Source: Limnomonas spitsbergensis (lineage: Eukaryota > Chlorophyta > Chlorophyceae > Chlamydomonadales). Taken from it: 64,000 nt of DNA. The stretch is taken from the NCBI GenBank assembly GCA_037349105.1, contig JAYJMM010000009.1, positions 2,583,001 to 2,647,000 on the forward strand. Direction: 5' to 3'. A model generated the notes under the pieces. The model had not been told where the DNA came from. It searched no databases and worked only from the letters and a program-made list of their open reading frames with translations. Shown here one piece after another: positions 1-64,000 of this stretch. Made by a program: the position numbers and the translations under genes. The stretch's first letter is position 1. Each line of letters begins with the position of its first letter.

Positions 1-3000
1 GGAGGGTTCAGGATGTACTGGTTTTGGAGGGTTCAGGATGTACTGGTTTTGGAGGGTTCAGGATGTACTGGTTTTGGAGGGTTCAGGATGTACTGGTTCT
101 GGAGGGTTCATGATGTACTGGTTTTGGAGAGTTCAGGATGTACTGGTTTTGGAGGTTTCATGATGTACTGGTTTTGGAGGGTTCAGGATGTACTGGTTTT
201 GGAGGGTTCAGGATGTACTGGTTCTGGAGGTTTCATGTTATACTGGTTTTGGAGGGTTCAGGATGTACTGGTTTTGGAGGGTTCAGGATGTACTGGTTTT
301 GGAGGGTTCAGGATGTACTGGTTTTGGAGGGTTCAGGATGTACTGGTTTTGGAGGGTTCAGGATGTACTGGTTTTGGAGAGTTCAGGATGTACTGGTTTT
401 GGAGGTTTCATGATGTACTGGTTTTGGAGGGTTCAGGATGTACTGGTTTTGGAGGGTTCAGGATGTACTGGTTTTGGAGGGTTCAGGATGTACTGGTTTT
501 GGAGGGTTCATGTTATACTGGTTTTGGAGGGTTCAGGATGTACTGATTTTGGAGGGTTCAGGATGTACTGTTTTTTGAGGGTTCAGGATGTACTGGTTTT
601 GGAGGGTTCAGGATGTACTGGTTTTGGAGGGTTCAGGATGTACTGGTTTTGGAGGGTTCAGGATGTACTGGTTTTGGAGGGTTCAGGATGTACTGGTTTT
701 GGAGGGGTCAGGATGTACTGGTTTTGGAGGGTTCAGGATGTACTGGTTTTGGAGGGTTCAGGATGTACTGGTTTTGGAGGGTTCAGGATGTACTGGTTTT
801 GGAGGGTTCAGGATGTACTGGTTTTGAAGGGGTCAGGATGTACTGGTTTTGGAGGGTTCAGGATGTACTGGTTTTGGAGGGTTCAGGATGTACTGGTTTT
901 GAAGGGGTCAGGATGTACTGGTTTTGGAGGGTTCAGGATGTACTGGTTTTGGAGGGTTCAGGATGTACTGGTTTTGGAGGGTTCAGGATGTACTGGTTTT
1001 GGAGGGTTCAGGATGTACTGGTTTTTGAGGGTTCAGGATGTACTGGTTTTGGAGGGTTCAGGATGTACTGGATTTGGAGAGTTCAGGATGTACTGGTTTT
1101 GGAGGGTTCATGTTATACTGGTTTTGGAGGGTTCAGGATGTACTGGTTTTGGAGGGTTCAGGATGTACTGGATTTGGAGAGTTCAGGATGTACTGGTTTT
1201 GGAGGGTTCAGGATGTACTGGTTTTGGAGGGTTCAGGATGTACTGGTTTTGGAGGGTTCAGGATGTACTGGTTTTGGAGGGTTCAGGATGTACTGGTTTT
1301 TGAGGGTTCAGGATGTTCTGGTTTTGGAGGGTTCAGGATGTATAGGTTTTGGAGGGGTCAGGATGTACTGGTTTTGAAGGGGTCAGGATGTACTGGTTTT
1401 GGAGGGTTCAGGATGTACTGTTGTTTGAGGGTTCAGGATGTACTGGTTTTGAAGGGGTCAGGATGTACTGGTTTTGGAGGGTTCAGGATGTACTGGTTTT
1501 GGAGGGTTCAGGATGTACTGGTTTTGGAGGGTTCATGTTATACTGGTTTTGGAGGGTTCAGGATGTACTGGTTTTGGAGGGTTCAGGATGTACTGGTTTT
1601 GGAGGGTTCAGGATGTACTGGTTTTGAAGGGGTCGGGATGTACTGGTTTTGGAGGGGTCAGGATGTACTGGTTTTGAAGGGTTCAGGATGTACTGGATTT
1701 GGAGAGTTCAGGATGTACTGGTTTTGGAGGGTTCAGGATGTACTGGTTTTGGAGGGTTCAGGATGTACTGGTTTTGGAGGGTTCAGGATGTACTGGTTTT
1801 GGAGGGTTCATGTTATACTGGTTTTGGAGGGTTCAGGATGTACTGGTTTTGGAGGGTTCAGGATGTACTGGTTTTGGAGGGTTCAGGATGTACTGGTTTT
1901 GGAGGGTTCAGGATGTACTGGTTTTGAAGGGGTCAGGATGTACTGGTTTTGGAGGGGTCAGGATGTACTGGTTTTGAAGGGTTCAGGATGTACTGGATTT
2001 GGAGAGTTCAGGATGTACTGGTTTTGAAGGGGTCAGGATGTACTGGTTTTGAAGGGTTCAGGATGTACTGGTTTTGAAGGGTTCAGGATGTACTGGTTTT
2101 GGAGGGTTCAGGATGTACTGGTTTTGGAGGGTTCAGGATGTACTGGATTTGGAGGGTTCATGTTATACTGGTTTTGGAGGGTTCAGGATGTACTGGTTTT
2201 GGAGGGTTCAGGATGTACTGGTTTTTGAGGGTTCAGGATGTTCTGGTTTTGGAGGGTTCAGGATGTACTGGTTTTGGAGGGGTCAGGATGTACTGGTTTT
2301 GGAGGGGTCAGGATGTACTGGTTTTGGAGGGGTCAGGATGTACTGGTTTTGGAGGGGTCAGGATGTACTGGTTTTGGAGGGTTCAGGATGTACTGGTTTT
2401 GGAGGGTTCAGGATGTACTGGATTTGGAGAGTTCAGGATGTACTGGTTTTGGAGGGTTCATGTTATACTGGTTTTGGAGGGTTCAGGATGTACTGGTTTT
2501 GGAGGGTTCAGGATGTACTGGTTTTTGAGGGTTCAGGATGTTCTGGTTTTGGAGGGTTCAGGATGTATAGGTTTTGGAGGGGTCAGGATGTACTGGTTTT
2601 GGAGGGTTCAGGATGTACTGGTTTTGGAGAGTTCAGGATGTACTGGTTCTGGAGGGTTCATGATGTACTGGTTTTGGGGGGTTCAGGATGTACTGGTTTT
2701 GGAGGGGTCAGGATGTACTAGTTTTGGAGGGTTCAGGATGTACTGGTTTTGAAGGGTTCATGATGTACTGGTTTTGGAGGGTTCAGGATGTACTGGTTTT
2801 GGAGGGTTCATGTTATACTGGTTTTGGAGGGTTCAGGATGTACTGGTTTTGGAGGGTTCAGGATGTACTGGTTTTGGAGGGTTCAGGATGTACTGGTTTT
2901 TGAGGGTTCAGGATGTACTGGTTTTTGGAGGGTTCAGGATGTACTGGTTTTGAAGGGTTCATGATGTACTGGTTTTTGAGGGTTCAGGATGTACTGGTTT

Positions 3001-6000
3001 TGGAGGGTTCAGGATGTACTGGTTTTTGAGGGTTCAGGATGTACTGGTTTTGGAGGGTTCAGGATGTACTGGTTTCGGAGGGTTCAGAATGTACTGGTTT
3101 TGGAGGGGTCAGGATGTACTGGTTTTGATGGTTCATGAATCATGATGTACTGGTTTTGGAGGGTTCAGGATATACTGGTTTTGGAGGGTTCATGATGTAC
3201 TGGTTTTGGAGGGGTCAGGATGTACTGGTTTTGGAGGGGTCAGGATGTACTGGTTTTGGAGGGTTCTGGATGTACTGGTTTTGGAGGGTTCAGGATGTAC
3301 TGGTTTTGGAGGGGTCAGGATGTACTGGTTTTGGAGGGTTCAGGATGTACTGGTTTTGGAGGGGTCAGGATGTACTGGTTTTGAAGGGGTCAGGATGTAC
3401 TGGTTTTGGAGGGTTCAGGATGTACTGGTTTTGGAGGGTTCAGGATGTACTGGTTTTGGAGGGTTCAGGATGTACTGGATTTGGAGGGTTCAGGATGTAC
3501 TGGTTTTGGAGGGGTCAGGATGTACTGGTTTCGGAGGGTTCAGGATGTACTGGTTTTGGAGGGGTCAGGATGTACTGGTTTTGGAGGGGTCAGGATGTAC
3601 TGGTTTTGGAGGGTTCAGGATGTACTGGTTTTGGAGGGTTCATGTTATACTGGTTTTGGAGGATTCAGGATGTACTGGTTTTGGAGGGTTCAGGATGTAC
3701 TGGTTTTGGAGGGTTCAGGATGTACTGGTTTTGGAGGGGTCAGGATGTACTGGTTTTGAAGGGGTCAAGATGTCCTGGTTTTGGAGGGTTCAGGATGTAC
3801 TGGTTTTGGAGGGTTCATGATGTACTGGTTTTGGAGGATTCAGGATGTACTGGTTCTGGAGGGTTCATGATGTACTGGTTTTGGAGAGTTCAGGATGTAC
3901 TGGTTTTGGAGGTTTCATGATGTACTGGTTTTGGAGGGTTCATGATGTACTGGTTTTGGAGTGTTCAGGATGTACTGGTTTGGAGGGTTCAGGATGTACT
4001 GGTTTTGGAGGGTTCATGATGTACTGGTTTTGGAGGGTTCAGGATGTACTGGTTTTGGAGGGTTCAGGATGTACTGGTTTTGGAGGGTTCAGGATGTACT
4101 GGTTTGGAGGGTTCATGATGTACTGGTTTTTGAGGGTTCAGGATGTACTGGTTTTGGAGGGTTCAGGATGTACTGGTTTTGGAGGGTTCAGGATGTACTG
4201 GTTTTGAAGGGGTCAGGATGTACTGGTTTTGGAGGGTTCAGGATGTACTGGTTTTGGAGGGTTCAGGATGTACTGGTTTTGGAGGGTTCATGTTATACTG
4301 GTTTTGGAGGGTTCAGGATGTACTGGTTTTGGAGGGTTCAGGATGTACTGGTTTTTGAGGGTTCAGGATGTACTGGTTTTGGAGGGTTCAGGATGTACTG
4401 GTTTTGGAGGGTTCAGGATGTACTGGTTTTGAAGGGTTCAGGATGTACTGGTTTTGGAGGGTTCAGGATGTACTGGTTTTGGAGGGTTCAGGATGTACTG
4501 GTTTTGGAGGGTTCAGGATGTACTGGTTTTGGAGGGGTCAGGATGTACTAGTTTTGGAGGGTTCAGGATGTACTGGTTTTGAAGGGTTCATGATGTACTG
4601 GTTTTGGAGGGTTCAGGATGTACTGGTTTTTGAGGGTTCATGATGTACTGGTTTTGGAGGGTTCAGGATGTACTGGTTTTGGAGGGTTCAGGATGTACTG
4701 GTTTTGGAGGGTTCATGTTATACTGGTTTTGGAGGGTTCAGGATGTACTGGTTTTGGAGGGTTCAGGATGTACTGGTTTTTGAGGGTTCAGGATGTACTG
4801 GTTTTTGGAGGGTTCAGGATGTACTGGTTTTTGAGGGTTCATGATGTACTGGTTTTGGAGGGTTCAGGATGTACTGGTTTTTGAGGGTTCAGGATGTACT
4901 GGTTTTTGAGGGTTCAGGATGTACTGGTTTTGGAGGGTTCAGGATGTACTGGTTTCGGAGGGTTCAGAATGTACTGGTTTTGGAGGGGTCAGGATGTACT
5001 GGTTTTGATGGTTCATGAATCATGATGTACTGGTTTTGGAGGGTTCAGGATGTACTAGTTTTGGAGGGTTCAGGATGTACTGGTTTTGGAGGGTTCAGGA
5101 TGTACTGGTTTTGGAGGGTTCATGTTATACTGGTTTTGGAGGGTTCAGGATGTACTGGTTTTGGAGGGTTCAGGATGTACTGGTTTTGGAGGGTTCAGGA
5201 TGTACTGGTTTTGGAGGGTTCAGGATGTACTGGTTTTGGAGGGTTCAGGATGTACTGGTTTCGGAGGGTTCAGAATGTACTGGTTTTGGAGGGGTCAGGA
5301 TGTACTGGTTTTGATGGTTCATGAATCATGATGTACTGGTTTTGGAGGGTTCAGGATGTACTAGTTTTGGAGGGTTCAGGATGTACTGGTTTTGGAGGGT
5401 TCAGGATGTACTGGTTTTGGAGGGTTCATGTTATACTGGTTTTGGAGGGTTCAGGATGTACTGGTTTTGGAGGGTTCAGGATGTACTGGTTTTGGAGGGG
5501 TCAGGATGTACTAGTTTTGGAGGGTTCAGGATGTACTGGTTTTGAAGGGTTCATGATGTACTGGTTTTGGAGGGTTCAGGATGTACTGGTTTTGGAGGGT
5601 TCATGTTATACTGGTTTTGGAGGGTTCAGGATGTACTGGTTTTGGAGGGTTCAGGATGTACTGGTTTTGGAGGGTTCAGGATGTACTGGTTTTTGAGGGT
5701 TCAGGATGTACTGGTTTTTGGAGGGTTCAGGATGTACTGGTTTTGAAGGGTTCATGATGTACTGGTTTTTGAGGGTTCAGGATGTACTGGTTTTGGAGGG
5801 TTCAGGATGTACTGGTTTTTGAGGGTTCAGGATGTACTGGTTTTGGAGGGTTCAGGATGTACTGGTTTCGGAGGGTTCAGAATGTACTGGTTTTGGAGGG
5901 GTCAGGATGTACTGGTTTTGATGGTTCATGAATCATGATGTACTGGTTTTGGAGGGTTCAGGATATACTGGTTTTGGAGGGTTCATGATGTACTGGTTTT

Positions 6001-9000
6001 GGAGGGGTCAGGATGTACTGGTTTTGGAGGGGTCAGGATGTACTGGTTTTGGAGGGTTCTGGATGTACTGGTTTTGGAGGGTTCAGGATGTACTGGTTTT
6101 GGAGGGGTCAGGATGTACTGGTTTTGGAGGGTTCAGGATGTACTGGTTTTGGAGGGGTCAGGATGTACTGGTTTTGGAGGGGTCAGGATGTACTGGTTTT
6201 GGAGGGTTCAGGATGTACTGGTTTTGGAGGGTTCAGGATGTACTGGTTTTGGAGGGTTCAGGATGTACTGGTTTTGGAGGGTTCAGGATGTACTGGTTTT
6301 GGAGGGGTCAGGATGTACTGGTTTTGGAGGGTTCAGGATGTACTGGTTTTGGAGGGGTCAGGATGTACTGGTTTTGGAGGGGTCAGGATGTACTGGTTTT
6401 GGAGGGTTCAGGATGTACTGGTTTTGGAGGGTTCATGTTATACTGGTTTTGGAGGATTCAGGATGTACTGGTTTTGGAGGGTTCAGGATGTACTGGTTTT
6501 GGAGGGTTCAGGATGTACTGGTTTTGGAGGGGTCAGGATGTACTGGTTTTGAAGGGGTCAAGATGTCCTGGTTTTGGAGGGTTCAGGATGTACTGGTTTT
6601 GGAGGGTTCATGATGTACTGGTTTTGGAGGATTCAGGATGTACTGGTTCTGGAGGGTTCATGATGTACTGGTTTTGGAGAGTTCAGGATGTACTGGTTTT
6701 GGAGGTTTCATGATGTACTGGTTTTGGAGGGTTCATGATGTACTGGTTTTGGAGTGTTCAGGATGTACTGGTTTGGAGGGTTCAGGATGTACTGGTTTTG
6801 GAGGGTTCATGATGTACTGGTTTTGGAGGGTTCAGGATGTACTGGTTTTGGAGGGTTCAGGATGTACTGGTTTTGGAGGGTTCAGGATGTACTGGTTTGG
6901 AGGGTTCATGATGTACTGGTTTTTGAGGGTTCAGGATGTACTGGTTTTGGAGGGTTCAGGATGTACTGGTTTTGGAGGGTTCAGGATGTACTGGTTTTGA
7001 AGGGGTCAGGATGTACTGGTTTTGGAGGGTTCAGGATGTACTGGTTTTGGAGGGTTCAGGATGTACTGGTTTTGGAGGGTTCATGTTATACTGGTTTTGG
7101 AGGGTTCAGGATGTACTGGTTTTGGAGGGTTCAGGATGTACTGGTTTTTGAGGGTTCAGGATGTACTGGTTTTGGAGGGTTCAGGATGTACTGGTTTTGG
7201 AGGGTTCAGGATGTACTGGTTTTGGAGGGTTCAGGATGTACTGGTTTTGGAGGGTTCAGGATGTACTGGTTTTGGAGGGTTCAGGATGTACTGGTTTTGG
7301 AGGGTTCAGGATGTACTGGTTTTGGAGGGGTCAGGATGTACTAGTTTTGGAGGGTTCAGGATGTACTGGTTTTGAAGGGTTCATGATGTACTGGTTTTGG
7401 AGGGTTCAGGATGTACTGGTTTTTGAGGGTTCATGATGTACTGGTTTTGGAGGGTTCAGGATGTACTGGTTTTGGAGGGTTCAGGATGTACTGGTTTTGG
7501 AGGGTTCATGTTATACTGGTTTTGGAGGGTTCAGGATGTACTGGTTTTGGAGGGTTCAGGATGTACTGGTTTTTGAGGGTTCAGGATGTACTGGTTTTTG
7601 GAGGGTTCAGGATGTACTGGTTTTTGAGGGTTCATGATGTACTGGTTTTGGAGGGTTCAGGATGTACTGGTTTTGGAGGGTTCAGGATGTACTGGTTTTT
7701 GAGGGTTCAGGATGTACTGGTTTTGGAGGGTTCAGGATGTACTGGTTTCGGAGGGTTCAGAATGTACTGGTTTTGGAGGGGTCAGGATGTACTGGTTTTG
7801 ATGGTTCATGAATCATGATGTACTGGTTTTGGAGGGTTCAGGATGTACTAGTTTTGGAGGGTTCAGGATGTACTGGTTTTGGAGGGTTCAGGATGTACTG
7901 GTTTTGGAGGGTTCATGTTATACTGGTTTTGGAGGGTTCAGGATGTACTGGTTTTGGAGGGTTCAGGATGTACTGGTTTTGGAGGGTTCAGGATGTACTG
8001 GTTTTGAAGGGGTCAGGATGTACTGGTTTTGGAGGGGTCAGGATGTACTGGTTTTGAAGGGTTCAGGATGTACTGGATTTGGAGAGTTCAGGATGTACTG
8101 GTTTTGAAGGGGTCAGGATGTACTGGTTATGAAGGGTTCAGGATGTACTGGTTTTGAAGGGTTCAGGATGTACTGGTTTTGGAGGGTTCAGGATGTACTG
8201 GTTTTGGAGGGTTCAGGATGTACTGGATTTGGAGGGTTCATGTTATACTGGTTTTGGAGGGTTCAGGATGTACTGGTTTTGGAGGGTTCAGGATGTACTG
8301 GTTTTTGAGGGTTCAGGATGTTCTGGTTTTGGAGGGTTCAGGATGTACTGGTTTTGGAGGGGTCAGGATGTACTGGTTTTGGAGGGGTCAGGATGTACTG
8401 GTTTTGGAGGGGTCAGGATGTACTGGTTTTGGAGGGGTCAGGATGTACTGGTTTTGGAGGGTTCAGGATGTACTGGTTTTGGAGGGTTCAGGATGTACTG
8501 GATTTGGAGAGTTCAGGATGTACTGGTTTTGGAGGGTTCATGTTATACTGGTTTTGGAGGGTTCAGGATGTACTGGTTTTGGAGGGTTCAGGATGTACTG
8601 GTTTTTGAGGGTTCAGGATGTTCTGGTTTTGGAGGGTTCAGGATGTATAGGTTTTGGAGGGGTCAGGATGTACTGGTTTTGGAGGGTTCAGGATGTACTG
8701 GTTTTGGAGAGTTCAGGATGTACTGGTTCTGGAGGGTTCATGATGTACTGGTTTTGGAGGGTTCAGGATGTACTGGTTTTGGAGGGGTCAGGATGTACTA
8801 GTTTTGGAGGGTTCAGGATGTACTGGTTTTGAAGGGTTCATGATGTACTGGTTTTTGAGGGTTCAGGATGTACTGGTTTTTGAGGGTTCATGTTATACTG
8901 GTTTTGGAGGGTTCAGGATGTACTGGTTTTGGAGGGTTCAGGATGTACTGGTTTTGGAGGGTTCAGGATGTACTGGTTTTTGAGGGTTCAGGATGTACTG

Positions 9001-12000
9001 GTTTTTGGAGGGTTCAGGATGTACTGGTTTTTGAGGGTTCATGATGTACTGGTTTTTGAGGGTTCAGGATGTACTGGTTTTGGAGGGTTCAGGATGTACT
9101 GGTTTTTGAGGGTTCAGGATGTACTGGTTTTGGAGGGTTCAGGATGTACTGGTTTCGGAGGGTTCAGAATGTACTGGTTTTGGAGGGGTCAGGATGTACT
9201 GGTTTTGATGGTTCATGAATCATGATGTACTGGTTTTGGAGGGTTCAGGATATACTGGTTTTTGAGGGTTCATGATGTACTGGTTTTGGAGGGGTCAGGA
9301 TGTACTGGTTTTGGAGGGGTCAGGATGTACTGGTTTTGGAGGGTTCTGGATGTACTGGTTTTGGAGGGTTCAGGATGTACTGGTTTTGGAGGGGTCAGGA
9401 TGTACTGGTTTTGGAGGGTTCAGGATGTACTGGTTTTGGAGGGGTCAGGATGTACTGGTTTTGAAGGGGTCAGGATGTACTGGTTTTGGAGGGTTCAGGA
9501 TGTACTGGTTTTGGAGGGTTCAGGATGTACTGGTTTTGGAGGGTTCAGGATGTACTGGTTTTGGAGGGTTCAGGATGTACTGGTTTTGGAGGGGTCAGGA
9601 TGTACTGGTTTCGGAGGGTTCAGGATGTACTGGTTTTGGAGGGGTCAGGATGTACTGGTTTTGGAGGGGTCAGGATGTACTGGTTTTGGAGGGTTCAGGA
9701 TGTACTGGTTTTGGAGGGTTCATGTTATACTGGTTTTGGAGGATTCAGGATGTACTGGTTTTGGAGGGTTCAGGATGTACTGGTTTTGGAGGGTTCAGGA
9801 TGTACTGGTTTTGGAGGGGTCAGGATGTACTGGTTTTGAAGGGGTCAGGATGTACTGGTTTTGGAGGGTTCAGGATGTACTGGTTTTGGAGGGTTCATGA
9901 TGTACTGGTTTTGGAGGATTCAGGATGTACTGGTTCTGGAGGGTTCATGATGTACTGGTTTTGGAGAGTTCAGGATGTACTGGTTTTGGAGGTTTCATGA
10001 TGTACTGGTTTTGGAGGGTTCATGATGTACTGGTTTTGGAGTGTTCAGGATGTACTGGTTTGGAGGGTTCAGGATGTACTGGTTTTGGAGGGTTCATGAT
10101 GTACTGGTTTTGGAGGGTTCAGGATGTACTGGTTTTGGAGGGTTCAGGATGTACTGGTTTGGAGGGTTCATGATGTACTGGTTTTTGAGGGTTCAGGATG
10201 TACTGGTTTTGGAGGGTTCAGGATGTACTGGTTTTGGAGGGTTCAGGATGTACTGGTTTTGAAGGGGTCAGGATGTACTGGTTTTGGAGGGTTCAGGATG
10301 TACTGGTTTTGGAGGGTTCAGGATGTACTGGTTTTGGAGGGTTCATGTTATACTGGTTTTGGAGGGTTCAGGATGTACTGGTTTTGGAGGGTTCAGGATG
10401 TACTGGTTTTTGAGGGTTCAGGATGTACTGGTTTTGGAGGGTTCAGGATGTACTGGTTTTGGAGGGTTCAGGATGTACTGGTTTTGGAGGGTTCAGGATG
10501 TACTGGTTTTGGAGGGTTCAGGATGTACTGGTTTTGGAGGGTTCAGGATGTACTGGTTTTGGAGGGTTCAGGATGTACTGGTTTTGGAGGGGTCAGGATG
10601 TACTGGTTTTGGAGGGTTCAGGATGTACTGGTTTTGAAGGGTTCATGATGTACTGGTTTTGGAGGGTTCAGGATGTACTGGTTTTTGAGGGTTCATGATG
10701 TACTGGTTTTGGAGGGTTCAGGATGTACTGGTTTTGGAGGGTTCAGGATGTACTGGTTTTGGAGGGTTCATGTTATACTGGTTTTGGAGGGTTCAGGATG
10801 TACTGGTTTTGGAGGGTTCAGGATGTACTGGTTTTTGAGGGTTCAGGATGTACTGGTTTTTGGAGGGTTCAGGATGTACTGGTTTTTGAGGGTTCATGAT
10901 GTACTGGTTTTGGAGGGTTCAGGATGTACTGGTTTTGGAGGGTTCAGGATGTACTGGTTTTTGAGGGTTCAGGATGTACTGGTTTTGGAGGGTTCAGGAT
11001 GTACTGGTTTCGGAGGGTTCAGAATGTACTGGTTTTGGAGGGGTCAGGATGTACTGGTTTTGATGGTTCATGAATCATGATGTACTGGTTTTGGAGGGTT
11101 CAGGATGTACTAGTTTTGGAGGGTTCAGGATGTACTGGTTTTGGAGGGTTCAGGATGTACTGGTTTTGGAGGGTTCATGTTATACTGGTTTTGGAGGGTT
11201 CAGGATGTACTGGTTTTTGAGGGTTCAGGATGTACTGGTTTTGGAGGGTTCAGGATGTACTGGTTTTGGAGGGTTCAGGATGTACTGGTTTTGGAGGGTT
11301 CAGGATGTACTGGTTTCGGAGGGTTCAGAATGTACTGGTTTTGGAGGGGTCAGGATGTACTGGTTTTGATGGTTCATGAATCATGATGTACTGGTTTTGG
11401 AGGGTTCAGGATGTACTAGTTTTGGAGGGTTCAGGATGTACTGGTTTTGGAGGGTTCAGGATGTACTGGTTTTGGAGGGTTCATGTTATACTGGTTTTGG
11501 AGGGTTCAGGATGTACTGGTTTTGGAGGGTTCAGGATGTACTGGTTTTGGAGGGGTCAGGATGTACTAGTTTTGGAGGGTTCAGGATGTACTGGTTTTGA
11601 AGGGTTCAGGATGTACTGGTTTTGAAGGGTTCATGATGTACTGGTTTTGGAGGGTTCAGGATGTACTGGTTTTGGAGGGTTCATGTTATACTGGTTTTGG
11701 AGGGTTCAGGATGTACTGGTTTTGGAGGGTTCAGGATGTACTGGTTTTTGAGGGTTCAGGATGTACTGGTTTTTGGAGGGTTCAGGATGTACTGGTTTTT
11801 GAGGGTTCATGATGTACTGGTTTTTGAGGGTTCAGGATGTACTGGTTTTGGAGGGTTCAGGATGTACTGGTTTTTGAGGGTTCAGGATGTACTGGTTTTG
11901 GAGGGTTCAGGATGTACTGGTTTCGGAGGGTTCAGAATGTACTGGTTTTGGAGGGGTCAGGATGTACTGGTTTTGATGGTTCATGAATCATGATGTACTG

Positions 12001-12408
12001 GTTTTGGAGGGTTCAGGATATACTGGTTTTGGAGGGTTCATGATGTACTGGTTTTGGAGGGTTCTGGATGTACTGGTTTTGGAGGGTTCAGGATGTACTG
12101 GTTTTGGAGGGTTCAGGATGTACTGGTTTCGGAGGATTCAGGATGTACTGGTTTTGAAGGGGTCAGGATGTACTGGTTTCGGAGGGTTCAGGATGTACTG
12201 GTTTTGAAGGGGTCAGGATGTACTGGTTTCGGAGGTTTCAGGATGTACTGGTTTTGAAGGGGTCAGGATGTACTGGTTTTGGAGGGTTCAGGATGTACTG
12301 GTTTCGGAGGGTTCAGGATGTACTGGTTTTGAAGGGGTCAGGATGTACTGGTTTGAGGGTTCAGGATGTACTGGTTTTGGAGGGTTCAGGATGTACTGGT
12401 TTTGGAGG
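1..12408. repeat. 25-bp minisatellite, about 496 units, with higher-order structure
   Basis: A single tandem array whose 25-bp unit begins GGTTTTGGAG and ends AGGATGTACT. Most units are identical or carry one or two substitutions; rare 24- and 26-bp units shift the register. A variant junction (GATGGTTCATGAATCATG) recurs at about 3127, 5007, 5313, 5920, 7800, 9207, 11062, 11368 and 11975. The spacings 1880-306-607 recur, so blocks of about 2.79 kb have been duplicated inside the array. The unit lacks stop codons in the forward frames, which creates long spurious reading frames. It ends 291 bases before the first recognisable EED/FIE exon, so it is probably intronic to that gene (inference). 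The left edge is outside the window. Confidence 0.97.
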
Positions 12409-12699
12409 GTTAGGGTTATCTAGTTTATAGGGACTGTATGTGTGATCTGGAAAAGAGTAGATGTTGAATCTGATGAGATGTTCAGGGTTCCCGCGTCCCT
12501 GTGTATAGGGTTTGAGGTTAGTGGACGGAAAATGTTGACCGGTCATGTTGATTCCTAAACCCTGGTTTGAAGAAAAGCGTTCCATGGTTTTGAGCTATGA
12601 ACGGAAACTTATTTAACGCCTACTCTCACACTCGCTTGCCCTCACTCTCTCTCACTCTCTCCCAATCTTTCTCACTCCCCCTCACTCTTTCACACTCAG

Positions 12700-12775
12700 G
12701 ACTTCCACCCGTGGGACGGCCTCCGCTTCCTCTCCAGCGGTATGGACAACACTGTCAAAGTGTGGTCCCTGGAAG
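12700..12775 (+). CDS. EED/FIE exon A (first in window)
   Basis: It follows a pyrimidine-rich acceptor ending CACACTCAG and ends GAAG before GTGTGA. It encodes [20 protein letters not shown] then VWSLE, the WD repeat that in FIE carries the conserved CGMD/SGMD turn. Incoming phase 0, outgoing phase 1. Confidence 0.9.
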
Positions 12776-15700
12776 GTGTGAACAACAACCCCGGGTGTGA
12801 ACCATTACCCCAGGGCCGCTATGAGAGGCAACCCTGCTAGATGACCCGGGTGTGAGGTACCATTATGCAACACCCATAGCAACAGCCTGCAGTATATTAA
12901 CCTTCACCCCCCAAACCCCCGACCTGCGCTGCTCTCCCCACCCCACCCCACCCCCACTCCCTTCCCCTGGCAGGCGACATATGGCGTTTGTGAAAAAGTG
13001 TATGCTGTGTAGCAGCTGTAGTACCAAAAAGCAACACCAAGTGCAACAGCCCCTGCTGTCGTCATTTAACCTTCACCTCCTTCCCCACCACCACCCATAC
13101 GCTGCCTCCCTCCCCTAGCAGCTGTAGTACAAAGAAGCAAAACCAATGGCAACAACCTGTGCTGTCATTTAATGTTTACCCCCCCCCTCCCCCCCTTCCT
13201 TTACACACAGACCACATGGCTGTGGTGACCAAGTCCATGTCGTGGAGTAGCTGTAGTACATCAAAGTAACACCAACGGCAACAACCTGTGCCGTCATTTT
13301 ATGTTTACCCCCCCCCCCCCCCTCCCCTTTAACACTCCCTTCACACTCAGACCACATGGCTGTGGTGAACAAGTCCATGCTGTGGAGCAGCTGTAGTACA
13401 GCAAAGCAACACCAAGGGCAACAACTGCCGTCATCTAAATTTACCCCCCCCCCCCCCCCCTTCTCCCCTCCCCCTTCACACACAGACCACATGGCTGTGG
13501 TGAACAAGTCCATGTCGTGGAGCAGCCGCAACTGTGCCTTCCCCACGCCCTTCCTCCACAACCCCTGCTTTTCATCGACTCAGGTAAATGAAGGGGGGGG
13601 TGAATGAATGAGAGGGTGGGGGGGAGGTGTAAGCCCGCCAGGCTGTGCGACTAAAGGAGTAAGTACAGCTGCAGCTGTGCCTTCCTCACGCCCTTCCTCC
13701 ACAACCCCTGTTTTTCATTGACTCAGGTAAATGAAGGGGGGGGGAATGCCCAGCAAAAATCGGGTCGGTGCTTCTGCTGCTGCGCCCTTCTCATCCGCTT
13801 TCCCCCCCCCTGCTGTTCCTGGAATTGAATATCAACCGCGTGGTTTCCAATTATTCCGCCTGCTGCTGCGTTCAATCAAAATCACAATCCCCCCCTCCCC
13901 CCCCCCCACACACACATATGTTCCTGAAAGTGTCAACTGCGTGGTTTCCAATTATTCTGCCTGCTGCTGCGTTCAATCAAAATCACAATCTACCCTTCCC
14001 CTCAAAATCACAATCCCCCCCCCCCACACACACACACCCCTCTGTCCCTGAAGGTTCACGCCAACTCTGTGGTTTTCAGATCATATACCTGCTGCTCTGT
14101 TTCTCTAAACCACGTTCTTCCCCCCACCCACCCCCCTCTGTCCCTGAAGGTTCACGCCAACTACGTGGTTTTCAGATCATTTGCCTGCTGCTCTGTTTCT
14201 CTAAACCACGTTCTTCCCCCCACCCACCCCCCTCTGTCCCTATAGGTGCACGCCAACTACGTGGATTGCGTGAGGTGGCTTGGCAACCTGGTGAGAGGCA
14301 GGCCCGGACGCATGAAGCATTCGACCTGGTGGAATACAGGCCATAAACAGTAACCATATGAAAATGGTAACGGCGCGGATGTGGCTACAGCCCCAAGCTG
14401 CGTTGTTTCCTTAACATTCACGCCCCAATAGGGCGTAGCTTTCTTTCTTTCTAACCATATGAACCACCATGAACCACATTGACCACCAACCTATTGAGGG
14501 ACAGGCCATAATTCTGAAGCCCCAGATCCAGGCCAAGGGCATGCCCTGATTCCTTAACCCTAAGACATCTATCCTGAACCCTTAGCCCCCAACCTTGGGC
14601 CCATGTCCTAAGAAGATGGCTTTCCAGTATGGATGATGTTAAGGCATGAGGGTCGCAAGATCCCGCACGATCTCGCAAGATCCCGCCCGATCTCGCATGG
14701 TCCCGCAATATCTCGCAAGATCCCGCAATATCCCGTAAGGTACCGCAATATCTTGCAAGATCCCGCAAGATCTCGCAAGGTACCGCAATATCTCGCAAGA
14801 TCCCACAAGATCTCGCAATATACCGCAATATCTCGCAAGGCACCGCAAGATCTAGCAAGGTACCGCAATATCTCGCAAGGCACCACAAGATCTCGCAAGA
14901 TACCGCAATATCTCGCAAGATCCCGCAAGATCTCGCAAGGTACCGCAATATCTCGCAAGGCACCGCAATATCTCGCAAGGCACCGCAATATCTCGCAAGG
15001 TACCACAAGATCTCGCGTTCCCGCAAGATTCCGCAAGATCTCGCAAGATCCCGCAAGATCTCGCAAGATCTCGCAAGATCCCGCAAGATCTCGCAAGATC
15101 CCGCAAGATCTCGCAAGATTCCGCAAGATTCCGCAAGATCTCGCAAGATCCCGCAAGATCTCGCAAGGTCCCACAAGATCTCGCAAGGTTCAACAGAATC
15201 TCGCAAGGTCCCGCAAGATCTCGCAAGATCTCACCATAACCTGCAAGATCTTGCAAGATCTCACCATAACCTGCAAGATCTCGCAAGATCTTGCAAGATC
15301 CTGCAGGATATGGCAAGGTTCTGCCGCCGTTTATTTGTTATCGCCTTGCGCCAGCAGGCGTGTGAGCCCTAGGCTGGGGCCCGTGGGGACCAAATATTTC
15401 CTGGCCTACCGCTGTTTGCCCGAGCAGCAGGAGTGGCTACCCTAGGCTTCACAGACATAGGCCACGATGCAGCTGAAGTGCGATAAATAAAAACAAGCAT
15501 TGCACCTGTCTTCATGCCAGCTCTCCAATGCGTCCCACGCCTAATCCCTTAACCCTAAAAGAAAACGAGATAATGCAATCCATCATCTTGCAATCTAATT
15601 CAGTGGCAACGTTAGTCTTTTTTCGCTTTGCAAACTTGTTTTGAAAAATGCCGGGAGAAAGGGGAGAAATTGTGTTTTTCTCCCAGTGTACAATTTTTCC

Positions 15701-18700
15701 GCCTATCTGTTGAGGGGCGATCCCTGAAAACGAGATGTCACGATCCATCACCGTGCATTTAACAAAGGCGATGTCAGCCTTCTTCCGCCTGTTTTTAAGC
15801 ATTTTTGCTTTCCGTACTCATGTTTTTGACCTGGCTCTGAAGAGTGGCGATCCCTGAAAACGATACCCGGACCTCCCACCCCATCAGGTTTTACGCTAGA
15901 GCATCCATCCCAAACCCTAAATCTAAAACACTATCTCTAATCATTGGCATTGATCCGCTAGCCCTAAACCCCAAACCCAAAACGCTACATTGTCGACCCT
16001 AAATCGTGAACCCCAACTCCCAAACCCTACATCGTCAACCCCCAACCCCTTGATCCTGATATCTCCCCATTTCATCCGATCTCTCCCGATATCTTTACAG
16101 GTTCTATCCAAGAGCGTTGACTACGAGATCCTGCTATGGAAGCCGGACTGCAGCCAGGGCGGCACCGTAGCCACCACCTTCCACCGCCTGCAGGTGGGGT
16201 TTAGGGGGTTAGGGATCATTTGTGTAGGGTTTTATATGTTTACCTGATAAGGGTTGACCTTGGCGGCAAGGGCGACACCGTGGCCACCACCTTCCACCGC
16301 CTGCAGGTTGGGTTTAGGGGGTTAGGGATCATTTGTGTAGGGTTTTATATGTTTACCTGATAAGGATTGACCTTAGCGGCAAGGGCGGCACCGTGGCCAC
16401 CACCTTCCACCGCCTGCAGGTGGGGTTTAGGGGGGTTAGGGATCATTTGTGTAGGGTTTTATATGTTTACCTGATAAGGGTTGACCTTGGCGGCAAGGGC
16501 GGCACCGTGGCCACCACCTTCCACCGCCTGCAGGTGGGGTTTAGGGGGTTAGGGATCATTTGTGTAGGGTTTTATATGTTTACCTGATAAGGGTTGACCT
16601 TGGCGGCAAGGGCGACACCGTGGCCACCACCTTCCACCGCCTGCAGGTGGGGTTTAGGGGGTTAGGGATCATTTGTGTAGGGTTTTATATGTTTACCTGA
16701 TAAGGATTGACCTTAGCGGCAAGGGCGGCACCGTGGCCACCACCTTCCACCGCCTGCAGGTGGGGTTTAGGGGGGTTAGGGATCATTTGTGTAGGGTTTT
16801 ATATGTTTACCTGATAAGGGTTGACCTTGGCGGCAAGGGCAGCACCGTGGCCACCACCTTCCACCGCCTGCAGGTGGGGTTTAGGGGGTTAGGGATCATT
16901 TGTGTAGGGTTTTATATGTTTACCTGATAAGGGTTGACCTTGGCGGCAAGGGCGACACCGTGGCCACCACCTTCCACCGCCTGCAGGTGGGGGTTAGGGG
17001 GTTAGGGATCATTTGTGTAGGGTTTTATATGTTTACCTGATAAGGGTTGACCTTGGCGGCAAGGGCGACACCGTGGCCACCACCTTCCACCGCCTGCAGG
17101 TGGGGTTTAGGGGGTTAGGGATCATTTGTGTAGGGTTTTATATGTTTACCTGATAAGGGTTGACCTTGGCGGCAAGGGCAGCACCGTGGCCACTACCTTC
17201 CACCGCCTGCAGGTGGGGTTTAGGGGGTTAGGGATCATTTGTGTAGGGTTTTATATGTTTACCTGATAAGGGTTGACCTTGGCGGCAAGGGCAGCACCGT
17301 GGCCACCACCTTCCACCGCCTGCAGGTGGGGTTTAGGGGGTTAGGGATCATTTGTGTAGGGTTTTATATGTTAACCTGATAAGGGTTGACCTTGGCGGCA
17401 AGGGCAGCACCGTGGCCACCACCTTCCACCGCCTGCAGGTGGGGTTTAGGGGGTTAGGGATCATTTGTGTAGGGTTTTATATGTTTACCTGATAAGGGTT
17501 GACCTTGGCGGCAAGGGCAGCACCGTGGCCACTACCTTCCACCGCCTGCAGGTGGGGTTTAGGGGGGTAGGGATCATTTGTGTAGGGTTTTATATGTTTA
17601 CCTGATGAGGGTTGACCTTGGCGGCAAGGGCGGCACCGTGGCCACTACCTTCCACCGCCTGCAGGTGGGGTTTAGGGGGTTAGGGATCATTTGTGTAGGG
17701 TTTTATATGCTTACCTGATAAGGGTTGACCTTGGCGGCAAGGGCGGCACCGTGGCCACTACCTTCCACCGCCTGCAGGTGGGGTTTAGGGGGTTAGGGAT
17801 CATTTGTGTAGGGTTTTATATGTTTACCTGATAAGGGTTGACCTTGGCGGCAAGGGCGACACCGTGGCCACCACCTTCCACCGCCTGCAGGTGGGGTTTA
17901 GGGGGTTAGGGATCATTTGTGTAGGGTTTTATATGTTTACCTGATAAGGGTTGACCTTGGCGGCAAGGGCGGCACCGTGGCCACTACCTTCCACCGCCTG
18001 CAGGTGGGGTTTAGGGGGTTAGGGATCATTTGTGTAGGGTTTTATATGCTTACCTGATAAGGGTTGACCTTGGCGGCAAGGGCGGCACCGTGGCCACTAC
18101 CTTCCACCGCCTGCAGGTGGGGTTTAGGGGGTTAGGGATCATTTGTGTAGGGTTTTATATGTTTACCTGATAAGGGTTGACCTTGGCGGCAAGGGCGACA
18201 CCGTGGCCACCACCTTCCACCGCCTGCAGGTGGGGTTTAGGGGGTTAGGGATCATTTGTGTAGGGTTTTATATGTTTACCTGATAAGGGTTGACCTTGGC
18301 GGCAAGGGCAGCACCGTGGCCACCACCTTCCACCGCCTGCAGGTGGGGTTTAGGGGGTTAGGGATCATTTGTGTAGGGTTTTATATGTTTACCTGATAAG
18401 GGTTGACCTTGGCGGCAAGGGCGACACCGTGGCCACCACCTTCCACCGCCTGCAGGTGGGGGTTAGGGGGTTAGGGATCATTTGTGTAGGGTTTTATATG
18501 TTTACCTGATAAGGGTTGACCTTGGCGGCAAGGGCGACACCGTGGCCACCACCTTCCACCGCCTGCAGGTGGGGTTTAGGGGGTTAGGGATCATTTGTGT
18601 AGGGTTTTATATGTTTACCTGATAAGGGTTGACCTTGGCGGCAAGGGCAGCACCGTGGCCACTACCTTCCACCGCCTGCAGGTGGGGTTTAGGGGGTTAG

Positions 18701-21700
18701 GGATCATTTGTGTAGGGTTTTATATGTTTACCTGATAAGGGTTGACCTTGGCGGCAAGGGCAGCACCGTGGCCACCACCTTCCACCGCCTGCAGGTGGGG
18801 TTTAGGGGGTTAGGGATCATTTGTGTAGGGTTTTATATGTTAACCTGATAAGGGTTGACCTTGGCGGCAAGGGCAGCACCGTGGCCACCACCTTCCACCG
18901 CCTGCAGGTGGGGTTTAGGGGGTTAGGGATCATTTGTGTAGGGTTTTATATGTTTACCTGATAAGGGTTGACCTTGGCGGCAAGGGCAGCACCGTGGCCA
19001 CTACCTTCCACCGCCTGCAGGTGGGGTTTAGGGGGGTAGGGATCATTTGTGTAGGGTTTTATATGTTTACCTGATGAGGGTTGACCTTGGCGGCAAGGGC
19101 GGCACCGTGGCCACTACCTTCCACCGCCTGCAGGTGGGGTTTAGGGGGTTAGGGATCATTTGTGTAGGGTTTTATATGCTTACCTGATAAGGGTTGACCT
19201 TGGCGGCAAGGGCGGCACCGTGGCCACTACCTTCCACCGCCTGCAGGTGGGGTTTAGGGGGTTAGGGATCATTTGTGTAGGGTTTTATATGTTTACCTGA
19301 TAAGGGTTGACCTTGGCGGCAAGGGCGACACCGTGGCCACCACCTTCCACCGCCTGCAGGTGGGGTTTAGGGGGTTAGGGATCATTTGTGTAGGGTTTTA
19401 TATGTTTACCTGATAAGGGTTGACCTTGGCGGCAAGGGCGGCACCGTGGCCACTACCTTCCACCGCCTGCAGGTGGGGTTTAGGGGGTTAGGGATCATTT
19501 GTGTAGGGTTTTATATGCTTACCTGATAAGGGTTGACCTTGGCGGCAAGGGCGGCACCGTGGCCACTACCTTCCACCGCCTGCAGGTGGGGTTTAGGGGG
19601 TTAGGGATCATTTGTGTAGGGTTTTATATGTTTACCTGATAAGGGTTGACCTTGGCGGCAAGGGCGACACCGTGGCCACCACCTTCCACCGCCTGCAGGT
19701 GGGGTTTAGGGGGTTAGGGATCATTTGTGTAGGGTTTTATATGTTTACCTGATAAGGGTTGACCTTGGCGGCAAGGGCGGCACCGTGGCCACTACCTTCC
19801 ACCGCCTGCAGGTGGGGTTTAGGGGGTTAGGGATCATTTGTGTAGGGTTTTATATGTTTACCTGATAAGGGTTGACCTTGGCGGCAAGGGCAGCACCGTG
19901 GCCACTACCTTCCACCGCCTGCAGGTGGGGTTTAGGGGGTTAGGGATCACGTTAGGGGTCAACTGGTTTAAAGGGCTAGTGTTGATTTGTTTAGGGTTTG
20001 CTACGAGATGTTCTGTTGATAAGGTTTAGGGTTTGCTACGAGATGTTCTGTTGATAAGGGTTTAGGGTTTGCTACGAGATGTTCTGTTGATATGGGTTTA
20101 GGGTTTGCTACGAGATGTTCTGTTGATAAGGGTTTAGGGTTTGCTACGAGATGTTCTGTTGATAAGGGTTTAGGGTTTGCTACGAGATGTTCTGTTGATA
20201 AGGGTTTAGGGTTTTTTACGAGATGTTCTGTTGATAAGGGTTTAGGGTTTGCCACGAGATGTTCTGTTGATAAGGGTTTTGGGTTTGCTACAAGGGTGGC
20301 ACCGCTGGCACCACCTTCCACAGGCTGCAAGGAAGGTTTAGGGGTTCAGCAGGTTTAGGTTTTAGGCCATTGATAGGTTTAGTCTTACGTAAGATTTCAA
20401 TGCGTAAGCTCAAGTGCCAGTATTCCCCAATTTATGCCTGTGAACCCTCCCTTCATGCAGAAAATCATTCTCCTTGAGAGCGGGATGCTTTTTTTGCGCC
20501 GGGATTACCCCATTCCTTTCTTTTTTCTTCTTAAGGAGTTCTGTTTATATGTCGTTGCGTATCCTTCAACCCCGCCCCTGACCTTCCTCCTATTACGGGA
20601 ATGCGATGGATACAGCTACGTCGGGGTTGGGGAATTCTCCCATCCTTTCTCTCTTCTGTCCGTGAACCCTCCCCCCCCCCCGGCCCTCCCTCCCTCCCAC
20701 CGCTCCACCAGAAATTCCCAAACAAGTTTGGTTTGGAGACTCCACTGTTGCTGTCTTTCGTCCGCCAACCCTTAGCTCCCCCTTCCCAGCCCTCCCACTG
20801 CTCCACCAGTAAATCACCCCACCCCCACCCCTGGCCCTCCCCCCCCACATCCCCACCCCTGACCCTCCCCCCCCCACCCCCCCACCCCTGACCCTCCCTC
20901 CCCACATCCCCCCCCCACCCCCCCTGACCCTCCCTCCCCCCCCACATCCCCCCCCCCACCACCCCACCCTGACCCTCCCTCCCCCCCCCACCCCACCACC
21001 CCCACCACCCCACCCTGACCCTCCCTCCCCCCCCACCTCCCCCCCCCCCACCACCCCACCCCCACCACCCCACTACCCCCCTCCAAAATTTCTAAGCAGT
21101 TTGGTTCGGGGGTTAACCTTGTCTTGCTGTCTTTTGATCGTAAACCCTGACCTCACCCCCGGCCCCACCCTCCCCTGGTCCTGAAATCCCTCCCAGAAAT
21201 CCCCCCACGGCCTGACCACCCCTCAAGAAATCCCCCTCAGCCCAATCCTCCCCCTCGGTCCTGCCTTCCCCCCCCAGAACACCCCCCCCCGTCCTGCCTT
21301 CCCCCCTCCAGAAATTTCCACTGCCGGAGAGCAAAATGTGGTTTGTGCGCTTCTCCCTGGACAGCAGCTTCTCACTCCTGGCGTGTGGCAACAGGATGGG
21401 GAGGGTCTACCTGTACAACCCGCACGAGGTGTGAACTTGTGCATACAAGTGTGAACACTATACTCTGAAAGTGTGGACACATGAGGCAACATAATGGGAA
21501 GGGTGTATATGTGCAACTTGTACACTCAGTGAATTGATGCACACTTTGGTATATTGGACTCTGGAAGTGTGAACACGTGTGGGAGTTGGGCTACCTCCAC
21601 AACGGCATGAGCTGTGGTCGAGCCCTGCAAGTGTGAATCGGTGCTAACGCAAACAAATGAGGTTGGAATGGGTTATCAAAGTGTGAATTGGCTAAACATA

Positions 21701-24700
21701 AAGTATGGATGTGCACGGCTGAGAGATGCGCGGGATGAAGCTCTTCAACCTGTACAAGATGTGTCTCACAAATCTCGTGATTTTGTAATGCGTGAAGCAA
21801 AAGTATGGAAGGGGTTCCTCAAGAGTGTGAATTTGTATGAATTTGACAAGCATGAATAACTGTCTCCGCCCCCGAACTTGGACATGTACATGTTTGTGTC
21901 ACCCACTAAATCTCACTTCGCTGCTGCCTCCTCCGCCCAGCCTTCACCCGCCAACCCGACGCCACTGAGGACCGGGAAGAACACTGCAGTGGTGAGTCCT
22001 TAGGATCCTACATCTACTCAGGTCCTGTTCTGAGCTGCCGTGCCTTGAGACGCTGTAGTCGTACCTGGGTATTTGCTCAAGTGTAGCTGAATGGCTACTG
22101 AATGGTTGCCGAAGTGTAGCTGAATGGTTGCCGAAGTGTAGCTGAAATCTAGTAGCTGATTACGTAGACAAAGACTAAATGCTTATATGCTGTTATGCCT
22201 GAATGTGGGGCAGACTGGATTGCTGTCTGGAATGTGGCTGCGATGTAGCTGAGATGTAGCTGATATGCACTGGAAAGATGTGGTTGCAAAGTAGCTGAGA
22301 TGTAGCTGATATGCACTGGAAAGATGTGGTTGCAAAGTAGCTGAGATGTAGCTGATACGCACTGGAAAGATGTTGCTGCAAAGTAGCTGAGATATACCTG
22401 AGACAAACAGGAAAGATGTGGCTGCATAGTAGCTGAGATGTAGCTGAACTGTAATGAAAATAGTAATAATGGCATGCCTGCATGTAAGGCAGACGATCAT
22501 ATTGCGTTGTTGTCTGGGGTGTAGCTGCAGAGTAGCTAAATTATAATACCTGAAGTGTAGCTGAATTGTAGCTGAATTGTAGCTGAAGTGGTATGAAAGA
22601 GACGATGCTGTGCTGCCTGCTTGTTTGACAGCAGCACTGTTGTTCTGCTTACATGTCAGACAAACCGCTGTGTCGCACTGGTGTGTCGTACATAGCTGCA
22701 TGGTAGCTGAAGTGTAGCTTAAGTGTACCTGAAGTGCACTGAAAGCGGCATTGCTGTGCTGCCTGCAGGTGCGGCAGACCGCTGTGTCGCGAGACGGCAC
22801 CACTGTGCTGGCTTGCTGCGAAGATGGGACGGTCTGGCGGTGGGACAAGGTGGGTGAGCATGGGCGTGGATCATTCAAGAAATGGATGCTTTCTGGCTGC
22901 ATACTGGCCTAGGTGGGACAAGGTGGGTGGTCGTGGTCGTGGGCGCGTGTCAGATCTCCTGCATTGAAGGACTGGATGGTTGCGTCAGTCGTGCGTAACC
23001 ACAGGACGTGCTGCATACTGGCGGCCTAGGCCTATGCTGCACTTTTTCATTAACCCTCACGCCCCTGCGGGGCGTACTTTTCCTTCTATCTTACTGCTCC
23101 ACACCAGCCTGCTGTCAGGATTGGGGCAGCGTCGGTGGGTGTGGGCGTGGATCAGGTTTGCTGTTTTTCAGCACCCCAATCGCCATTCGCACATAGCCGC
23201 GGTGCATGCATGCTGGCTGCATGCTGGCCTACAGGGTAACCCGGTACGGAATACGGTACGGATACGGTACGGATACGGTACGGATACGGTACGGATACGG
23301 TACGGATACGGTACGGATACGGTACGGATACGGTACGGATGCGGTACGGATACGGTACGGATACGGTACGGATACGGTACGGATACGGTACGGATACGGT
23401 ACGGATACGGTACGGATACGGTACGGATACGGTACGGATACGGTACGGTACGGACATAATGGGATGGGCTAGTAAGAAAATGGACAATACGGTAGTTCCA
23501 AACGGTACGGTCAAACGGCACGGTGTGGTCCGGGATACGGTACGGGATTTTGGCAATACGGCCGTACTGGGTAACCCTGCAGGCCTAGATGGGTGGTTGG
23601 CCTGGCCTGACAAGGTGGGTGGTTCTGGACGCGGATCAGGCAGACTGCTTTGAAGAAGAAGAAGAAGAAAACTGCTTTGCAGCACTGGCCATTAGCACTT
23701 AGCCGCAGAGCATGCTACTTGCTGGCCTACTGTGAGGATGGGGGCGGCTTGTTCATGGGACGGGGCTGTGGGTGTGCTTTGTCGACCAGTGAAACTGCAT
23801 TTGAGCACTCCTATCGCCATTCGCCATTAGTACATGGCAGCGGTGCATGCATTCTTGCTGCATGCTGGCCTAGGTGGGACAAAGGTCGGTGGTTGTGGGC
23901 GTGGATCAGGTCGGTTGCTTTGTAGCGATCAATCGCACGCCTCTGCGGACAGGGAACGCGATCAAGGGCTGATGGGAGGAATTTCCTGAGAGCCCACCAA
24001 TTTATAAGAGCACGATTCACATGTGTGAATCACAGGCCTTCGCGGACAGCACAGGTGGTCATCAAGGGCTGCTGGGAGGACCTTCCTTAGAGCCTATAGA
24101 GCCTAACAAGTCTGACGAACAATGTGTTTTCGAAATTGCAGGCCTACGCGGACAGCGAAGGCGGTCATGGGCCGCTGGGATGAACTTTCAAAAAGAGCCC
24201 ACCAATACATAAGTGCACAATTTGTTTGTGACTTACAGGCCTCCGAGGACAGTGAAGGTGGTCCGGGGCTACTGGGCGGACCTTCCACCGAGCAAGCCTG
24301 CCAATATCTAAGAGCAAGGTGGTGTGTAAATCGTAGGCCTCCGCGGACAGTCAAGGGCTACTGGGCGGACCTTCTTCAGAGCCCGCCTGCCAATGTCTAA
24401 GAGCAAGGTGGTGTGTGAATCGCAGGTCTCTGCAGACAGTCAAGGGCTACTGGGCGGACCTTCTTCAGAGCCCGCCTGCCAATGTCTAAGAGCAAGGTGG
24501 TGTGTGAATCGCAGGTCTCTGCAGACAGTCAAGGGCTACTGGGCGGACCTTCTTCAGAGCCCGCCTGCCAATGTCTAAGAGCAAGGTGTTGTGTGAATCG
24601 CAGGCCTCCGCGGACAGTCAAGGGCTGCTTGGCGGACCTTCTTCAGAGCCCACCTGTCAATGTCTAAGAGCAAAGCGGTGTGTGAATCGCAGGTCTCTGC

Positions 24701-25007
24701 AGATAGTCAAGGGCTGCTTGGCGGACCTTCTTCAGAGCCCACCTGTCAATGTCTAAGAGCAAAGTGGTGTGTGAATCGCAGGTCTCCGCGGACAGCAAAG
24801 GTGGTCAAGGGCTGCTGGGATGACCTGTCTAAGAGCAAAATGATGTATGAATCGCAGGCCTCCGCGGACAGCCAAGGGCTGCTGGGCGGACCTTCTTCGG
24901 AGCCAGCCACGGTCACCGAGACTGGCTCCGCTATGGACGAGGAGGAGGAGGAGGAGGGTTCGGAGAATGATAAGGACAATTCCGAAACGACGGAATCAGA
25001 TGTATGA
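12700..25007 (+). CDS. EED/FIE (Extra sex combs) Polycomb PRC2 WD40 subunit, 3' part of gene, 8 exons
   Basis: Exons join 12700-12775, 13486-13583, 14246-14290, 16101-16193, 21312-21428, 21941-21991, 22769-22849 and 24858-25007: 711 bases, 236 codons plus TGA stop. All junctions are AG/GT and phases agree. The family binds H3K27me3 and activates the EZH methyltransferase in nuclear PRC2. Family matches seen: [62 protein letters not shown] and [20 protein letters not shown] ending in WRWDK, the plant FIE order for the C-terminal propeller blades. A 49-residue tail follows with six consecutive Glu, then [15 protein letters not shown] normally ends near the WRWD motif. N-terminal blades must lie left of the window or beyond the 25-bp array. 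Introns reach 5.1 kb and consist largely of exon-edge copies. Confidence 0.93.
12971..13402 (+). repeat. three copies of EED exon B acceptor and 5' edge
   Basis: Copies begin right after CAG at about 12973, 13210 and 13350. Each reproduces the start of exon B (ACATGGCTGTGGTG and close variants) for about 45 bases, then diverges at AGCAGCTGTAGTAC. They are separated by C-rich tracts. The first copy is the most diverged. Confidence 0.85.
13486..13583 (+). CDS. EED/FIE exon B
   Basis: The acceptor is CACACACAG and the donor is CAG before GTAAATG. It encodes [15 protein letters not shown], then [15 protein letters not shown], equivalent to the FIE segment containing YVEKSFTW and FPTKYVQFP. Three partial 5' copies precede it and one 3' copy follows. 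Confidence 0.88.
13664..13734 (+). repeat. copy of EED exon B 3' half with donor
   Basis: This repeats the last ~55 bases of exon B, including CTTCCTCCACAACCCCTG and the donor CTCAGGTAAATGAAGG, about 143 bases downstream of the real exon end. Confidence 0.9.
13826..14245 (+). repeat. four copies of EED exon C acceptor edge
   Basis: Copies at about 13836, 13927, 14050 and 14152 repeat the start of exon C (CACGCCAACTACGTGG in the best copy), each followed by an intron-like stretch with CTGCTGCTCTGTTTCTC. The two nearest the exon are about 100 bp apart and the best preserved; the outer two are more diverged. Confidence 0.82.
14246..14290 (+). CDS. EED/FIE exon C (45-bp exon)
   Basis: It encodes [15 protein letters not shown], a near-perfect match to the conserved HxNYVDCxRW block of EED/FIE. 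Phase 0 on both sides. The acceptor is CCCTATAG and the donor GTGAGA. Confidence 0.92.
14389..14450 (+). repeat. dispersed hairpin element, copy 1
   Basis: One of four copies in the window of a ~65-bp sequence with core TTAACnTTCACGCCCC, a short loop, GGGCGTAG and a TTTCTTTC tail. It is in the intron between EED exons C and D. Confidence 0.7.
14653..15308. repeat. 10-bp tandem array
   Basis: Decamers GATCTCGCAA and GATCCCGCAA alternate with variants such as TACCGCAATA over about 650 bp. Both strands are open in several frames as an artefact of the repeat. It sits in the EED intron between exons C and D. Confidence 0.92.
16101..16193 (+). CDS. EED/FIE exon D
   Basis: It encodes [16 protein letters not shown], then [12 protein letters not shown]. 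The acceptor ends TTTACAG and the donor is CTGCAG before GTGGGG. Its 3' edge and donor are the evident source of the 113-bp array that starts at the next base. Confidence 0.93.
16194..19950 (+). repeat. 113-bp array, 33 units, copying EED exon D 3' edge and donor
   Basis: Each unit holds about 73 bp of intron-like sequence (with TTTAGGGGGTTAGGG and TTTTATATGTTTACCTGA) followed by about 40 bp matching the end of exon D, finishing ACCGCCTGCAG and then GTGGGG, the same donor as the real exon. From the real donor (16193) to the last copy (19924) is 33 units. Marker variants recur exactly 1469 bp apart (13 units), for example at 16982/18451, 17603/19072 and 17709/19178, so a 13-unit block was itself duplicated. 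It occupies most of the intron between exons D and E. Confidence 0.97.
19995..20295 (+). repeat. 36-bp tandem array, about 8 units
   Basis: The unit contains GGGTTTGCTACGAGATG and TTCTGTTGATAAGGGTTTA. It includes TTTAGGG. It directly follows the 113-bp array and ends at another degenerate exon-D edge copy near 20297 (GGTGGCACCGCTGGCACC). Confidence 0.92.
20446..21140 (+). repeat. degenerate copies of EED exon E acceptor edge with C-rich array
   Basis: At about 20458, 20710 and 21084 short stretches resemble the exon E start (AGAAATTTCC then CTG..GAGAGC..TGTGGTTTG), each after CAG or a near acceptor. Between 20815 and 21082 lies a C-rich tandem sequence built on CCCTGACCCTCCCTCCCC. Similarity is patchy, so these look older than the 113-bp units. 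Confidence 0.6.
21312..21428 (+). CDS. EED/FIE exon E
   Basis: It encodes [20 protein letters not shown], then [19 protein letters not shown], corresponding to the EED/FIE blade with the WFxxFS and GNxxGKxYVW motifs. The acceptor is CCTCCAG and the donor GTGTGA. Phase 0 on both sides. Confidence 0.92.
21941..21991 (+). CDS. EED/FIE exon F
   Basis: It encodes [17 protein letters not shown], filling the short linker between the YVW-type blade and the IRQT block in FIE. The acceptor is CCGCCCAG and the donor GTGAGT, both strong. Assigned mainly from splice consensus, phase and position, since the linker is poorly conserved. Confidence 0.75.
22085..22762 (+). repeat. 46-bp array and degenerate copies of EED exon G acceptor edge
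   Basis: Copies of the exon G acceptor region (GCCTGC then GGCAGAC) occur near 22196, 22480 and 22617-22680; the last includes AAACCGCTGTGTCGC, close to the real exon. Between them a 46-bp unit with AGCTGAGATGTAGCTGATA is repeated about five times. Confidence 0.72.
22769..22849 (+). CDS. EED/FIE exon G
   Basis: It encodes [20 protein letters not shown] then TVWRWDK, a near-identical match to the C-terminal signature of FIE/EED. The acceptor is GCCTGCAG and the donor GTGGGT. Partial copies of both edges lie in the flanking introns. Confidence 0.95.
23028..23098 (+). repeat. dispersed hairpin element, copy 2
   Basis: CATTAACCCTCACGCCCC, loop TGC, then GGGGCGTAC and a pyrimidine tail. Preceded by CCTAGGCCTATGCTGCAC, matching the sequence before copies 3 and 4. 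Confidence 0.7.
23241..23457. repeat. 11-bp tandem array
   Basis: About 19 units of CGGTACGGATA inside the intron before the terminal EED exon. Related degenerate motifs continue to about 23570. Confidence 0.95.
23930..24857 (+). repeat. about ten copies (89-103 bp) of EED terminal-exon acceptor edge
   Basis: Each unit carries an intron end (GTGTGAATCGCAG or variant), then the start of the terminal exon (GCCTCCGCGGACAG, or GTCTCTGCAGACAG) through GGGCGGACCTTCTTC, and then a stop-containing CCAATGTCTAAGAGC. Central units are exactly 89 bp apart (CAG ends near 24426, 24515, 24604 and 24693). Outer units are longer and more diverged. Confidence 0.93.
24858..25007 (+). CDS. EED/FIE terminal coding exon, acidic C-terminal tail
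   Basis: It follows AATCGCAG, the last of eleven similar acceptor copies, and encodes [16 protein letters not shown], a Thr/Glu segment, a run of six Glu, and ends SETTESDV before TGA. An acidic Ser/Glu/Asp tail is not part of the WD propeller and has no named domain. Use of the last acceptor is inferred because only this copy reads through to the acidic tail without a stop. Confidence 0.75.
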   Translation, partial: ASADSQGLLGGPSSEPATVTETGSAMDEEEEEEGSENDKDNSETTESDV

Positions 25008-25088
25008 TGTCATGATAGATGAAGGAGGGGGTAGATGGAGGATGGACCGAGGGACAAAGGTCGGGGGCAGGGGGAATCTTGTGGTGAA

Positions 25089-25165
25089 GGAAAGAAAGAA
25101 AACTACGCGGCCCCGCAAGGGCGTGAGGGTTAAGGAAATTGTGCGGCATGGGCCTAGGCCGCACC
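25089..25165 (-). repeat. dispersed hairpin element, copy 3 (inverted)
   Basis: Reverse-strand copy: GCGGCCTAGGCCCATGCCGC, then TTAACCCTCACGCCC, loop, and a TTTTCTTTCTTTC tail. It lies in the 3' flank of the EED gene. Confidence 0.72.
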
Positions 25166-25189
25166 CGCGCCTTTACCATTCTTATGGTG

Positions 25190-25857
25190 ACGATTCTGCC
25201 ATGACTTTGTTGCATGATGAAGGAGAAAGGGGGGAGGGATGGAGGATGGACTGAAGGGCACAGCCAGGTCGGAGGGGGGTCTTATATGTAGTGACGATTC
25301 TGCCTTGATAACTTTGTTGCATGATGAAGGAGAAGGGGGGGGAGGGATGGAGAACGGACTGAAGGGCATAGCCAGGTCGGAGAGGGGTCTTATAAGTAGT
25401 GACGATTCTGCCTTGATAACTTTGTTGCATGATGAAGGAGAAAGGGGGAAGGGATGGAGGATGGACTGAAGGGCACAGCCAGGTCGGAGGGGGGTCTTAT
25501 AAGTAGTGACGATTCTGCCTTGATAACTTTGTTGCATGATGAAGGAGAAAGGGGGGAGGGATGGAGGATGGACTGAAGGACATAGCCAGGTCGGAGGGGG
25601 GTCTTATATGTAGTGACGATTCTGCCTTGATAACTTTGTTGCATGATGAAGGAGAAAGGGGGGGGAGGGATGGAGGATGGACTGAAGGGCACAGCCAGGT
25701 CGGAGGGGGGTCTTATATGTAGTGACGATTCTGCCTTGATAACTTTGCTGCATGATGAAGGAGAAAGGGGGGGGAGGGATGGAGGATGGACTGAAGGGCA
25801 CAGGATGGAGGAGGAGTCTGATGGTGACGATTCCGCAACGACGGAGTCAGATTAATG
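25190..25857 (+). repeat. 109-bp array in EED 3' flank ending in a copied stop-codon region
   Basis: Six units of about 109 bp contain GTGACGATTCTGCC, TTTGTTGCATGATGAAGGAG and GGATGGAGGATGGACTGAAG. They resemble the sequence around the EED stop (GATGAAGGAG.. GGATGGACCGA). The last unit (about 25804-25855) reads EEESDGDDSATTESD then TAA, a recognisable copy of the acidic C-terminus ending SETTESDV. Confidence 0.88.
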
Positions 25858-25938
25858 ATGAAGGAGAAAGACGGGGGGAGATACAAGATGGACCGAAGGA
25901 CAAAGGTTGGACTGAGGGGGAGTCTTATGGTGATGACC

Positions 25939-25986
25939 CCCCCCCCTTCATACCTACTAATTTCCGTAGGTATGAAAGGGGGGTGG
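25939..25986. repeat. inverted repeat (hairpin)
   Basis: CCCCCCTTCATACCTAC and GTAGGTATGAAAGGGGGG form near-perfect 17-bp arms around a 7-base loop. It lies downstream of the EED gene. Confidence 0.85.
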
Positions 25987-26107
25987 TGACGATGATACCA
26001 TGACGGCCGGGAGTCGGACGCATGATGGAAAATGAGATGGGGATTGATGGAGAATGTGTATGACGTTGCACCTCTGGACCCTTCCACCTTTTCTTTGCTG
26101 TCACTAT

Positions 26108-26216
26108 TAGTTAGGCGCCCACACGGCCGAGAATTTTTGAGCAGGGCCCCGAGGTGTAACGTCATTAACCTCTGGGCCCTGCTTAAATAAAGCGCGGCCA
26201 CGGGCGCGGCCAAACA
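26108..26216. mobile_element. short foldback element
   Basis: Two arms of about 40 bp face each other: GCGCCCACACGGCCGAG through GAGCAGGGCCC, then the reverse complement GGGCCCTGCTTAAAT through GGCCACGGGCGC. The centre is GAGGTGTAACGTCATT. The arms share sequence with the ends of the elements at 26476, 46127 and 47388, so it may be two element ends joined head to head. Confidence 0.65.
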
Positions 26217-26475
26217 AAATAAAAGTCTGCTAGAAAGCCCAAGGGAGAAATGGTAAGAAAAGAAAGCGTATTCACCTAGTTCACCTTCCAAACAATATGG
26301 ATCATGTATGAGGGGAAGGAGTCTGATAGATATTAATTGGAGCACGAGGAAGAGGACAAGGAGAATTATAATTTTTTCTCCACCCTAATGAGATTGATGA
26401 GATTGTGTGGGTGTGATGACATCCCTCGATTAAGCGTCAAATAGCTTGCATTGCCGGTATTTATGGGCCCCGATA

Positions 26476-27069
26476 TGTCAATACCGTTACACCTCTGGGC
26501 CCGCTCAAAGCTCGGCCGCGTGGGCGCCCAATTGTTCTGAAGGGAGAAAAGAAGAAACTATAAGGAAGAGGGGGGGGGAAGGAACAAAAGGAGATGCCGG
26601 GAAGGCAAAGAGGACCAAGTCCGACACCTGAGTTCCACTAGAGAGTAGCCCTCAGCGATGCCTCTAAGAAGAGAAAAGTCCACAAAGGCCAGCATTGTTG
26701 AGGGTTAGTCTCTAGGGATTCTGAGGCGCCATTGTCGTTTGCCTTTCCGGCCTTCCCTTTCGGTCATTTTTTTGTTGTTTGCCCCCCTTTTAATTTCTTT
26801 TCTTTTCCCTTCTGATCAGTGGGGCGCCCTCGCGGCCAAGCAGGGGTGGGATACGCTTGCTTTTCTGGATTTTTATTTTCTTAGAGGCTTTGTTGAGGGC
26901 TACTCTCTAGTGGAACTCAAGTGTTGGACTCGGTCTTCTTTGCCTTCCCGGCCTCTCGTTTTGTTCCTTTCCCCCTCACTTCCTTGTAGTTCCTTCTTTA
27001 CTTCCTTCTGAGCACTTGGGCGCCCACGCGGCCGAGCTTTGAGCAGGCCCAAAGGTGTAACGTTATTGA
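26476..27069. mobile_element. non-autonomous TIR/foldback element, about 594 bp
   Basis: The left end reads GTCAATACCGTTACACCTCT and continues through GCTCGGCCGCGTGGGCGCCC. The right end is its reverse complement (GGGCGCCCACGCGGCCGAGC through GGTGTAACGTTATTGAC). A second inner pair, GAGTTCCACTAGAGAGTAGC near 26630 and its complement near 26900, shows arms of roughly 170 bp or more with few mismatches. No transposase is encoded and no clear target duplication could be identified. Confidence 0.78.
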
Positions 27070-27079
27070 CTTACTGGTG

Positions 27080-27290
27080 CGGCTTGGTGCGGCGATTACG
27101 GTTTGCACGGGGTGACCCTAAACCCTGAACCCTAAATTAGTACGGTGTGGTGGTCAAAAACATGAGACACGTTGTTGCCACCGGTGTTGGGCAAAAGGAG
27201 AAGGCGAACATGTGGGGGATGCGCTACATGCTTTTACCCCGGAGGGCGCCACGGACTTTTACCAATAGACCGGGATAGGCATGAGTGTTC
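27080..27290. repeat. dispersed repeat, copy 1
   Basis: GCGGCTTGGTGCGGCG, then GAGACACGTTGTTGCC and GGGATGCGCTACAT match the sequence at 46950-47100 in the same orientation with moderate divergence. Both copies sit beside TIR/foldback elements of the GGGCGCCC family, so they may belong to one composite element. Confidence 0.6.
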
Positions 27291-28572
27291 ATGAGGTGTC
27301 ATGTCATTGTTACATCATCGAGGGTTAGTTTCTTCAAGAGCTGAGGAATGAAGATTTCCATTGGGGGGGGGTCTTTCCCTTTTTGTTCCCCTCTTTCTTC
27401 CTTGTTGCCTTTATTTCCACCTTGGCTCTTGAAGGGCGAGTAATTACCTTCGCAATTACCAACTTACTTGATCGGTACCCTAGTGTCTTATTTCGGGGTT
27501 TCTGCTATTTATTTATGCTGGGGCGTTGCAGAAATCATGCACGCAGGCATCAGCGTCTTATTCAATCGTATACAAGGTTAGGTAGAGCATCATGTCACGG
27601 TGTTCATAATCATAGTGCCCGGACCAACGAGTAGAAACTAAGTTGCATACATGATTTACCATTGATGCATCCTTCCGCAAAAGGCGTGACTTCATAAGAT
27701 CCAGCCATATGCTTTACATGAGGTCCGAACATGGGTTATAAAGGTGTTGCGCAACATAATACAAATCAGACACGGTGTATGTACACGACATGGCCGGGGT
27801 TCCCAACTGCCCCCGAAGTCACCGTACATGATGTATGCGGCTAAGTTGGGATGCAAAATACTCTGGCAAAAGCCGTATGATGCCAATCCAAATGCAGCCT
27901 CAATGGTAAGAAGTAAGAAGTAAGAATCAATGATACTACATAGCGGAGCAGTCAACGGTTCTCTTTTTCGCACTTTCGGAAAAGCCGGGGGAAAAATTTA
28001 ACACGTCTCCAGCTCGGAGAAATATACCGGAGAGGGGGAAATTCTTGTCCTGCTAACCCCTTGATGAGATCCCAAACCCATTGTAGACTGACCCCTGCGG
28101 TTCAGGATAGATGAGCCGGAAAAACCATAACAAGGACCCTACAACCCCATACATAAACATCAATATCACATTAACTTAATCAAATCACACGGAGGGGATC
28201 ATTCCCTCGCCACTCGTATGTGGCTGTATGTTGGTTGCTTGCCCATGGGGGGCATTGTTTCTTCCCGCGCTGTTTTAGGTTATTTTGTGCTCGAACATTT
28301 TTGTGGCACGTAACCCATGCATCAAATGCAGGATGCCCCACAGGAAAGGAAACCTATCAAACTGTACTTCACACCCTCGTCTTATCCCTCGAACTCAACC
28401 TCACACACAAAACATATTATAAACAATGCCCTCTTCAGGAATGAGAGTGGAGGTAACAAAGATGATGCATGGACTCTCATTCGTGGCGTCCATCAAAGGT
28501 AGGTTGTGTTAGTCCTTCAGAGCATGTAACATCACTACATCAGAATGAACCCTAGACCGCTGTTTGTTGCCC
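27291..28572. other. no gene recognised
   Basis: Only short open frames occur, with no family motif, coherent splice structure or tandem repeat. It is less GC-rich than the gene regions. Confidence 0.5.
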
Positions 28573-30471
28573 TCAGTTGGGACTCCTTAGCTTAGCCTTG
28601 GCCTCCAGGAGCAACGCATCTGCTGTAAAGGCGGCATCGTGGTGCTCCAACTTAGCCATGGCCCAACGTATGTTGGACAGCTCATGAGCATTGAAGCTTG
28701 CTAGCTTTGAATTGGCCTCAAACAGCAGAGCATGTGTGAAGGTTGAATCACGGTGCTCCAACTTAGCCATGGCCCAAATTGCAATGGATAAATTCTGTGC
28801 ATTGAAGCTGGGTAGCTTCGCCTGGGCCTCAAGAAGTAGAAGATCTGTGAAGGCTGCATCAGGGTGGTCCAGCCTAGCCATGGCCCAAATTGTGTTAGAC
28901 AAACCCTGTGCATTGAAGCTGGGTAGCTTTGCCTGGGCCTCAAGAAGTAGATGATCAGTGAAGGCTGCATCAGGGTGGTCCAGCCTAGCCATGGCCCAAA
29001 TTGTGTTAGACAAATCCTGTGCATTGAAGCTGGGTAGCTTTGCCTGGGCCTCAAGAAGTAGAAGATCTGTGAAGGCTGCATCAGGGTGGTCCAGCCTAGC
29101 CATGGCCCAAATTGTCATGGTCAAATTCTGTGCACTGAAGCTGGGTAGCTGGGCCTTGGCCTCAAGGAGCAGAAGGTCAGTAAAGGCTGCATTAGGGTGC
29201 TTCAGCCTAGCCATGGCCCAAATTGTGTTAGACAAACCCTGTGCACTGAAGTTGGGTAGCTTTTCCGTGGCCTCAAGAATTATAAGATCTGTGAAGGCTG
29301 CATCAGGGTGCTTCAGCCTAGCCATAGCCCAAATTGTCATGGACAATTCCTGTGCACTGAAGCTGGGTAGCTTTGCCCTGGCCTCAAGAAGTAGACGATC
29401 TGTGAAGGCTGCATCAGGGTGGTCCAACCTAGCCATGGCCCAAATTGTGTTGGACAAATCTTGTGCATTGAAGCTGGGTAGCTTTGCCGAGGCCGCAAGA
29501 AGCAATGCTGAAATCAAATCAATGTCGCGAAGATTAAGCTTAGCCAGAGCTTGCAAGCAGGTAGCCATCTCTCTGGAACGCATGGAGTCTACTTGCCGTC
29601 GAACCTGTTCCAGCAGCAAGCTAGATACTGCACCCTCCCTTCCCTCTCCTCCACCTGGCCTGGCAGCCATTCCACTGCTCAACAACATGCTGCCTTCTGA
29701 AGCTTCTCCACCTTCTCCTCCTGGCCTGATATCAACATCACAGCTCAGCTTCTGTGCCTGCCTCAAGGCGGCTGTTGCGTGGATGAAGTTGAAGCTAGCA
29801 GCATGCTCCACCACAAGGGCATCCAGCTGCTCCATATCGAGACAACCATTGATCAGTCTCGTAAGAGAGTTCGGAGCGAGAACAGGGCTAAGCTCGATAC
29901 TGCAGCTGTCTATTAAGGGGCTGGGTTGCTCTAATTGGACAATGCTGCTGCCTCCCTCACTTGATGGGTGGGGCTGCTGTGTTGCAACGCAGCTGTTGCC
30001 CCCCTCACTTGTTGGACCAGGCTGCTGTGTCTCGATACAGGTACTGCCTCCCTCCCTGCGGATACTCCCGGCGCTATTGCGGCAGTTGAGGAGCTGACCA
30101 TGACCATCATGCTGCTGCGCTGGCCCGATGTCCCCTAGATGTGGAGGATGCCGAGGCTGAGCAGCCAGCGGGGAACCTGCTAGATCTGCTGGATCTGCGA
30201 GATCTGCTGGATCTGAGTGTTCTGCCGGACCTGGGGGTTTTGCCGGATCTGGTACATCGCATCCGCTGCCCGCTGCTGCGGGTGTTGGCGGACCATTCAG
30301 GTTGCTTGCATGCCGGCCTAGAAGCAGCGATGGCCTGCCACCGTCGATTAGCTGGTTGGAGTGATGTCGCCCATGCAGCATACTCATAGCCTGCACGGGA
30401 GGCAGCAGGGGGAAGGGGATACTTTCAAACACAATGCCACATTTTGGGCATTCAAGCATATATTTCAACAT
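28573..30471 (-). CDS. OPR-like helical-repeat protein, apparently lacking a RAP domain
   Basis: A 632-residue open frame. Residues ~1-190 are low complexity (Pro/Gly/Ala, with ADPADLADPADLAG). A short conserved-looking block, LTRLINGCLDMEQLDALVVE then SFNFIHATAALRQAQKL, is typical of the start of chlorophyte OPR/RAP-family proteins. Eight 37-residue repeats follow, with consensus LPSFNAQDLSNTIWAMARLD then HPDAAFTDLLLLEAQAK, ending LRSPN and a stop. In green algae such proteins usually act in chloroplast or mitochondrial RNA processing or translation; that is family knowledge, and the RNA target cannot be inferred. Related proteins normally continue into a C-terminal region with a RAP domain, absent here, so this may be a truncated paralogue or pseudogene. 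A pyrimidine tract plus CAG at 30391-30393 could make 30390 the true exon start. Confidence 0.72.
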   Translation of the reverse strand: MLKYMLECPKCGIVFESIPFPLLPPVQAMSMLHGRHHSNQLIDGGRPSLLLGRHASNLNGPPTPAAAGSGCDVPDPAKPPGPAEHSDPADLADPADLAGSPLAAQPRHPPHLGDIGPAQQHDGHGQLLNCRNSAGSIRREGGSTCIETQQPGPTSEGGNSCVATQQPHPSSEGGSSIVQLEQPSPLIDSCSIELSPVLAPNSLTRLINGCLDMEQLDALVVEHAASFNFIHATAALRQAQKLSCDVDIRPGGEGGEASEGSMLLSSGMAARPGGGEGREGAVSSLLLEQVRRQVDSMRSREMATCLQALAKLNLRDIDLISALLLAASAKLPSFNAQDLSNTIWAMARLDHPDAAFTDRLLLEARAKLPSFSAQELSMTIWAMARLKHPDAAFTDLIILEATEKLPNFSAQGLSNTIWAMARLKHPNAAFTDLLLLEAKAQLPSFSAQNLTMTIWAMARLDHPDAAFTDLLLLEAQAKLPSFNAQDLSNTIWAMARLDHPDAAFTDHLLLEAQAKLPSFNAQGLSNTIWAMARLDHPDAAFTDLLLLEAQAKLPSFNAQNLSIAIWAMAKLEHRDSTFTHALLFEANSKLASFNAHELSNIRWAMAKLEHHDAAFTADALLLEAKAKLRSPN

Positions 30472-30496
30472 GTCCCCAACATGAAATCAACCACAC

Positions 30497-30660
30497 TGCT
30501 AGATCTGCTAGATCTGCTCGATCTGCGAGATCTGCTAGATCTGAGTGTTCTGCCGGACCTGAGGGTTTTGACAACATGACATCAACCACACTGCTAGATC
30601 TGCCGGATCTGCGAGATCTGCTAGATCTGAGTGTTCTGCCGGACCTGAGGGTTATGACAA
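30497..30660 (-). repeat. two copies of the OPR gene Asp/Leu-rich coding segment
   Basis: Two stretches (about 30497-30570 and 30590-30655) repeat the AGATCTGCTGGATCTGCGAG-type sequence that encodes ADPADLADPADLAG inside the OPR frame (30178-30250). They lie just upstream of its start, separated by ACAACATGACATCAACC. Confidence 0.82.
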
Positions 30661-30944
30661 CATGACATCAACCACACTGGCAAGGTCCTTTGAACAAAAT
30701 AGCTGATTTGGACGAAAGGAATGCAAGGCTCATATTCATGTGCACGATGTGGCATCCAGGGGGCCTTGGAGGGCGGCCACCCCTGAGCCGGTTGGAAAAT
30801 GATGTTGACTGGTTGATCGCCGGTGACCCCGGGGGCGGCCATCACTGGGCCGGTTGGAAAACACAACTTGACAGGCTTCTGGCTGGTGGCCTTTGGCCGG
30901 TAACCCGGGCAGGAGGGCTTGTTGCACGAAATCCTGTTTGCTGT

Positions 30945-31025
30945 ATGCTGCTAAGCTGTAGCTCAAGCTGTAGCAGTAGCTGTAGCTGAAGCTGTAAATG
31001 TAGCTGTAGCTGTAGCTGAAGACAG
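30945..31025. repeat. AGCTGT simple repeat
   Basis: Imperfect 6-bp units (AGCTGT, AGCTGA) over about 80 bp. Confidence 0.85.
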
Positions 31026-31049
31026 AAATGTACCTGGCCTAATCAGGCG

Positions 31050-31340
31050 GGTGGGTGATCCAATCTGAAATACCGTCAAACCTGCGTCTGCTGTGGTGGA
31101 CAACCAACCCACTCTTACTGATCTGGCCTGAGAGGGCGGGTGGGGGACCTAATCTGACATGCCGTCAAACCTGCGTCTGCTGTGGCGGACAACCAACCCA
31201 CCCTCACAGATCTGGCCTGGGAGGGCGGGTGGGGACCTAATCTGACATGCCATGAGACCTGCGTCTGCTGTGGTGGACAACCAACCCACCCTCACAGATC
31301 TGGCCTGAGAGGGCGGGTGGGGGACCTAATCTGACATGCC
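31050..31340. repeat. about 90-bp tandem array, 3 to 4 units
   Basis: The unit contains GGCGGGTGGGGGACCTAATC, then AAACCTGCGTCTGCTGTGG and ACCAACCCACCCTCACAG. It joins directly to the next array. Confidence 0.9.
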
Positions 31341-31835
31341 ATGAAACCTGCGTCTCGCGGCCGCAGGTTGCTAGGGGCCTGCCCCCGGGCGCTTTGCCGA
31401 ACAAGTAAAGACTGGCTTTACCCTAATTCATGGTTTAGTCTCGCGGCCGCAGGCCGCTGGGGGCCTGCCCCCGGGCGCTTTGCCGAACAAGGAAAGACTG
31501 GCTGTCCCCTAGTTCATGGTTTAGTCTTGCGGCCGCAGGCTGCTAGGGGCCTGCCCCTGGGCGCTTTGCCGAACAAGGAAAGAATGGCTGTCCCCTATTT
31601 CATGGTTTAGTCTCGCGGCTGCAGGCCGCTGGGGGTCTGCCCCTGGGACCTTTGCCGACAAATTTAAGACTGGCCCGACTCTGATGTAGCCTACGATCTA
31701 GTCTGGCAGCCGCAGGCCGCTGGGGCTCTGTCCCCAGGAGCTCTGCCCCCGGGATCTCTTCTGAAAAAGTTAAGACAGGCCCCGCTCTGCCCCTGTAATC
31801 TCTGCCGAAAAAGTAAGACTGGCCTGGCTCTGTCC
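31341..31835. repeat. about 90-bp tandem array, 5 to 6 units
   Basis: The unit contains GTCTCGCGGCCGCAGG, GGGGCCTGCCCC and CGGGCGCTTTGCCGAACAAG, then TTCATGGTTTA. The first three units are well conserved and the later ones drift. It is unrelated to the preceding array except at the junction. Confidence 0.9.
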
Positions 31836-32136
31836 CCGGAGTCATCCCCATATCCGTCCGTCCATCCACCCTGGCTGTGCCTTGGTGTGCGCTGCAACAT
31901 GGCGCATATTAAAAAACAATTTTAAACTGTAGATTTGATAACGCAGATTGCATCTGCCTTCCCACTGCACGGACATGAATTGAATACTTATTTTAATATT
32001 GCCCTCAAGGCAGGTTTTGACAAATACTTTATATATTTCCGGCTGAAGACTTGCGGGGACGATCCCGTTTTTTTGTTAAAATGTATCCCTCAGACCCAAA
32101 CAATTACAATGATGAGAAGAGGCAAAGCACATCGAC

Positions 32137-32262
32137 TGTAGCGGTCAGGGTGTGGGAAGCCACGAGGGGCGGATCTGCAAATTTGTTTCCAGAAATCCCC
32201 TGGTAGCCTGCACCCTAGTTTTGGCCTGGATCAAACCCTCGTGGCTTTCCACCCCCTGGTAG
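32137..32262. repeat. inverted repeat
   Basis: GGGAAGCCACGAGG and CCTCGTGGCTTTCC face each other about 60 bases apart, extended by GCGGTC motifs on the outside. A small foldback-like structure with no coding content. Confidence 0.75.
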
Positions 32263-32290
32263 CGGTCAATCAGCCGGAGCTCAAAGATCT

Positions 32291-32448
32291 GTATCAGGGG
32301 GGGGGGGGGGCAACCAGCAGTACCGGGGCGGGAAATTTTGTCAAAGTGTGTAATTTGCAAATTGGAAGCCAGGGAATGAAAGATCTCATTGTTTGAAGCT
32401 TGTCTGGGCCAGGGCCCGGAAACGCTGGTTGCCCCCCCCCCCTGATAC
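32291..32448. repeat. inverted repeat with 25 to 28-bp arms
   Basis: GTATCAGG..GGGCAACCAGC at the left is matched by GCTGGTTGCCC..CCTGATAC at the right, with a ~105-base spacer. The arms include a G12/C12 run whose exact length may be assembly-dependent. Confidence 0.85.
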
Positions 32449-32459
32449 GTATCCAACTA

Positions 32460-34000
32460 CAGAGGTGTTGATGAAATCCAAGCTGGCGGGCAGAGGTTGT
32501 GAAAGCTGGCTTGCAGATGTCGTGAATTGGGCACAGGAACATGAATTCTCTACAGCGCGTTGGCACTGCCTTGATTTCTTTACGATCTTCCTGAAACAGC
32601 TTCAAGACGGAGACTTCGAATTGAAGAACTTGGCAGATCACGATAGGTGGTAAGATTCAGATTGTGACACCATGACGGGTGTCAGCGCAGGGGCGCAAGG
32701 TGATCACTGCACTGCATGCAGGTCAGCACAGCGCAGCAGAACACACACATGTTCCACACATTAAGTTTTTGTAGTTTCCCTTGCTCGCCAGCCTGTCTCT
32801 GCTTGTCACCGGCATTTTAAAAACACCTTCATTTTATTTTTCTAGCTTCCTTTAAATTTGATTTCATCTCTGGTACGCACTGCCCAGACTTTTCGAAAAA
32901 GACTTGTGAGGGTGGTTGCGATGATGTTGTAAGAAATGACAGGGCCCCCATCAATCCCCTAGTTGTGGCTGCTTGAGATGAGGCTAACAACAAACGCATC
33001 ATGCCGATTACCGGTGTGCCCTAAACCCTAACCCTAAACCCTAGCCCTAAACCCTAAACGCATCATGTACACCAGAAGAAGTGACGCAACCACCAGCAGG
33101 TGTCAGCAGTATTCATTTACCCGGATACCAGTCCGCTGTCGGAAGGTTGCCCTGTGGCTGCCATCAGCAATATCAAGTTCAAACCAGGACCAGCCTTCAG
33201 CCGGTGGCGCAGGTGGAATGCCTGGCCCCAGGAGGGGCTTCCAACCCGAAAGCCAGGATGGGGCTGAGGAGTACAGCTCAATTTTTGTCGCAATGGAGCT
33301 GAAACATAAATTATTTTTGTCCTAATGGAGCTGAAAACAGTAGCTGAAAACAGTAGCTGAATTATTGTTGAACCATGACAAAAGGAAACAATGGATAAGT
33401 CACGGGAGGAGGGTGGGTGGTGATGACGCTGAATAGTGTCTGAATTTCCCTGAAGTAACAAGTACACTCACCAGGACAGGTTGCCGTTCGGAGGAGGTGA
33501 AGGGTCCCAATGAGCGGCCGCCCCAAGGCTGTCCATTGGTGTGGAGACCTGGCCTCGACGAGAGGGACGAGTGATCCCGGCGGGATGAGACGTTATGCGG
33601 ATGATGGGGGCGAAGCGATCCATCGAGAGGACCCTGACGAGATGTCCTGCGAACAGAGAAACAATGTTGAGCAAAATGCATGGCTAATATGAAAGGGCTT
33701 GCTTTCTAGAAAAAACATCAATAATCCAATAAGCAGCCTTTGGGCCTTATGTCATCTTGCCCATTTGACAGGCTGCTGCGCGGCCACTAATGTGCCGAGG
33801 GGGACCAAACCTGGCCGGAGCAGCAGGTACTTTGCTCCTTTGAGTCCTGCTGACCGTCGTCCGGTGTGAAGCTGAAATGTAGGTTAAGGACACTTACACG
33901 AACTGGAGATACTAGTAAACAATGCGAAACGATTTGAGACTTTCATTCAATCTCCTTGAATTATTGAAGATAGGACACCAAGTGGTACATTCCATCGAGG
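32460..34000. other. no gene recognised
   Basis: Short open frames only. A 2-3 unit CCCTAAACCCTAA telomere-like stretch occurs at 33020-33058. Confidence 0.5.
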
Positions 34001-34002
34001 GG

Positions 34003-34305
34003 GACATGGCCATGCAGGCCCATGCAGAGTCCATGCAGAGTCCTTGTGGGCCCATGCAGAGTCCATACAGAGTCCATGCACAGTCCATGCGAGCCCATGC
34101 AGATTCCATGCGCAGTCCATATGGGCCCACGCAGAGTCTATGCAGAGTCCTTGCAGGTCCATGCAGAGTCCATGGAGAGACTATACAGGCCCATGCAAAG
34201 TCCATGCATATTCCATGTGGGCCCATGCAGATTCCTAGCAGAGTCCATGCAGATTTTAAGCAGAGTCCATGCAGAGTCCATGCAGATTCCATGCTGTATC
34301 TTCGG
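34003..34305. repeat. 11-bp tandem array
   Basis: Units of CATGCAGAGTC with variants (CATGCAGATTC, CATGCGAGCC). Reading frames here on both strands are repeat artefacts. Confidence 0.92.
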
Positions 34306-34518
34306 GCGCATACACAGTTCATACACATCCTGCAATCTCAACACACACCAAAGCAAGGCGAAGCCAACCATGCAACAATTATGCTGTAATGCAATTCGCT
34401 AGGTTCATCGTCCAGGTCACTCTCCAAACAGTATTTCAGGATTGTATACTACGGTACTCCTTTCCGAAATTTATCCCCTTTTTGGCTGAGTGATCACCTT
34501 TTCAATCACCTTTGATCG

Positions 34519-34559
34519 GGCCGAACCATGACCAGTCATGGGCTGGTCATGGCTTGGCC
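34519..34559. repeat. inverted repeat (hairpin)
   Basis: GGCCGAACCATGACCAG and CTGGTCATGGCTTGGCC pair with one or two mismatches around a 7-base loop. Confidence 0.8.
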
Positions 34560-35442
34560 GAAATCGCATGGCCTGCCGCATGACGCATGGCGCTGTTAGG
34601 TCAATCGGTGCCGCACCTGGTTGCATGCATCCTAGGACTGATCTGGATCTGACCCAGCAGTGATGGCCCCCCTCCCTTTCTCCGTCGGGGGGGAATGCAG
34701 TACGCAAGCAGACCCCTACTCAAAACTCTACTGATATTGATACAAATTCGTGACCTGAATGACTCCTACCAGGTAGGTAGCTCACTCGCCCATTCCTGCC
34801 TCCCTCCATTTCCGCCCTCGCTCCGCTCTCTCCCTCCCCCAGAGCCGCAGATTCGGAGGACCCCGCTCAATACCTCTGGTCCAAGCGCACTGCGCGACAG
34901 TGACTTAACAGCGGCACCAAAACGGGCTATTGAAAGGATCATCATCAATTCCAGACGGACACCATCTTATTTGATAGAGTGAAGGCTCTACGTTCGATTC
35001 AACTGTAAAACGTGCGAGGCTGGTTGCCCAGTTCTGAGAAGCCAACGTTGATCGAATCGGGGACGGAAATCTGCCCGCAAGGAGCCAAGGATGCTCACAC
35101 CTGTCACACTTTCGTACCGGCTTTCGTGCTGTCAGACTGTCCCCGGTCCTGTCACCTCCTAAGTCGTGACCTTCAAGACACTCTCTGGCGTTCTTTCCTC
35201 TGCTGCGTCCGAACGCATCATTCCCTATATTTTCTCTATTGTGTCCTGTTTTAATTTTCAGAGGGCGCTCCGGTAGATCGCATACGCGGCTCGCTTTGCC
35301 CTCGGTTCTTACTTCACAAATTATCGGGGAGCTGTCTTAACTAATTCCATTTATGAGCACCTTCTTGAGTTGCATGTCAAACCTACACTCTGGCAGCGCA
35401 CAACTTCACGACTAGTGTAGCCTGTTGCCCGGGCTACGTGGA

Positions 35443-38400
35443 ATGCTCGAGGATGCGACGTCGTCGCGCAGCGCCCAAAGCGTTCCCCTGGCCAATGAAC
35501 CAATGCCGGCTACTTCTGCATGCGAACATAATTCAGATGCCGATGATTTGCTCAACGCTTCCCCCAGTGGCGCTCACAAGCCACCCCCGTCTCTGTCGCT
35601 CCCTTCGACAGGCGACCCCCTAGCACTTAGTGCCAGTAGCAGCGCCGTCCTGACGCCGAGGCAGAAACAGATAGCATCCCATCCCCAGGATTCAACTAAC
35701 GATGCAGCCCACTCATCCTTCCGCCTCCCTTCCGCCTCTCAGCCACCGTCGCCCCGAGCCTCTCTGAACTCAAGACGCCCCTCAGTAGAACCACCACTAC
35801 CGCTCCTCGCTGTGTTCTCGAAAGAGCATTCGATGGAGAAAATGCCCCCGGGGGAGCAGCCGACTGAACAGCAGGAACAGCCGCAGCAAACAGGGGAACG
35901 CTCGCTGAACAGCAGCCTGCGCTCCCCCACTTCTCCCGAGCCCAGCCCTGACAAGCATGTGGTGGTGCCACAGCGTTTCCAGGGCCTCAGCGCCGCCGAG
36001 CAGCTCGCCCTCTGCGCCGAGCCATCTCCCGAGCAAAATCTGCACAACGCATACCGTGCCTCCATGCTCAAAAACGTTTTGGCGATGCCCCTCATGGAGC
36101 AACCCATGCAACTGCTAATACTTGAGGAGGCAGAGCAGCTTCATCAGGAGCATAACAAGATCAAAGCTAGGAATGCCCTCGGCCTCAGTCCAACGGTGCG
36201 ATCAGGATATGGGCTCGCCAGTGCCGCATGGGCTAACAGCAAGATCCACATGGGCATTTAGCAAATGCTGCATGGGCATATATCGAACGCTGCATGGGAA
36301 TATAGAAAGTGCGGCATGGGCATATAGCAAGTGCTGCATGGGCATAGAACAAGTGCTGCATGGGCATGTAGCAAATGCTGCATGGGCATATAGCAAGTGC
36401 CGCATGGGCTTATAGCACATGCTGAATGGGCATAAAGCAAATGCTGCATAGGCATGTAGCAAGTGCTGCATGGGCATATGGCAAGTGCCGCATGGGAATA
36501 TTTCAATTGCCGCATGGGAATATAGCAAGTGCTGCATGGGCATATAGCAAATGCTGCATGGGCATATAGCAATTGCCGCATGGGCTCATAGCAAATGTTG
36601 GATGGGCATATATTAAGTGCCACATGGGCATATATCAAATGCTGGATGGGCTTGTAGCAAGTGCCACATGGGCATATATCAAATGCTGCATGGGCATATA
36701 GCAAGTGTTGCATGGGCTCATGACGCCGTCCTCCAAATCGTAGATCGTTTATGGGCTTGGGGCTTAAGTAGGAACAGCAGGGTCTCTGAAAGCAACCCTG
36801 CCTCCTGCTCACAGGGGTCAACCAGCAACAAAGGGGCGCCGGAGCGTGCGGCTCTCATCTTTGCATGTTTCACTTAGCATGCCCTCCCACAAATGATTTC
36901 GTCTCACTGTACTCGAGGGTCAGCTACAAACTGCGGGGGTTCTGAAAAACCCTGCCTACTGGCTACTGCCCGTAGGGGTCACACAGCGGCAGAGGGGAAC
37001 GAGCGGCTCTCAACTTTGCAAGCTACGAGTATGGCATGCACAATCATAACCTGCATGTCGACCAGAGTATGACCAGGAGGGACCAGATCATAGAATCGAT
37101 TAAGGTGCGTGGGAGGGTGATGAGGGGTGTCATAAGCCCTGGTTACTTCGGAGGAAATGTGGTAGCAGCAGGGGGTCCTAACGAACAGGAGGGATCAGAT
37201 CATAGAAGCGATTAAGGTGAGGGTCGGCTACAGGGCCTGCACGTCAGCCAGAGTATGACCAGGAGGGACCAGATCATGGAAGCGATTAAGGTGTGTGTGG
37301 GGGGGGGGTATCATAAGCCCTGGTTACTTGGGAGGAAATGTGTTAGTAGCGGGTCCTATTGACCAGGAGGGACCAGATCATAGAAGCGATTAAGGTGTGA
37401 GTGTGTGTGTGGGGGGGTATCATAAGCCCTCGTTACTTTGGAGGAAATGTGTTAGTAGCGGGTCCTATTGACCAGGAGGGACCAGATCGTAGAAGCGATG
37501 AAGGTGTGTGTGTGTGGGGGGGGGTATCATAAGCCCTGGTTACTTGGGAGGAAATGTGTTAGTAGCGGGTCCTATTGACCAGGAGGGACCAGATCATAGA
37601 AGCGATTAAGGTGTGTGTGTGTTGGGGGGGGGTATCATAAGCCCTCGTTACTTTGGAGGGAATGTGTTAGTAGCGGGTCCTATTGACCAGGAGGGACCAG
37701 ATCATAGAAGCGATTCAGGTGCGAGTGTGTGGGGGGGGGTATCATAAGCCCTGGTTACTTGGGAGGAAATGTGTTAGCAGCGGGTCCTATTGACCAGGAG
37801 GGACCAGATCATAGAAGCGATGAAGGTGCGAGTGTGTGTGTGGGGGGGGGTATCATAAGCCCTGGTTACTTGGGAGGAAATGTGTTAGCAGCGGGTCCTA
37901 TTGACCAGGAGGGACCAGATCATGGAAGCGATTCAGGTGTGTGTGTGTGGGGGGGGTATCATAAGCCCTGGTTACTTGGGAGGAAATGTGTTAGCAGCGG
38001 GTCCTATTGACCAGGAGGGACCAGATCATAGAAGCGATGAAGGTGCGAGTGTGTGTGTGGGGGGGGGTATCATAAGCCCTGATTACTTGAAAGGAAATGT
38101 GTTAGCAGCGGGTCCTATTGACCAGGAGGGACCAGATCATAGAAGGGATTAAGGTGTGTGTGTGTGGGGGGGGGGGCTGATAATGAGGGGGGGCAGATCT
38201 TGGAGGCTATGAAGGCAAGGGAAGGGAGTGAAGTATGCTCTTTTAAATTAAAAAACAGACCTTGGAGACTATCAATGTGAGAAATGGGGGTATTGCTGTC
38301 ACGTCTCAGACGTCAGTAGCCACAACATGACCAGGGGGGGCAAATCTTGGAGGCTATCAATGCGAAGGCGGGGGGCCTGATGTGCCCCCTCCTGAGGGAG

Positions 38401-41343
38401 CTGAGGGAAGGGGGCCCTGATGTCGCCCAACGCCCCCCCCGTTGAGAAAGGGCGGCCCTGATGATGCCCCCCCCCTCCCCTGATCCCCTTACGCCAGCTC
38501 AGCATGCCTCGCTGACTCTCCTGGCCCCAAAGTGGATGCCTTGGCGCTGAAATGAACTATACTCTGAAGTTGAAAACACCAGACCCTCAACCCTGAACCT
38601 GAACCTCAAGCCTGAACTGAAGATGCTTGACACTAAGCCATAAACCCTGAACCCTACACCCTAAACGGGCCTGCTGTTGCACCCGCCCCCCCCCGTTGAG
38701 GAAGGGCGGCCCTGATGACGCCCCCCCCCCCCTGATCCCCTTACGCCAGCTCAGCATGCCTTGCTGACTCTCCTTGCGCAAGTGCGGATACCTTGGCGCT
38801 GAAATTAATACCACACCCTGAAGTTGAAAGCACTAGACCCTCAACCTTGAACTTGAACCTCCAGCCTGAACCCTGAACATAACTCTTGACACAAAGCCAT
38901 AAACCCTGAACCCTTCACCATAAACAGACCTGCTGTGGCCCCCTGCCCCCCCCCCTGTCGTGCTAGTTGAGCAAACGTGTCGCGGATGGCATCCTCTCGC
39001 CGCTCCCGGAAGATAGTGACGGTAGCCACGGGCCGCTGCAAGCCGGGCCCCGGCGGCCGCCGCAGAGCCGCAACGCTGCATCCCGCTACGTGTCCGTGCC
39101 GCTGCAGCTGCTGCCGTCGGACGAGCCCGCGCCGCCGCCGCCGAGCGACGCCTCTCCGGAGGCCGTCTCCGCGCCGCTGGTGTCGCAGCATCCTGGCGGC
39201 GGCGCGCTGCCCCCAGCAATGACGCCTGCGGCCAAGGCCACGACGCGTGTCGCCGGTCCCCGACCAACAATGCGCAGCATCCCCGCCAAACCGTCTCCCC
39301 CGGAGGCCGCGGCGGCGCCTACCTCCGCTAGTATGGCGCCAAGTGTGGCCCCCCCGCTCAACCCTCTCGGCTGCACTCAGGGGTTGCTGCCGGCTACTGC
39401 CCCGGACCCGCCGCCGCCACCGCAGCAACAGCCAATGGTTTTGGCGACGTCCATCCTCCGTCCTGCTGCTGCTCTACTGCGCCCTCCACCCTCGCCCGTA
39501 GCCTGGCCAGGCGGCAGCGCGCCAACAGCGTCGCGGCCGGCGGAGGCACCCCCCGACGCCGAGCTTGAAGCTCCCTTGAACGCAGATCCGCTCTTGTCCC
39601 CGAGCCTCCCTCCCCCGCCCGCACCGCAGCAGAGCGTTACCTCCTTTCAGCCGCAGATGGCCCAGCCGCGCCGCACCTCCGACTCCCCGCGTGAAGAAGT
39701 CCCCCGGAAGCTTCCGCCGCCGCTGCTGCCGCGCTACCCCCCCGCCGTCGCCGACACAGCGGCAGCAGCGGCGGCGCATCCCCCTTCCCCTCCTCGGATA
39801 GAGCCCAGGCTGGCCCGCCGCTCCGGGACCGCGCTAGCGCCCGCGCCGGCGCACATGCGCGTCAGGATGTGTCCGCAGATGCACCAATGGCAGCCGCAGC
39901 ACCCTCAGCGTCCGCTCTTCCAGATGGACTATACCAGCGTCAACGAAGCGGGGCCGTCACGTTCCCCGCCGCGCCACTCCCACGAGGGTAGGCCTGCCCG
40001 GATCCAGCCAGATCTGGGTGCCGGCCTGCCGGAGACTGGCGGCCTGCCCATGCAGCAGGCCCGGCCAAGATTCGGTGCGCTGCGGTGTACCAAGTCTGCG
40101 CAGCCAGTCAGCGCGCAAAGGAGGCAACGGGGGCGCAGCCTGCACCTGGACAAGGCGCACGACCCGTCCCTAGGCGTATACAGGTAGGGAAGACATTTAT
40201 TTTGCTTGGAAACAATTTTGTGAGGGCGTGTGTTGGGTATGGAGGGGGGTGGGGCGCAGCCTGCACCTGGACAAGGCCCATGACCTGTCTCTTGGCGTTT
40301 GCAGGTAGGGAAGCCTTTTTTCCCCATACGGTAGTCGAAGTTTGGGTAGGGGGAGTTACGTAACCCCTTAACGGCATTTCCCTTAGGGCACACATGGTGA
40401 AAGGGTGTCACATAGCGGGGGCGCAGCCTGCACCTGGATAAGGCGCATGACCCTTCGAGGCGTTGATAGGTAGGGAAGACATTTATTTTATATATTTACT
40501 CAAAATTTAAATGTTCTTTTCTGAAAGGTGCGTGAAAGCAGTTTAAGTCTACGGCACTGACAACTATAAATGCGCATTTTTGCGCACAGTGGCGGCGTGC
40601 TGGATCCAGACGGACCCGTCGTTGAGGCGCTGATGTGCCCCTCAGAACGGCGTGTGTCCAGCCCCATGCTCAGCGGCGGCCTGAGAAGCAGCGCCCCAGC
40701 GTGCTGCTCGCAGGCACCCGACACAGCAGCCCCAGCAGGCCATGTCTCGTCTTCCCTCAACTGTGCAGAGGACTGGGGGACCGGAGGGGGCGTCTCACAG
40801 CTGTTGCACACTGGCAGGACCGACCGGCAAGAAAACGGCGCCACGGCGGCGCCGGCCGCCGCCACGGCGGCAACGGCGGCGGCGAAACTGCCGCCGTCGC
40901 AGAGCTTCCGCGGCGGCGGCATGCATCACTGGTCGGGGTGGGGCTCGTCGGGGCAGCAGCAGCCGCGCGAAAGCAGCTTGCAGCGCAGCGCGCGCGCGGC
41001 GACAGCCGCCGCGGAGGCGCTGGCGGCGCAGCTCGCGCACTACCAGCCGCCGCCGAGGCGCGCCGCAACATGGCGGCGGCCGGGCACCTCGGCTCAGGAC
41101 CCCGGGAGCCCTGGGGGCGGCCGGGCATCCCGGCTGCAGGATCCCGGCAGCCCTGGCGCCCGTGCGCTGATGGCGAGCGCGCCGGCTGGGCTCGCCAGCG
41201 TACAGCAGTACACACGCGTAGCCCCCACCTTGCCGCAGCAGCAGGCTCTCCAACATTCTCCGACGGCAGCCACACCTGTTCTGCCACTGTGGCGCGGCTT
41301 CTCGCCCAACCCGTTTGCCATGCCGGTGCTCCGTGCTACATAA
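35443..41343 (+). CDS. unrecognised Pro/Ala/Ser-rich protein, 4 exons, 950 residues
   Basis: Proposed exons: 35443-36195, 36976-37104, 38967-40183 and 40590-41343; 2853 bases, with all three junctions AG/GT and in phase. Residues 1-165 are Ser/Pro-rich. Residues ~170-290 look folded and helical: LSAAEQLALCAEPSPEQNLH, LLILEEAEQLHQEHNKIKAR, then after exon 1 ALNFASYEYGMHNHNLHVDQ and TRRDQIIESIK. Residues ~295-950 are Pro/Ala/Gln-rich and probably disordered, with Ala runs. I recognise no domain and assign no function. The start is the first in-frame ATG after a stop at 35418; an upstream exon cannot be excluded. High third-position GC in exons 3-4 and conserved phases support coding. Introns carry copies of exon edges, as in the two other multi-exon genes. 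Confidence 0.68.
36216..36725 (+). repeat. 22-bp tandem array, about 22 units
   Basis: Units of CAAGTGCTGCATGGGCATAT plus AG start about 20 bases after the proposed exon 1 donor. The first unit shades from sequence reading SAAWANSK in the exon frame, so this array also begins beside an exon edge. Confidence 0.9.
36808..36865 (+). repeat. degenerate copy of exon 2 acceptor edge
   Basis: ACAG then GGGTCAACCAGCAACAAAGG and GCGGCTCTCATCTTTGCA align with the exon 2 start (GGGTCACACAGCGGCAGAGG and GCGGCTCTCAACTTTGCA). The copy then hits a stop. Confidence 0.78.
36976..37104 (+). CDS. exon 2 of the unrecognised Pro/Ala-rich gene
   Basis: Acceptor GCCCGTAG; it encodes GSHSGRGERAALNFASYEYG, then MHNHNLHVDQSMTRRDQIIE and SIK, ending AAG before GTGCGT. 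Phase 0 on both sides. A degenerate copy of its start (GSTSNKGAPERAALIFA) lies upstream at 36810-36860, and its end seeds the array downstream. Confidence 0.72.
37105..38165 (+). repeat. about ten 103-111-bp copies of exon 2 3' edge and donor
   Basis: Each unit has GACCAGGAGGGACCAGATCA then TAGAAGCGATTAAGGTG, reproducing the exon 2 end (TRRDQIIESIK) and its GTG donor, followed by a TG/G-run and TATCATAAGCCCTGGTTACT. Degenerate units continue to 38370. Confidence 0.94.
38375..38955 (+). repeat. about 253-bp tandem duplication resembling exon 3 acceptor edge
   Basis: Two copies (about 38440-38690 and 38693-38945) begin CCCGTTGAG then AAAGGGCGGCCCTGATGA, and include GATCCCCTTACGCCAGCTCA and CATAAACCCTGAACCCT. 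The GTTGAG..GGCGG..GATG..C pattern loosely matches the start of exon 3 (TTGAGCAAACG, GCGGATGGC), so these may be degenerate acceptor-side copies. Confidence 0.75.
38967..40183 (+). CDS. exon 3 of the unrecognised Pro/Ala-rich gene
   Basis: Acceptor GTGCTAG; opens LSKRVADGILSPLPEDSDG and ends LDKAHDPSLGVY before GTAGGG (phase 2). It encodes 405 residues of Pro/Ala/Ser-rich sequence. Confidence 0.75.
40252..40482 (+). repeat. two copies of exon 3 3' edge and donor
   Basis: GGCGCAGCCTGCACCTGGAC and GCAGGTAGGGAAG recur at 40256-40315 and 40420-40478, copying the last ~55 bases of exon 3 plus its GTAGGG donor. One copy reads LDKAHDLSLGVC, the other LDKAHDPSRR then a stop. Confidence 0.92.
40590..41343 (+). 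CDS. exon 4 (terminal) of the unrecognised Pro/Ala-rich gene
   Basis: Acceptor TGCGCACAG; opens GGVLDPDGPVVEALMCPSER and ends FSPNPFAMPVLRAT before TAA. It contains Ala-rich runs encoded by GCC/GCG. Confidence 0.72.
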
Positions 41344-42329
41344 CGACCATGGTGAAGCCACGCACTTGTCATGTACAGCCCAGTACTGCAGGGTACTGTC
41401 TGGTACAGTCCTGTACTGCCCTGTACTGCCCAGCACAAACCCTTCATCCACATCTGGGTGACTGCTGAGTCCATGGCCGCGATGCGGAGCACGCTCAAAG
41501 TGTAGGCTAGCCCCCCCTGGTGGCATCAGCTCCCTTTTCCTGTTGTATGCGGGTTAAGGGTTTAGTGCGGGTTTAGGGATGAGGGTTTCGTGTCTCCTGG
41601 AGCCTGCCGATGGTTCATTGTGAAGAAAGGAGGACACTGCGCCAGGCTACCATGGGTGGACTAAGGGAACGATGTGGCTTAGAGCCACAGTCACATCCGC
41701 CCCTGGAGCCTGCATATGGTTGATACAGAGGCAAAGTGCACCATGGCGTGCGGATGGAGTGCATGACGCAGCTCAGAGCCAAAGCCTCATCTGTGCCGAA
41801 ACCGTGTTGAGTAATTTATTACACTATTAGGGTAGACAGCCCTCTAGTTTGTGTGACCATGAGTGATCACGTGACTAGTGTGATCCATGTGTTTGCAACC
41901 TGCCCAGTGAGCGGTGGCTTTTCCTAGTTTTAGTACTGTAGCGGCATGGCTTGTTGCACCCATGCACCGCTGATCTTGGTCAGAGTATCTAAACGGGCAG
42001 TTAGCTGAATGGTTTTTCATCGTCATTTCAATGGATATGTGTCTAACCTAGTATTGGATTTGAATGCTATTAAGTGCCGGCAGCAGTTCATCAGTGACAG
42101 CAATATCACATTTATGCAGCAAGTATGTTCGTTCCGTATCTAGAGCTTCTAGGTCGGCCAGCTGATGTACTGCAAAGTTTGTGTGGACGTCGTAAACTTG
42201 TGGGAATTTTTAAGTACAGCGGGGTGTCCCCCCTTGTATTTGGTCACAGATGCCCTCAGACCGGTTGGAGCGCTAATTGAAGTAAGAGGGAGAAACACAA
42301 AAGACGGTGGCCCTCTCGGGGCTTCCTAC
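41344..42329. other. no gene recognised; short TACTG-rich repeat near its start
   Basis: Between 41385 and 41442 an imperfect CTGTACTGCC-type repeat occurs. GAGCCTGC(A/C)..ATGGT blocks at 41600 and 41705 suggest one further old duplication. Nothing else was recognised. Confidence 0.5.
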
Positions 42330-42334
42330 CAACA

Positions 42335-42665
42335 CTCAACCGCATTGTTGCCCCGGCCTATTATTCAAGACGCCAAAAAAGATGTACAAGTCGTAAGTGT
42401 ACGGCTACACAGTAGATTAAAGACACCAAAAAAGATGTACAAACTGACCAGCAACCGACCGACGTCAACCAGTCCTCGCTGGCCCTCGCTCGTCACCGCG
42501 ATCTCGTTGTAGTAATCTTAATATCTACATCGCTGGCGTAGATAGGTACTTACTGCTACCGTGAGTCAGAGTGTGAACAGCGATGACTGCCAGGGAGCGT
42601 GCCTGCTACAGCTGACAGTTGGGATTCAAACCGTGTTCACACTCGTCACTGCCAGGAATGCCTGG
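42335..42665. repeat. dispersed direct duplication, copy 1
   Basis: TATTATTCAAGACG, AGATGTACAAACTGACCAGC, CAGTCCTCGCTGGCCCTCGC, then GTGAACAGCGATGACTGCCA match 43125-43480 at high identity in the same orientation, offset about 790 bp. Confidence 0.85.
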
Positions 42666-42999
42666 TCTGGCTTCGTTTAATACTGATTTGGCTCGATGTC
42701 AGTCGCATGTCTATTCACTGCTAATAGCTATATATCGCTAAAGCAATGCGGCAAGCGTTCGGCAAGTGACAGCGACAATGACAGCTGCGATTCAAAATGT
42801 CACTCGTCACATGCGGTCGTTCATGCAAGAAAAGTGTCATTGTTGGCACAGCTTCCCTGTCGTAAGGATGCTCCGGGTACCCTGACTAACAGGTTTTAAC
42901 AAAGACGTCCAAATATGAAGCAGTTCAGGCTTTCGACTTGCATTGTTCGGACTTCCTGTTACAATGAGGTCTCACGACCGCACCAAGCGTTCGCTGCTA

Positions 43000-43124
43000 G
43001 CCAAGTCATCTAAATGACGTCACTTCAAAAGAACTCCGTTCATACCTGGGCAGACCCACCGATATAAAGTCCCCCCCCTCCATAATCGTAGATAGAGCCG
43101 GGGCCCATAACCACCATTACACGC
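43000..43124. repeat. dispersed repeat shared with 45755-45890
   Basis: TTCATACCTGGGCAGACCCA, then AAAGTCCCCC and GGGGCCCATAACCACCATTA, match the later segment at roughly 80 percent by eye. Confidence 0.7.
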
Positions 43125-43480
43125 TGTGGTTGCCCCGGTCTATTATTCAAGACGACAAAAATTGTACAAGTCGTCGGTGTACGGTACCACAGTAGATTAA
43201 AGACAACAAAAAAGATGTACAAACTGACCAGCAACCGACCGTCGTCAACCAGTCCTCGCTGGCCCTCGCTCGTCACCGCGATCGCGCAGTAATCTTAACA
43301 TCTACATCGTTGGTGTATCTAGCTGCTGATACCTCTCGTGTCTTGTCGAGTGGAACATCGAGAGGAAACCGTGAGTCAGAGAGTGAACAGCGATGAATGC
43401 CAGGGAGCGTGCCTGCTACAGCTGACAGCTGAGATTCAAACTGTGTTCACACTAATCACACTCGGCACTGCCAGCCGATG
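43125..43480. repeat. dispersed direct duplication, copy 2
   Basis: Partner of 42335-42665. It has an extra ~45 bases with CGTGTCTTGTCGAGTGGAAC before GTGAGTCAGAG. No protein family recognised. Confidence 0.85.
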
Positions 43481-43739
43481 CGGCTCTGCCTCGTCGCTGC
43501 TCGCGATCGCTTGAGAATACGCTTGTAATATATATTGCTCGTCGCGTCCACGGTCGCTTGTCAATACGCTATGTCAATTCGCAAGTGACCAGCGATGACA
43601 GCTGTGATTCAAAATGTCAACACTCGTCACTGGCAGTCCCTTCTACTAGAAAACATTATCCCGCCTTTCGCGAAATCCGTCCCATGGAACAACAAATGGG
43701 TACAAACCAAACCCATCCGATGTGCCACATCATTTGTCG

Positions 43740-44870
43740 TACAGGGCGGGTCATATGTATCGTAAAAACGTGGACAGGCCCAGCAGTGCAAGGAGGTTAG
43801 GTCATGACTTGATATCAGTTACACATTGACTGTGCTCTAACCTGATTGCTAGCAGTGCACTAATACTGGTAGGCAGTAGGCACCAACTGTCCCTTGAGAT
43901 AATCAAACGCAAACACAATGGGCTTAAGGAGTCCACTTGACAGAATCACCAACTCCAAAAAATTTATGTTTTGAGATATTTTGGCCATGCTGAGGGGTCT
44001 GCCTCTAATTTTTTGAGGATGTTATATTGCAGTGCTGGCCTCCATATCTGAAGTATTACCTGATGTAAAGCCTAGGGTTGTGGCTCTGAAAGCACCAGTG
44101 CTGTTTTTTTCATCCTCTCGCAAAACCAGTACTCGGCAGATCTGGCTGGCTCAGCTCAGATAAGAAGGGGAGCCTGGAATAAAGGACATGAAAATCAAGA
44201 TGTGTGAACAAAGAGTGGATACCTGACCTAAGGCATTCTGGAACTCAGTGGCAGTGATATGGAAGCTTGCATGGCTGAGGGGCTGCATGGGGCAAGGGGC
44301 ATGGCTTCCTGACAAGCCACCAGATTTGCAGCCTCTGGAGTGGGGAATTGTGCGAAAATTGGCTGGGCAGTCTTAATGAGCTACTCCCAGGCTCTCTGAA
44401 TCACCAGACATCATAGCAATCAGACAGGTATGTAGTGAATTCCAATCCATCAAAGACAGCCCTGATGTGGGCCACATGGAAGGCCGTATCTGCATGTTGG
44501 AATGGCCAAATGACACAGGGAAGGTGGCAATGCCTCCGTCTATGGCCCACCTACACCCACTAAGGTTCTACCCTAACCGGGTATTGGCCACTTTTCAGGC
44601 TCAGCCGCCGCAAGTTTGGTACCCAACGGGGCAGTTTTGGGCATCCAACTGCCATTCGGATTCAAATGATACCCCAACAGACCTCAATAAACCGTGTATG
44701 GCAAGCTGATTACAGCACTTGACGATGTAGCAACACACCAGGTCGATCGAAGCAGTTCCTAGAGAGATTACTTCAAATTGCAGTTGGTACTGCTAGTGTG
44801 AACCAGGTTGGGACGGCAGGTCAAACCTCAGTACCCCTAAAACTTGTCGATACATCTGACCCGCCCTGTA
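43740..44870. mobile_element. candidate TA-flanked TIR element, about 1.13 kb, no transposase
   Basis: CAGGGCGGGTCATATGTATC at the left is matched by its reverse complement at the right (GATACATCTGACCCGCCCTG) with one mismatch. Both ends abut TA. The interior has a different texture from its surroundings and no recognisable transposase. Only about 22 bp of terminal inverted repeat is visible. Confidence 0.5.
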
Positions 44871-45179
44871 TGCATTGATTGTCATACCCAAACAACAACC
44901 AAGTGGTCATTTTGATACCGTAACTGAAATTGGGCATGCCCTGACAAATGTGATATCTTAGTTGCAGTTCAACCAGCTTGCCTGCAAGAAAACTGATAAT
45001 CACTGGTTTTAGTGGTGTGAAGCGTGCCTACACCTTTGCTTCCTACCGTATGAGAGCATTCACAGCATTTTGGAGTGCAATTCCAGCCCACATGCACAAC
45101 TTTCAGCCAACAAACAAAACATCCCACAATTATGCAGAATTTGACATGCATTTGCAACTTCTGCCCGAATCTGGAGCAC

Positions 45180-45560
45180 TGCAATGCATGCACATTACCC
45201 TAGCCCTTGCATGCATGCACACGATCCCGCCCTCAAACGCCCCGCCTGCATGCACACCACATGCATGCACATCTCCCGCCCACATGCACAGTGCATGCAT
45301 GCACACTCCCCTGCCCATATGCCCAGCACCCCGTGTGCATCCACGTTGTTTCAATGCACAGCTCTTAGCGCGAATTCACAGCCCCTGCCCTCATTCATGG
45401 CCATCCACATGCATTCTCAGCCCCTGACCATGAACACAACACCCATGCACATTCAGCCCCCGCTTGCTCAGCTGTCAAGCACCACCGCTTGCAAATTCAG
45501 CCCCGGCATGCACAGCAGTACATCACCCCAACACGCACATTCAGCCCTTTGCATTGCAAG
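45180..45560. repeat. GCATGCACA-rich imperfect repeat
   Basis: CATGCATGCACA and CCCGCCTGCATGCACA motifs recur irregularly, with an Ala/His/Cys-rich spurious frame on each strand. Confidence 0.7.
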
Positions 45561-45754
45561 AAATGCTGAATTGCGTGTGTTGGTCTCCCCACGGGTGCGC
45601 CCCCCATGCCCCCACCCCCTGCACAGTCCCAGATGGGCAGCCTCCTAAGTTTCATACATAGTGCATGTGGTGCATGACGGAATCCGGTGGTTTTGAGAGT
45701 GGCCAACGCGGTTAGTTTTTTTGTAATCTGAAATGAGACAAGTCTGAATGAAGC

Positions 45755-45890
45755 CATGAATGAAGCCATCTAAATGAAGCCACGTCAAAAATAATGCGTT
45801 CATACCAGGTCGGACCCACCAATACAAAGTGTCCCCCCTCCCCAAAGCCGTAAATAGAACTGGGGCCTATAGCCACCATTACACGTGGTG
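45755..45890. repeat. dispersed repeat shared with 43000-43124
   Basis: TTCATACCAGGTCGGACCCA, then AAAGTGTCCCCCCTCC and GGGGCCTATAGCCACCATTA. Confidence 0.7.
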
Positions 45891-45944
45891 ATGGTGAAGT
45901 GATGGCACTAAAAACCTCGGGTTCGAGCCACATGTATGAAATTG

Positions 45945-46080
45945 AAGGATGAACCATTTAGAGGTACACTATGTACCGTACATCATGTACCGTACATAGA
46001 TTATACATAGATTGAAGGATGAACCATTTAGAGGTACATCATGTACCGTACATAGATTATGATGTACCGTACAACGCATA
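45945..46080. repeat. short tandem duplication
   Basis: GATTGAAGGATGAACCATTT then AGAGGTACATCATGTACCGT occurs twice, with extra GTACCGTACA copies that are partly self-complementary. Confidence 0.85.
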
Positions 46081-46126
46081 AGGTATCTGCCCACCGGTCA
46101 CGCGCTTGGGGAATGTGGGCAAAGGT

Positions 46127-46476
46127 CAATGACGAAACACCTCTGGGCCATCCTCTAAGACTCGGTCGCATGGGGCCCAACTAGTATGCGAAGGTTAATT
46201 TCAGTGTGCACATCCCATGGCAGGCCCAATGGCGCATACGGTCGAGTTAACGAACAAGGCCGGACGTGTAACTATCAATAATCAAAACATGCAGATCTTA
46301 GTCCTGTTACCACCTAAATCGCCAGTGCCTCCAACAGGCACCTGCCATGGGGCTCAAGTCATGGCAGCCCAGCAACTCCGCCTCGCTCTGGAACTCAGGA
46401 AGGGCTAATCGATAACGTTACACCTCTGCGGCCGAGTCTTTTTTAGCAGGGCCCAGAGGTGGGAAGTCAATGACTT
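46127..46476. mobile_element. foldback/TIR element of the GGCCGAG family, about 350 bp
   Basis: The left end GTCAATGACGAAACACCTCT then GGGCC is matched by an inverted right end ending CCCAGAGGTGGGAAGTCAAT. Inner GACTCGG(T/C)CGC motifs are also inverted. More diverged than the element at 26476. Confidence 0.6.
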
Positions 46477-46949
46477 GTGCATGGTCGGTACACGCATGGA
46501 CGATGTGGGTGAAGGGCACATCCTTCATGCTTCGATCACCATGGTCTGATTTTTGAACTCTCAGCGATCAGCCTAACGTAGGGTTAAGGGTTTGGGGTTA
46601 TCCACCCACTTCAAGTCAAACTATACTAGGTTCGTAGGTAGGGTTTAGGGTACTAGGCCGTCTTGAAGTCGGAGGCAGGGGCCGAAAGTGTGCGCATTGC
46701 TCAATTTATAATATTCTCGCACCCCTGACACGCACAACTGGAGGCGACTGGCAGAGGAGACCCCTGGGACCTTGCCACCAAGCATAGGTTCACGGCCGCC
46801 TACCCCGCCCGGTTCTAGCCTACGACGAGCGCCTGCTGGAAGCCGCATTAGCTATCCGTATGTCCCCGCAAAATGAAACAAAAACATGCATAGGAAAAAA
46901 GGGTTGGAAATCTGCATGGCGTGTGCTTGCGTGAAAACCAGGTTACGGT

Positions 46950-47100
46950 TGTGGCTTGGTGCGGTTGACACGGCTGGCACCGAAGGACGGCGTAGCAGTC
47001 AACAACGTCAGACACTTTGTTGCCAGCGGTGATGGGTAAGGGGAGGTGGTGAGCATGTGGAGGATGCGGTACAATATTGCTTCCAGCCAGTGCCCTGGCT
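46950..47100. repeat. dispersed repeat, copy 2 (partner of 27080-27290)
   Basis: GCTTGGTGCGGTTGAC, CAGACACTTTGTTGCCAGCG and AGGATGCGGTACAAT parallel the earlier copy. Confidence 0.6.
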
Positions 47101-47126
47101 TCAATAACCATCTTAGGGAGAGTCAC

Positions 47127-47229
47127 GGTCTGGGACCTACATTGGGTGAACATCAGACCCCCGGGGTCTCTCCACCCTTGGTGGAGGAGACCCCGGGTAA
47201 CCCCTTGAATGAAATTTGGGTCCCAGACG
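47127..47229. repeat. nested hairpin of about 100 bp
   Basis: Inner arms CCCGGGGTCTC..TCCACC and GGTGGA..GAGACCCCGGG (47160-47197) are nearly perfect. Outer arms GGTCTGGGACC and GGGTCCCAGAC extend it. Foldback-like, with no coding content. Confidence 0.82.
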
Positions 47230-47387
47230 GTAAGTGCGCTTTGCAGGGGTCGGACAAGCCCCCCGGAAGGCGCCAATGACGTGGTTTACCTCATCAACGG
47301 CTGCTTTTTCGTTTTAGGGAGGGGGTGTTTCTTTTTCCTTTGTGTTCTTCTTCTTCTTCTACTCTCACCTTCAGTTTCTTTCCTTTT

Positions 47388-47512
47388 CTTCCAACATGAC
47401 AGTTGGGCGCCCACGTTCATGAGGTCAATGACATTACACCTCTGGGCACTGCTGCTCAAAAAGGCTCGGCCGCCGGGGCGCCCAACTGTCACGTTGGAAG
47501 AAAATAAGGTAA
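47388..47512. mobile_element. short foldback element of the GGGCGCCC family
   Basis: CTTCCAACATGACAGTTGGG then CGCCC is inverted at CGCCCAACTGTCACGTTGGA then AG. The centre carries GGTCAATGACATTACACCTC and GGCTCGGCCGCC, shared with the elements at 26108, 26476 and 46127. A further fragment lies at about 47715-47770. Confidence 0.7.
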
Positions 47513-47994
47513 GAGGGGAAGAAGGAAAATAACACAAGTAAGATGTGCCTCACCCCCCCAAAAGGCAGCCCAAAGTATCTTTGCCCCTCGCAAGCCTCAT
47601 ACCGGTATTCAGTGTCACCACGGCCTCCGCCAGCTTTCTGCGCATTTACATATCCCCACGATCGATTGCTTTACAAATTATGTTCATATTGAGCACAAGG
47701 CCACACATGTCTGTAACGGCGAGACTTACCCGCTGGGCCCTGCTGAACGCTCGGCCGCGTGGGATGTGTAGGGAATGACTAGCTCAATTTCTGCTACCTT
47801 GCACAGCCTGAGCACAGGGCCACACATGTGCCTGATCACATGGTGTTCCGTCATTGACATGTGCTTGACCATGATATGGCCTGAAGTGTGCAGACTTGAA
47901 CAAACGTTCGATTGCTATGTTGTGAAAGATTAGCTGACATGATCATTCAGAATTTAAAAATCAAAAGCGGGTGGCCCCATTCCACGTTCCGGGT

Positions 47995-48085
47995 TTCCAA
48001 CTTCCAGTTGATCACGAACAACTTCCAGCCAGTCACGAATAATTTCCAGCCAGTCACGAATAACTTACAGCCGGTCACGAACAAA
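47995..48085. repeat. about 21-bp tandem repeat, 4 units
   Basis: Units of CTTCCAGCCAGTCACGAATA. Confidence 0.9.
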
Positions 48086-48204
48086 ATATAACAGCACGTC
48101 AAGATAGCCCACCTCCAGAATCTCCCAAACCTTATGGTCATCCGTGTTCAAACCCACAACGATCAAAACAAAGGATCACATCATGTCAAGATACCTCCAG
48201 ACTC

Positions 48205-48425
48205 TGGTCTGGTGACAGGTGAGTGGTTTGGTGACAGGTGAGTGGTTTGGTGACAGGTGAGTGGTTTGGTGACAGGTGAGTGGTTTGGTGACAAGTGAGT
48301 GGTTTGGTGAACGGTGAGTGGTTCGGAGACAGATGCGTGATTTGGTGACAGGTGAGTGGTTTGGTGACAAGTAAGTGGTTTGGTGATAGTTGAGTGGTTT
48401 GGTGACAGGTGAGTGGTTTGTCTGC
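48205..48425. repeat. 19-bp tandem repeat, about 11 units
   Basis: Units of GGTGACAGGTGAGTGGTTT with a few substitutions. Each contains AGGTGAGT, a perfect splice-donor consensus on the + strand. Confidence 0.94.
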
Positions 48426-48639
48426 CAGTCATATCCCTATAACACAACCCGTGGTCAAACTTTTAAGCCCACACTCATGATACGTGCAAACGTCAAGCAC
48501 ACTGCCTCCACACGTGGCACTGCTCAGCCTTCACCCTAGCGCTCCCACCAAGCACACATCCTGCACACATGGGACTGCTCAGCCTTCAGACCGGGATCAT
48601 CGAGTGGTAGACAAGCATTTGAGGTATATGACTCAAAAC

Positions 48640-49255
48640 GCCACCCAGGTGGCAGCTCCTCCGGCGCCCTCTCTGCACAGCCCTTGTTGGCCGGTTTGCC
48701 ATGTGCGTGCGGGTCAAGGGCTGAGCCTCACAACCACAAGCTAGACAAAGCCATTCTAAAGCACCGAATAGGCAGCTCCTCCGGCGCCCTCTCCGCATAC
48801 CCCATATTGGCTGGCTTGCCGGATGCGTGCGAGGTAAGGGCTCAAGTTCAAACCACCTGCATGAGCTGCATGGCTGAGGACCCGTCCCAAATGCCAGACA
48901 GGGACGTCCATGAAGAACCGAACGGGCAGCTCTTCCGGCGCCTTCTCTTTACAGCCCATATTGGCCACCTTGCTGGATGCGTGCGGGGCCAGGGCTGAGC
49001 ATCTCAACCTCATGCTAGACAGGGACGTCCATGAAGACCCGGACAGGCAGCTCCTCCGGCGCCTTCTCCTTACAGCCCATGTCGGCCGGCTTGCCGGATG
49101 CGTGCAGGTCCAGGGCTGAGCATCGCAACCACATGCTAGACGAGGTCATTAATAGAGCACCGACCGGGCAGCTCCTCCAGCGCCCTCTCCACAGCCCATA
49201 TTGGCCGGCTTGCCGGATGCGTGCGAGCTTAGGACTCTAATCTCACAACCACATG
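48640..49255 (-). repeat. about 121-bp array, 5 units, copying the HPAT terminal exon end (3' flank)
   Basis: Units at about 48652, 48771, 48926, 49047 and 49168 repeat, on the minus strand, the end of the last HPAT exon (GGCGCCGGAGGAGCTGCC, encoding APEELPVRF) and the region of its TAG stop, followed by about 60 bases of downstream sequence. Several copies read KAPEELPVRFFMDVPV, close to the true C-terminus. Confidence 0.88.
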
Positions 49256-49394
49256 CTAGACAGGGTCGTCCATCAAGAACCGAACGGGCAGCTCCTCCGG
49301 CGCCTTCTCTCCGCATTCCAGGTTGGCTATTTTGCCGCTGCTCTCGTGGTACTGGTTCCAGCAGGGGATCGCTGCAGTCGCCTCGTTTATAGAC
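49256..49394 (-). CDS. HPAT exon 10 (terminal)
   Basis: Acceptor GATCCAG; it completes Arg and encodes SINEATAAIPCWNQYHESSG, then KIANLECGEKAPEELPVRFL and MDDPV before TAG. INEATAAIP matches the VNEATANIP C-terminal block of plant HPATs. Confidence 0.92.
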
Positions 49395-52300
49395 CTGGAT
49401 CAGCAAACAGGGCGGCAGGGTTTGGGGGTTTATAGACCTGGATCAGCAAACAGGGCAACAGGGTTTGGGGGTATAGAGCGAAAGAAAGGTGACCATGCAT
49501 GTAGGGGGCGTGAGAGTCAACAGCGCAGCCTGGGCCCAAGCTAAAGCCGTAACCGCTCCGAGTTGGAATAGGCGGATCCCTGAACCCTCAGCAGCTGAAA
49601 ATGAGCAGTACGAGGGTTCAGGGGTGTAGGGGACAGGGTGGGATCAGAGTAGAGGGATAGGAAGGGTTTGATGTTAATATAGGCCCGAGCCCTGAACTCT
49701 CAGCAGCTTAGGGGGCGTAGTATGAGGGTAAGGGTTTTAAGGGTAGAAGGTGGGATCAGAGTAGAGGGCTAGGAAGGGTTTAATGTTAATATAGGCCGAG
49801 CCCTGAACTATCATTAGCTCCAGGGGCTAAGTACGAGGGTTTAGGGGTTTATGGGCAGAAGGTGGGATAAGAGTGGAGGGCTAGGCAGGGTTTGGGGTCA
49901 ATATAGGCCGAGCCCTGAACCCTCAGCAGCTTACGTGGTGTAGTATGAGGTTTGGGGGGTGCATGTGCAGAAGTTGGGATCATTCTAGGTTGGGATCAGC
50001 CTAGGTCGAAGTGCACTGTGTCTGCCCATCGTACTGTTGCCCACCCACCAATTGTACTGCCAACCACCCACTAATTGTACTGCTGCCTGCTCCTCCATTT
50101 TACTGCTGTTCACGCCCACCTGATGAGTTCACAACCTAGGTCAAAGTGCACGGTGTTCGACTATTTTACTGCCCACCCTCCGCCCATTGTACTGCCCACC
50201 CACCCACCCAATGTACTTCCCCCTGCATCTCACCCGATGAGCACGGTGTCCGCCCATTGTCCCGCCCGCCCGCCTGTCGTAGTGCCCACCCACCCACCCA
50301 CTGTACTGCCACCCACCCACCCAATGTACTGCCTCCTGATTTTTACCTGATGAGTACGGTGTCTGCCCATTGTCCCACCCACCCGCCTACTGTACTGCCC
50401 ACCTGCCCGCCCACTGTACTGCCGCCCACCCACCCACTGTACTGCCTCCTGCATCTCACCTGATGAGTTCCCAGCCTAGATCGAAGTGCACAGTGTCGGC
50501 GGGGAACTGGAGGTTGCGGGGCACTGGCTTGGGGTCATGGTCTCGCTTGTCGAAATGGAAGTCCCCCACTTTGTCCATCAGCACCGCACCTGAATGTTGC
50601 ATATTGCAGATTGCAAGTTGCAAGTTCAACAATCCACAGAGCTCATCAATGCCTCGCCTGCGGTAAGGTTGCCGCCATTTTTAAGGTTTCATATTTTGGG
50701 TTCTATGGGTTTCATGTTGATGTTTAAATACTTAAGGATTAATGTTTAGGGTTTAGTACTTTGATATTGATGTTTAGGGTTTTATGTCTAGGGTTCATCA
50801 CGAGGTGTAACATGCAGAAGGGCCTGCCGGGCACAACCTCGTAGACAGCCACTGGAATCCTAGGGAGGCTGCGCAAATAAGTGTGGAATAAAATCCCACA
50901 CCCCCTTCCCCTTTTTGTTGTCGCAATCCAAGCCAAGCCTTACCGTAGTATCAGTCCGATTTCGTTTTATTGTTCGTTTTTTAAGAAATGAACTGTTGAT
51001 TTCAATAAAAATGTGTACCGTGGGACAAAACGAACCATAAAAACGAATATTTTAGCCCCAAACCCTAAACAAATTGCCGCACTAAGAGTAGCGCCGTTCA
51101 TGTCGCAAACACGAATCTACCCGGAGCAGCACCAGTAGCCACAGCTCCTGCCACAGTGATTATTGATTTAGACCCGGATGTCGAGATAAAAGGCGAGCGG
51201 CACCGCCGCGTCTTCCAACCGCAGCAGATGAAAACGAAGGCCAGTCGCCGAAGAAAGCGGGCATGTACAGCTCGATACTATGAGGGCGTCCCACTTCTTT
51301 TAGTTATCCAGCGGGCTAAGGAGGTCGCGACTCTCAGAGCTGCGCGCCCAGCAACCATTCAGCGGAAAGGCAAGCGGTTTGAGTGGTTCTGGAGCAAAAA
51401 CGAACCAGTGATCGTAAAACATTTCAGCCTCCGATCAGAAAAACGAACCACTAAAACGAATGCGTGATTTTGTTAATTAGAAGGTTTCCAAACAAAAAAC
51501 GAATTCAATATAAAACGAAAATTAACTGATACTACGGTATGTGAAGGAAGCAGATGGGCCTGCCGGCAAAATCCCGTAGATTCAGCCGCTGTCCCAGGGG
51601 GACGGCGCACAAAGTGTGGAACCACCCTCCATTATCCCTTGAAGTGTGGAACCACCCTTCATTATTCCCTAAAGTGTGGAACCACCCTCGATTATTCCGG
51701 TAAGTGTGAAATCACTCTCCATAATCCCTTGAAGTGTGGAACCATCCTCCATTATCCCTTCGAGTGTGGAACCACCCTCCATTAACCCTTCAAGTGTGGA
51801 ACCACCCTCCATTATCCCTCATAGTGTGGAATCACCCTCCATTATCCCTTAAGCCCCGTGGCTTGGGTGAAATCCAACCTATGCTTCAAGGGCAACGGCT
51901 GGTAATGGTGCAGACGCGGCCACGGCCCATGCCCCGCACTGTTCCCTTAACCTTCACGTCCCTTCGGGGCGTAGTCTTTCTTTCAGGGCAAGACGTAAAA
52001 GGGCCTGCCAGACACAAGTGCCTAGCCGCCGTCCTTGGCAGGAAAACAAATGAAGTGTGGAATGAAGTCCCACATGGTCTCATCCTTTTCTCTGGTATTT
52101 GAGGGAAATCCATTCCATACTCGAAGGGCTCGTTGACAAAAGTGTGAGTGGCCTGCCGGGCACCATCCCGTAGATAGCCTTTGCCCTAGGGAGGCGGCGC
52201 AATAAAGTGTGGAATCAACTCACACATCCCTTTCCACGTTGTTCGGTATAATTGTGAGCGCCGTACGTCAAGTGGAGAATATAAAAGGGCCTGCTAGGAT

Positions 52301-55300
52301 CGCAATCTGGTAGCCACTGGAATCCTAGGGAGGCGGCGCAATAAAGTGTGGAACCAACTCCCACACCCCGTCACCCCTTGGTTGAAGTCAGAGCCATTTG
52401 TACTGTTTAATATAAAAGGGCCTGTCGTGTACCGCAAGATATAAAAGGGCCTGCCAGGCACCACCTCAACAATTGCCATCCACCACCCACTCCCTCCTTC
52501 AGTCCTTCCCCTTATCCAGTATCCACACTTTCATGCATCCACACTTCCCCACTTACCCGTGCTTGTACCACACGACACAAAGGGCCTGCCAGGCATTACC
52601 TTCAAGCCGCCATCCACCCCCCCCACTCCCTCCCACCCAGCAGTTCTGTTTATTAGGTCATGACAATACACTGATCACAAATATCCACACTCCCCCCTGT
52701 GCACACTTCCTCTCATCCAAACTTCCGTGTCTCCACACTTCCCCCCCTCCCCTGTGGTCTGGTCGAAGTCCAAGCCGTACTTACAATGCAAGATATAGAA
52801 GAGCCTGCCGGGCACAAGCTCGTAACCGCCGCCCCCCCTCCCCACTCCCCCTATTCACATTTCTCTTAAACCACACTTCCCTTTATTCCCACTTCCGTTG
52901 CTCCACACTTCCCCCCCCTCACCCGTGGTCTGGTTGAAGTCCAAGCCGTACGTATAATGCAAGATATAAAAGGGCCTGCCGGGCACCAGCTCGTAGCCGC
53001 CGTCCCACGGCGGCTGCGCAACAAAGTGTGGAATCATGTCCACATCTCGGAGACCTACGCCGTACATCGCCATCGCAAACGCGTACATCTCCTGAATCCA
53101 GCCCCACACCTGCATGGCAGAAAGTGTGCAATCAGATCCACAATCCAGATCCCGACCACGTGCAAGAGAACGGCAGAAAAGGAAACGCCGTGGATACGCT
53201 GGCCTGGACCGTACATTGACACGGGCTTAAACACATGTACAACTGTACCGCTGATTCATGCTCAGTTTAGCCACAGCGGCATCACCCGCTTCATGTCCTC
53301 AAAGGTACAACAAAGCAGTACACCAATGCGGTACAGCACAGCTGTACAATATGACGCCCACCTTCTTTGCCTCCTTGTCCTGGTACACGATCATGCTCAG
53401 GTTTAGCCACAGAGGCATGACCCGCTTCATGTCCTCGAAGGTGAGGAACGTCGGGCTGTTGCCGATTGGGAAGACCTTTTCCACCTCGATATCTGATTGA
53501 ATGCCAGCCAGCCTACCAGGCACAACGAGATTCCAGTTAGTTCAGTTGTTACAGCTGATTCAGTTGGTTCAGTTGTTTCAGCTGATTCAGTTGCTACAAC
53601 TAATTTAGTTGGTTTGGGTGTTTCAGTTGGACTGTTGCTGATCGGGAAGACCCTTTCCACCTCAACACCTGATTGAATGCCAGCCAGCCTACTTGGCACC
53701 AAGATATTTCAGTTTGCCTCGGGTTCACTGTCGCCTTCTCTACCCCTCCCCTCCCCTTCCCCCCCGACCTCTTGATGACGCCGGCTGTCTCCTTCCCTAC
53801 CCTTCCCCCCCTCCCCTTCCCTCCCCACCTCTTGATGACGCCGGCTGTCGCCTTCTCTACCCTGCCCCCTCCCCTTCCCCTCCCCAACTCTTGATGACGC
53901 CGGTTGTCGCCGTCTCTACCCCTCCCCCCTCCCATTTCCCCCCCACCTCTTGATGACGCCGGCTGTCTCCTTCTCAACCCTTCCCCCCTTCCCTTCCCCC
54001 CCCACCTCTTGATGACGCCGGCTGTCGCCATCTCTACCCCTACCCCCTCCCCTTCCCTCCCCTTCCCCCCCCCACCTCTTGATGACGCCGGCTGTCGCCT
54101 TCCCTACCCCTACCCCCTCCCCTCCCCCCCCCCCACCTCTTGATGACGCCGGCTGTCGCCTTCCCTACCTCTACCCCCTCCCCTTCCCCCCCCCACCTCT
54201 TGATGATGCCGGCTGTCGCCTTCTCTACCGGGTTCATGTATCCGAAGTTGAAGGCGGCCGGCTTGTCCCCGCGCATGAAGTTGGGGAGCGGACGCAGCAG
54301 GATGTGGTCCGGCTCTGCCATTAGCACGTAACGCTCGGGGATCACGGCGGTCTGAACCCACTCCACAAACTACAAACAGAAGGAAATGCTTAGTCAGAGG
54401 GAAATGCATTAGGCAGAGGGCGCAGCAGGATGTGGTCCGGCTCGAGCACGTAAAGCTCAGGGTTAACGTCTTCGCGACAGTTTGGAGCCACTCCACAAAC
54501 TGCCAACAGAGGGAAATGCATCATTGGAGTAAAGGGATAGCAGGGTCTGGATCCACTCTAAAAGTTGCATAATTGAGAAGACAATGCATTCGATATTTCA
54601 AAGCAAAGGGATCACGGAGGTCTGAACCCACTCCAAAAACCACCGCTCCACAAACTGCTCAAACCCCAAACCCTTAACCCACAAGCTGCAAACAGGTTGC
54701 GAGACAGCGCCCAACAATTCGTGAACAACACAAAACCAAGATAAGCTAGCAATGAATGGGGGAGGGAGGGGAGAGGAGAGGAATCACGGCAGTGTGGACC
54801 CACTCCACAAACTGCAAACAAAGGGATCCATATATTTCATATGTCTCATTAGAGCTTCAACACAAACCACGACTTGCATGGAGTACGTACAGGCGTACTG
54901 CTTTTTTAAGGGCCTATTGAGAACGATGCAGTCATCTTGGACCTCGTAGTGGGCATGAGATCCATTACCACTGTAGATCACAAAGCAGGCGTGAATACCG
55001 CCCACTCCCTCCCTCCCTCCCTCCCACCCCTGTGTTCCCTCCCTCACCGCATGCCAAGCAACGATTCTGATGCTCTTGACGCACAATGAAGGAGGTGACG
55101 CTCCTCCCACCCCCGTGTTCCCTCCCTCACCACATACAGGGCCGGACTGAGGACAATGAAGACTTCACTACGCCCCCCCCCCCTCCTCCTCCCTTCTTAC
55201 CGCATAAGGTCGATTGAGAACAATGTAGTCGTCGTGGATCAGCATTTTGGGGGGCATTGGATCCACCACCACCGTCGGGATCTCGTCCATAATGTTGTCA

Positions 55301-58300
55301 GGCTGCCCGGAGTGACTGAGGCAGCAGGGAGTAGGGAGCAGATGTTTGGTCAGGGTTCAGGGCAGCCAGGGTTTAGATGCAGGGTTCAGGGGAGCAGGGT
55401 TCAGGGGAGCAGGGTTCAGGAGGCAGGATGAAGGGTTTGAGTCCAGGGTGCAGGGGAAATAGATGAAGGGTTTATGTCTCGCCCATGATATTACCAGCTT
55501 AACCGGAGTGACCAGGGGAGCAGGGTAAAGAGTTCAGGGTCTGGATTTCGGCCATTATCTCCCAAGCCTTCTTTACGTACGTGACTGGGGTGCAGGTCGA
55601 TGATTCAGGGCCACGGGGTTGGGGTGACAACTGACAAGCAGCGGGAGCTGGAGCCAGAGCCTTGGTGGTAAGGAGCAGGTGAATGATCATGCGGTGCCAT
55701 GCAGACCAGACAGGGCCATGCACAACAGAGAGCACCATGCCGGCTAGACAGCGCCATGCAAACCAGCAGCACCATGCAAACCAGACAAAGCCAAGCAGCT
55801 TGACACAGCGCCATGCGAACCATGCAGAACCAACCTATACCATATAGCACCATGCAGCACAAAACAGTGCCATGTAAATTATAGAGCACCATGCAGACTA
55901 GACAGAGCCATGCAACCTGGGCAGAGCCATGCAGGTCATGCAGCGCCATGCAACAAAATATCCAAGGCCTCCTGCCCCCCTGCAAACTATGCATGGCCAT
56001 GCTGTTCCTCTCCCCCCACTTTAGCTGGTCAGTCTATACACCCATCTCTTGCAACGCCATGCGTCAACATTCAGTGCCATGCGAACCATACAGCATAACA
56101 GCACCATGCGGGAAACACACACTGGCTTTCCCACAACTCACAGGAGATGTGTGAATCTACCGACCTCCCAGAACCCATGAGGTGCCATGCAAACCATACA
56201 AAACCCATGCAGCGCCATCCATCAACGCATACTGACTTTCCTACTACTCACAGCAGGCGTGTAAATCCACCCATCTCACAGAGCCCTGCGGCGCAATGCA
56301 AAACCCATGCAGCGCCATGCAGTGAGCAGCACGCACTGACTAACTTATGACTCACAGCACACGTGTAAATCCAACCGTCTCACAGAGCCCATGCAGCGCC
56401 ATGCAGAACCCATGCAGCACCATGCAGTAAGCAACACACGCTGACTTCCTTAAGACTCACAGAACACTTGTAAATCCACCCATCTCTCAGAGCCCATGCG
56501 GTGCCATGCAAAAATCCATGCAGCGTCATGCATCGACGCACACTGACTTCCTTATGAATCACAGCACACGTGTAAATCCACCCGTCTCACAGAGCCCATG
56601 CGGTGCCATGTAAAAAACCATGCAGCGTCATGCATCGACGCACACTGACTTCCTTATGACTCACAGCACACGTGTAAATCCACCCATCTCTCAGAGCCCA
56701 TGCGGTGCCATGTAAAAAACCATGCAGCGTCATGCATCGACGCACACTGACTTCCTTATGACTCACAGCACACGTGTAAATCCACCCATCTCTCAGAGCC
56801 CATGCGGCGCCATGTAAAAAACCATGCAGCGTCATGCATCGACGCACACTGACTTCCTTATGACTCACAGCACACGTGTAAATCCACCCATCTCTCAGAG
56901 CCCATGCGGCGCCATGTAAAAAACCATGCAGCGTCATGCATCGACGCACACTGACTTCCTTATGACTCACAGCACACGTGTAAATCCACCCATCTCTCAG
57001 AGCCCATGCGGCGCCATGCAAAAACCATGCAGCGTCATGCATCGACGCGCACTGACTTCCTTATGACTCACAGCACACGTGTAAATCCACCCATCTCTCA
57101 GAGCCCATGCGGCGCCATGCAAAAACCATGCAGCGTCATGCATCGACGCACACTGACTTCCTTATGACTCACAGCACACGTGTAAATCCACCCATCTCTC
57201 AGAGCCCATGCGGCGCCATGTAAAAAACCATGCAGCGTCATGCATCGACGCACACTGACTTCCTTATGACTCACAGCACACGTGTAAATCCACCCATCTC
57301 TCAGAGCCCATGCGGTGCCATGTAAAAAACCATGCAGCGTCATGCATCGACGCACACTGAGTTCCTTATGACTCACAGCACACGTGTAAATCCACCCATC
57401 TCTCAGAGCCCATGCGGCGCCATGTAAAAAACCATGCAGCGTCATGCATCGACGCACACTGACTTCCTTATGACTCACAGCACACGTGTAAATCCACCCA
57501 TCTCTCAGAGCCCATGCGGCGCCATGTAAAAAACCATGCAGCGTCATGCATCGACGCACACTGACTTCCTTATGACTCACAGCACACGTGTAAATCCACC
57601 CATCTCTCAGAGCCCATGCGGCGCCATGCAAAAACCATGCAGCGTCATGCATCGACGCGCACTGACTTCCTTATGACTCACAGCACACGTGTAAATCCAC
57701 CCATCTCTCAGAGCCCATGCGGCGCCATGCAAAAACCATGCAGCGTCATGCATCGACGCACACTGACTTCCTTATGACTCACAGCACACGTGTAAATCCA
57801 CCCATCTCTCAGAGCCCATGCGGCGCCATGTAAAAAACCATGCAGCGTCATGCATCGACGCACACTGACTTCCTTATGACTCACAGCACACGTGTAAATC
57901 CACCCAACTCTCAGAGCCCATGCGGTGCCATGCAAAAATCCATGCAGCGCCATGCATCGACGCACACTGACTTCCTTATGACTCACAGCACACGTGTAAA
58001 TCCACCCATCTCTCAGAGCCCATGCGGCGCCATGCATCAACGCACACTGACTTCCTTTTGACCCACAGCAGGCATATAAATCCACCCAACTCTTAGAGCC
58101 CATGCGGTGCCATGCAGATCCCATGCAGCGCCATGCAACGACGCACAGTAAGTTCCTTATGACTCACAGCAGGCGTGTAAATCCACCCATCTCTCAGAGC
58201 CCATGCGGCACCATGCAGAACCCATGCAGCGCCATTCAGTAAGCAACACACACTGACTTCCTTAACACTCACTTAGACGTGTAAATCCACCCGTCTCACA

Positions 58301-61300
58301 GATCCCATGCAGTGCCATGCAGATCCCATGCAGTGCCATGCAGATCCCATGCAGTGCCGTGCAAACCATGCAGAACCCACACAGCAACACACCCTGGCTT
58401 CCCTACAAGTCACAGTAGACGGGTGAATCCACCGATCTCACAGAAGGCCATGCGGCGCGGTGCAGCGCCATGCAAGCCATGCAGAACCAATGCACCCCAT
58501 GCGGCGCCATGCAAGCCACGCACCCCCATGCGGAGCCATGCAGCAAGGCGCACCGCCTTCCTTTCAACTCACAGTAGATGTGTAAATCCACCCATCTCAC
58601 AGAGCACACGAGGCGCCATGCAAAGAACCATGCAATAACCCATGCAGCGCCATGCAGCCATGCACACCGTTTTCCTTTCAACTCACAGTAGACGTGTGAG
58701 TCCACCCATCTGACAGAGCTCATGTGGCGCCATGCAAAGAACCATGCAATAACCCATGCAGCCATGCACACCGTCTTCCTTTCAACTCACAGTAGACGTG
58801 TGAATCCACCCATCTGACAGAGCTCATGTGGCGCCATGCAAAGAACCATGCAATAACCCATGCAGCCATGCACACCGTCTTCCTTTCAACTCACAGTAGA
58901 CGTGTCAATCCACCCATCTGACAGAGCTCATGTGGCGCCATGCAAAGAACCATGCAATAACCCATGCAGCCATGCACACCGTCTTCCTTTCAACTCACAG
59001 TAGACGTGTAAATCCACCCATCTGACAGAGCTCATGTGGCGCCATGCAAAGAACCATGCAATAACCCATGCAGCGCCATGCAGCCATGCACACCGTTTTC
59101 CTTTCAACTCACAGTAGACGTGTGAGTCCACCCATCTGACAGAGCTCATGTGGCGCCATGCAAAGAACCATGCAATAACCCATGCAGCCATGCACACCGT
59201 CTTCCTTTCAACTCACAGTAGACGTGTGAATCCACCCATCTGACAGAGCTCATGTGGCGCCATGCAAAGAACCATGCAATAACCCATGCAGCCATGCACA
59301 CCGTCTTCCTTTCAACTCACAGTAGACGTGTCAATCCACCCATCTGACAGAGCTCATGTGGCGCCATGCAAAGAACCATGCAATAACCCATGCAGCGCCA
59401 TGCAGCCACACACACCGTCTTCCTTTCAACTCACAGCAGGCGTGTGAAGCCACCCATCTCACAGAACCCATGATGCTTGCACTTGGCCTTGACTTTCTTC
59501 CAGTGATAGTAATGGATGCGCGTCTGCCACTGGTTGTACACACCCTGGGAATCAGAAAGTGTGTGTGGGGGGTAAGTTCACACCCTCGGAATCAGAAGGT
59601 GTGGGGGGGATTAAGTTCACACCCTGGGAATTAAAAGGTGGGGTTGGGGGTATAATCACACCCGGTGAATCAGAAAGTGTGTGTGTGTGTGTGGGGGGGT
59701 AAGTTCACACCCTGGGAATCAGAAAGTGTGTGTGTGGGGGGGGATATAGTTCACATTCTGTGAATCATAAGGTGTGTGTAGACTGTGTAGGGAATTAAGT
59801 TCACACCCTGTGAATCAGAAAGTGTGTGTAGGGGAGGGGTTAAGTACAAGCATTTCCTACCGAATGATTTTAGCATCACAAGTGGAAGCAAACCGCAACA
59901 ACTGCGAGCGGCAGGCGTATTCGTTTGTGTCCGTCACCCTTCCTCGGCGAAGTGATTGTGTGGTACATCTGCGGTACATTGACGCCCTCTTTGAGCTTCC
60001 GCAGCGTCGTGTCCACCAGCTGGGACGGAATGCAGGCAGTCCAGCCCACCACCAGGCCCACCACATGGCCCAGCATTTGGCCCACCACCCGGCCCACCAC
60101 CCAGCACAGCACCCGGCCCACCTGCACAGAAGTGACTGTGCGCTATACCTGCAGCTCCTTGACACCCTCTTTGAGCTTCCGCAGCAAAGTGTACACCAGA
60201 CGGGACGGAATGCAGGCAGCCTCGCCTACCACCCAGCCCACCATCCCAGCCCACCACCCGGCTCACCACATGGCCTGGCACATGGCCTGCCACCCGGCAC
60301 ACTACCCTGCCCACTACTGAGCCCACCAACCAGCCCACCACCCGGCCCACCTGCACAGATGTGATTGTGTGGTACATCTGCGGCACCTTGACGCCCTCCT
60401 TTAGCTTCCGCAGCGTCGTGTCCACCAATCTGGATGGGTCAAAGGGCGGAGACGCGCCCCCTGGGCCGTGCCTTAGCCAAGAATGGGTTGCATTCTTCTG
60501 CTTGCGTTCGTTCTGGTAGGTTTCAGCAGAGCAGGGTAGGCAGCAGAAAAGGGGGGGGTGTGATCAGAATACTCTGAATTCATGTGGGGGGTAAGAGGTG
60601 GCCTGTCCCCTGGGCCATGAATGGGTTATGTTCATCAGCATGCGTATGCCCTGATACGGAAGCTGCGGGGCAGGGCAGGCAGCAGCAGAAGGGGGGGTGT
60701 TGTGATGAAAGGACTGTGACTTCATGTGGAGAAGAGGCGGCCTGTCTCCTGGGCCATGAATGGGTTATATTCTTCAGCTTGCGTTGGCCCTGTGGGGAAG
60801 CAGGCAGGTAGCAGCAGAGCGGGGGGGGGGGGGGGGCGTGATGAGAGTACTGTGAATTCGTGTGGGAGGGCAGCGGCACCCCTGGGCCATGAATGGGTTA
60901 CAAATTTGCCAGCTTGCGCACACTCTGATACAGAAGCAGCAAGGCAGGCAGCGGCAGAGTGGGGGGGGGGATGTCGTGATGAGACTGCTGTGGCTTCATA
61001 TGGGAGGGCAGCGGCAGAGGGGGGGGGGATGTCGTGATGAGACTGCTGTGGCTTCATATGGGAGGGCAGCGGCAGAGGGGGGGGGGGATGTCGTGATGAG
61101 ACTGCTGTGGCTTCATATGGGAGGGCAGCGGCAGAGGGGGGGGGGGGGGGATGTCGTGATGAGACTGCTGTGGCTTCATATGGGAGGGCAGCGGCAGAGG
61201 GGGGGGGGGGATGTCGTGATGAGACTGCTGTGGCTTCATATGGGAGGGCAGCGGCGGCAGAGGGGGGGGGGGGGGATGTCGTGATGAGACTGCTGTGGCT

Positions 61301-63803
61301 TCATATGGGAGGGCAGCGGCAGAGGGGGGGGGGGGGGATGTCGTGATGAGACTGCTGTGGCTTCATATGGGAGGGCAGCGGCAGAGTGGGGGGGGGGATG
61401 TCGTGATGAGACTGCTGTGGCTTCATATGGGAGGGCAGCGGCAGAGTGGGGGGGGGGATGTCGTGATGAGACTGCAGTGGCTTCATATGGGAGGGCAGCG
61501 GCAGAGGGGGGGGGGGGGATGTCGTGATGAGACTGCTGTGGCTTCATATGGGAGGGCAGCGGCAGAGTGGGGGGGGGGATGTCGTGATGAGACTGCTGTG
61601 GCTTCATATGGGAGGGCAGCGGCAGAGGGGGGGGGGGGATGTCGTGATGAGACTGCTGTGGCTTCATATGGGAGGGCAGCGGCAGAGGGGGGGGGGGGAT
61701 GTCGTGATGAGACTGCTGTGGCTTCATATGGGAGGGCAGCGGCAGAGGGGGGGGGGGGATGTCGTGATGAGACTGCTGTGGCTTCATATGGGAGGGCAGC
61801 GGCAGAGTGGGGGGGGGGATGTCGTGATGAGACTGCTGTGGCTTCATATGGGAGGGCAGCGGCAGAGGGGGGGGGGGGATGTCGTGATGAGACTGCTGTG
61901 GCTTCATATGGGAGGGCAGCGGCAGAGGGGGGGGGGGGATGTCGTGATGAGACTGCTGTGGCTTCATATGGGAGGGCAGCGGCAGAGGGGGGGGGGGGAT
62001 GTCGTGATGAGACTGCTGTGGCTTCATATGGGAGGGCAGCGGCAGAGGGGGGGGGGGGATGTCGTGATGAGACTGCTGTGGCTTCATATGGGAGGGCAGC
62101 GGCAGAGTGGGGGGGGGGGATGTCGTGATGAGACTGCTGTGGCTTCATATGGGAGGGCAGCGGCAGAGGGGGGGGGGGGATGTCGTGATGAGACTGCTGT
62201 GGCTTCATATGGGAGGGCAGCGGCAGAGGGGGGGGGGGGGATGTCGTGATGAGACTGCTGTGGCTTCATATGGGAGGGCAGCGGCAGAGGGGGGGGGGGG
62301 GGATGTCGTGATGAGACTGCTGTGGCTTCATATGGGAGGGGCGGTGGCGCGCTGTGAAGAATTTCGGCCCTGAAGAAGCCTCTTCCGCGTCTCAGCCGCA
62401 CACGATAGGCATTCAGCATCTCAGTAAGGTCCCGCTGGTCCACCCAACCACCGGCCAAATTCAATTGATTTTGTTAGGTATTGAACATAAATGACACTCT
62501 TGCCCCTCTTCTTACCTACACGCGATAGGCATACAACGTCTCAGTAAGGTCCACCCAACCACTGGCCAAATTCAAAAATGGTTTAATAGGTATTGAAAAT
62601 AAAGGACACTCTTGTCCCTCATCTTACCTACACGCGATTCGCATGCAACGTCTCAGTCAAGTCCCGCTGGTCCACCCAACCACCGGCCAATTTCAAAAAA
62701 ATGACTTGATAGGTATTGAAATAAAAAAACTCGCCCCTCTTCTCACCTTTTGACACGATAGGCGTATAACGTCTCAGTAAGGTCCAGGTCCAGAAGCGTC
62801 CCACTCGTCCATCCAAGCACTAGCCAAATACAAAAAAGGGTTTGGTGCGCAACAAAAATAAATGAAACTCTTGCCCCTCTTCTCACCCTCACACGATACG
62901 CATACAGCGTCTCAGTAAGGTCCAAATCCAGCAGCGTTCCACTCGTCCACCCAACCAGCACACCCTTGTCGTCCAACCCAATATCCTTGGGCGCGATAAT
63001 CGTTGGATAAGCTAGCCGCTTCAGCCTGGCAGGGGGAGATGTGAAGTAACAGGTGACAGGTGGCAGGTGACATGTGGCAGGTGACAGGTGGCAGGTGACA
63101 GGTGGCAGGTGACAGGTGGCAGGTGACAGGTGGCAGGTGACAGGTGGGTGCAAGGTCTGATGCTCATTATAGATAAACGTTTGCTGCATGGTATGACTGC
63201 ATGGCATGAGTGTGTGTCATGAGCACATGTCATGAGTGCATGTCATGATTGCATGCATGCATGCATGTATGCATCTGCGCACAGATGACTGTATGGCATG
63301 AGTGCATGCGTGCATGGCAAGACTGTATGGGTGCATGGCATGAGTGTATGGCTCCTCCTACGGCCTCACCAGCATTGCTTGTACGAGTCGCCACAGGTCT
63401 CCTTGCACCCACACCACACCCACACGTTGCACGAGCCCTGGTCCTCGCCCATGCCCTGCGCTTTGGAGCACTGCTCGCAGCATTCGCCAGCCGAGTCGAG
63501 CTTGTTGATGCGTCCGTCGTTCACAGCATTGCCCCACATTTCCGTATTGCGGTACACGTAGCACTTGCCGCCCTGAATGCTCTCCGAAGTTGGCGAAGAG
63601 AGGGTATCGGGGACCAGATGCATCGCCTTTTTCAGCGCCGAAGTGACCAGCTTGAATTCGGTCGCGAAGCGGTGCCTAGCATCCATTTCCTGCGCGTGAT
63701 GCGTGCTGGCGCCGTGCAGAGCATGCAGCGAATACAGCGTCGCGAGCATCATGCATGCGGCCGCGAGCATCGTCACTGTCACGTAAGGCTGCTTGTTGGC
63801 CAT
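49256..63803 (-). CDS. hydroxyproline O-arabinosyltransferase (GT95/HPAT family), complete, 10 exons
   Basis: Exons in coding order: 63803-63370, 63025-62887, 60512-60351, 59544-59435, 55315-55201, 54369-54197, 53512-53362, 53109-52923, 50589-50460 and 49394-49256; 1740 bases, 579 residues, phases consistent throughout. The family transfers L-arabinofuranose from UDP-arabinofuranose to hydroxyproline of cell-wall glycoproteins in the Golgi. Residues ~8-28 are a type II membrane anchor. Residues ~78-145 form a Cys-rich domain (CYVYRNTEMWG, ECCEQC, CGCKETCGDSYKQCW). The GT region has YNQWQTRIHYY (248-258), EMGGFTRLLHSGQPD (274-288), MDEIPTVVVDP (291-301), YIVLNRPYAFVEW, LMAEPDH with the acidic motif EPDH at 339-342, PIGNSP (393-398), QPPWD (460-464) and HYTYG (479-483), then INEATAAIP. 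ATG at 63803 precedes the anchor directly. Confidence 0.93.
49425..49470 (-). repeat. copy of HPAT exon 10 acceptor edge
   Basis: TTTATAGACCTGGATCAGCA occurs at the real acceptor (about 49385) and again about 46 bases upstream in the gene's sense, duplicating the acceptor and the first exon bases. Confidence 0.88.
49560..49985. repeat. about 117-bp tandem array, 4 units, in HPAT intron 9
   Basis: The unit contains GGCCGAGCCCTGAACC, TCAGCAGCTTA, and AGGTGGGATCAGAGTAGAGG. No exon similarity recognised. Confidence 0.88.
49985..50459 (-). repeat. copies of HPAT exon 9 3' edge and donor within CCCACC-rich repeats
   Basis: CACCTGATGAGTTCACAACC and ..AAGTGCACGGTGTC near 50117-50155, plus shorter CACC(C)GATGAGCACGGTGTC copies near 50227 and 50346, match the complement of the exon 9 end (DTVHFDLGWELI) and its GTGAG donor. 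A related fragment is at 50000. They are joined by CCCACCCACTGTACTGCC units. Confidence 0.82.
50460..50589 (-). CDS. HPAT exon 9
   Basis: It encodes AVLMDKVGDFHFDKRDHDPK, then PVPRNLQFPADTVHFDLGWE and LI, ending AG before GTGAGA. It matches the GEWRFDKR..PPKNL region of HPATs. Confidence 0.92.
50800..50940 (-). repeat. HPAT exon 8 partial copy, left part
   Basis: On the minus strand it shows similarity to exon 8: a stretch reading YEVVPGRPFCMLH, after GTGGAATAAAATCCCACA for the PHF region. Its 3' end is interrupted at 50941 by a TIR element and continues at 51540. Confidence 0.78.
50943..51537 (+). mobile_element. 595-bp TA-flanked TIR DNA transposon, non-autonomous
   Basis: The ends are CCGTAGTATCAGT and its exact complement ACTGATACTACGG, each abutting TA, and imperfect similarity extends to ~44 bp (TTTCGTTTTAT then TTCGTTTTTT). 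It contains an AT-rich border and a 103-residue basic open frame (51156-51467, opening IIDLDPDVEIKGE) unlike any transposase I know. It lies in HPAT intron 8 inside a duplicated exon-8 fragment. A TA target duplication suggests the Tc1/mariner or a similar superfamily, unproven. Confidence 0.82.
51540..51625 (-). repeat. HPAT exon 8 partial copy, right part
   Basis: GGGCCTGCCGGCAAAATCCC then GTAG..CAGGGGGACGGCGCACAAAGTGTGGAA continues the exon-8-like copy beyond the transposon. Confidence 0.72.
51600..51858 (-). repeat. 29-bp array derived from HPAT exon 8 fragment
   Basis: About nine units of AGTGTGGAACCACCCTCCAT then TATCCCTT. The AAGTGTGGAATCA core is the complement of the exon-8 PHF codons and follows an exon-8 copy, so a piece of the copy has expanded further. 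Confidence 0.88.
51912..51987 (+). repeat. dispersed hairpin element, copy 4
   Basis: GCCCATGCCCCGCACTG, then TTAACCTTCACGTCCC, loop TTC, GGGGCGTAG and TCTTTCTTTC. It lies within HPAT intron 8. Confidence 0.72.
51985..52860 (-). repeat. further partial copies of HPAT exon 8 3' region
   Basis: Copies near 51990-52110, 52150-52240, 52275-52385, 52425-52475, 52580-52620 and 52790-52835 share GGGCCTGCC(G/A)GGCACC (complement of VPGRPF) and often the AAGTGTGGAAT segment (complement of PHF). Some also keep GGTTGAAGTCCAAGCC, the complement of GLDFNQ. They are diverged and separated by C-rich sequence. Confidence 0.85.
52923..53109 (-). CDS. HPAT exon 8
   Basis: It encodes VWGWIQEMYAFAMAMYGVGL, then VAQPPWDGGYELVPGRPFYI and LHYTYGLDFNQTT, ending with one base before GTGAGG. 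Partial copies fill the next intron. Confidence 0.93.
53250..53312 (-). repeat. copy of HPAT exon 7 internal segment
   Basis: TTAGCCACAGCGGCATCACC then CGCTTCATGTCCTCAAAGGT copies the exon-7 part encoding FEDMKRVMPLWLN, placed downstream of the exon 7 donor. Confidence 0.88.
53362..53512 (-). CDS. HPAT exon 7
   Basis: It encodes LAGIQSDIEVEKVFPIGNSP, then TFLTFEDMKRVMPLWLNLSM and IVYQDKEAKK, donor GTGGGC. The PIGNSP and W(L/M)N(V/L)S motifs match GT95. Confidence 0.93.
53528..53710 (-). repeat. copy of HPAT exon 7 5' edge with a CAGTTG repeat
   Basis: GGGAAGACCCTTTCCACCTC then ACCTGATTGAATGCCAGCC (53648-53693) copies the start of exon 7 and its acceptor region. Between it and the exon lies an 8-10 unit imperfect CAGTTGTTTCAGCTGATT repeat (53530-53625). 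Confidence 0.88.
53722..54190 (-). repeat. about 58-bp array, 8 units, copying HPAT exon 6 3' edge and donor
   Basis: On the minus strand each unit has GAGAAGGCGACAGCCGGCGT then CATCAAGAGGTGGGGG, reproducing exon 6 (EKATAGIIK, here usually Val for one Ile) and its GTGGGG donor, then a purine-rich G/A tract. Adjacent to the real exon end at 54197. Confidence 0.95.
54197..54369 (-). CDS. HPAT exon 6 (EPDH motif)
   Basis: It encodes FVEWVQTAVIPERYVLMAEP, then DHILLRPLPNFM and AAFNFGYMNPVEKATAGIIK, ending AG before GTGGGG. It contains the probable metal or nucleotide-sugar site (EPDH). Confidence 0.94.
54400..54830 (-). repeat. four copies of HPAT exon 6 acceptor and 5' edge
   Basis: CCACTCCACAAACTG or variants at about 54489, 54554, 54627/54648 and 54800 copy the exon 6 start (FVEW) and acceptor. 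The copy at 54418-54500 extends further, to GGATGTGGTCCGGCTC (complement of EPDH). Confidence 0.85.
54885..55178 (-). repeat. copies of HPAT exon 5 3' edge
   Basis: At 54905-54965 the minus strand reads DDCIVLNRPL, a copy of DDYIVLNRPY. Two shorter copies with CCCTCACC(G/A)CAT and GGACTGAGGACAATGAAGAC occur near 55030 and 55125. They lie in intron 5. Confidence 0.8.
55201..55315 (-). CDS. HPAT exon 5
   Basis: Acceptor GCCTCAG; it completes the split Leu codon and encodes HSGQPDNIMDEIPTVVVDP, then HDDYIVLNRPYA, donor GTAAGA. An exact GT95 block. Confidence 0.94.
55365..55625 (-). repeat. copies of HPAT exon 5 5' edge and GGGTTCAG repeat
   Basis: GTCTCGCCCATGATATTACC then AGCTTAACCGGAGTGACC (55473-55515) parallels the complement of the exon 5 start (SGQPDNIMDEI); a weaker copy is at 55548-55595. 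A GGAGCAGGGTTCAGG repeat occupies 55368-55435. Confidence 0.75.
55680..56110. repeat. imperfect GCCATGCA-rich repeat
   Basis: AGCACCATGCAGACCAGACA-like units of about 20-30 bp recur. They merge into the 102-bp array. Confidence 0.75.
56110..59430 (-). repeat. array of about 32 copies (100-113 bp) of HPAT exon 4 3' edge and donor
   Basis: On the minus strand each unit has GAGATGGGTGGATTTACACG then TGTGCTGTGAGT, matching the exon 4 end (EMGGFTRLL) and its GTGAGT donor, followed by about 75 bases of intron including CATGGCGC and GTGCGTCGATGCATGACG. Two subfamilies: 102-bp units at 56140-58440 and 100-113-bp units at 58440-59430 nearer the exon. Long minus-strand open frames here are artefacts. 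Confidence 0.96.
59435..59544 (-). CDS. HPAT exon 4
   Basis: It encodes GVYNQWQTRIHYYHWKKVKA, then KCKHHGFCEMGGFTRL (phase 2), donor GTGAGT. It carries the GT95 WQTR and EMGGFTR motifs. Its last ~25 bases and donor seed the largest array in the gene. Confidence 0.94.
59556..59850 (-). repeat. six copies of HPAT exon 4 acceptor region
   Basis: TTCACACCCTGGGAATCAGA then AAGTGTGTG recurs every ~50-65 bases, duplicating the complement of the acceptor (TGATTCCCAG) and the first exon 4 bases, separated by TG/G runs. Confidence 0.9.
59936..60220 (-). repeat. two copies of HPAT exon 3 3' part
   Basis: The copy at 59941-60040 reads QLVDTTLRKLKEGVNVPQMY then HTITS, nearly identical to exon 3. The copy at 60120-60215 reads SRLVYTLLRKLKEGVKEL with a stop. 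Both retain the exon end; the second keeps CTGTGCAG with GTGGGCC. CCCACCACCCGGCCCACCAC repeats separate them. Confidence 0.92.
60351..60512 (-). CDS. HPAT exon 3
   Basis: Acceptor CTACCAG; it encodes NERKQKNATHSWLRHGPGG, then LVDTTLRKLKEGVKVPQMYH and TITSVQ before GTGGGC. The YHTITS block begins the GT95 fold. Confidence 0.88.
60575..60955 (-). repeat. three copies of HPAT exon 3 acceptor and 5' edge
   Basis: ATGAATGGGTTATATTCTTC then AGCTTGCGTTGGCCCTG and relatives (about 60613, 60757 and 60887) copy the exon 3 start; the minus strand reads QRKLKNITHSWPR against ERKQKNATHSWLR. Each keeps the upstream GCTGC/G-run segment. Confidence 0.88.
60956..62338. repeat. 60 to 64-bp array, about 22 units
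   Basis: Units of GATGTCGTGATGAGACTGCT, GTGGCTTCATATGGGAGGGC, AGCGGCAGAG and a G-run of 9-15. The unit resembles the intron part of the exon-3 acceptor copies (GCGTGATGAGAGTACTGTGA, GGGAGGGCAGCGGC), so it seems a secondary expansion that lost the exon piece. Open frames on both strands are artefacts. Confidence 0.97.
62375..62860 (-). repeat. four partial copies of HPAT exon 2 3' edge
   Basis: CACGATAGGC(A/G)T then AACGTCTCAGTAAGGTCC occurs near 62400, 62522, 62632 and 62755, spaced about 116-125 bp. The best copy (62745-62830) reads LGWTSGTLLDLDLTETLYAY, almost exon 2 itself; the others read WVDQRDLTETL with shortened 5' sides. Confidence 0.92.
62887..63025 (-). CDS. HPAT exon 2
   Basis: It encodes LKRLAYPTIIAPKDIGLDDK, then GVLVGWTSGTLLDLDLTETL and YAYRVR, donor GTGAGA. 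It links the Cys-rich module to the catalytic region; no family motif assigned. Confidence 0.88.
63040..63150. repeat. 14-bp tandem repeat beside HPAT exon 2 acceptor
   Basis: Units of GTGACAGGTGGCAG over about 100 bp in intron 1. The complement CCTGCCA echoes the acceptor CCCTGCCAG, so it may have been seeded there (inference). Confidence 0.9.
63165..63355. repeat. GCATG-rich simple repeat in HPAT intron 1
   Basis: GCATGCATGCATGTATGCAT and GTGCATGGCATGAGTG motifs. Not obviously derived from exon 1. Confidence 0.75.
63370..63803 (-). CDS. HPAT exon 1: membrane anchor and Cys-rich domain
   Basis: It opens MANKQPYVTVTMLAAACMML and ends SYKQCW (phase 2) before GTGAGG. It supplies the Golgi signal-anchor, a stem, and about ten Cys in 65 residues. 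Higher plant HPATs lack this Cys-rich module; its resemblance to PAN/Apple-type folds is only a suggestion. Confidence 0.9.
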
Positions 63804-64000
63804 GTTGGATAAGATGACGCTGTTGTCGAACACCGTGGGCAGTCTGTTCTTTCGAACGGGCCAGACAGCGCGAATCCGAGGCACGAAACAATTGATTCAA
63901 GGTGGACAATGAAGGAGGGTGCTGCGGATGACGACACGCATCTGTCGGTCCCCTCTGTCTGTTTTTTCTCGTCCTCTGATCTAAAGAGTGAGAGACAACA

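Follow-up and report, generated by a model that had tools for sequence, protein, structure and literature searches.

In the snow alga Limnomonas spitsbergensis, introns contain direct duplications of nearby sequence, for the most part head to tail when well preserved. A unit that spans an exon-intron border takes along a short piece of the exon end together with the splice site and some intron sequence, and the intron thereby gains a decoy exon edge that subsequently degenerates. This process is most likely the same as the "sequence/exon stuttering" of chicken, with a separate origin in a green alga, and we consider it likely that a general tandem duplication of non-coding DNA overruns into exons and is kept where splicing survives. 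The stretch analysed (the window, 64,000 nucleotides, C9:2583001-2647000) belongs to an assembly of 260,226,709 bases in 124 contigs. For this isolated and sequenced species, a nuclear assembly of 260,248,090 bp (124 contigs, 54.15% GC) with a mean intron length of 788 bp has been published together with RNA-seq and full-length transcripts (IsoSeq) (PMC11228838).

Gene models in the window were built from homology and a self-made exon chainer (Table 1). The EED gene on the + strand has a single open frame across eight joined exons, and residues 7-187 of its 236 match solved EED chains (E 2e-36); the last exon lies outside the homology alignment and was placed from its frame and splice signals alone. 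With a typed EED N-terminus as the query, upstream matches were obtained at C9:2571589-2571690 (E 6e-5) and C9:2572967-2573059 (E 5e-4), the latter continuing in frame into the first EED exon of the window. The HPAT gene on the - strand comprises eight exons and matches the Pfam family HPAT over residues 218-468 (E 1e-97). Its best homologue among the matches listed, a Chlamydomonas eustigma protein, is 64% identical with 96% of the length aligned, and the alignment is gap-free at six of the seven exon junctions. The start of HPAT exon 3 was placed at 60512 after this alignment, with the frame remaining open, and the HPAT part of the locality and block statistics (62 copied edges) uses a start that differs from this final position. 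A Pro/Ala-rich gene, modelled without homology support, was entered for two donor tests only. The window also contains a 637-aa open frame on the - strand (28573-30486) with a 111-bp (37-aa) repeat and Pfam matches to FAST_1 and DUF6832, which we take to resemble an octotricopeptide-repeat protein.

We scored a copy wherever 18 or more of the 24 exon-edge bases matched the edge's own intron without gaps. EED and HPAT together have 94 such copies, derived from 13 of their 28 exon edges and lying in 10/14 introns (5/7 in each gene), whereas dinucleotide shuffles of the EED and HPAT control reached 18/24 in 1/560 cases. The sequence-only reading that introns carry copies of the adjoining exon edge is thus confirmed for both genes, and the arrays it named are present (EED, 113 bp x 33.6; Pro/Ala-rich gene, ~107 bp; HPAT exon 4, ~102-104 bp; HPAT exon 6, ~60 bp). 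Its statement that nearly every intron is affected overstates the frequency, which is 10/14, or 10/15 if the 22.6-kb EED intron that precedes the exon at 12700 and crosses the left end of the window is counted. This intron consists almost entirely of a 25-bp array (22.3 kb, ~890 units), which reaches position 12411 of the window. TRF arrays account for 62% of the intron bases in the window. Edge copies are not restricted to splice sites, since the stop-codon edge of EED has one copy downstream of the gene (20/24), where 20 shuffles reached at most 17.

Table 1. Exons, arrays, and exon-edge copies in the window (positions relative to its first base).
Feature	Position	Strand	Basis or remark
25-bp tandem array	1..12411	+	right end of 22.3-kb array C9:2573065-2595411
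EED exon, first in window	12700..12775	+	open frame and homology
140-bp x3 array, acceptor-edge copies of next exon at 13211 and 13351	13117..13526	+	
EED exon	13486..13583	+	open frame and homology
Single donor-edge copy (22/24) of exon 13486-13583	13703..13726	+	
96-bp x2.5 array, acceptor-edge copies of exon 14246-14290 at 14054 and 14150	14029..14264	+	
EED exon	14246..14290	+	open frame and homology
EED exon (exon D of the sequence-only reading)	16101..16193	+	open frame and homology
113-bp x33.6 array, end of exon D plus intron start	16156..19949	+	
EED exon	21312..21428	+	open frame and homology
EED exon	21941..21991	+	open frame and homology
Single acceptor-edge copy (18/24) of exon 22769-22849	22655..22678	+	
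EED exon	22769..22849	+	open frame and homology
89-bp array and older copies, 7 acceptor-edge copies of last EED exon	24142..24904	+	
Last EED exon with stop	24858..25007	+	open frame, beyond homology alignment
107-bp array 3' of EED stop, then one stop-codon-edge copy at 25835-25858	25187..25860	+	
Pro/Ala-rich gene, ~107-bp array (37256-38174), 10 donor-edge copies of exon ending 37104	37050..38174	+	
Pro/Ala-rich gene, later exon, donor edge copied once in following intron	38967..40183	+	at the tested threshold, query placed 3 nt beyond junction
HPAT exon 8	52923..53109	-	homology alignment
HPAT exon 7	53362..53512	-	homology alignment
~60-bp array, 7 intronic donor-edge copies of HPAT exon 6	53728..54229	-	
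HPAT exon 6	54197..54369	-	homology alignment
HPAT intron 5, 3 acceptor-edge copies of exon 6	54370..55200	-	
HPAT exon 5	55201..55315	-	homology alignment
102-104-bp arrays, 29 intronic donor-edge copies of HPAT exon 4	56200..59472	-	
HPAT exon 4	59435..59544	-	homology alignment
HPAT intron 3, 2 exon 3 donor-edge copies within longer partial exon 3 copies	59545..60350	-	
HPAT exon 3	60351..60512	-	homology alignment
HPAT intron 2, 4 donor-edge copies of exon 2 and 1 acceptor-edge copy of exon 3	60513..62892	-	
HPAT exon 2	62893..63025	-	homology alignment
HPAT exon 1 from ATG	63370..63803	-	homology alignment

Outside the window, 28 loci were surveyed, consisting of 19 ten-kb WD40 loci and nine chaperonin loci. 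These loci were picked by coding matches rather than by repeats and form a non-random sample of two protein families; the WD40 loci were chosen by hand from a list of places, and the chaperonin loci are nine of the places listed, with C61 among those left out. All were modelled with our own exon chainer, which at the survey setting recovered 7/8 EED exons exactly (EED being in its training) and 3/8 HPAT exons (starts 6/8, ends 3/8), and which calls many edge copies as exons. The chaperonin exons were curated by hand, omitting the larger part of L035 and a section of L032, where exons were not placeable. Because a misplaced border turns intron into "edge", the curated chaperonin set is the safer one; of the 113 introns modelled in the WD40 loci, 77 have at least one flanking exon without a Pfam match.

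Across all outside loci, copies were found in 45/174 introns, at 50/342 edges, and in 18/28 loci, and the copy-bearing loci are spread over 13 of the 20 sampled contigs. The curated chaperonin loci have copies at 19/126 edges and in 17/63 introns (shuffles 1/2520), and the WD40 loci at 31/216 edges and in 28/111 introns (shuffles 1/1220, with window edges included in the control). Among WD40 introns with a Pfam match in both exons, 4/36 donor and 8/36 acceptor edges are copied, and at a stricter threshold of at least 22/24, copies remain in 15/174 outside introns, compared to shuffles at 0/342 edges. The proposal of a recurrent process thus holds across this sample of the genome, with the window being richer in copies than the outside loci (10/14 vs. 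45/174 introns; Fisher P 0.0009). TRF arrays make up 18.7% of the pooled intron bases elsewhere vs. 2.0% of the exon bases and occur in 67/174 outside introns, while the median outside intron has none. In one WD40 gene (L017), which resembles CIAO1, the gene finder runs the 3' part into a long tandem array coding for WAGLG, most probably intronic or downstream repeats read as exon.

The copies are local and direct: 62 of 370 edges are copied in their own intron vs. 2/301 on the wrong side of the exon, and no inverted copies were found in the window or the outside loci. Most copied edges (56/62) have one to four copies, the maximum being 34, and are mostly identical at 18-23 of 24 bases, with a median spacing to the nearest copy of 121 bp for donors and 118.5 bp for acceptors. 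Copy-bearing introns are long (window included: 0/23 below 200 bp, 4/29 at 200-399 bp, 24/64 at 400-799 bp, and 27/72 at 800 bp or more), which supports the link to intron expansion drawn from the sequence. Where copies are well kept, a head-to-tail arrangement prevails. Non-tandem copying had been hinted at by ungapped blocks, which spanned 0.8 or more of the spacing in 12/62 cases, but was rejected after gapped extension, by which 13/18 of the best-kept copies (22-24/24) and 19/44 of the older ones reached this length, indicating that decay accounts for much of the short-block signal. Blocks become shorter as the identity of the edge declines (Spearman 0.42, P 0.0007). As a point against tandem duplication, the block remains below 0.8 of the spacing in 5/18 well-kept copies. 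Among the copies examined, GT is retained at 45/70 donor and AG at 42/62 acceptor copies, somewhat above the prediction from the flanks (411/560 and 321/496 per base, respectively); as indels lower the flank identity, we make no claim from this.

The sequence-only reading had further described the duplication as junction-anchored, which is not supported by the distribution of copies along exons and introns. In a profile that scored 24-base windows by whether the intron holds another copy of them (outside loci, introns of at least 200 bp), the copy rate inside the exon was 0.008-0.017 at 48-96 nt from the border, 0.037 at 36 nt, 0.081 at 24 nt, and 0.123 at 12 nt, and reached 0.168 (50/297) at the exon edge. 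In the intron, it was 0.116-0.168 over the first 66 nt, 0.155-0.217 at 78-246 nt, and 0.288 in the interior. The exon interior is lowest and the intron interior highest in the pooled sample and in each of three subsets, for which the rates at the edge, the first 66 nt, and the intron interior are 0.198, 0.139, and 0.300 (curated chaperonin loci), 0.176, 0.137, and 0.529 (WD40 introns flanked by Pfam exons on both sides), and 0.464, 0.490, and 0.807 (EED and HPAT). No significant peak of the copy rate at the junction was found in the pooled outside profile or the subsets. Since the intron interior exceeds the junction (0.29 vs. 0.17), the process appears to be a general one that stops at the junction instead of starting there.

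A scenario in which splice sites start the duplication (e.g. through R-loops or transcription-coupled breaks) and thereby provide the main route of intron growth is unlikely, although several observations speak for it. In the outside loci, the edge is mildly, but not significantly, above the adjoining intron (50/297 vs. 32/276; Fisher P 0.09); however, a slight excess would arise in any case, given that the copy in the exon is free of drift, while weak anchoring would give the same result. The 25-bp array of the 22.6-kb EED intron begins 2 nt into the donor, but this intron holds no exon-edge copy at the 24-base edge screen. Finally, the exon part of the units is short (median 42.5 nt, IQR 37-49, maximum 63; 18 well-kept copies) for units of ~60-270 bp, and this overlap is narrower than expected from uniform unit placement (KS P 0.0001). 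Such a narrow overlap may reflect breakage or a mutational preference near junctions, or it may result from selection against decoys large enough to pass as exons. In the most explicit form of the former idea, the borders would be active start points, with a transcription- or splicing-coupled cut or re-priming ~40-45 nt into the exon for units of any length; introns would thus extend outward, beginning at their splice sites, and a duplicated acceptor would persist only if its unit includes a complete 3' splice site. We regard this form, too, as doubtful.

Donors and acceptors differ in the length of the units that straddle them. A spacing below 76 bp was found for 0/34 acceptor-straddling and 6/29 donor-straddling units, compared to 48/92 mid-intron medians and 22/54 in the intron adjoining acceptors. 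The phase-corrected expectation below 76 bp is 23-35%, from which acceptors deviate (P <= 0.0003, n = 33) and donors do not do so significantly; the 76-bp limit was picked after seeing the data, and edges were treated as independent in all P values. A 60-bp limit gives the same outcome at acceptors (expected 0.30, observed 0).

These patterns can be accommodated if, as we favour, tandem duplication is a general process that overruns into exons. Duplications would arise anywhere in non-coding DNA via slippage or unequal exchange, and selection would remove those units that lie wholly within exons as well as those whose extra splice site gets used. Border-crossing units would be tolerated because splicing at the outermost sites still yields the old mRNA. 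Acceptor-crossing units would in addition need their own branch point and pyrimidine tract and hence a certain length, since a short unit would place a decoy AG between the branch point and the true AG, whereas donor-crossing units would be exempt. Old events would stay visible longest at the exon edge, because the copy in the real exon does not drift.

From the sequence, it looks unlikely that the copies are true alternative exons. In tandem exon duplication with alternative splicing, exon sequence is likewise duplicated in the neighbouring intron, and here some units include much of an exon (HPAT exon 3), the gene finder calls many copies as exons, and the spacing to the nearest copy is a multiple of three at 31/63 edges (P 0.011). 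However, a similar share was found for intron interiors (40/93; Fisher P 0.51), both values being above 1/3, and we dropped the apparent preference of edges for such spacings. Furthermore, each copy has one edge, mostly 30-50 nt, the wrong side of the exon is almost never copied, and only 12/62 added stretches combine a length divisible by three with some open frame. A tandem exon duplication yielding alternative or mutually exclusive exons is therefore very improbable.

An assembly artefact, with long-read or polishing errors inflating the arrays, is hardly plausible either. The assembly was produced from continuous long reads and polished repeatedly (PMC11228838), and array lengths may be inexact. 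Nevertheless, the low copy numbers and the divergence between copies described above make assembly error unlikely, and one copy at 108-bp spacing is common to paralogous loci on different contigs.

Introner elements are dispersed families of repeated units with splice sites in the introns of many genes. The units found here resemble them in bearing splice sites and in being present in many genes. Nevertheless, mobile elements, introner-like or otherwise, are the least credible source of the copies: 0/244 exon edges (window edges included) had a match in the introns of another locus, the EED unit (113 bp), the only one for which the whole genome was searched, had 34/34 matches within its own array in a search that ignores very common words, and no unit families common to unrelated genes were seen among the sequences tested.

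The sequence-only reading was not aware of a description in this form, but a matching anatomy was published for the dot chromosomes of chicken in February 2026 under the name exon or sequence stuttering (Genome Biol Evol, PMC12954441). According to that report, stuttering affects 115 genes and 236 introns, 190 of which are on dot chromosomes, and it is reported in birds, mentioned for some gerbil genes, and tied to high GC (PMC12954441). As in the alga, a lateral part of the exon with the donor or acceptor site is copied through the adjoining intron, the tandem repeats are imperfect, tens to hundreds of bases long, and strictly local, intron-only arrays occur too, and the copy maximum is of similar order (44 in chicken vs. 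34 here) (PMC12954441). What we found in L. spitsbergensis corresponds to this in its local direct tandem repeats in introns, its splice-site-bearing edge copies, and its strictly local origin. In contrast, the host is a green alga and not a vertebrate, and the association with GC-rich dot microchromosomes, which is reported but not defining in chicken, is absent here, with copies on 13/20 contigs of a genome with 54% GC (PMC12954441, PMC11228838). Intraspecies variation in intron length is a main feature in chicken (PMC12954441), whereas the alga was compared from one assembly. Tandem genomic duplication has also been proposed as a source of intron change for potato RdRp (PMC4974935) and Drosophila (PMC2891723), but in these reports a new intron is proposed to arise, while in the alga existing introns appear to grow. 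Our search of literature listings revealed no stuttering-type account in algae and no further paper using the sequence or exon stuttering names beyond PMC12954441.

New here is thus stuttering in a green alga, on many contigs, and without GC-rich microchromosomes, together with tests of its mechanism. That the process also shapes introns in such a host suggests that neither a vertebrate background nor these chromosomes are required. The rate of stuttering, the choice among dozens of near-identical donors, and the link to intron growth are measurable in L. spitsbergensis. Exon edges serve as index fossils, as one copy is held by selection and duplications are datable against it. Annotation is affected as well, since a simple gene finder takes many decoy edges for exons.

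Turnover of the copies can be seen in paralogous pairs on different contigs (L031/L038 on C99/C39, and L033/L039), for which 17 introns were compared. Projected exon borders hit AG and GT throughout, except for one GC donor, and exon identity is 81%-96%. Intron positions are common to the paralogues in 17/17 of these introns, a comparison confined to this one species, whereas the introns differ in length and are mostly unalignable over their full length; intron 1 of L033/L039 can be aligned. Edge copies are present in both members in four cases, in one member in four, and in neither in nine. The copy at 108-bp spacing shared by two paralogous loci probably predates the gene duplication. L020 and L022 (C36/C119) form a further paralogous pair on different contigs, and the occurrence of such gene pairs suggests segmental or whole-genome duplication.
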